Below, piece after piece: positions 1 through 38,544 of a DNA stretch of 38,544 nt (position 1 is its first letter; each line of letters opens with the position of its first letter). The notes under the pieces were generated by a model that made no database searches, was not told the DNA's origin, and worked only from the letters and a program-made list of their open reading frames with translations. Origin of the DNA: Perkinsus chesapeaki (Eukaryota > Perkinsozoa > Perkinsida > Perkinsidae). The stretch is from NCBI GenBank assembly GCA_013115145.1, contig JAAPAO010000331.1, positions 1 through 38,544 of the forward strand, read 5' to 3'. The translations under genes were made by a program, and so were the position numbers.

Positions 1-429
1 ACCTTTTCGCGATTTCCGCGGTAATCACTAGGCGGTTACCAGGTTTTCGTGATTTTCAGGTGCATCTCCAATGGCAATTATTTCCAGTGTCGTCTCCGCG
101 GCTTTCGGCACGCGGATCTAAACCTGAGAAGTTTCTACGCAAGAACAATTCGAGAACATTATGCACAATTAATCCCATACCAAGCATAGTGTACTCAGTT
201 ACGTCACTCAGTTCCATCCGATCATCGGATTCCGATGCTACATCATCAGTACGCTATCAATACTCCGCATCTGAAGTTCGGATTCCGAACTTCCGATCGG
301 CGCCCCTGTTCATAGGGCCTATGAACAGGCCGAGGGGCCTATGACATAGGCCGTACGTTCCGCCGTATTTCTGGAAATATTCTGCCCTTTCTAAGACACC
401 CTGTCACTCCATTTCTTTGTGTTTTTCCG

Positions 430-882
430 ATGAAACCACCAAGACCTGGCGATATCACTGGAGAGATGGTTAATGGTATCAATGTGAAGGAAGTCTTAGC
501 CATGATTGCGACGATAACGATAGCGTCAAGGAGAATAGCGACAAGGACGATATCGACATCCCAAGCGGTGTCGAGGTGAATAAAAATAGCGGCGATAGTT
601 CCCTATTCACTACTTATATAAAATCACCTCCAGCAAAAAGTCCAAGTAAGGCAATAAACCTTACCGCACCAAATCTCAGCCTGAAAGGTTCGGAGCGACC
701 TTCCCCCCTTCGCTGCCGGGACCAGTGACCTTAGCTCAGTCTCATGCGACAAAGCCGCTCGATGCTGCTATTTCATCTTCTCAGCTTACAGATAGGGCTC
801 GCGCCTTATCGTACAGAGAATACTACGCAAGGGCGTTTATCATTGACCATCATATTAAGACTGCGAGTGGCAGTGTGAGTTA
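430..882 (+). other. Possible broken coding region, two overlapping frames
   Basis: About 450 bases read as protein-like sequence in two successive frames. The first is open from about 460 to 726, rich in Asp, Ser, Lys and Pro (for example DNDSVKENSDKDDIDIPSG). It ends just after a run of six C at about 702-707. The second frame continues from there to a stop at 880-882 (containing LTDRARALSYREYYARAF). A one-base slip in the C run would join them. I do not recognise the product. It could be a decayed transposon gag-like region or an exon pair of an unknown gene. No start codon is convincing. Confidence 0.2.
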
Positions 883-1502
883 ATCGATCTGATCATCAGA
901 TTCTGACGAGAGTCCCATCATGGGACTTTGAGTCCCGTGGTTGGTCAACGTATATCTGGAGCTTTTCTCATGTTGAACGAGAATCGTATTAAATCTAACC
1001 GTCGAGAATGGTTCTGAGGGGAACAATGATTTTCCCCGCCGGTGGCCCACCCAAGGCACGCGCCTCACATACAAACAGGACTATGCGATATCGAAGTTCG
1101 TGGCCGGCGAAGTTGCCTATGTCCGACATAGTATGTCGTTGCTGAGAGACGCCTGGTACCTTCAAGGGGAAACAAGGCCTGGAGCAAAGCCTTCAGGGTC
1201 TGAAGTTCAGACTAGGTATGCTGTGAGATTACACTTGTCCAATGAAATGTCTGGGAGCTTTCTTGAGCGGGATCCGCTCCCCGGGAGCGGCTCCCGCCCA
1301 GAGCCTCAGAAGCAGATGGAAGAGAAAACTTCAAGAAGACCACGCTTGAGTTTTTTCATTGAGCTGAGGGAGGATGACGTGGGCAGAATAAAGTAAAAAG
1401 TGCCTTCAATGGCCAAAATAGAGGAATGTCTTCCAGGTTGGAGGTGAAAGTGGGCGACCGGTGTCACTTGATAATCAAGTCTGGATTGGCGACAACAATC
1501 AA

Positions 1503-1553
1503 TAGCAAAATATGAATAAATAGGAATTAATAATTCCTCATCATATTTTGCTA
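1503..1553. repeat. Inverted repeat, 13-bp arms
   Basis: The arms 1503-1515 and 1541-1553 are exact reverse complements. They enclose a 25-base loop that itself holds a 7+1+7 palindrome at 1523-1537 built on GGAATTA. A further 6+1+6 palindrome follows at 1557-1569. It could form a cruciform or RNA hairpin. No gene is associated. Confidence 0.75.
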
Positions 1554-2083
1554 GCAGGTCAAGTTGACCGCCAATTTAATAGATTCAGTCTATGGTGGCC
1601 ATTGAGAGTCATTTACGAGAAATCGGTGGGCTGTATTACAGACTGTAATTTACTGTACCTCAGCTGTAATTACCTCGTGAGTCACGAGTCGTGACACGTT
1701 GAACCTGTCAGGTTCCCAAACCTGGCTCACCTCGTGAAGCTCACCAAGTAGAGTCTATTGGGTAGATTGGGACCGACTCGGTCCGACCGAGTCATCCTAT
1801 TTGGGTGGTTCCGGTATACATCTCCATCACACGGCCATGCGCCATCAACCAGCCAGCCAGGGCGCCTGGGCCCTGAGCCCTTATTGAGTAAGCTAGCGAT
1901 GAGTCTACGATACCCGCGAGATAACTGATGATAACCGATGTTACTTTCGGTGACTTGGTCATAGTCTATGACTCATAGACTGTCACTCACAGCGAGTGCT
2001 GTACGTGCGCGCGCGTGCAGAAACCTTTGTGCAAGTGCAGGATTGCAATAAAAATGAACGCGCTGAGGCTCGATCCGGGATCG

Positions 2084-5000
2084 ATGATCTGGAAAAGACT
2101 ATTTTGCGTCGATGCCAAGTTCGAAACAAATAACGTGTTGGTCTCCGGGACTAATGTATTCGCCCGGAGGAATGAGCTGGACCAACCGATGGCTTAAAAG
2201 CTGGTCTATCCAGTGGCGGGATATGAATGCTCGTTCGCGGTTAGTTTTTAACATTTCCGCAAGTTTTCAAAACTGATGATTTAAAGGTATTGTGTTCCAA
2301 GTCTCTACTGATCACCTTCTAAGTGGATTCTATTTGCATTATGATTGAGATTCCAACGATTGTTGGTAGATCAGCCACTGAAGATAGCCAGCAGCAGCAG
2401 CAGACCCTTCGCACCACCAACACAACCAATCCATCACCCATGAGTTATGATATGAAATTGTAAGAGGAGCTATTTTCGCCAAATTGGCATCTTGCATGAA
2501 AATGTGGTATTGCCATATCGATAACCGATGTAAAAACATGTACACTCCCTGGAAGAATTCTCATGACGATTTGTCCTGGGAATGTTCGACACTTTTGTGT
2601 GCCTCTTTGTGCGTATGTTATTGATAGAACCATACTGGTTCGGATGTACTAACATTATATAGTATTCATTATATAGCATTATAAAAGGTTTTTCATTCGG
2701 GTTTTGGGTTTTCGTAATGCTCTATCAGGCGAATAATTATGTTAATCATTATTGCGGACGCGGTATCAAATGCAGCATTCGACTACTCAGCTTCACTGTC
2801 GCCGATGATCACATTTTTCACAATTCAAGTAAGTTGTTTAAATTTGCGTTTGAAGCTGTCAAACGAGCAATGCAAATGCAATTGATGGATGACTGGGACT
2901 GTGAAGGCTCACTGGTACCCAAGACGCTCGGCTACACAACTTCTACGGAGGAGGCTCACCAACACCATTGGAAGAATCTCAACCTAGTTTACATTTTGGA
3001 GAATTCCCATTTCTCAGCGTCAATGTCGAGTCAGCGAACTCCTGAGCGCTTCAACATCATAAGGGTATCTTCCGGAAATTTCCCTTCCGTATGAATATTT
3101 TTTCGGAAATTTCCCTTCCGTATAAATATTTTCCGGAAATTTTCGTGATTGTCGTCACGGTTTTGATTTTCGTGGATTTGAATTATTGTATCTCAGATTA
3201 TCCTCCACATACTACTCCTGTTGATGTCATTTTTGGTATCTTGGAGCACCTTCCTTCAGCAGTTTGGTTTGCTTGGGATGGCCTGCCGAGACGGATCCCA
3301 AGTGGTCTGTCTCGGAATACTGAGATTCGGTAATGAAGGAAAACGTATTTATTCATCATCTTCGTTAGCGTCTCTCCTCGTCGTTCGCCTGCCGAGATTG
3401 ATATCAGCGTTCGAGTCTGAAGAGCCGATCAACTATGATGGATTTCAATTGACGATCCACTCTATGATTTCGGCTTGGTTATATGTCGCAGTGCTGAGGT
3501 AGTAATTGGTAACTGTTCGATGCTCTCTTCGTTCATATATTCTACATTTGAGCTCGTTTGATAATAATGTGATAATAGTTGAATTTTCTACCGGGTAACA
3601 TTGCAGGAGGAATTCATCTATTTTGACTCCTGAAAAATATCCGAACAAATATTTATTGAAGTATCTGTATTGTAAAAATACGTTATGTGACAGCATTTTT
3701 TCATCACCATTGCCTCCGCCTATTAGCGACGAACTTTTGACCGCCGGGGAGTAGCTTTCTGTGAGGCTAGATGAACACAGGAATTGGTTTTAGGCGTTTT
3801 TTTCAAGATACGGTGTACAACTAGGTCGAGCTAAGTATTATGATCCTGAGATATGGGTTAAGTGCGCAGCCGGAAGATTTTGAAAGATACGCCTGTTCTT
3901 CTTCTTCCTCATGATGATGATGATGGCATGCTGTGCTAAGTGACTGTATTTTCCACAAATGATTGTTGCTCTGTTAGTAAGTCGAATTTTGGGATTGATA
4001 TCCAAATTCAGGCTATTGGGACCAGAACAGAGGGCGGAAAATGAGGGGGCCGAGGCGGGTTCATTTTTATTGCTGACCAGCGCAGCAGGAGGAATCACTC
4101 CATGGAATAGCGCCAAATATTTCTAGATTGAATTTGAAGCTTGATTCGTTCTCCCCGCAATCGAGCATCAGCAACCGCTTGTGGCTAAATGATTCCCTGT
4201 CAAGATCGGACACCTTTCCTTAGCCAATTCTGGTTCATCCATGCCTATAGCAGCATCTTCTTCGGTAGTAGCATTCTATCACCCTCAGGTGGAAGGGTCT
4301 TTACGGTTGGCGGATACAACATGGGTAGTAAATGGGGAATAATGCGACATTGGTGTAGAGCACTAAGTCGGAGAGATTATCGAGGCAGTTGTAGCGATTC
4401 TGTGGAGTTCTCTGGGCGATCCATTACTCTCGCGTGAAAAATCCGATGAAGGAAATTTCAACATTATTAATCATGCATGAATTAGTTAATTTATTGAACT
4501 ACTCTGAGAGTATATATTATATAGAACTGAAAGAAACGGGTTTAAGACAAAAAGACTCCGGGCGAGTGGGTCTGGAGGACATGGACCATGTCATAGATGG
4601 TCAGTTAATAACTAACAACCGTATTGTTGAATAACTGTCAATCTCTGTCCAAGGGTCACAGAATCGATTAACTCGTTAGACTGAGATATTTGGCATTAAG
4701 ACCTTATAGTCTACGGGAAAAATGCAGCCACAAGCCGGACAAGTTGTTTATCAGTACTCGACAAATCTTCGGGGTTCCTCTCCTGCATGCATAACCTCGT
4801 AATCAGGGCAATGGCAAGCTATTAGATGATGTTAAAGTCGGTGGTCCAGTTCGGGAAGCAGGAGTAAGTGGCTCCAGCTACCTGACGTGGACATGTGAGA
4901 ACTCATTGATTTGTGGATCGGAAGGTAATATCGGGAAAGGGTCAGAGTCGGTCTGCTCAATTCGATTCGTACTATTATCGGCTTTATTAAATTTATCGTC

Positions 5001-6135
5001 TTTATTACCCTTATACACCAAAGTACTCTTTATTTCATTTTCCTGTATATTTCGTTCTTAGCGCGTCCCTCCCCGGGATAGAGTCTTCCTACCGGTTGCG
5101 CTCTCCCCATTCAGGTTGCTCTGGGTTTATAAGCTCTACGAATTTAATAGCGCGGAAATCAATTTGTTGCTGTCAGAATGCCTTTCGATATAGTAAAGCT
5201 GGTTAACAGTTTTTTACTGGTCATATTTCGCCTGTGTCGTCTGTCGAGATTTTTGCGTCTCACCCTGCGGTCAGGGAATACGAGCCCTTTTCATTCTCGC
5301 CAGTGGGAGTCTTCCACCTTCACCGTATCGCTTCGTGAAAATCGAAGTCCAGCAAAGTTTTGCGGAATTGTTATGATTACTGTAGATGACACTGCTATGG
5401 AATTTGCTCATCGAACTATCCGATTTCTCTCGAGTTCTTATACGGCTTGTCTTTACCAACTTTTCCTCTGTTTCAGGTACAGCATTTGAAGTTGCGCACG
5501 AAGCGCTTGGCGAGGTAGTATCGGCTGGGGAGATTTTTTTCGGGGGAAATTGAGTTTTCTATTTCTTAACAACTGTTCTCGAGAATTTTGATTGTCCAAC
5601 ATTGCACGTTTGGTTCCAGCGACCTTGCGATCTGGTAAGGGAGGAAGCCGATAGACATCCGATGTGGGCATAGTCTAAATTGACACTTTTTGCGCTGGGC
5701 CAGTGCCACTGGCATTTGCTATGATGAGGAGCTTTGGGCCCCAAAGCGTCTGTCGGCCTGCTCTATAACACACCTATTCGCCAAGATTTAGCTCTAAAAT
5801 TGGTATGTGGTATCTATCAGAGGTGAGTAGTACCAGATTTTGTATTTTACATTCCTCGGGGAGGTTCATACTGTTGCCTTAATCAACGCGGATTGATGGG
5901 TGAAAAAAGCTCAGGAGAAACTTCTTGTGGATTTACTTGGTTTTCATGGTCCTCGTCCACCTGGGCCATCACGCGCGTTCAGTTGCTCAGTAGTGGAATA
6001 TTACTAATAATAAATCTTGATTATACTTTCATCATAGTGATGAGTGATTTATTAATGTTGAATTCTATCAGTGTGTTCATCTTGAGTAATAAATGCTCAA
6101 TGATACGCAGTTAACAAGTACAGTCAAATCCTTCG
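2084..6135. other. Gene-poor interval
   Basis: No convincing gene. ATG-started frames at 2717-3094 (125 codons) and 5178-5489 (103 codons) have no recognisable domain. The second is followed by a pyrimidine-rich 3' splice-like site (TTTCAG at about 5472-5477), so an exon of an unknown gene is possible but unsupported. Other content is a short tandem repeat at 3070-3146 and an isolated 7+1+7 palindrome at 4578-4592 that may be a worn scar (W=GACATGGT with a 2-base insertion). 5' exons of the NEDD1-like gene may lie near the right end. Confidence 0.5.
3070..3146. repeat. Tandem repeat, about 30-31 bp, 2.5 units
   Basis: Two units containing GGAAATTTCCCTTCCGTAT followed by an ATATT tail, and a third truncated unit at about 3130. 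The phrase TTTTCGTGATT that ends the third unit also occurs at about 44-56, so the sequence family may be dispersed. Confidence 0.7.
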
Positions 6136-7689
6136 TTGAGAAGATTTCATACTGAAGAGGCCGCTTGGTGTCCGCAGGTGCAATCAAGGGCAATTAAGGC
6201 GTTTTCGGACACCTCTGACATCTGGACGCTCCCCGATGGCCGTCTTCTATCGTCCTCACGGAGCTCGGGGGTTCGGATATTTCCTCCTTTTCCCAGCTGG
6301 GGGTCATCAGCATCGACGAGTCCGCAAAGCACGTTATCGATCCACGCGGCTTCGGCGGTTTGTGGCACCTCGGACGGGGGTAACATTTTATGGGGGACGG
6401 AGTCGGGATGTGTTCAACTGGTGAAAATTGAAGAGCTGGATGGGCCTCGATTTGAGTGGAAGATTGATGGGGTTAATGTTGGCGTGGCGTCGCTGAGGTG
6501 TACGGAGATCGGAGGGGGTAGCAGCTTCGCGGTGATGGCAGAAGACTGCAGCGTGCTCGTTGGTGATGTGCATGCGTGCGGAATTTGGAGCTACAAGATT
6601 CCATCGGAAAGTGAAGAAAGGATCGATCGATTGTCGTCGGATTTGGTGGCGCCCTCGCCGTGTAATGAGAGTCTGTTGGTTGCGGCGATCGGGCCGAGTA
6701 GGGCTATTCGGTTTGCGGATGTCCGACAGAAGAAGGCGTTGAAGGATCTTAGGTTGAAGCTTGCACCGAGCAGCGTATCGTTGCGGGCGGATGGGGCATT
6801 TATGGCAGTTGGATCGGAGGAGAGCGCTATCGTATATGATTTGCGGTCGCTTAGAAAGCCTGTTGTGGTTTATGAGAATACACCAGCAAGGAGTGTGGCA
6901 TTTTATAGGGAACATCATTATGAAAAAGAAGTAATAAATTTATTAGGTGGGTTTCAATAGATTACAACTTTTATGAGAAGGATAAAGTAAATATATAAAG
7001 GACTCCAAAGTTGTATACAGGCTAAATTAATTATAATGTGATTGAGATACTTTGCTGAATTGATCGGGATATTATCATTAACTGAGATCTCGCAGATTGG
7101 GATCTTTGTATTTACTAGCATAATTAAGTGTTTAATATGAAGCCTCATCACACGTTCGTGCGTTGTCGTTAGTTCGACGATCGTTTAAGTCGCCTTCCGT
7201 TCGATAGTGATCCTCGCTCAGGAGCCACCGAGCCCGAAGTCAACTCCACGCGGAAAGCAAAGTTCCAATGTGAGGTCGATGACGCCTCACACGCAAAGAC
7301 TCGCAGGAATGTTACGAAGAATCGGTGGAGGGTTGAACAAAACTACCAGCGATGACGTCACCGCGGTTTCGAGCAGATTGGGAATAGTTTCGAGGATCGA
7401 TGATGAGGAGGGTTCGAGAAGCATAATGGGCGAAAATGAGGAAGATGGCGAGAGTCATTTCGAGGAGAGACGAGGCTCGCAGGCGTCGGCGGGGGGAGTT
7501 AGTTTGAGAAAATTAAGTTTGAATGGAAACGGGAGCGATGCGGACATGGAAGGATTGATTTCGACGTTGAATAGGATGCATGTTGAGACCATTGGTAAAT
7601 TGAGTTATTTGGAGATGAGACAGAGAAAGATGGAAGAGACGTTGGAGAGGATTGTTAATATGTTATCATTACAGCATGAGAAAAAATAG
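6136..7689 (+). CDS. nedd1: NEDD1-like WD40 protein, partial gene model
   Basis: Two exons: about 6178 (or 6136) to 6930, and 7222-7689. The intron 6931-7221 begins GTAATA and ends CGCTCAG, and phase 0 fits on both sides. The first exon encodes WD-type beta-propeller blades. The stretch from SPCNESLLVAAIG through DGAFMAVGSEESAIVYDLRS aligns with the last blades of animal NEDD1, which have the same SP-NELL, TIG, DGA-LAIGS and YDLR-L-PV landmarks. The second exon encodes a disordered Ser/Gly/acid-rich linker and a C-terminal helix (about the last 40 residues, MHVETIGKLSYLEMRQRKME) resembling the NEDD1 gamma-tubulin-binding coiled coil. In other animals NEDD1 targets the gamma-tubulin ring complex to centrosomes and spindles. 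The initiator methionine and the first blades are missing; 6136 is only the left edge of an open frame (TTG), and 6178 follows a CCGCAG splice site. The family call is from remembered motifs. Confidence 0.68.
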
Positions 7690-7760
7690 CCTTTTTAGTC
7701 TAGAGGTTAAGGGTTGTGTTTAGTAAGCCAAAGGTCCTCGGATCGATCCCTGGTTGATGC
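7690..7760 (+). repeat. tRNA-like sequence (SINE or tRNA pseudogene)
   Basis: It starts immediately after the NEDD1-like stop codon. An A-box-like TAGTCTAGAGG (7696-7706) is followed about 33 bases later by a B-box-like GGATCGATCCC (7740-7750). The acceptor ends do not pair, so it is not a functional tRNA. It may be the head of a tRNA-derived SINE, or may act as a Pol III-bound element next to the gene end. Confidence 0.4.
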
Positions 7761-8991
7761 ATTTCTCTGCAAATACGCATTTTGTGATAGTTGCGTTTAA
7801 AAAATATTTTGTCCAACATGGTGTTTCATCCTCCCGTTGTCCTGCCCTCTTTTATTAATCATGCTGAGTGACCTGAGCGAGATGTCTCTATTAGTGCACT
7901 CGCAATTTACTCTTTTCCTAGAGAGCTTACGCCGCGGCGATGTGGATTTCGCATAATTACAAACCTATGTAATAGGTTTTTTCTTCAGGCGCAGGGGTTG
8001 TTGGGATTGTTACCTTTTGCTCCTCAGTTTTTTGCATCTTGCCTGCACAAAGTCAACTGTATTGACTACACATCAATAAGATGTTTGAACTCGTTCCGAT
8101 ATATGTAATCGTTTATGCTCATCCGACTCGCTCTGATGCCCATGGGTTAGTAGCCCAGGTTTGTTCCTTAGTCTTTCGCACTTTGTCTCTTTGATAAAAC
8201 CAACCCGATGGCTTGAGCGTTGAAAAGCAGTTCTGCTGGCTCTTGTGACCCGACCGTTGAAAATCCGGCCATACGGGGAGGTCTGCTCGCCTGATCACGT
8301 TTCCTATTACATTTGTGATCCTCAATAGATCACGATATTAACTCCTTTCCTGGTTCACCATCGGCTCTCTGGAATGCTGTTTTGAAAAATCTGAAATTAA
8401 GACTTCTTTGAAACCGTTCTTTGGGAGCCGTTGGTTGCTTCTCTATGACTGCCTGCCTCTATAAGCGTTTTTATTATTCGTTTTACTGTCCACAGAATAC
8501 TGTTAATAATGTAGTTGATTGAGCCAAATTATATTTTCATTAGTAATGTTCGATCCAACTTCGTCGCTGGAACGAAAGCGTCCGAGGGATGAGCACGGTA
8601 ATAGGGGTCTGCTGGGGGGAAATGAAATGCCACGGGCTTGTTTATAAACTGGTTGAATAAACGTCACTACCTCGTTGCGAATTGTTATTAGGAAATGAGC
8701 TACTCGCTGATTGGGAGGTTATTTTGATAGGTCATGAGTTTGCCAATTTGGTTTCCAATTTACTAGTGATACTAGCTCTATCTAGTGGTCGGGAAATTTA
8801 TAGTAAATTTATATAGTATAGATTGCCATAAGCCATGATCATACTGATATAGATAATGGCTATAACGTAATACAAGTTTCATCGTTACCACATAAACTTA
8901 CCGACAAGACCAAATCTAGCGGTATTGATAATATATAAGACATAACTTATTTTTATTATTCATTTTTTTACTACAAATATGATTACCAAGT
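7761..8991. other. Intergenic, nothing identified
   Basis: No open frame of note and no scar units. A hairpin AACCTAT/ATAGGTT with a 3-base loop lies at about 7964-7980. The stretch 8340-8400 has a short reverse-transcriptase-like ending (ALWNAVLKNL) too short to call. Confidence 0.4.
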
Positions 8992-9144
8992 CTACGGGTC
9001 CTTCACCCCCAGAAGCTGAAACGTGCTCAGAAGGCCTTAGCCCGACAGCAATCAGGGAAGCGTCTGGGTTGGCAGGAATTTGTCTCCCGAGTGTCAGAAA
9101 TGTTTCCTAATACGGTGGAAATTCTGACAGAATTATTTTCCTAG
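8992..9144 (+). CDS. Unidentified C-terminal exon or coding relic
   Basis: An open stretch ending at TAG 9142-9144 reads as convincing protein: basic and helical at first (KLKRAQKALARQQSGKRLGW), then amphipathic (EFVSRVSEMFPNTVEILTEL). It may follow a splice acceptor at about 8990 (ATTACCAAG). No upstream exon was found and the product is not recognised. It could be the last exon of a gene in 7.8-9.0 kb or a fragment of a mobile element protein. Confidence 0.35.
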   Translation, partial: LRVLHPQKLKRAQKALARQQSGKRLGWQEFVSRVSEMFPNTVEILTELFS

Positions 9145-9411
9145 ACTGCTAGGGAGACGTCAACTGGCCCATTCCTTCCGGTCGGCCTGATATCTGACTG
9201 TTGAATGCTCCTTGAATGGTAGTGTAACAAGCGCCAGTTTACCGCGTCAGTTGAACTACAAAGAATATGCCCAACAAAAAACGCAGATGGAAAACATGTT
9301 CACCCCGGGGATTATACTTCTGATGGAAAAGGGATAAAAATTTTTACGTCAACATATGAATTCCTGATGATGGTGCATTGAGTACGATCGTTGGTTGTTG
9401 TTGTTGCCCAG

Positions 9412-9642
9412 GTCCAAATGGTGGTGTGGCACCTGGGAGCAGTAGTGGTATGCTTCCTGGTCGTTATCAAGCTGCTATATCTTGTCCGGGTGTGGCTGTT
9501 AAAAAAGTTATACAACATTTGCCGGAGATTCAAGCGCAGAGTAGATGTGTTGTCCATGTGGATCATAATGAAAATGCGGATGGTGGAGGTGAAGAGGATC
9601 AACAACAGCAACAACAGCCGAGGACCCTAAAATTGGCTACCA
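9412..9642 (+). CDS. Candidate 5' exon of the KH gene
   Basis: Bounded by TTGCCCAG before 9412 and GTAATA at 9643. The reading frame gives a Gly/Pro-rich lead, then ISCPGVAVKKVIQHLPEIQA, CVVHVDHNENADGG, a glutamine run and RTLKLAT. The order (hydrophobic strand, helix, VHVD strand, long loop, LKLA strand) resembles a divergent KH domain without the GxxG loop. It ends in phase 1 whereas the next exon (10889) starts in phase 0, so at least one exon is missing between them. Membership of the same gene is inference from position and KH resemblance. Confidence 0.35.
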
Positions 9643-10888
9643 GTAATAGAGGCAAATCGATCATGAACTGTTCCTCATCACACGCGGAAATAGTCGTCCA
9701 GTAGACCGTCGGTATGGCAAACGGGTTCGTATTCTTCTCCATTAGTAGATCTTTGGAAGCCGTAGTTCAACCTCGAAAGGGGAGGGGCTGCATACATTTC
9801 TTAGGGGCTGTATTGAACTCTCCTGCGTGTGCCGGATCAGCCCAGCGTTAGATAAATTAGCTAGCAGCGGGGAGAGGTACAGAAAGCTTTAGTGAATTTA
9901 TCACTGTCCGAAATTTCAAATGACGATTTCAATGATGCGGTATAAGAATCGTTGGATTCAAATTTGACACTAATCACTTTTGGTTGTTAAAGTGTCTTCC
10001 CGGGGTAGTAAATTTCCGTGGGGGTTATGGTGTGATCTATGCTTGGTTAGCTGAGCTCTATATGACGGTTTAATGATTAATAAGACTTGCAACCAAACAC
10101 CGTCTATCTTATGAAGTATGTAACATAATAACAGCTACCATAATAACGTAACCACTTATATGAATGAGTAATACTGAAGCTACTAGCGTGACGCTAAAAT
10201 ACTAAGCCGACACCACAATGAGTCATACGTCATGCACAAAAGTAGACAGATCAATGAACTGCTGAACCCAGCATACCATCGCCCACTTGAGATGACTCAG
10301 TACCGCAATAGTAATAAATAATGAATCTTTAGTATTATCCCAATAATGAACATCCTTGAATAATTTCACCGTGCTTTATTAATATTATATATATGATATT
10401 GTTTTTGTTGTGTAGACACTCAAAGTTGCTTGGATGACTGCCGTAATAGGATACATGAGTACATATCGGCGGTGTTATCGGCACATAGAGGGGATCTACC
10501 AGATGGCTATGAAAGAAGGGTAGTAGTCTGATAGGGAAGGATATGGCTGAAATTGGGGAGACTAATGCGGAAATTGAGGCTGAAATAAGGAAATCTCCGT
10601 CAGAAAATGCTAATTTGAGGATACAGTGGAATTCTTGGCAGGGAATATATATGTCTAGACCAAAGGGAAAGACCAAATGCAATCTTGGGGAAGTTTGATA
10701 TCACTCTGGCATTATGGATGGGTCCTCGAAAATCGCTGTGGTTTGTTAACCTATATTATATGACCAATATATTAGTGCTTATGAGTTTTAATATATTATC
10801 ATAGTATGAACATGTTTACAGCTACTATATATATTCCATCGCTTGAGTAACTAATAGTTGTCACTTGACTCAAGGTTTGCTTCATCAG
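9643..10888. other. Intronic or intergenic, nothing firm
   Basis: Probably intron sequence of the KH gene. An open stretch 10513-10698 (+) encodes a helical acidic peptide beginning GSSLIGKDMAEIGETNAE. It resembles the GxxG region of a KH domain, but no splice sites with matching phase were found, so it is not annotated as an exon. Confidence 0.4.
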
Positions 10889-13536
10889 ACCTTAACTATC
10901 CCAGAGTCGAGTGTCGGATCAGTAGTAGGCCCCCGAGGGGCAGTTATAAGAGCGATCCAGAGAGACTCGGGAGCAAAACTTGACATTGCCCCGAGGCAGG
11001 AGAGGACGTCCGGTGGGGACCAGGAGCTGACTTTGGTCGGAGGAACGGATCAAGTCGCTGCGGCGGTGTGGATGGTTCACGATGTTATGGAAGGGCAGTA
11101 TAACGTCGACGCTGCGCTTTTGCAGCAGGAACAGGATAGAAGGGCCAAATCGATTGCGAGCGGCGGCGGTGGCGGAGGGACGCAGACAAGATGGTACGGA
11201 TCTAGGCATGCGGTGGATCCGAGCATTAAGGAGAAAAGAGTAGGCGGAAATGCGGTAGTAATTAGTAGTTGGGTTTCAGGTTATTTATGTACCGGTGGAG
11301 CACGTGGGGAATTTGGTGGGACCGAAGGGGGCGGTGCTGAGAGCGCTACAGCTTGACAGCGGAGCGAAGGTGGATATGGAACGTAACGATGGTGGATGTC
11401 GTGGCCGGGCGCACGTGTGTCTTGGAGAACTTGTTCGAATTATGGGTTAAGAATTATTTAGTTAATATTTAGTTTATTATTAGGTATTATATGTTAAGAA
11501 TCTGTGATAGGAATGATTTGAAATTTGATCATAAGAATCTTTAAAAATCTGAAAGTAATGTATTTTCTGTGATGTAGAGGTACTCTGAGGAGGATCTCGG
11601 GAAGTCGGAATTGGGAGTTTGGAGTTTTGGGAAAGGTTTATTGATCCGAGATTAGTGGACTAATTACGGACTCGGTTGGCATTGGAGCAAGTATTGCTGG
11701 TCGTCCAGCAGTAGAAAGACATTCCGGGCTTTATGGCAATCGGATTTTGCAAAACACGACAATGAGCGAGCTCCATGTCGTTCGTTGGGGAGGCCTGGTC
11801 TTCGGGGGATGGTGAAAATTGATGATAATTCATCACCAATCATCGTGGATAGAATATGAGTGTAGAGGGGGACAAATTACGCCGCGGAGAGAAGTGTTGG
11901 ATGGTGCTGCATAGAGCGGATCACTCCGAGACGTTCTGCCATATAGATGAATATCCTCGTTTCAGCTGCGCCTTCAGCTGGCAGCGACAGCGCTCGAGAT
12001 CCCAGAGCTTTGACTATTTCTGGATTGAGTCCACAAGTGTCTGTTGGTTATGATATGGCGATGTCGGTATTAGAAGGAACGTACGATATTGGGAGAGCTG
12101 TTGAGAGGGCTGGAGGGTAAGCGGCGCCTTCAGGCAATTAAATTCGCCGTTAAATGGCGTTGGTTTCAATTATTACTAATAATGTGTGCACTATCCCATT
12201 ACGGACAGAGTAGTCATTGTAACACAACAATGCTAGGTTGGGCTGATAGTTAAGTAATGGTTAGAATATCATGAGTTGTGAAAGCTAGTAATAAGATGGT
12301 ACGACAAATGTGCGGCGATAGACAGGAACTGTGTTACAATGGGGAGGTCTCGCTCGAATAACGGAAATCCACAACGGGGAAAATCAGCTCGTCAGATGTT
12401 CGATAATATCTGTTTGATATTACCTGGATCATTTTGGCCAAGCTGTTGCATGATACGAGCTCACAATCCCATTGTATTTAGTAGCTTCTTCGCGGACGGA
12501 CAGTCAGGATTCTGTATAGTGCATACCTCTTCGAAGTTCGGAGGAATTGTGGATGAAGTCGAAGATGCTCTTGTGAATTTTAGGCTTTCCCCGAAATGAA
12601 GTTCGCCATTGACTTGCGTCGAACTCGATACATTTCTTATCCGGCAGTAATATATTAAAATTCTGGGATTTTGTAGGGAAAGCTTTTTTCGAAGATGGTC
12701 TAGAGTAATCATTTGTGGCGATTTTAGGGTCCCCCTGACTAGAGGGCAATCGTCAACGGGCGGTGGCGGCGGTCCTCAAACGTATAACGCTCGGAATAAC
12801 CAAAGACATCATTCGGCTCATCAACCTCCACCACCGCCGGGACCACATATGACCAACAGGCCGGGAGGAGCATATGGGATGCTAATGAGCCCCACCGGTA
12901 ATGCGGCACCTATGATGGTTGGAGGCAGTCAACATATGGGCCCGCCGATGGGGCAGATGGGTGGTCATGGAGGGCCACCGCAGATGATGCCGATACATAT
13001 GACAGATGCTCCGGGAGTGAGGGTGCTTAGTGTACCATATGATAGCATTGGATCGGTGGTGGGACCGGGTGGGGTTGTCCTATGGGCGTTGCAGAATGAT
13101 TCTGGCGCGAAAGTCGATATGGAGAAGTCGGGGGTGCCTGGACAGCCAAGACCGTTGACTATCAAGGGTGACACTGTTAAGATAGAAAAGGCTATGGAGA
13201 TAATACATAGGGTTTTGCAGGTAAGGGGAGGGAAGGAGAGACATGTAGTAAAGTTAATGTAGGAATAGTTACGTGAATTGTAATAATAGAACTATTATAC
13301 GTAAGTATACGAACTTTTAAATGCTAATTTACTCACTAGTAAATTTAAAATCTCACTATTGAAATATTACACTTATATTATGGATTTGCGAAGTCTTAGA
13401 TTGCGCTACCGAGTTGCTTGCTATCACTGTTGCTTAGGGCCAGTTTGATGTCGATGACGCAATAATGAGGAGGAGGCAGTTGAGGCAACGTTACCAATCT
13501 GGAGAAGGAAGGGGCAATCAGACAGCTCAGGATTAG
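10889..13536 (+). CDS. Tandem KH-domain RNA-binding protein
   Basis: Exons 10889-11239, 11280-11382, 11966-12116, 12728-13220 and 13438-13536; introns of 40, 583, 611 and 217 nt; phases agree at every junction. Three KH domains, each with a GxxG loop, a conserved (D)SGAKxD strand and a trailing (E/Q)GxYxVDxA motif: KH-a (exon 1, VGSVVGPRGAVIRAIQRDSG), KH-b (exons 2-3, LVGPKGAVLRALQLDSG), KH-c (exon 4, VVGPGGVVLWALQNDSG). Exon 4 begins with a Gly/Gln/His/Pro-rich disordered stretch including PPPPPG and many Met-Gly-Pro repeats. The tail (exon 5) is basic and polar and stops at TAG 13534-13536. KH domains bind single-stranded RNA, so an RNA regulator of the FUBP/hnRNP K type is likely. All three loops have Pro after the first Gly, and KH-c (GPGG) lacks the usual basic residue. 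The start codon is not found. Confidence 0.78.
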
Positions 13537-13910
13537 GGTGTTATGGCCTATTAAAGACAGGCCAGGGATTTCGGGGGTTTCTGCAGAACTACTACGTTTT
13601 TTATTAATCGAGTTATCAACAACAGCTGGAGAAGGAAGCCTGCTGTGGGTCTCTTTTCTGAAGGGTTTTGCCTGCACCCTTTCGTTAATGAGTATGTGTT
13701 GAGCTATTTAAGTGTAAGAAAGTGAAGGTGGGAGCGAAGGATAGACCTGATCTATTAGATCAAATGCCTAGTTGTATACCACGCTACTAAGTTAACCGTA
13801 GCCCAATGTCGACAGTAGTATTATCAGATGATAATCTGCTAGTATGAAGTGTGTAGTGTGGGGGATGAGCCCCCGGTACTAGTCGGTCAGCTACTACCTC
13901 GTCAAGGAAA

Positions 13911-14240
13911 GTGCGACGTGTACGAAATCTCTCTGGGCAGCAGCTGTATGATGTGTCACTGAACCAGCTGCAACTGTACGAAATGGCCCTGAACGAGCGG
14001 CAACTGCACGGAATGGCACTGTATCAGTTGTAACTGTACCTAACAAAGTTGTACGGAATAATACTGTATCAACTTGATAGTATCAAGTTGATACTATCAA
14101 GTGCAACGAGACGAAATATTACTATACCAACTAATGCAAACATAGTTGGAAATGGACGGTTTGTCACTGTACGAGCTGCAACTGCACGGTATGAAACTAA
14201 CACGAATTATGCTGTACGAAATAGGGTTGTAGCAGTTTGA
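13911..14240 (+). repeat. Decayed 30-bp coding minisatellite
   Basis: Units at 13911, 13941, 13971 and 14001 are 30 bp, and further worn units continue to about 14240. In one frame the unit reads as a ten-residue peptide close to QLYEMALNER / QLHGMALYQL, and near 14170 again as LYELQLHGMKL. The frame is broken by stops (for example TAA at 14031-14033). It looks like the remains of a repeat protein or a minisatellite that once lay in a coding frame. A scar unit (14073-14094) sits inside it. Confidence 0.6.
14067..14102. repeat. Five-step alternating hexamer ladder / 31-bp palindrome
   Basis: TATCAA and TTGATA alternate five times, each separated by one base, giving a perfect 15+1+15 palindrome at 14072-14102. 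A perfect scar unit (14073-14094, W=CTTGATAC) lies inside. The outer arms look like a second event at the same place. Confidence 0.85.
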
Positions 14241-14345
14241 CCGCGTACGAATTGGACTCTGTACCACCTTGCACTGTACATATCATACTCGCCCGCCTAA
14301 TCGCGGTGGTCCAAAATGGCTTCTTTTCCCAGGGCACTTTAGATA

Positions 14346-14612
14346 CCACCGTGCGTTCAAACGAGTCAAAATGCTGACTGGCAACATCTACCGGAACACG
14401 ATGTGTCCGACGCTTCCCTCGAATGGTGTTCAGAGGATTCTTCGGCCAGCAGCAACATCAGAGCTGCTCACAAGGCTGCGAACGAGGATAGAGTGCAGAG
14501 CGACTCAAGTTGTGATTCAGTTATGCAGCCTGGCCGCGGCAGGCATCGGACCTCTCAGATCCCTCCGATGACGAATCAGCTCACTGAGCTTGACAAGCTT
14601 GTTGACGAATAG
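14346..14612 (+). other. Unidentified open frame, Ser/acid-rich
   Basis: An 88-codon open frame (no ATG at its left edge) ending at TAG 14610-14612. The encoded peptide is polar and acidic (SDASLEWCSEDSSASSNIR, then a short hydrophobic-heptad tail NQLTELDKLVDE). Composition is protein-like, but no splice site or homologue is recognised. It may be an exon or a mobile-element relic. Confidence 0.25.
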
Positions 14613-16207
14613 CTTCTCCAGTAGCAGCCTGATTTCTTATTTTTTCTACGTAGACCTCTATAAACGTTTCAAGGGTTCTCGACAGAGATGATATCAAGAC
14701 TTGATAATCAAGTAGTTACATTCATTCAATGCACTAACATATAATTGCACCTCAGGCCCTGAAGGTCAGTGCGCATAGATTGACTTCAATCACAGGCTGA
14801 TTAGGAAGGGTATAATATATGATATTATCATAATGATAATATGATGATCATATCGACGAGACACCAATCGACTAGTTATCAGCAAATGCGAGCATACTCT
14901 CTCAAATCCGAATCGTTGAACGTGATCGAGCTATCAAGGTAGTTTTTGCGTAGCTTCGCATACGTGAATGGGCTCCTTCGTGTGCGCAGTGCATCGTAAT
15001 AGATCGAAACCGGAATATCTCTTTCCGTCTGGGCACGTATGCATACCTTCCATCCCGTCGAATGCTATGATAGAATTGCTATCTTAGAGATAGCAACTGC
15101 GTCCGAGCGCGTCCGCCTGGCGTATGAGTCATACGGTATGACGCGCCACGTGTCTAGGGAAAGTCAGCTCGAGTCACGCAGGTAGTAGTGGAGCTGGATA
15201 CATAAGCAACAACTAACACCATCGATGATATTATCATTGGTCTGCGACTGTATGTGATGTACAGAAGCCGCTACGATAGCCACTGAATCTATTTTATCAT
15301 CTACATCTGCATCTACCATAACACTAGCTAAATCAAAAAATCCGTCTAAAATGTCCTCTACTATTTCGTAACTATTAGATAATTCAATTGTAGCACCTCT
15401 CAAAATTGCGTCAATTTCATGTTAGTTTCCTCGAATGCAGGTCACACAAAGCGGCAGCTGAGCCGGTATCAGTGAGCGGCTCACTTTGAGCCCGTAAAAT
15501 AAATTTTCCTCTAGAGAGCGTTGCATGCTCCATAGCGCTTCCGACACGTCTGGGGTTACAGCGGCATCAGCTGAAGTATCTTGTAGTACTCTCGTTCACT
15601 CTTTCACATCGTCTAGAGAGATTCGATCATCGCATCACGTTACGATCCCTGCGATGCATTACAGGCCAGTTAGCTCGGCGCGACATATCCCTCCTCGCGA
15701 AACTCCGAAAATGCGCAGTAGCTCGCATTGCAAGCCTTACGAATGGAAGTCATGGATTTGTTGGATAATCCAAGTAGGACTCAGGACATCTCTGGATTCA
15801 AAGCAGATTCAAGCCTGACACTGTCACGCTGACAGAGAATGTCTGCGCTCTGACAACGAACTTCGTTGAACGAAGCCCTAATGGAGCCAGTTTGACGGCC
15901 GGAGTCCGGCTTTAGTCTGCGGCTGAGCTGGCTAACGACGGAGTCCGGCGGTCGAACCACCTGACCACTGCTACGGTGCTTGGTATTTGCGGTGGGGGAG
16001 GGTGAGTGATCTGCGTGATAACGATTGGCTCACGTGAATTAGGTACACGTCAAACTCGTACACAGAATTTTTGACTTCTAACTGGTACATCAAACTTATT
16101 TACACCCGAATTCCAGTCAGGGAAATGTGATGTACCAAAAATAGGTCACTACCAAGTCGTACACAAAATCCCGTTCATCTTTGTGTTGCGGACAATGTCC
16201 GCACGAC

Positions 16208-16242
16208 ATGCCATTTTTAACTCGTCAAGTTAAAAATGGCAT
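16208..16242. repeat. Inverted repeat, 15-bp perfect arms, 5-base loop
   Basis: The arms 16208-16222 and 16228-16242 are exact complements with loop CGTCA. It follows directly on the 8+1+8 palindrome at 16187-16203. It could form a stable hairpin. Function unknown. Confidence 0.8.
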
Positions 16243-16830
16243 CACACCCCAAAATTTGGCGCCTAGACCGGGTAAAGTGCGAATCCCAAATTGACCGTCG
16301 ATCAAATGGGAAAGCAGATCGGACGTTAAAACCGGTTCGAGCCTCGAACCGGGAGCCCTCGAGTTTCGAAGAAAATGCTCTGCGGGCTAGACATAGAGCG
16401 GCTGGGTAGACATAATCTTATAACCTGGTTGCCTGATGCACGTCGAAGCGGGTCACAAACCCGAGGTTGGTACTTCACAGTATGTGCAAAACCCACTGGT
16501 AATCGGGGAGTGGCTGGAACATATATCCATCCTGTCACACGAATCCTGTGTCAATAAGCAATGCTAAGCATTGAATGCCCATCAGGGGTCCCGCGATAGT
16601 CAAAGGACGTCGTCCTTTAACCGGCACCAGAAGCGTGAAATTGGCATACTGGCAGTATGATACCGCATTGCAGTAACTGCAACGCATTACGCACTCCAGC
16701 AGCTGGAGTCCACCTCATGGCCTTTCACTGGCTGCCCACTAAACTTTAGTGACTAAAGTAGACTACTACCTTCTCCACAGGGCCGGGCTAACAATGTTAG
16801 CCTAACATTCGTTGCCGAACGACTCGTGCG

Positions 16831-16873
16831 GGTTTGGTGCATTAGATAGCTGAGCTACCTACTGCACCAAACC
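16831..16873 (+). pseudogene. tRNA-Met 5'-half relic folded into a hairpin
   Basis: Positions 16829-16855 match the first third of the intact tRNA-Met genes (GCGG-TTTGG-GCA-TAG-TAGC), and are followed not by the anticodon arm but by the reverse complement of the same stretch. The arms are 21 bp with two mismatches around a single unpaired G (16852). Downstream, 16890-16955 matches the conserved spacer of the intact tRNA-Met/tRNA-Leu pairs, so this is a former pair. Confidence 0.6.
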
Positions 16874-16980
16874 GTCACGCTATTATCACTATTATCACGC
16901 AAACATAATGAAATGACATTATGTGATGTATACCGCTTGGTGGTGTAAATCAAATGTCATGATCACTCCAAGGACGGCCA

Positions 16981-17041
16981 AAATGGGCTTGTAGGCAGAG
17001 TTCGGGTAGCCAGATCTTCGAACCGCACGGCCAAACTGATT
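16981..17041 (-). pseudogene. tRNA-Leu relic
   Basis: On the minus strand, TCAGTTTGGCCG at the 5' end and fragments of the anticodon arm match the tRNA-Leu(CAA) genes at 19954, 26536 and 32487, but the T arm and the 3' acceptor strand are lost. It holds the same position relative to the spacer as in the intact pairs. Confidence 0.5.
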
Positions 17042-17126
17042 ACACATCCAACGCATTACCGAGTATAGCGCCTTGATACTACTGAATCAGAGTCTTGATA
17101 CTACAGGTACTTATAGAACTGTGAAC

Positions 17127-17167
17127 TGGGTTGCAAAAAGCACCGTCATGGTTCTTTTTGCAACCCA
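17127..17167. repeat. Inverted repeat, 14-bp arms
   Basis: The arms 17127-17140 (TGGGTTGCAAAAAG) and 17154-17167 are exact complements around a 13-base loop that adds a 3-bp inner stem. A scar unit follows at 17178. Confidence 0.8.
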
Positions 17168-17407
17168 TATGGCACCACGGTGGTCACCACCGGGTGGTGC
17201 CGCCACCATAAGGCCACGACCCTTGCTTGACATGCAAATCAGCGGCCGGTTACTGCGACTCTGTGGGAGGCACCTCACAATATGAACTCATATTAGTCGT
17301 ATTATACGACAAGTGGGCCGGTAGTCCAATCACCTCCGCCATAGGTAGTCAGGTGGCCTAGGCAACAGTGTTGCCGCAACACTGTCACCACTAATTCACG
17401 TCATAAT

Positions 17408-17607
17408 ATGCAGCCCAATCTCTACGAGAGGAAAGGATTGGAACAATTTCAGAATAGGCCGACATCCACTAGGGATGACACAGGACAGACAAATATGGAC
17501 AGAAGAGAGCCATAACTAAAGAGGCATCCCCGACTCAGCCACAGCGAGTTCACAACAGAAACTGCCAGGCAGGGCGGTCAGTCGCACCGTGACACTGTGA
17601 CCGTGTG
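17408..17607. repeat. Dispersed repeat, copy A
   Basis: Shares about 170 bases with copy B (22748-22920): TGCAGCCCAATCTCT, then ATCCACTAGGGATGACACA, AGAAGAGAGCCATAACTAAA and GTCGCACCGTG. Against copy B it has a 14-bp insertion at 17592-17605 that forms a scar unit (17585-17606) with one mismatch, and lacks the 14-bp scar insertion present in copy B. Family not recognised. Confidence 0.75.
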
Positions 17608-18227
17608 GAAGGTGTCATTATAGACTTTAATAAGTGAAAATAGACCTTGTATTGAGGTAAGTTTTAGCCGGGTTTTCAGTTCTGGGACGCGAGGAATAGG
17701 AATCCGAGGGCGAGGCGGTAGTGTCGTAGGTAGTAGTTACTATAGTTAGTAACTGCTCTTGTGACAAGAGCATACAAAATACAATGAAAATCCTCGAAAC
17801 GTAGAACCTACACTCGAGAGGATTCGCTCGGCAGAAAGAAGTTGTTTCAAACAACATGCGTCTCCTTTGAGCTCATATGCAGGAGTCAACACCAAGCGCG
17901 TCTTATTACAGCACGCATATAACGTCTTATATGAGGCTTGTAACATGAGTTTTATACAAGTCTTTGGAGGCGTTGAAGATTCCTAACTCGCCACTAACAG
18001 CGGGCTTGGCCGCGCACTCCCTTAAATGTCATGTCACTCTCATTTGCAGTGCAAATTTTGCACGCATACCACGCTAAATTGGTAATTCAGAACGACTCGT
18101 GCCTCGGCCGTAATGTGGGGAGGCATCAAAACTTCGAGACTGTCGATGGCAGCTTGTATCATTAACGGTGCACTCTACCTATCCTCCCTTCGTTAGGTCA
18201 CAGTATCCTCCTTTATCCATTTCCCTC

Positions 18228-18671
18228 ATGTCGGAGGCTCTGACCAACCCCTGTATTTCCTTTATGGTGATTCTTTTGTATGTAATTGGAGTAACGGAAT
18301 CTGTGATATACGGCTCGCAGTTTGGGAGCAATGATATCAAACTGTTGGTATTCTCTCCGGATGATGGCCGACCTGCTATCTTCACTCTCACCAATATAAA
18401 GTGTGTAACGGTGCCTGTATCATTCCGACAAAGCCCGACTGGTATTTCGTTCACATTTCGGTGGTCTACCATCGACCGGGTTAATTTTATTGGGGAGCTT
18501 AACAGTCTCGACGTAATTGCAAGAATGGTTCGCCCGGATGGTCTAAAGAAGCTGGTGCTCGACCCACAAATGCCCCTGTTAGACATGGGTGCAGGATATT
18601 GGGCTGGCGGTCGTAGACTCGCTGATGTGGATGCAGAGTTGCTGTACAATCACATCAAATGCGAAGAATGA
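18228..18671 (+). CDS. Hypothetical protein, possibly secreted
   Basis: A 147-residue frame from ATG 18228. A hydrophobic segment (FMVILLYVIGVTESVIYG, residues about 12-29) follows a short polar lead and could be a signal peptide or anchor. The rest is mixed with beta-like stretches (KLLVFSPDDGRPAIFTL) and ends in a helix (DVDAELLYNHIKCEE). No family is recognised. The opposite strand is also open (18179-18649), so coding is not certain. It lies between scar-rich non-coding stretches and has no scar inside. Confidence 0.35.
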   Translation: MSEALTNPCISFMVILLYVIGVTESVIYGSQFGSNDIKLLVFSPDDGRPAIFTLTNIKCVTVPVSFRQSPTGISFTFRWSTIDRVNFIGELNSLDVIARMVRPDGLKKLVLDPQMPLLDMGAGYWAGGRRLADVDAELLYNHIKCEE

Positions 18672-19815
18672 CTCACTTCAGCTGCTCTCATGGGCTTTCA
18701 GAAGCCTAACGTTCTTCGACTATCAAAAGATCGAGACTCATTTATCGAGCAGCCTTGGCAGGGGAGTCATCCAATTCATCAGCCGCGATGGCAAGTCGAC
18801 GTGGTGCTACATTTTTTCCAGTAAAACTTGTTATTGTTTTGTTATTGGAGAGTAACAAATCAGTGTCATGTCGAATGAGTGACTCAAACTCCGAACCGAC
18901 GTGCTTTGATTTCATCCCAACCTCTCGAGTGAGCGCACCCTAATTTCACTTCGACACACTTCGTGTACCGTGCTATGAATCCCCTCAACGTATCCAGCAG
19001 GGCCGCTAGAAGCCATAAGCGGGGTGCGAGGACCGACGGATCGCTAAAGGAGGTAGATTCTAGCTCCATCACCAAGTAGGAGCTTTCGGCTTCTACCAGA
19101 CATGAGCCATGTAAGCACTGCTATTTAAGCTGACATTTGTGTAGGTGGATATATTTGTGGCCCAATTCGGCATATAGTTGGGGGATTGAGATTAGTTTTA
19201 CTGTTAATCTACGTTACACTATGTCCAAGTATTGTTATCCCACTACTGTATGCAATGAAATGAGCACATTGTCATAGGAACATCGTTTCATGCAGTTTGT
19301 TCACAAATATTAAATCAGAGAACAGTCGTACGAAAATTTGGTGGAGACAACATGCCGATGAACAGCAAGCTGTTCGGCATCACGAGGCAGAACTATAAAG
19401 TCACTGCAAGCAGGCGATGATCCGCTGTATCGAGTCGTCATCGGAGTTTCCCTAGGGCTCTAGCTTACGTTTCGCTGGCACAGAAACACCGCTACTAGCG
19501 GTCCGCTAGTGTGACGTTATCAATGATAACTTATCATGGACCTTTTTTTGTTATTCGGACAGCCTTTTCTCACAGTAGAGATATTTCTATTAGGATAGAA
19601 TTAAGGCAAACGTGAAGGCCTGATTAGTTATTAACTAATTGATTTTCTTAGGGGTAACCCCTACCGCGAGATTGATGTCCCTATTCGCGAAAATGATTGC
19701 CTTATTCGCCAAAAATTTGTGGCCCTCAAACGCGAAATAGATTTCTGAAAAGCATAGTATACCAATATTCCTAGAATATTAGTCTCCAAAGGCTGAACTA
19801 AATTTTTGTCATCGA
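18672..19815. other. Intergenic; palindromes only
   Basis: No gene seen. It contains scar units 19488-19509 and 19516-19537 and the palindromes 19623-19639 and 19649-19663, just upstream of the first intact tRNA pair. A bulged hairpin (GAACAGC/GCTGTTC) lies at about 19357-19382. Confidence 0.5.
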
Positions 19816-19888
19816 GCGGCTTTGGCGCAGTAGGTAGCGCGTAGGTCTCATAATCCTAAGGTCGCGAGTTCGATCCTCGCAGGCCGCA
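19816..19888 (+). tRNA. tRNA-Met (CAT), elongator type
   Basis: A 73-base cloverleaf including discriminator A. Acceptor GCGGCTT pairs with AGGCCGC, the D arm contains GGCGCAGTAGGTAGCGC, the anticodon loop CTCATAA gives CAT, and the T arm is CGCGAGTTCGATCCTCGC. No intron. Identical copies at 26398 and 32206. A convergent tRNA-Leu follows after 65 bases. Confidence 0.93.
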
Positions 19889-19953
19889 CTAATATATCAA
19901 ACATAATGGAATGACATTATGTGATGTATACCACTTGGTGATGTAAAGTTAAT
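19889..19953. promoter_or_regulatory. Conserved spacer of the convergent tRNA pair
   Basis: The spacer is conserved at 26471-26535, recognisable at 16890-16955, and split by an insertion at 32279-32486. It holds an 8-bp hairpin (ACATAATG / CATTATGT, 19901-19922). Neither strand has a run of four or more T, the usual Pol III stop, in this copy or the second. Role unknown. Confidence 0.55.
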
Positions 19954-20034
19954 GTCAGCTGTGGGATTCGAACCCACGAGGATCTCTCCACCAGAACTTG
20001 AGTCTGGCGCCTTAGACCGCTCGGCCAAACTGAC
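19954..20034 (-). tRNA. tRNA-Leu (CAA)
   Basis: Minus strand. Acceptor GTCAGTT pairs with AGCTGAC, followed by discriminator A. A box TGGCCGAGCGG, anticodon arm CCAGA-CTCAAGT-TCTGG giving CAA, long variable arm typical of leucine tRNA, and T arm GTGGGTTCGAATCCCAC. No intron, although tRNA-Leu(CAA) carries one in many animals. Confidence 0.92.
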
Positions 20035-20343
20035 TACACTCAGAACGCATCGCCAAGCACTTGGATTTGGTACTATTCATGTCATCAAGAGGCATCATTC
20101 AACAACACATTAGTACCACGCCATGGCAACCATTATTCAATACGCCAAACTAAGCTTCGTTCAAGCTGCGAACAAGAGTAGTTTTCGAACCAAAAGCCAA
20201 CCAACAGGTTGCGTAACCATGTCAGTCCACCCATGTGGCACGCTAGCAAATAAACGACCCGTCTTAGTGCACTGCCTGACTACTACAGTAGTAGTACTAC
20301 CCTGGCCTCGAGAAGCACCAAAATGCTGAGTGATGTTGTCCAA

Positions 20344-20430
20344 TGTTAAGTGCTGTAAAGTACCTAACATTAGACTACATCACTTAACATTTTGTAGTCT
20401 AATGTTAAGTACTTTATACAGCACTCAACA
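20344..20430. repeat. Long inverted repeat, about 36-bp arms
   Basis: The arms 20344-20379 and 20393-20430 pair with one 2-base bulge and a few mismatches around a 13-base loop. Both arms contain AACATTAGACTACA and AGTGCTGT in complementary orientation. The size suits a small fold-back element or an RNA hairpin precursor. No flanking duplication was found. Confidence 0.75.
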
Positions 20431-20509
20431 GTGTAAATGTATTTTGAAGAGAGCTGGACCGGTCACCGAGAATTGCGGTCCGCAAGGCAAAGCACCAGTG
20501 CAATGCACT

Positions 20510-22150
20510 CTGCGGATTGTACCACCACACCGTTTCGAGTGTTCGTTCAACAAACTTCGTTGATCTACCGTATAATGCAGTAGACCACAGCTTACAGGAG
20601 GAAAGACACCGGTTGTTCACCAAAATCGAGTCGAACGAGTTCTAACCAGAGTTCTGCAGGTTATTGAAAGATACTTCCACCTTACGAGGTGGAATACCTT
20701 ACAACACGACTTGTATATCCCAGCCGTCACTGTGCGTGTTTCGGATGCTACTTGTGTTGTAATTGGCCGATTGTTTCATTGTCCGTTATCGTTATTAGAC
20801 GTCAGTTGCACATAGAACATGACGAACACAAGAAACAAAATTAATATCAGAAATAGGCGATTTCAAGATTTCTTAAAGCGTTCAAATCCAATCTGCTTTC
20901 ACATAGTTTCATAAACTGGATACACGTCGACGCCGGTTGGAACGTCCCATTCTGGACACCACCACTGATAGTCGGTGAGGTTGAATCTAAAGAGCGAGAA
21001 AAGGACAGTAACTCTAGGAGAATCAAGATCGAACAAAGTACAGTAGTCTCGAGTAGAATATTATATCGCAGTTAGGGCAATTCAATTAACTGCGGTATAC
21101 AACGAGATAAACGATACTGTCGGTATCATACTGAACACACTGTCAGAAAAGAAAACCGGAAATCCGTCACCGGCAGTCTTTTTCAACTCGTAGTTAGGTC
21201 AGGCTTCAACGCCAAGCTAGTGAAGTTTGTAGCATACATCAGCAATAACCTTCAAGGCCAGACTTGGTGACGGCCACGGCATCTTACATATAGGAGGTGC
21301 TGGGATTGGAGATATCCTTATAGTTGCCAATCGGTGCAATATCGCCGGGGGCGCTGTGACCAAGGACGGCTGCAGAGAGAAAGCAGCGGGTTCTGAAAGG
21401 CAATACGAAGTATTATTATTGAAGCTGTCTGGGAAGCTAGTGTGGACAATGTTAATGATCAACATTAACGATTAATAGTTGATGATTCATTCAGAATGGC
21501 TGATTCTGTATGTAATGCTGAAGCAATTGGACAAAGCGACGCTTTGTCCAAAAAAACGCTTTGTTTGGAGAAATGCATGCATTTTTGGTATACGAGGAGT
21601 TTCAGGTCGAAGTTTGATCGTTTTGGAAGGTTATTGATTCGCCATCATGTATATCGAACTGGTACGCACTACTGATGACCAACAGCTATATGGACTGTTG
21701 AATTATTGTTATTTTTGTGGCTTTATAATATTTCGTTTAGGCTTATCTCCACAAAAAGGTCGATCATACATCGACGGACTTGCCACGTTCAACAGTTCCG
21801 TAAACCCGGAATGGGCTCTCACAAATTATCCAAGTTATAAGCTACAGCCGTAGCTAACAAAAAAGAAAAACTTCAACTCTAACCGAACATTTGAGAAAAT
21901 TCATGGAAATAAGTATTTGATATTGCTCGAAATAATCATCGAAGCTTGAATTTCATTCGACCTCTGCCGAGAGAAAAGTGCTAAGAAAACATTCCACAGG
22001 ATGGTTGTGGATGCAGATTCGTTCTTGCATGAGTAAAATACCATCATTTATTATCTTAAAGATGCGATATTGCTGCACCCCAAAGATACGATGTTTAATT
22101 GAGCACTTCGTCCCCACTGAACCATTTCCACCGGCGGAAGAATGACAATG
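20510..22150. other. Intergenic, no gene identified
   Basis: No supported coding sequence. It includes the hairpin TTCCACCT/AGGTGGAA at about 20669-20688, an 8-bp inverted repeat around 21070, and a 12+1+12 palindrome at 21527-21551 (arm TTGGACAAAGCG, centre A) followed by a partial third copy at 21555-21562. The last exon of the hexosaminidase gene ends just to the right. Confidence 0.45.
21527..21551. repeat. 12+1+12 perfect palindrome
   Basis: Arm TTGGACAAAGCG, central A. It shares the one-base centre with the scar units but has longer arms. Its right neighbour repeats ACGCTTTG, so it may be a scar whose hairpin was opened deeper than 8 bp. Confidence 0.85.
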
Positions 22151-25100
22151 CTATAATCGCGTAGTAGTTCTGTGATAGTCACAATGATGTCCCAGCCAAA
22201 GATAGACAACTCGTTCTTCATCCTCACCTGGCCAGTCTATTAACCGCCCATTCATGGTTAAATGGACAGATATCATCCTCAGCACACCATAGCCTCTCCG
22301 CAACAGCAGCAGCTCTGGGCCATACTCGGGGCATGAAGACACTCTCATCAACCGACTCGCCTGCAATGAGGGCAATCGATCCAGAGGAACGTTGGATTTT
22401 TGGGCCCAGAAGGAATGTGTCATTTATTGCTTCCCTTTGGTTGTCTAAAAACGTATTTTCTACCAAATTTCCGTCGTATCTCCTTTTCCGCATTTCTGTG
22501 CGACTAGATGCCCCCGTGGCTCGCTCTGGTTCAGTTTTGCGCATTCTGAATTCCACATCGAATGATTAGATCCAATACGCCACCTGGTTCAACCCGAAAA
22601 ACTTTTCAATTAGCCGCGCACATTTGATGGTTCATTTCAAGACTTGGTCGGCGAATTGAGGAAATAGCGGTATGAGCCTACCCCACATGCAAGCCTCCCC
22701 TCCAACCAAAATGCCATTCTTGTCTCGTTTAAAAGGGACGTCGTAAAATGCAGCCCAATCTCTGAGAAAGGAAATAATAGCTCAGCATCCACTAGGGATG
22801 ACACAAGACAGATAAAAATGAACAGAAGAGAGCCATAACTAAAGAGACATGATGTCTCAGACATCCCCGACTCGGCCACAGCCAGGAACTGCCACGCAGG
22901 GCGGCCAGTCGCACCGTGTGCGAGAATCAGTAACGAAACGTTCTCCATGTTGCGTGGTGAGAATCAATAACGAAATGATCTATGACACCTGCATTTTCTG
23001 GGCGAATCACCAATTTAGTGGCACTAAGTCCAATTTCAAGAGTTTTTCCTTGAAAGATTGAAGGTGGCGAGCTTGAAACATATAATAATATATAGTAGAA
23101 GTACAAGGTTATAAACCCGATTTTATACAATACACCAAATAATCGAAATATACAAACTTACTGCCCAAGTAGATCAAGATAGAAAGCAGAGCTGAAAATT
23201 AAACTTCTGAACTTCCCAGACTCTGCCATCTAAAAACCAAGTTATGAAAGCGATTGTGTGATCGATTTACTCACAGCCAGTGTCCTTGAGGCATCGTACA
23301 GCCAAATCTGCCATGTGTCCACAACATCCGTCTCTGTAGGGTTGTCATTCAGGAAGTCATTCCACAGAATCACAGTTGCTCCTGGAATGCAAATGAATTC
23401 CGATAAGCAATTTTCGGAGACAGGATTTGTGTCGGGGACAATTTTATTGTGCAACGCCAACGGCACGGAAAATTGCTAAAATTTTCTGGTCGGGTTAGAC
23501 TGGGGCAAGCTCGATCCATTGGTGATCGAGTTGGGAGAGTTGGATGAAAGTAATTAAGTTAATTCCTTTTCTACTGTTATTAATTAAGTGCATTAATTAG
23601 CATAAGAATTAACTAATACATTAACTAAGTATTAGATAATTGGATCTCTTCAGCATTTCTAGATGTCGCGCACTGTAATTAATCAATTTAATTATTGAGA
23701 AGACGAATTAGCATTTACCATTAATTTTATTTTATATCAACTATCATCAATTATTTTATGAAGGTAAATATTAATTAACATTATTAATTCATATAAATTT
23801 ATTAAGGTTATTAAGGTTACCTTTTGTATAACTTTTCTCAAGTTCTCCTTTTACAAGTGTTTCAGGAAGTTGTCTGTCCCAACTAACCCGCATGGGTTAC
23901 CTGTTTTCTCTTTAACTTCCTTCACCGCATGAGACAGCCAATAATCGACTAAATCTGTGCGGTTGTGGAATTTGCTAACAAAGCGAGGTAGCATTCAGCC
24001 ATTCAGGTAGGATACTCACCCGTGTTCTTGTGTCCATTTGGTGAGGGCCGCGGAATCCCAGGCATCACCGATTTCGTCACCTCCAAGGTGGAGCACCTTA
24101 TCTCCTGAAAACTGTACTTCCATTTTCGTCAAGTTAGCTAAATATTAATGCGGCAATGAGTTTAGTGATGCTTCATGGAAAAATACTCTATGCACGGCGA
24201 ACTTTCGAGCGGATTGCCGCACTCGATTTTTCATCCAGCACGCCGAGCTTGATTTTTGTCAGGCTCTGTACGATAAAGATCGTCATTAGTTATCGATGGA
24301 CTCATCGAGCTTTACCGTTATTGATTCTTCCGGATGCGTTGTTATAGAAGATATCCACGACCTCGGACATCACCGCGACGGTCATCTCTCTTGTCTTATC
24401 ATTTATGGGGTCCATCCAATACTTGGCGTCACCAGTGAGCCAGGGATATCTGATGACAACAAGGATAAACGGGACACCACCGTGGAGAGGAGGGACTGTA
24501 TTTCGCTCACCCATCGACGCAACACAAAACTGCTTCACATTCGGCGTCCAAGTGAAAAGTTTTGAAAAAGCCTACTTTTTATGACGTGACTGTAAGTCTC
24601 TCCGAGTCTAGCTCGTGAAGATGAGATTGCTACTCGGTTTTACAAACCCGAAACCGAGGGACAATTTTTCCCAAACTAGACTGAGCCATTTTCGGCAACG
24701 GTCCATGGTACGGCTGGTATCAATAGTAAAGGACGACTTCTCACCTCATCTTTCTTAGAGTGAAATTTTATAATGAACTATGAACCGTTTGGTTTTTTGT
24801 ATTTTCCAAACCTATTTGTAAAGGGTTTCAAAACTTCATTGGTCGAGTATTTGATCTGGAATCGGATGAAAAGTTATGGGACACCTTTCACAACGCAATC
24901 CTCTTACCCTCGGAGCCAGCTGGTCGTATGTGCTGGAACGTCAATCTCGGGTATCACTTTGATGCCCAAACGGTTCGCGAATTTCACGACGCTTCTCACC
25001 TCCGCCGGAGAGTAACTGAAGTTGCGTCGCCGACCAGGCGTGAAGTTGGCCTACGAGACAGGTGTGGGGTTCTTCTTCTGAAGGTCGGGGAAGCTATCGA

Positions 25101-26176
25101 GCTTCAATGAAAAGCTTATGTCGTCCGAAAGATGCCAGTGAAGGACATTCATCTGAAGAGGGAAGGGGACACTGCCCTTTCTAAAACGCTCGCAATTCTA
25201 TCAGCCTCGTCCGAGATTTCCGGCGGTGTCGATGCCGCCAGCTATTCTGGAAACTTTATAACAATTCGCTCACACCGTGTTCTGGAAGTGAACATACTTC
25301 AGGAGGGCAGTGTAGTGAGTTCATTAGTGTTTAAATATATGCATGTTCTCGCGGCGAATATGAACTGGCGGAAAAAATAAATTTCGAGATACTTCACAGA
25401 GTTCTTTGCATTAAAGAACATGTTATCTATGGCGATTCGGCGGAGTCAACCGAGGAAGAATCAACCAGAACTAGAATTTATAAAACTGTTGAGCGGGTCG
25501 AAGACTGGCAACCTTGAATCAATCTTCGATGGAGTGGTGGATGGCCCTTATACAGAGAGTTATTGGGGAGCATTAAACGTTCCCAGAAATGATGCATTTG
25601 GTCACCAAATTTTGGTGCTCCTCCAGGCCCTAGGGACCAATTTTCAAACGGAGTTCCTAGTATACAGGGTTTCCGCATTACGAACATCTTTTAGGTTACA
25701 CGTGAGGGTAGATAAATCCATTGTCGTTCGCCGAGCTCACCTTCGTCCAAGCCATAATGATGAGGTTCTTCTCAATGACACTGACCGGGAGATATCTGCG
25801 TCCTGTGTCGATAAGCATCCCCCGGTGATCGAAGGAGGGGTAATCGACGACAGTGAAGCCGTGGTAAAGCAGTGAGAATAAGTCCTCCTTGTGGTTGTGT
25901 GCGATTTGGAACTGAGGAGCCGACAATGTGGATACGGCTATGCCACGACGTTCTCTGATGATCGATATTGATTATGTTCAGTCACAGTGACAGAGTAGAG
26001 ATGTCAATCAATGACTGCCGAAGTTCCCACACCACTTACACCGGTGGCAGCTCCATACAAGAACCCAACTCGTGTGCTGTACTTCATGTGGCATCTCAGT
26101 TTCTCGCAGTTCAGCTCATAGCCTTCCCTCGGCTGCTCACTGTCGTAGACTACGGCGGTCTTTACGGGGTTGCCGC
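22151..26176 (-). CDS. Beta-N-acetylhexosaminidase (GH20), 12 exons
   Basis: Minus-strand exons: 26040-26176, 25741-25911, 25055-25152, 24908-25015, 24316-24449, 24020-24104, 23901-23974, 23275-23381, 23162-23229, 22989-23023, 22228-22444, 22151-22169. All splice phases agree, giving 416 residues plus stop without the N-terminus. GH20 landmarks in order: YELN...GFLYGAATG (GH20b end), DYPSFDHRGMLIDTGRRYLP, NVLHWHLSDDISF, IKVIPEIDVPAHTTSW, the catalytic Asp-Glu in VLHLGGDEIGDAWD, VILWNDF, DTWQIW, FSSAFYLD and VWPRAAAVAERLW. The enzyme removes terminal GlcNAc/GalNAc from glycans, in lysosomes or outside the cell. Introns of 39, 45 and 45 nt and a 35-nt microexon are notable. The last 19-nt exon rests only on splice sites and phase. 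The start is missing; see 27139-27208. A dispersed repeat and two scar units lie in its introns. Confidence 0.88.
22748..22920. repeat. Dispersed repeat, copy B, in a hexosaminidase intron
   Basis: Same family as 17408-17607. It carries a perfect scar (22844-22865, W=GAGACATC). Removing 14 bp restores the sequence of copy A at 17518-17531 apart from one substitution. It lies in the intron between exons 22989-23023 and 22228-22444. Confidence 0.75.
25596..25617. repeat. Scar unit in a hexosaminidase intron
   Basis: Perfect unit with W=ATTTGGTG inside the 588-nt intron 25153-25740. Confidence 0.85.
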
Positions 26177-26397
26177 CTGAGAAGCTCGATGTTTGCATTC
26201 TATTCGCCATGTGGCGCCGTAACCTTCTTACAGATTCGATGGCCAAAAATACGGAGAATAATAAATCTATGTTGAGCTAGATACGTAAGGTTTAAGGTTC
26301 ATATACAGGTATAAGATTTATGTGTACGGCTCATACTGCATTGAAGTCAACTGAGTGAGCTACAGGGACTGAAGGCCTAGAAGCCAGTGAATAATCA

Positions 26398-26470
26398 GCG
26401 GCTTTGGCGCAGTAGGTAGCGCGTAGGTCTCATAATCCTAAGGTCGCGAGTTCGATCCTCGCAGGCCGCA
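26398..26470 (+). tRNA. tRNA-Met (CAT), second copy
   Basis: Identical to 19816-19888, with the same downstream spacer and convergent tRNA-Leu. If the exon at 27139-27208 belongs to the hexosaminidase gene, this pair lies in its first intron. Confidence 0.93.
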
Positions 26471-26535
26471 CTATTATATCAAACATAATGGAATGACATT
26501 ATGCGATGTATACCACTTGGTGGTGTAAAGTTAAT

Positions 26536-26616
26536 GTCAGCTGTGGGATTCGAACCCACGAGGATCTCTCCACCAGAACTTGAGTCTGGCGCCTTAGACC
26601 GCTCGGCCAAACTGAC
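26536..26616 (-). tRNA. tRNA-Leu (CAA), second copy
   Basis: Identical cloverleaf to 19954-20034; anticodon CAA, no intron. Spacer to the tRNA-Met is 65 bases. Confidence 0.92.
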
Positions 26617-27046
26617 TACGTGAACAATGAATCACCGCGGATACCGCACTCGCATATTGAGCTTTAGTTTTACGTCATCAACCAACTCTATCTCTCACGA
26701 AGGCGAATGCGCAGCGCAGTGCACCCAAGCAAGCGGTGAACCCTTAAACAACCAGTAGCCCGAAAACTCGAAGCCCAGAAACCGTGCAAAGGGATGGGCT
26801 ATGAGCCCGTAAACTGGCCGCCGCGGCGCGAGGGTGTAAATGACCTTATGGGTTTAAATTGCGAGCATAGACACGCACCCATGTTCGCAACATAAGCTCA
26901 AAGGGTCCAACCTGGGAGAGGAGGGTGGGTCAAAAACGCGGTAGAAAACAAATTATTATGGAATGCATGCACTGCCGCCCCGAACCTAGAAGGACCTTAT
27001 TTTCCTGCAAGTGCATGCACAGCGCACAAGGATTGTGCGCACGTGA

Positions 27047-27068
27047 CCTGCTGACAGCAGGCTGCTGT
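27047..27068. repeat. Scar unit
   Basis: Perfect unit with W=CCTGCTGT. A nearby 8-bp hairpin (GCGCACAA / TTGTGCGC, 3-base loop, about 27022-27040) and GTGCATGCAC lie just upstream. Confidence 0.85.
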
Positions 27069-27138
27069 CCGTGCACGCGTGCCGCAGATTGACGACAACA
27101 ACTAAACTTGTCTACTTCGTAAACCTCACATATTCTAC

Positions 27139-27208
27139 TGTGTTGCACACTATTATAAGGAAGAACAATGGATATAAGTGTGACCGTGACAGCAAGCGTT
27201 CGACTCAT
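27139..27208 (-). CDS. Candidate signal-peptide first exon
   Basis: ATG at 27206-27208 (minus) opens a typical secretion signal, MSRTLAVTVTLISIVLPYNS, ending at a possible GTAGAA donor in phase 1. That phase matches the first recognised hexosaminidase exon (26176, two leading bases), and a secreted or lysosomal enzyme needs a signal peptide. The donor is weak and the resulting N-terminal domain would be short, so other exons may be missing. The intron would contain the tRNA pair at 26398-26616. Confidence 0.33.
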
Positions 27209-27315
27209 GGCATGATTCGACGTTGGACGTAAATATGACCCTTCGAAGACATCCTAGGCCCTCCTAGACATTCTGAATGCCTGGGTTCGGCATGCTCAGC
27301 GAATAACTAAGCATC

Positions 27316-27394
27316 GACAGTTTGGCCGAGTGGTCTAAGGCGCTGGCTTAAGGCGCCAGTCCGAAAGGGCGTGGGTTCGAACCCCACAGCTGTC
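27316..27394 (+). tRNA. tRNA-Leu (AAG)
   Basis: Acceptor GACAGTT pairs with AGCTGTC; discriminator A at 27395. A box TGGCCGAGTGG, anticodon arm CTGGC-TTAAGGC-GCCAG giving AAG, T arm GTGGGTTCGAACCCCAC. A T-run at 27413-27416 can serve as Pol III terminator. It is unpaired, unlike the tRNA-Met/Leu pairs. Confidence 0.9.
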
Positions 27395-27416
27395 AAAGCT
27401 ATTGCAGCTTACTTTT

Positions 27417-29328
27417 CTGCTTGTACAAAGTCTTCCTCACAAAATCTAGATCTTCCTGCACCACTGGACCATTCGTTGAGCCTTTCCTCTCCGTCGATTC
27501 CTTTCCAAGATAAAAATCAAAATAATATTCACCATCGTTGAAGATATCTACAACGAAGCATGGTCAAAGATGCACCAACGCCGACGTTGTTTACTCTGAA
27601 CTTTCGGGTTAATCTTCATACTCTTCGGAACTGGCCATACGAGCAGTTCCGGTTGAGGAGGGACACTCGCAGCAGCGACTCTGATACAAGGAGGTAGTTG
27701 GATTGCAAAGAATTCGGTGGAGCGAATTTTTCGTTGAGAACGCACGAAGTTGTCGCAAAATCAAATTTCTGCCAACAGATTTGCTTCGCCCAAATGTTAA
27801 CCAACTCGATGCCTATCCTGCAAGACTCAACCAGGAATACTTCGAGAAGTGTGAATGACGATAAGAGATTCTTATCAACAATTTACGTTGCTCAGGTTGT
27901 CTAATGCATGATAGATTATTCGGAGGTCGAGAGTATCCGTGCTCAGATTGACTCCAAGAGCAGAAAATGTAAAGTTCCTCGAGACTTACATAATCGTCAG
28001 GAAGCTCGCAATGATATTCCTGCTCGGCATTCCGGGAAACGGAACAACTACGAAGATCCTACTCCTGGAAAACCACACTTTCGAATCCTTCATCGGCGAT
28101 TATTTTCGAGAATAACTGAATTATTCAACACGGAAAAGATAGTAGATGGTGGATGGCCCCCAAATGTGCGCTACTTGGCAAATAAAACACTCGAAACCGA
28201 ACCAACTACTCGATAACGACGATAAGGCAGGCTCGTCATGGGCCATCGCTTAAGCTGGAACGAGCAAGCCTTCGACCGAGGCATTTGGCGAGTAACATTT
28301 TTGGGAGCCAGCGGAAGCTACCGAACATGAGTCTGAGTACCCCTACAGAAATGTGCTAAGCAAGATCCAAATACACCATTTCCAGACCTGTTCAAATAAA
28401 GCTCAGACCGTCGATTTCGATGATACGCCACTGGATCTGATCGATCGCCTATAACCATGGTACACGCTAATTCTTATCCCAGCGCGACCCATCCAAGACG
28501 CGCTTGAGTAGTGGTGGCTATCACAATGGTGCTTCAACTATATGTTAACATTGTATCCACGGTGTTCAGTTATGGGAGATAGATCGGTCCGCGGCGGAGT
28601 GCTTCATCGACCACATAGACGCCACGATGATATGACACGCGTTGTAGTGCTACGAGTGAAACTCAGTGACTTTACTACACTTCATGTTGACCGTCACTAG
28701 AGTTTGATTTCCTGGCTCACAAGATTCTCTAGTTCAACCCTACCAAATAGGTCTCGCGCTTTACTTAATTGTTCTGGGGTTTTACTAACTTGCTCTTGAA
28801 ATGGTGTATATGTTGTCACTGACAAGTTGCCAGCATGGAGGTAGAACGCACTTGTGGAAGATCGGAGATCGACTCTATCGAAACCATAACATTAAATCGG
28901 TTACATTCTCTCCTGAAGAAGCTTGTGTTCCCCCAACAACAACAACATCATCATAGGCAAGTTGCCCGGGGCAACTTCTATCAATTGAGAGCACTGCTGT
29001 TGCTGAGAACTGCAGAAAATTCAACAGCTTACAATTGATAAATACCCACGCTGTTGGTCCAACAGATGCATTGTTGCCGATTAGGCAATATAGCGTTCTC
29101 TAGTTGTTCGATATCAGTATCGGTGACACTAATCCAGATTTACTATCGCGAAATCTAGTGCCCGGTCTTTTTCCAAATATAAAGATACCCTTGCCCCAGC
29201 GTGATTAAAACACTCGAAATCAAAACAAAGGTTCAATAACGACAATCAGGTCGACTGTTCATGGGCCATCACCGTAGCTGAAATGAGAACCATAGACGCA
29301 GGTTCGATCCCGGCACCTCGCAACTTAC
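27417..29328. other. Mostly non-coding; diverged repeat pair
   Basis: No firm gene. A minus-strand stretch near 27600-27720 reads protein-like (RVAAASVPPQPELLVWPVPK) but has no confirmed splice sites. Two diverged copies of a dispersed repeat lie at 28184-28258 and 29206-29280, sharing AAAACACTCGAAA, AATAACGAC and CATGGGCCATC. A worn scar unit (two mismatches, W=CGGGCAAC) lies at 28954-28975. A B-box-like AGGTTCGATCCC lies at about 29300-29311. Confidence 0.45.
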
Positions 29329-30337
29329 GTCTCTTCGGAGCCACCGGTGCTTCGAGTGCGGCTGCCTTGTGGGCGTCAATGTAGACCTTACGCTGGAGAA
29401 AAAGTGCGATAATTAACAGAAAAACCGACAAGCCAAATCCAAGCGTGAAGGCAAGCAAGACTCGACCTGAGGGAGACACTGTGTTGAGCCCGCAGTAGAC
29501 TGAAGAACAAGTCCACCCAGTTAGACTATGTTGTGTTCGATCCAGTAACCTAGAACCAGCTTATACTATCCCTACAATTCAGAGATAAATCTATATATCT
29601 TTTATGATAGGAAGTAGACTAAACCTGACTGGCTACCATGCAGTGTTCGATAATGCCGAGGCGAGAGCATTGCTGTGATGGTACAATCTCAGAGAGCTCC
29701 CAATATTGTAACATTACAGCAATACGGTCACACGTAACATCACGGCCGATGACAGGAATAAGATCACAATCGAGTCAATGCCCCCATGGCGGACTTATTA
29801 GTTGTTTGGAAATGATATAAAGCTGCTGCGGTCGACTAGCACCGAGCGCCAGCGGTAGTAGACTCATGAGCCTTCTGCTGAATATACAATTCGATATTGT
29901 GATACAATATATGGGGGAAGACATTATAATCCCACGTCCCAGCATAAATTATTCTATCATTTCAGATCTCAAACTCTCCAGGATTATTGACCGATTCGGA
30001 CAATTCGGTTCACTCAAGAAAATAGATATGCGAAATCTGGGACTACTATAGCTCGCATTAGTTACTGCAGAAGCTTCTCTTCAAGCTCTATAAAGTCATT
30101 CCTAGCGGAGCGAAGCGTTTCATGTTACCGGTTTTTCGCGAGATAGCACGGCCTTCATCAACGTGGCCTTCCTCTAGTAGAACCGCCGTGTTGATCTCAT
30201 CAACGGCGAGATCAAGAAACTGCGAAGCAAATCTTGCGCGCCACGAAATTATGGCTCACCTTGACCAATCGTGTGCTCTGAGTCGCCTCAGTGGATGGCA
30301 CAGTGAGGAGAAGGAGTAAACAAGTTAGAAAAGTCAT
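29329..30337 (-). CDS. Partial gene for a secreted or single-pass membrane protein
   Basis: Exon 30260-30337 starts with ATG and a strong signal peptide (MTFLTCLLLLLTVPSTEATQ) and ends in a GTGAGC donor, phase 0. Exon 29329-29466, between CCCTCAG and GTAAGT, encodes a membrane segment (TLGFGLSVFLLIIALFLQRK) and a basic/Ala-rich cytoplasmic stretch. Between them a 50-codon open stretch at 29625-29774 with four cysteines (CDRIAVMLQYWELSEIVPSQ) is a plausible ectodomain exon, but its acceptor is unclear and phases are not fully resolved. The end of the gene is not found. Family unrecognised. That the pieces form one gene is inference. Confidence 0.4.
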
Positions 30338-31106
30338 TAAAAGGTAATAGCTACAAGAGCATCTTAGCTTGGAGCGCGGAAGATACAAATGAGGTTGAAG
30401 GTAATACAACAAGAGAAGCTTATGAAGCGTAATCAACTTTACCATGTTACATTTAATTTCAACTTCTTCCCGTGCCTACGAATTCCCGTGAAGTGCTGGC
30501 TACCCCAAAAAAGGAGCGTTAACTCACCGACAGTCGACGACGTTACTGGCCATCCTAAAACTGCAACTTCCGAGGTGCACCAAATGCAGATGAGATAAAG
30601 TCCGTGACTTGACTCTGAAAAAATAAAACCCAATAGAGTCGAATCTGCTAATGCTACACCATACGGAGGCTCATCGAAAGAATAGAATCGATACGTTGGA
30701 AAGGATTCCTGATCCCGAGGATCTTCATCTGCGTCGGTGGTCCACTGGCAACAATTTTGCGCGACTTTTTGTTAGTACTTTTTGTTAACTTTTTGTTAAA
30801 GTATTTTTGTTATTCTGGACGCTCGTTCAAGGTGGTTGGCAATCTGACTATATCATTCCTTTCATAGATAGTCTTCCTAGATAGACATATCATCTGTGTT
30901 CCTTCATGTAATAAAGAGGTAAGTGGGAGGTGACATTTCAGAAGTGACTAACATTCGCCATAAAAATATCTCACTTCAACCGAGCCCGCTCTCTTCCGTG
31001 GCAGCCAGGGCGGAGACTCTACCTCCCTGGGAATCTTTGGCGGTGTCGAGTAGCCTGCCAATCTGCTGACAGCGAAAGTTTTATCATCGAACCCTACCTC
31101 CAGGAG

Positions 31107-32108
31107 CTATATGCTTCTCGGGAGTCGACTTGACCTTCTCCTGAGAATGATGCGAATAACTACTAATTGAAATGACTGCCTCGTAGACGACAACGAAACT
31201 GCTTTCCCGCGATAAAGTGCTCTTGTAGCACCAAGAGTCAGGCCCTCTCTATCAGGCACTGATTCGTGTTCGGGCAGTCCGTCCAGAAGGAACGTCTCCA
31301 CCTTTCTGTTTGGTAGTCCAGCAACACATTTTGTGGCCCATTGTGTCTCGGCATTGCAGGCGTTTTCAGCTTCTTGCGGAAAGCAATAATCGGCGGTGAG
31401 ATGCTTCCTTGATTGCACTGTGCCATTATTTATTTCTAATATCGATGTCATAGAGGGATAATATGACTATTTACATTGGGAAGTAATACAGTACCCGTGC
31501 CGCCTCACCAGTCTGGAAGTGCGTTAATACCGAATACTTCTACATTCTGATTTTAATTACAAAATTATTTGTTATTTTATTCGGTTTAAGAATCATCAAA
31601 TCCATGGAGCTAGGAAATGAACTCCTGTGCTCCAATCAGATATCTCGCCAGAATAATACCGAATCGTTACTTCGCGAACTATCCTCGCTCCTCATGAGCC
31701 TTACCGTAGAAATGATGCTCCCGCTCGTGGCGCAAATCTGTGCTACCTCCGAGTGGATGTTTTTTTCTGCCTCATTTCGAGACCTAACAGGTTTAGCAGT
31801 CCATACCACAATTCCTTTTCGAAAGGGAACGTTCACAAAAAAATCGATCAACCCTGTTCGAGTGAGTCGATCAACAAAAGGTTTAAGCGAACTCTCGTCC
31901 CAGAATCACAAAATCCTAAACTCTCAGAAACCACACTTTCCGACTGAGCTATCTTGTAACTAGCAACAGCTGAACGACGGCGAGAAGTATCCAACAGAAA
32001 CGGTTCCAGAGAGCTCACCGTGAATTATCAGTTGTACGATGTTTTTTATGCGGAGGACTGGAGTCGTGCCGTGACGAGCATTCCATAAATATTTCAGCAA
32101 GTGGCAAG
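31107..32108 (-). CDS. Candidate exons of an unidentified minus-strand gene
   Basis: Three protein-like stretches with splice-like edges. 32019-32108 lies between CACCTCCAG and GTGAGC. About 31705-31851 ends at GTAAGG and encodes RSRNEAEKNIHSEVAQICAT. 31107-31451 is cysteine-containing and includes CFPQEAENACNAETQWATKC. Spaced cysteines suggest an extracellular protein. They may belong to the same gene as 29329-30337 or to one upstream of it. The opposite strand is open over 31604-31963, which weakens the case. No family assigned. Confidence 0.25.
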
Positions 32109-32205
32109 CTGGAGGTGAAAAAATGACATAATTGTTGTGCAAGCTTACTCGCCCCCACAAACTCTAGAGGAACCACGTGTGAGACACACCAATAGTTGAG
32201 ATCGT

Positions 32206-32278
32206 GCGGCTTTGGCGCAGTAGGTAGCGCGTAGGTCTCATAATCCTAAGGTCGCGAGTTCGATCCTCGCAGGCCGCA
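32206..32278 (+). tRNA. tRNA-Met (CAT), third copy
   Basis: Identical to the copies at 19816 and 26398. Its spacer to the convergent tRNA-Leu is enlarged by an insertion (32321-32458). Confidence 0.93.
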
Positions 32279-32320
32279 CTATTATCTCAAACAAAATGAA
32301 ATGACATTATGTGATGTATA

Positions 32321-32458
32321 TTTATTAATATAATATAAACTATATATATAATTATAATAACCAGCTATACGATAACTAATAATATATTCTATTCACTAAT
32401 AATATCTATATAAAATACCAATAAATGGTAATATTGCTATAGGGATAAATTTATATAA
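32321..32458. mobile_element. AT-rich 138-bp insertion in the tRNA spacer
   Basis: In the other two pairs the spacer reads GATGTATACCACTTGG. Here GTATA (32316-32320) is followed by 138 AT-rich bases and then GTATA again (32459-32463), so the insertion is flanked by a 5-bp direct duplication. No clear terminal inverted repeats are seen; internally ACTAATAATAT is repeated. A short non-autonomous element is likely. The 5-bp duplication is not the 8 bp expected of hAT. Confidence 0.6.
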
Positions 32459-32486
32459 GTATACCACTTGGTGTTGTAAAGTCAAT

Positions 32487-32567
32487 GTCAGCTGTGGGAT
32501 TCGAACCCACGAGGATCTCTCCACCAGAACTTGAGTCTGGCGCCTTAGACCGCTCGGCCAAACTGAC
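32487..32567 (-). tRNA. tRNA-Leu (CAA), third copy
   Basis: Identical to the copies at 19954 and 26536; anticodon CAA. Confidence 0.92.
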
Positions 32568-32918
32568 TCTGCACATCCCTCGCGATATCTCGCCAAATAT
32601 CCTAATTCAGTTACACACTTTTCTATGTATCCTTCTGTGAACACTTTGACAATTGATTCGGATAGAAGCCTTTCAATGACCAAACACCCAAACAGAGTGT
32701 TGTCAAAAACAGTAACTATCATTTTCCCAAGTTGCTAATTGCAACGACCGAGAGTTCATCCCCGAAAGTATATCAATCTATTTCCTCTCTCCCTGTGGGA
32801 AAGACTTTTGTTTAATATTTCTCCCTGCCCCCCAGCGCCAAGCGTTCCCTTTATTAAACAACCAAACGAAGCCTATGCTTGAATAACAGCATGACAAGCG
32901 TGATGATGGAATCAACAG

Positions 32919-33708
32919 TCAAAGTCTTGCGGGACGATTTTGCCTTCTGGACACCTGAAAGACGAAAAATGTTTTTTGGGCAACTTCCCGAGAGCACAAG
33001 CCGCCTATCCATCAATAAGAATCTATTTATTTTCATAATTGGCATCTTTCACAATATCTATTAATTCCGATTATTTAGATTTCAAATCCTCCCAGCTCAC
33101 ATAAAACTAAACTGATGTTGTCGGTTGCTGTTGAGCTGCTTCTCGACGGGCTTTGTACTAAACAAGCAGACAGGTCGCAGGTTCGAATCCCACCGACTCC
33201 ATTTTACCTTCGGTTGTCGACGAGGCATCGCCGGGATGCCCTCTTCGCTCGGCATCGCCACCGAATTATCGACGAACGGCGAAGTCTGTAACATTGTCGC
33301 GGCGAGCGAGGAGGCTGAAAAAATGGGTAAAATTAATTTACTTCTTGTAATTTGCAGAGACGTTTAAGCTGAGTATCTTATAACCAATGAGGAGGTTGCA
33401 ACCACTGAAGAGTCCTCACTTCTGGAAGACACCGACCTATGCCATCACACCAACTCACCCATACTCCGTTCCTGACCCCTGACAACTGATGACGGCTCCA
33501 CTGCGGTGCTCGATACCGCCTCACTTGCCGCTGGTTGTTCCAGACGACCCTGGAAAATTGCTACTTTTTATTGATTTCAGCATTTCCCTTTACCTTCGTT
33601 GCAGAGCTATTCGGTTGCCTCAACGCCGCACTGGCGTTGATAACCCCCCGAATCTTCTTACTTGCCGAAGACGCACCTGTCATCGTTCGTTGAGCTCGCG
33701 CTGGTCGC
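32919..33708 (-). CDS. Low-complexity Ser/Ala-rich protein, partial gene
   Basis: Minus-strand exons 33594-33708, 33459-33549 and 33208-33314, each between a strong acceptor (ATTTTCAG, TTTTCCAG, TTTTTCAG) and a GTAAAG, GTGAGT or GTAAAA donor; phases match throughout. A last exon 32919-32954 (after GTCTTTCAG) fits in phase 0 and ends in TGA after eleven codons. The peptide is disordered, rich in Ser, Ala, Arg and Pro (TGASSASKKIRGVINASAAL, AASEAVSSTAVEPSSVV, VAMPSEEGIPAMPRRQPK). No domain is recognised. The first exon(s) with the start codon are not found. A tRNA-like sequence sits in the intron directly next to the 33208 donor. Confidence 0.5.
33120..33201 (+). repeat. tRNA-like sequence with B box
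   Basis: GGTTCGAATCCC at about 33180-33191 is a perfect Pol III B box and the sequence ends CACCGACTCCA like a tRNA 3' end, but the T stem is mismatched and no good A box is seen. Read as protein on the other strand it gives the WDSN peptide typical of conceptual translations of tRNA-like repeats. Probably a tRNA pseudogene or SINE in an intron. Confidence 0.4.
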
Positions 33709-34734
33709 CTGAAAATATTATATTTTACCAAAAGAACACTGCGTTTTCTAATTTGCCAGTGAAAAAATTCCAGAATCGGAAAGACCAAAATAGGTACATT
33801 TTCTTGCTCCCCGAAGTATACAGAATCGACTGGTCTGTTCGATTGAGCAGTTAAAAACTGAGTGTATATCATACGGTATGTGCAATACGTAAATTAAGTA
33901 GTTAACCTTCTTTCACTGTAACGGATTTCGGACAACTCATCTTCCCCAAATGCTACCCGCGAAGAGGATATCTTAAAATTTTCCTACAGAAAATAAATAA
34001 ATTTCCGAACTATACAAACTGAAAAATTTTCTATTCAAAAATTCTATCTATCATTCCTATATCTCTTTGGTGAAGGATCTCTTCGTCTTTCTGGAAAGCT
34101 CATCCGAGAAAACCAGACTTGATAATCTTCGACCCGAACCCGTCATCTCCCCAATTATGCGCCTATTTTAATACGATTTACTCAACAGTGTTTCGATACT
34201 TTTCGTACGATATTGTCATTAAAGTGATCTTCTCTTTTCAAATGTATCATTACTTTCTATACATTTCCCCATTCTGCATTTTAACAATCGTTTATCAGTA
34301 TCATATTTTTTAATCTTGCTTTCTATGTTTTCTTCCAATAATTGAATAATAAAGAAAATAATAAGAAATATGGAGAGAGAATTGAAATTTAATTCTCTCC
34401 ATATTTCTTACTTATTATTATTTTGAAGTGAAAAAACGTTTTCTAAGAAATTTTCCCGAAATTCAGAAATTCCGTTTTAATACTAAATTCTATCATTCGT
34501 TCATTGATGCGATATTTCATATGACGTCATTTTTATTTTCAGCATTTTCCCACAGCGCCATCCGAAGTTGGTTCGAGTACTTATCACACAAATGGTCGTT
34601 TGCCAGTTTAACATCATTGCAGAAGTCAACGGAAAATTATTTATTATCAATTCGCTCAGATTCATCATCATTAATTAGCTATCAATTCATTTCCGCAATT
34701 CCGTTATAAAAGCCGAAAAGTGCCACCACCCGAC
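33709..34734. other. Intergenic or intronic; long inverted repeat
   Basis: 5' exons of the 32919-33708 gene should lie here but could not be identified. A minus-strand open stretch at about 34510-34630 (LANDHLCDKYSNQLRMALWE) is a weak candidate. The plus frame 34428-34709 has no domain. Confidence 0.4.
34355..34424. repeat. Long inverted repeat, about 30-bp arms
   Basis: The left arm 34355-34383 and right arm 34391-34424 pair through AAATATGGAGAG and AATAATAAG with one 4-base and one 2-base bulge around a 7-base loop. It can form a stable stem and may be a small fold-back element. Confidence 0.75.
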
Positions 34735-36524
34735 TTACGGCTCGAAAAATTTATACCAAAGAAATAGAACCAGCGCAGTGATGACGAAAATTCCGCAAAG
34801 AAGGAGAAGTGGGATGCGACGACTGTTCGACTCGACCGGCGGCGTCGTCGTCGGAGCCACCGTTGTCGGAGCCAAGGTGATCGGTGGAACAGTGGGACTG
34901 AAAAAAGAGAATGATACTGAAGTACTAACTAAGTCGAACTCTGACTATTTCATATCAATATGGTGGGACTCCCACCGTGGGAGTCATTTTGTAAGTATAA
35001 ATTTGATATAAACTGTTATTGAATATTTATTCTCCCTACTGGATCGTCGGTTTATCTATCTGTTGATTATTATTAGTATCGAGGCATGCTATATTATTAA
35101 CACATCAGTCCTTCCAAGCGTGCAAAGGGATTGTAAAATATGTTCGTCCGCGAACAGCTATCTACTGTGTTCAATGTGACAGTGAGCTGGAACGACAGGA
35201 AACGAACAGCTCGGTAAAATGATCTGGAATATCAACTTGATAATATTAATCATCTGACGAGCCGATTCTTCCGATCAGACGTTCTCAATAGACCGTGAAT
35301 CCCTTACGCCAGTGTAGCTGCCATGGTTGTGATGACCGCAGCAGCTGTTGTTGGTTGTGATGGTGCGATTGTTGTCGAAGATGGTTGCTGGGGAGACGAA
35401 GTAACTAAGTCATAACAAGTAGTGTGCCTCCTCGAAGCTTAGCAGTTTGACAACTACAGTGCGATGGAGAGCTCTAGGAAAATTATCAGTAACAGGTAAC
35501 CACAGCAGTAAGCTCGAACTTTAATTATATATATTATTTACTATCTTTTTTTCTCGAGTGGCAGCACCCCTCCTCTCACCAGGCAGCAGACAGTATAGGA
35601 GTATTGCTGCGTGCTCACTCACTCGTGGAAGGCTAAGCAGCAGCAGCCCTATGAAGTGTAGAGGCCCCATGAGGGTTAGTTTATATATATATAGTTTATA
35701 TGTATATATAGTTTATATGTATATATAGTTTATATGTATATATAGTTTATATAGTTTTATATATAGTTTATTATAGATTTATTAACTTATTCTAGCCATT
35801 CATGAACATCGAGGAACAGTATGACATAATTATCGAATAGAGGGCAAGTAAGTGAATTATTAATGTGCTTTAAGATATATCAAGTCTAGCAACCAGAGTG
35901 GACCTCTTCGAGATACACTTTGTGTGTTCCGTACTGAAATGTAGACTTTGATATACACATCACTTAGCAAACTGTCCTGTCGCATATTATATGCACTATA
36001 TCGCTTCGTCTGTTAGATTGATTAGTTCATCAACCCCGTCTTGGGGATATCGACCATCGACAATCTTCACAGCACATGAAAGCGATTATCATTCTTACCA
36101 CCTGCGGCTTGAGCTGTTGTCGATGCCACTGTTGTTGGTTGAGATGGAGCGAGTGTTGCTACTGCTGCGGGGGAGGCGGTGGTGGGAGCGGAATCTAACC
36201 GTGAGGTAATGGTTGCATGAATCGTATTATTTAGTGCGATTGTGTTATGGTTAAGAAACTGTCCCCACAAAAATCAAGCGCTTTCTCTCTGGACCGAACA
36301 CCTGATGCTCCTCTATGTGTTTCGGCAGAATCTGCCCGCTTGCTGCCACCGTCCGAGATGAGGCGAATTGAACACGACAGCACCGACAATAACTTACTGA
36401 GAATAACTTTGCCAAGATGAGACTTCCCAATGGTAATCCCCGCTGTTAGGCGGAAAAATAAAAGGAGAAATGCCGGCCCAATGAGCCGCAGACGAAATAA
36501 GTCGATGGAAGAATGTAGTAACAT
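34735..36524 (-). CDS. Mucin-like type I membrane protein (complete, 160 aa)
   Basis: Exons 36398-36524, 36099-36194, 35308-35404 and 34735-34897; donors GTAAGT, GTAAGA and GTAAGG; all phases agree; ATG at 36522-36524, TAA at 34735-34737. A signal peptide (IGPAFLLLFFRLTAG) is followed by about 85 residues almost wholly of Thr, Ser, Pro and Ala, with APSQPTT occurring in two separate exons and then LAPTTVAPTTTPP, a stalk expected to be heavily O-glycosylated. It ends with one membrane helix (IPLLLLCGIFVITALVLFLW) and a five-residue tail (YKFFEP region). Exons 2 and 3 look duplicated from each other. It lies 114 bp downstream of the 36639-37805 gene in the same direction. Function unknown; surface-coat role inferred. 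A scar unit lies in its last intron. Confidence 0.72.
34962..34983. repeat. Scar unit in an intron
   Basis: Perfect unit with W=GGTGGGAG, inside intron 34898-35307 of the mucin-like gene. Isolated: the nearest other unit is about 6 kb away. Confidence 0.85.
35677..35780. repeat. AT-rich minisatellite, 17-bp unit
   Basis: About five units of AGTTTATATGTATATAT, the last ones shortened. It lies in an intron of the mucin-like gene. Confidence 0.85.
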
Positions 36525-36590
36525 TAGATGAGTTGGTTAAGATGTTGGCTAAGACATCCAAAGGTCGCGAGTTCGAATCCCAATTAACGC
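36518..36590 (+). repeat. tRNA-like sequence with A and B boxes
   Basis: TAGATGAGTTGG (A box, 36525-36536) and AGTTCGAATCCC (B box, about 36570-36581) at tRNA spacing, with a GATGT/ACATC anticodon-like stem. The acceptor ends do not pair. It covers the start codon region of the mucin-like gene on the other strand and fills most of the gap between two minus-strand genes. Confidence 0.45.
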
Positions 36591-36638
36591 AAAGCGATTT
36601 TATCAACAACTGTTTCGCATGTAGCATCATCTGTGATG

Positions 36639-37805
36639 TCATTTATTCGAGTCGGCCAGACTTATATCCGACAACTTAACTTCCTGGCGACGCTTCTTCC
36701 GACGCGCCTGATGAGAGGAAAACAATTCTAAGTCTTCAATTTTGAAATCGATACCGTCCCACAACTATTAAGTGCTCAGACGGAGAATGCCTCTTGAAGA
36801 AATGACGAATCGAAACCAGATATTTTCACTCATGACTGTTACGATGAAAAATGCTACCATGGATGACGACCGTCGGTGCGACTGAAGAGTTCTTATCAAA
36901 CCATCAAACTGAGTTACTAGTAATGTGAGATATCTAATAAGAAGATCCTGCTGATTTTTTGGTGCTCGAAGTAAAGAACCAATCGGAAGTTGGATATGAG
37001 CACGAAACGTAAAAAATAGAACCGAAAAGACGAAAAAATTGGGAAAACGGAAAAAAAACTTTTTAATGAGGCACTCACCCGGCGACTCGTTCCCGGTTCC
37101 GGCCTCTCTCGACCAACTTCCTGGACGTCCTCGGGGGCTTCCTCAACAACCTCTGGGGCATCTTCGATCACCTCAACTTCATCCTCACTGAGATAGGAGA
37201 TACCATATTTTTAAGCATTTATAAATATTTCAATACTTCCTTCAAATTTCTACACACAAATAATTGATAGAAAATAACAAACAACATAATTGACAAATAA
37301 TTCTTTCCTAATAAAATTAATGATTTCCTAAAATCTGATTCAAGCCGAATGGTAGTCCGCCCAGCCGCGGCTCATTTGATGCTCCCTTCTCTATTTTTCG
37401 TTACCACAAGTTTGTAAGGCTACCATTTTATAACACCTAACAAGCCCTTTCGATTGGTATGCATTGCATCATCATCAACGTCGATGGCTGTGAAAGGGGT
37501 TACGAGGGCAAGGCAATTATTTCTCATACACCCTGTATTAGGAGCACGTTTCTGTAAGGCTAGCTGACTGGAAACTAAACTGAGTTATTGCATGATCAAT
37601 ATTTTGCGGTTTCCGCCTACCTTTCATCATCATTGGCATCATCCACAGCTGCCGCCTGGTTGTCCACCAACGGTGCCTCCTCTTCATTGCCAACATTCTC
37701 CTTCTTTCCACCAACCATAGACTTCAACATAATCCCAATCGCCAAAACGATAAGGGATGTGCCAGCAGTTATATAAATGATATGGATAGCTAAGCCAAAA
37801 TTCAT
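36639..37805 (-). CDS. Small single-pass membrane protein (complete, 120 aa)
   Basis: Exons 37621-37805, 37079-37187 and 36639-36707; donors GTAGGC and GTGAGT, acceptors CTATCTCAG and CTCATCAG; phases agree; ATG at 37803-37805, TGA at 36639-36641. A membrane helix near the N-terminus (IYITAGTSLIVLAIGIML) is followed by a long acidic stretch (EDEVEVIEDAPEVVEEAPED) and a basic tail (ARRKKRRQEVKLSDISLADS). No signal-peptide cleavage site is evident, so the helix probably anchors the protein. The family is not recognised. With the next gene 114 bp downstream in the same orientation, joint transcription as a nematode-type operon is possible. Confidence 0.68.
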
Positions 37806-38544
37806 ATGCTAGTGTCGACCGTTTTATGCGACAGACTGTCACATATTAATCGTAGTAATAATAATGCCCCTGGTGCATCACTGTCCCGTCGCACAATTGT
37901 CAAATGCCTACTCAATAATTCTCCTATTCCCGTTGGTCATCTTCCACTTTAATTAGTGGAGGTTACCACACAGTTGGCTGTTCTAAATATTACAAAATTA
38001 ATAGTAGGCGATTGTCTATCGAAATACCAATGTGAACTAATTTATTCTTCGGATGCGTTAATAACATTCAAACGAATCTATCACATTAATGACGTATCTC
38101 ACCTTTGTTGAGTTTTGGATGTGCGTCACTGCGCCCCGAAATTCTACGGAGTCGCCGGCGCTTACCTGACACCGAGGTTGAGCGTGCTCGATTCGCCGAA
38201 AAAGATACTCATTCACACAAAAGACAGATAGGAAAAGATCTTACAAGGGGAAATTCAAAACTGAATTAATTATTTTTATTATTATCGAAGTTAACCAGCA
38301 GCATCAGTTATTAATTAGTAATAGTATTCAATTAATAGTGTAAGTAATATAATAGTGAATTCTTGATGCAAGGGGATAGTAATGACCAAGAGTTAGCTTA
38401 TCTCGTATCCATCGAGAGTTACTAACTCGACAAGTCGGCGGATTGGCCAGATAATCAAAAGGGGGCCACTAACTGATTGGGGCCATTTGCGCCCGTATAG
38501 CTAATATAGCTAATCTATTTCTGCGGCGTCACGACGATCGCGCG
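37806..38544. other. Upstream region, nothing identified
   Basis: It should contain the promoter of the 36639-37805 gene. An imperfect hairpin (TCCACT/AGTGGA, 6-base loop) lies at about 37948-37966. No open frame, tRNA or scar unit was found. Confidence 0.4.

Follow-up and report, generated by a model that had tools for sequence, protein, structure and literature searches.

The window analysed here comprises 38,544 bp of DNA from Perkinsus chesapeaki, a parasite of clams (contig JAAPAO010000331.1). It carries short units that follow the rule W(1-7)+rc(W)+W(2-8), with a different 8-bp word W in each; 22 perfect units and 16 units with one mismatch were detected (Table 1). All 21 perfect units listed in the original prediction are present at the positions given there, a 22nd at 1275 had been missed, and the number of one-mismatch units had been underestimated at about 13. 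Every perfect unit has w8' and w1' as the centre bases of its two palindromes, as both are fixed by the rule. These apparent spacer bases were correctly described as complements of the outer flanking bases, and this complementarity is the diagnostic detail of the unit. For word length k=8, 22, 16, 16 and 26 matches with 0, 1, 2 and 3 mismatches were counted in the window, compared to 0/2/9/65 for k=7, 0/0/0/3 for k=9 and 0/0/0/2 for k=8 in one shuffled copy of the window; these counts were not de-duplicated, and one unit can match a second time in a register shifted by 7 bp.

Table 1 Units and related features in the window
Feature	Position	Strand	Source
Perfect unit W=ATCCGATG	216..237	.	rule scan
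One-mismatch unit	269..290	.	rule scan
Other one-mismatch units (starts)	887, 1191, 1466, 1635, 1694, 5692, 13741, 14066, 14080, 15471, 16645, 16661, 16694, 17834, 20280		rule scan
Perfect unit W=CTATGTCG	1117..1138	.	rule scan
Perfect unit W=CGCTCCCG, CGCTCCC CGGGAGCG GCTCCCG, missed before	1275..1296	.	rule scan
Perfect unit W=CTCGTGAC (1674-1695) and overlapping second unit (1694-1715)	1674..1715	.	rule scan
Perfect unit W=GGACCGAG	1770..1791	.	rule scan
Perfect unit W=GTCATAGA	1958..1979	.	rule scan
36-bp nested scar, W=CTTGATAC (14073-14094) inside unit W=GTATCAAG	14066..14101	.	rule scan
Perfect unit W=TATCAAGT	14692..14713	.	rule scan
Perfect unit W=TATGATAA	14818..14839	.	rule scan
Perfect unit W=CGTATGAC	15121..15142	.	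rule scan
Perfect unit W=CAACGAAG	15854..15875	.	rule scan
Overlapping pair of one-mismatch units	16645..16682	.	rule scan
Perfect unit W=CACTAAAG	16737..16758	.	rule scan
Perfect unit W=GCTAACAT	16787..16808	.	rule scan
Nested scar with perfect unit W=CGGTGGTG (17178-17199)	17172..17207	.	
Perfect unit W=GGCAACAC	17361..17382	.	rule scan
Paralogous segment without the 22844 unit, empty site GAGGCATC (17521-17528)	17463..17591	+	
Perfect unit W=ATTTGCAC	18042..18063	.	rule scan
Perfect unit W=ACCGCTAG	19488..19509	.	rule scan
Perfect unit W=GTTATCAT	19516..19537	.	rule scan
Perfect unit W=GAGACATC, 14-bp insertion versus paralogue 17463-17591	22844..22865	.	
Perfect unit W=ATTTGGTG	25596..25617	.	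rule scan
Perfect unit W=CCTGCTGT	27047..27068	.	rule scan
Perfect unit W=GGTGGGAG	34962..34983	.	rule scan

Beyond the window, the scan was extended to 20 further stretches of the genome, which amount to 184,860 bp with N excluded. At k=8 they gave 31/22/28/50 matches with 0/1/2/3 mismatches, likewise not de-duplicated, and no perfect unit of k=7 or k=9 was found in them. For the pooled 223,404 bp, 53 perfect units were counted versus a mean of 0 across five Markov shuffles, and k=8 was the sole length with perfect units among k 7-12. The units occur genome-wide: in 16 arbitrary stretches 18 perfect ones were detected, corresponding to 119 per Mb. After de-duplication the classes with 0, 1 and 2 mismatches comprised 58, 38 and 38 units. 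As a control, 50 kb of E. coli K-12 were scanned at k=8, with 0/0/0/2 matches, and a P. chesapeaki stretch with a nested unit showed no match when compared to E. coli. The recurrence of k=8 units is thus confirmed. The sharp length peak at 8 that had been predicted was observed in the window and in the 20 other stretches, and the description of the units as scars, not a repeat family but the result of a shared process, holds in the DNA examined. In the accessible parts of the open-licence literature searched, no account of such units in Perkinsus was found.

The rule was also varied in arm length and overlap (k 7-11, p and q 0-3), and only k=8 with p=q=1 was independently prominent. The largest other combination in the pooled DNA was k=9 (1,3) with 34 matches; with a little more DNA included, 36 of 39 matches to this combination, and four of five for k=10 (3,3), sat on perfect k=8 units. 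The remaining combinations among those listed had 2-5 matches each. Palindromes with even spacing were no more frequent in the window than in shuffled sequence.

Several scars overlap. At 14066-14101 the inner unit sits in register in the middle arm of an older one, with no mismatch in 28 constraints, and the nested scar at 17172-17207 has one mismatch in 28. The overlaps at 1674-1715 and 16645-16682 are each compatible with two scars formed one after the other, whichever came first, again with one mismatch in 28 constraints. Since scars are mutated and some are nested in others, they were inherited over long times and not made afresh in each generation. Their age profile is roughly flat.

Empty sites were sought by comparing 211 unit matches (at most 3 mismatches) within the sampled DNA of the same genome. 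In three paralogous pairs one copy is 14 bp longer at W, the unit being W plus 14 bp; the matches beyond the pairs described here were uninformative. The first pair is formed by the unit at 22844 and the empty site at 17521-17528 of the window. The second, L018:1313 and L018:9404ff, has a clean 14-bp gap, and in the third, L018:9740 and about L018:1860, W itself has diverged. In the same stretch, L018:1245 and L018:9368 are separate scars 6 bp apart at a single ancestral site.

Each unit is very probably the healed donor site of a DNA transposon of the hAT superfamily, mostly mended by annealing. On insertion, an 8-bp target W would be duplicated to give W-element-W. A cut one base into the flank is known for hAT excision; hairpin repair was reportedly studied in yeast by Yu et al. 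in 2004 (cited in PMC5873905). On excision, the transposase would cut both flanks one base outside the element and seal their ends as hairpins, the left one running w1..w7 into w8'..w1' and the right one, on the other strand, w8'..w2' into w1..w8. Nicking of the hairpins by host enzymes would leave the 3' overhangs w8'..w1' and w1..w8, which would be complementary because both derive from one 8-bp target duplication. The commonest outcome would be annealing of the overhangs, fill-in and ligation to W(1-7)+rc(W)+W(2-8). This product would be 14 bp longer than the empty site wherever the nicks fall, as long as the overhangs overlap within W. In a simulation with overhangs of 5-8 nt the rule was obtained in all 3200 of 3200 annealed cases. 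The strand chemistry assumed for P. chesapeaki would be that known from Hermes and Ac/Ds.

As a rarer outcome, the opened ends would be joined without annealing. L014:627-656 reads exactly W(1-7)+rcW+rcW+W(2-8), the blunt join of two 8-nt overhangs in this model. The search for two-hairpin joins with a centre distance of at least 8 gave 10 rows, of which 7 were kept, versus 1 row from five shuffled sets. Among exact products, 58 annealed units stand against 2 joins at a centre distance of at least 8 and 3 at distance 3-6; incomplete bridges (4-7 nt) amounted to 5 distinct sequences compared to 53 complete ones. Small footprints with 2 and 3 P nucleotides were in mild excess (18 and 14 rows versus shuffle means of 9.6 and 3.8), those with 0 and 1 P nucleotides numbered 92 and 42 rows (means 62.8 and 37.0); in these counts low-complexity cores were removed, rows were not de-duplicated and footprints with deleted flanks escape detection. 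Because of the mild excess of the classic 2-3 nt footprints, the annealed product can be called strongly, but not totally, dominant.

The words W show the motif nTnnnnAn: among the 58 perfect units, T2 occurred in 27 and A7 in 37 (binomial p 1.5e-10, with both positions chosen after inspection of the logo). Older scars with 1-2 mismatches had T2 in 36 and A7 in 37 of 76. The surplus of A7 over T2 on the + strand (37 and 27), despite a strand-symmetric rule, was taken as noise. Target duplications of 8 bp with nTnnnnAn were reported for Hermes (PMC10368747, PMC2803484), and 8 bp is the length given for hAT elements in Table 1 of PMC4423477. In the P. chesapeaki genome the hAT C-terminal domain PF05699 was detected above the Pfam cut-off at four places and PF14291 (DUF4371) at two, both in one gene on C379. 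The hAT reading frames observed are relics, either short or disrupted. Searches for an intact element, one with an 8-bp duplication and terminal repeats that match, gave no firm case and only weak matches; the best candidate, the weak and unproven L024:3154-6766, has a duplication of 8/8 and an inverted repeat of 9/10, and its first 347 bases, the sole end searched, are single-copy. All 43 repeat matches at 1e-10 in the 223 kb lay inside single stretches and none between stretches; hence the element itself is unseen in this sample. The missing donor would be a hAT element.

The scars might instead stem from a different superfamily that duplicates 8 bp (Merlin, P or a MULE) or from a RAG/Transib-type element, which we regard as unlikely. 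Merlin elements duplicate 8-9 bp of target, and P. marinus is reported to contain Merlin-related genes as well as remnants (PMC8101967). However, the Merlin DDE domain (PF12762, IS1595-type), the family of this group covered by the search, had no match in the P. chesapeaki genome, with a matching control in Haloferax volcanii, and nTnnnnAn is the motif reported for the hAT element Hermes. Transib and RAG make 5-bp duplications and hairpins without base loss, but the corresponding form W+rc(W)+W with k=5 was not found in 231,904 bp; when the loss of one base was allowed for, the k=5 form occurred 7 times in the window versus once in one shuffle, chance matches being common at this length. P excision leaves inverted-repeat remnants, whereas the units contain only W.

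A programmed excision by a host-owned, hairpin-forming recombinase of hAT type, removing many unrelated short segments as in the removal of ciliate IES, is quite improbable. It would suit the many scars next to almost no visible elements and the one dominant product, and Kat1 is a precedent for hairpin-capped breaks made by domesticated hAT proteins. On the other hand, the scars are mutated and in part nested, i.e. inherited over long times, and ordinary hAT relics are present in the genome. Replication template switching, a short local fold-back copying without transposon, produces small inverted insertions, and odd-centred palindromes are in excess outside the units, too. Variable lengths and no motif would be expected from it, but a length of exactly 8, nTnnnnAn and two fixed centre bases were found, which makes this origin very improbable. 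An artefact of sequencing or assembly is hardly credible: inverted joins are known from amplification and the units were read from a single assembly, yet their fixed length, target motif, de-duplicated mismatch classes (58/38/38) and paralogous copies with and without units speak against it.

No repair-gene pattern accounts for the proposed bias towards annealing at the donor breaks, since a partial Ku domain was detected in the genome and the only polymerase-A match resembles bacterial Pol I most. Thus, a lack of classical end joining as cause is unsupported, and polymerase theta was not retained as a candidate, the single family-A match being nearer to Pol I. The Ku_N profile was uninformative, as its controls had no matches.

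Hairpin footprints of hAT elements are already known. In plants, S. cerevisiae and C. albicans, footprints of Ac/Ds likewise contain palindromes whose centre is the complement of the base next to the element, and they share the opening of hairpins and the use of microhomology (PMC5873905). In contrast to P. chesapeaki with one dominant complete double-palindrome, the Ac/Ds products reported there are mixed: the 128 footprints from C. albicans fall into 28 types, and 66 of the 140 from yeast have palindrome arms of at least 3 nt. Hermes shares the 8-bp nTnnnnAn duplications and the hairpins on the donor flanks (PMC10368747, PMC2803484). Hermes is active, whereas nothing beyond scars and hAT relics was seen in the P. 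chesapeaki sample. P nucleotides are also carried by V(D)J coding joints; these have no 8-bp target duplication, their ends are non-complementary and their product is not fixed. They are comparable in that opened flank hairpins leave palindromic bases, a likeness to hAT elements noted in PMC2803484. Kat1 of Kluyveromyces lactis is described as a hAT-derived hairpin maker, but its hairpin-capped breaks serve mating-type switching and do not lie at thousands of different sites.

What is new is that the complete annealed product dominates, that scars are so numerous, that their ages are spread roughly evenly and that visible elements are nearly absent from the sampled DNA. It is conceivable, although rather doubtful, that hAT-type activity continued at a roughly constant rate over a long time with almost invisible elements, leaving at most about one detectable scar per kb sampled, mostly as annealed hairpins. 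The scars would then be a partly layered, self-dating record of jumps, which may reflect hit-and-run or host-owned excision and not a normally multiplying transposon. The mild excess of classic small footprints weakens this reading.

Tracing past cut-and-paste excisions is usually difficult, as their footprints are complex; in rice, exactly two duplication copies were left in only 8 of 94 excisions from several superfamilies (PMC4423477). With a fixed 22-bp grammar, many past excisions become countable and datable by their mismatches, and for some nested scars it can be told which came first. Thus, it becomes testable how often hAT elements jump without multiplication, which end-joining pathway is used on hairpin breaks in this alveolate lineage and what share of its intergenic DNA consists of scars. 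Any genome can easily be scanned with the rule.

The 22-bp unit W(1-7)+rc(W)+W(2-8), built on an 8-bp target W, was searched by direct scan for this rule at different lengths k of W. At k=8, 22 units in the window matched the rule perfectly and a further 16 deviated from it by one mismatch. The window gave no perfect unit at k=6, 7 or 9-13, and one shuffled copy of it held no k=8 units with 0-2 mismatches. The sharp peak at length 8 claimed in the original prediction was confirmed in 20 further stretches of the genome (184,860 bp without N), with 31 perfect units at k=8 versus none at k=7 and k=9. In 50 kb of E. coli K-12, k=8 units with 0, 1 or 2 mismatches were absent and two with 3 were found. 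In the 16 stretches not picked for a hAT match (150,673 bp), perfect units numbered 18, or 119 per Mb, and were unevenly spread: nine of the 16 had none, and one had seven. Extrapolation to the 35.4-Mb genome, of which the window is one whole contig (C259) and which was studied here in one assembly, gives roughly 4,200 perfect units.

Empty sites were compared for 211 unit hits. Within the window, one segment of a paralogous pair carries unit 22844, and the other has an uninterrupted GAGGCATC at 17521-17528, shorter by exactly 14 bp. In stretch L018, one segment is present in two diverged copies with a clean 14-bp gap at unit 1313. Unit 9740 of L018 is a third case with a 14-bp gap, where W itself has diverged. 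The remaining matches were uninformative either way. At L018:1245 and L018:9368, each of two paralogous copies has a scar of its own, the two scars being placed 6 bp from each other on what was one ancestral sequence.

Of the 58 perfect units, 27 have T at position 2 of W and 37 have A at position 7; the binomial p of 1.5e-10 is for positions chosen after a logo of the data had been seen. Older units with 1-2 mismatches (n=76) showed the same lean, with T2 in 36 and A7 in 37. The construction of the unit does not impose this preference, and the pattern, nTnnnnAn, is the target reported for the hAT transposon Hermes (PMC10368747, PMC2803484).

In the proposed mechanism, a hAT element would be flanked by two copies of W before excision. 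Upon excision one base per flank would be lost and each flank end sealed as a hairpin. Nicking of the hairpins would leave two 3' overhangs, from W and rc(W), able to anneal over up to 8 bases, and fill-in would complete the 22-bp unit. Simulated annealing and fill-in with overhangs of 5-8 nt produced the unit in 3200 of 3200 cases. The unpaired hairpin tips would become the two 'spacer' bases, which match tip bases of this kind described for Ac/Ds footprints (PMC5873905). We infer annealing as the repair pathway behind the units. A partial Ku domain was detected in the genome; the presence of polymerase theta was not established there by family search.

If open hairpins were joined without annealing, two odd-centred palindromes would result at other centre distances than 7, with W still common to both. 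Such pairs at any distance were scanned in 231,904 bp. Exact matches numbered 58 at distance 7, 13 at distances 1-2, three at 3-6, and one each at 15 and 28. In five shuffled sets pooled there were 33, all at distances of 1-4; the 50 kb of E. coli gave one at distance 1 and one at 5. With a few mismatches allowed, ten matches were found at distances of at least 8, whereas the five shuffled sets together contained one such match and E. coli had none. Three of the ten were discounted, two being one poly-T site in stretch L020 and one, at window 14811, overlapping a unit. Of the seven that were kept, the one in stretch L024, at distance 10, does not surpass the single shuffled match. L014:627-656 (distance 15) reads exactly W(1-7)+rcW+rcW+W(2-8), as a blunt join of two 8-nt overhangs would. 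A mild excess was seen for small footprints of 2 and 3 P nucleotides (18 and 14 rows versus 9.6 and 3.8 in shuffled sequence); among detectable products the annealed one is thus the most frequent, but not the sole one. These variants speak against a fixed 8-bp copying device and in favour of hairpins that were opened and then, in most cases, annealed.

Long odd-centred palindromes were observed at L006:1447-1497 and L030:4978-5018, with arms of 25 and 20 nt. The former fits a two-hairpin join in which the opening of one hairpin lay some 26 nt away from the tip. Outside units, palindromes with arms of at least 9 nt in the window and 21 other stretches numbered 8, 6, 7, 8, 5 and 8 for odd spacers 1-11, and were rarer for even spacers 0-10 (1, 1, 3, 1, 1 and 2). 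The odd-spacer excess perhaps represents old or long hairpin joins.

hAT domains were found at four places in the genome and DUF4371 at two, in short or broken frames; both DUF4371 places belong to one gene on contig C379 (107,349 bases). The hAT relic of this contig is 100% identical to Perkinsus chesapeaki FOL47_007452 over the aligned 73% of the query. Scars are present at hAT-relic loci. The sole candidate element within the sampled stretches, a doubtful 3.6-kb hAT remnant at L024:3154-6766, has identical 8-bp flanks TATGCTAC and a short inverted repeat (9/10). The hAT domain inside it is broken, and several scars lie there too. No repeats common to different stretches were detected at 1e-10 in 223 kb. 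Elements could be hidden by the fragmented assembly of repeats.

The midpoints of 96 de-duplicated units with at most one mismatch were located relative to stop-to-stop frames, which are not annotated genes. Frames of at least 100, 150 and 200 aa held 29, 9 and 4 midpoints and made up 48%, 22% and 15% of the DNA, respectively. Long open frames thus tend to hold fewer units than their share of the DNA. One gene of the window gave a 63% match to P. olseni. The same contig carries a convergent tRNA-Met/tRNA-Leu pair in three copies, about 96-98% alike over matched parts.

tRNA features of the window
Feature	Position
Convergent tRNA-Met/tRNA-Leu pair	19816-20034
Convergent tRNA-Met/tRNA-Leu pair	26398-26616
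Convergent tRNA-Met/tRNA-Leu pair	32206-32567
Seventh tRNA (Leu)	27316

Scars lying within or against other scars were identified at eight places (two overlapping), with at most 2 mismatches per 28 constraints; one shuffled set had none. The best case is window 14066-14101, with one unit in register within the middle arm of another. Where overlap is limited to the edges, the relative order of scars cannot be read. This in-register re-hit and the double hit in L018 hint at local hot spots.

De-duplicated units with 0 to 5 mismatches numbered 58, 38, 38, 61, 121 and 517 in the 231,904 bp, against Markov means of 0, 0, 0, 12, 73 and 405. The excess is about 58, 38, 38, 49, 48 and 112, where the last figure stands over a high background. 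Because the unit-rich window and hAT-relic loci are among the stretches, the estimated density of about one scar per kb lies toward the upper side. The roughly flat mismatch profile would fit steady accumulation of scars and not a single burst.
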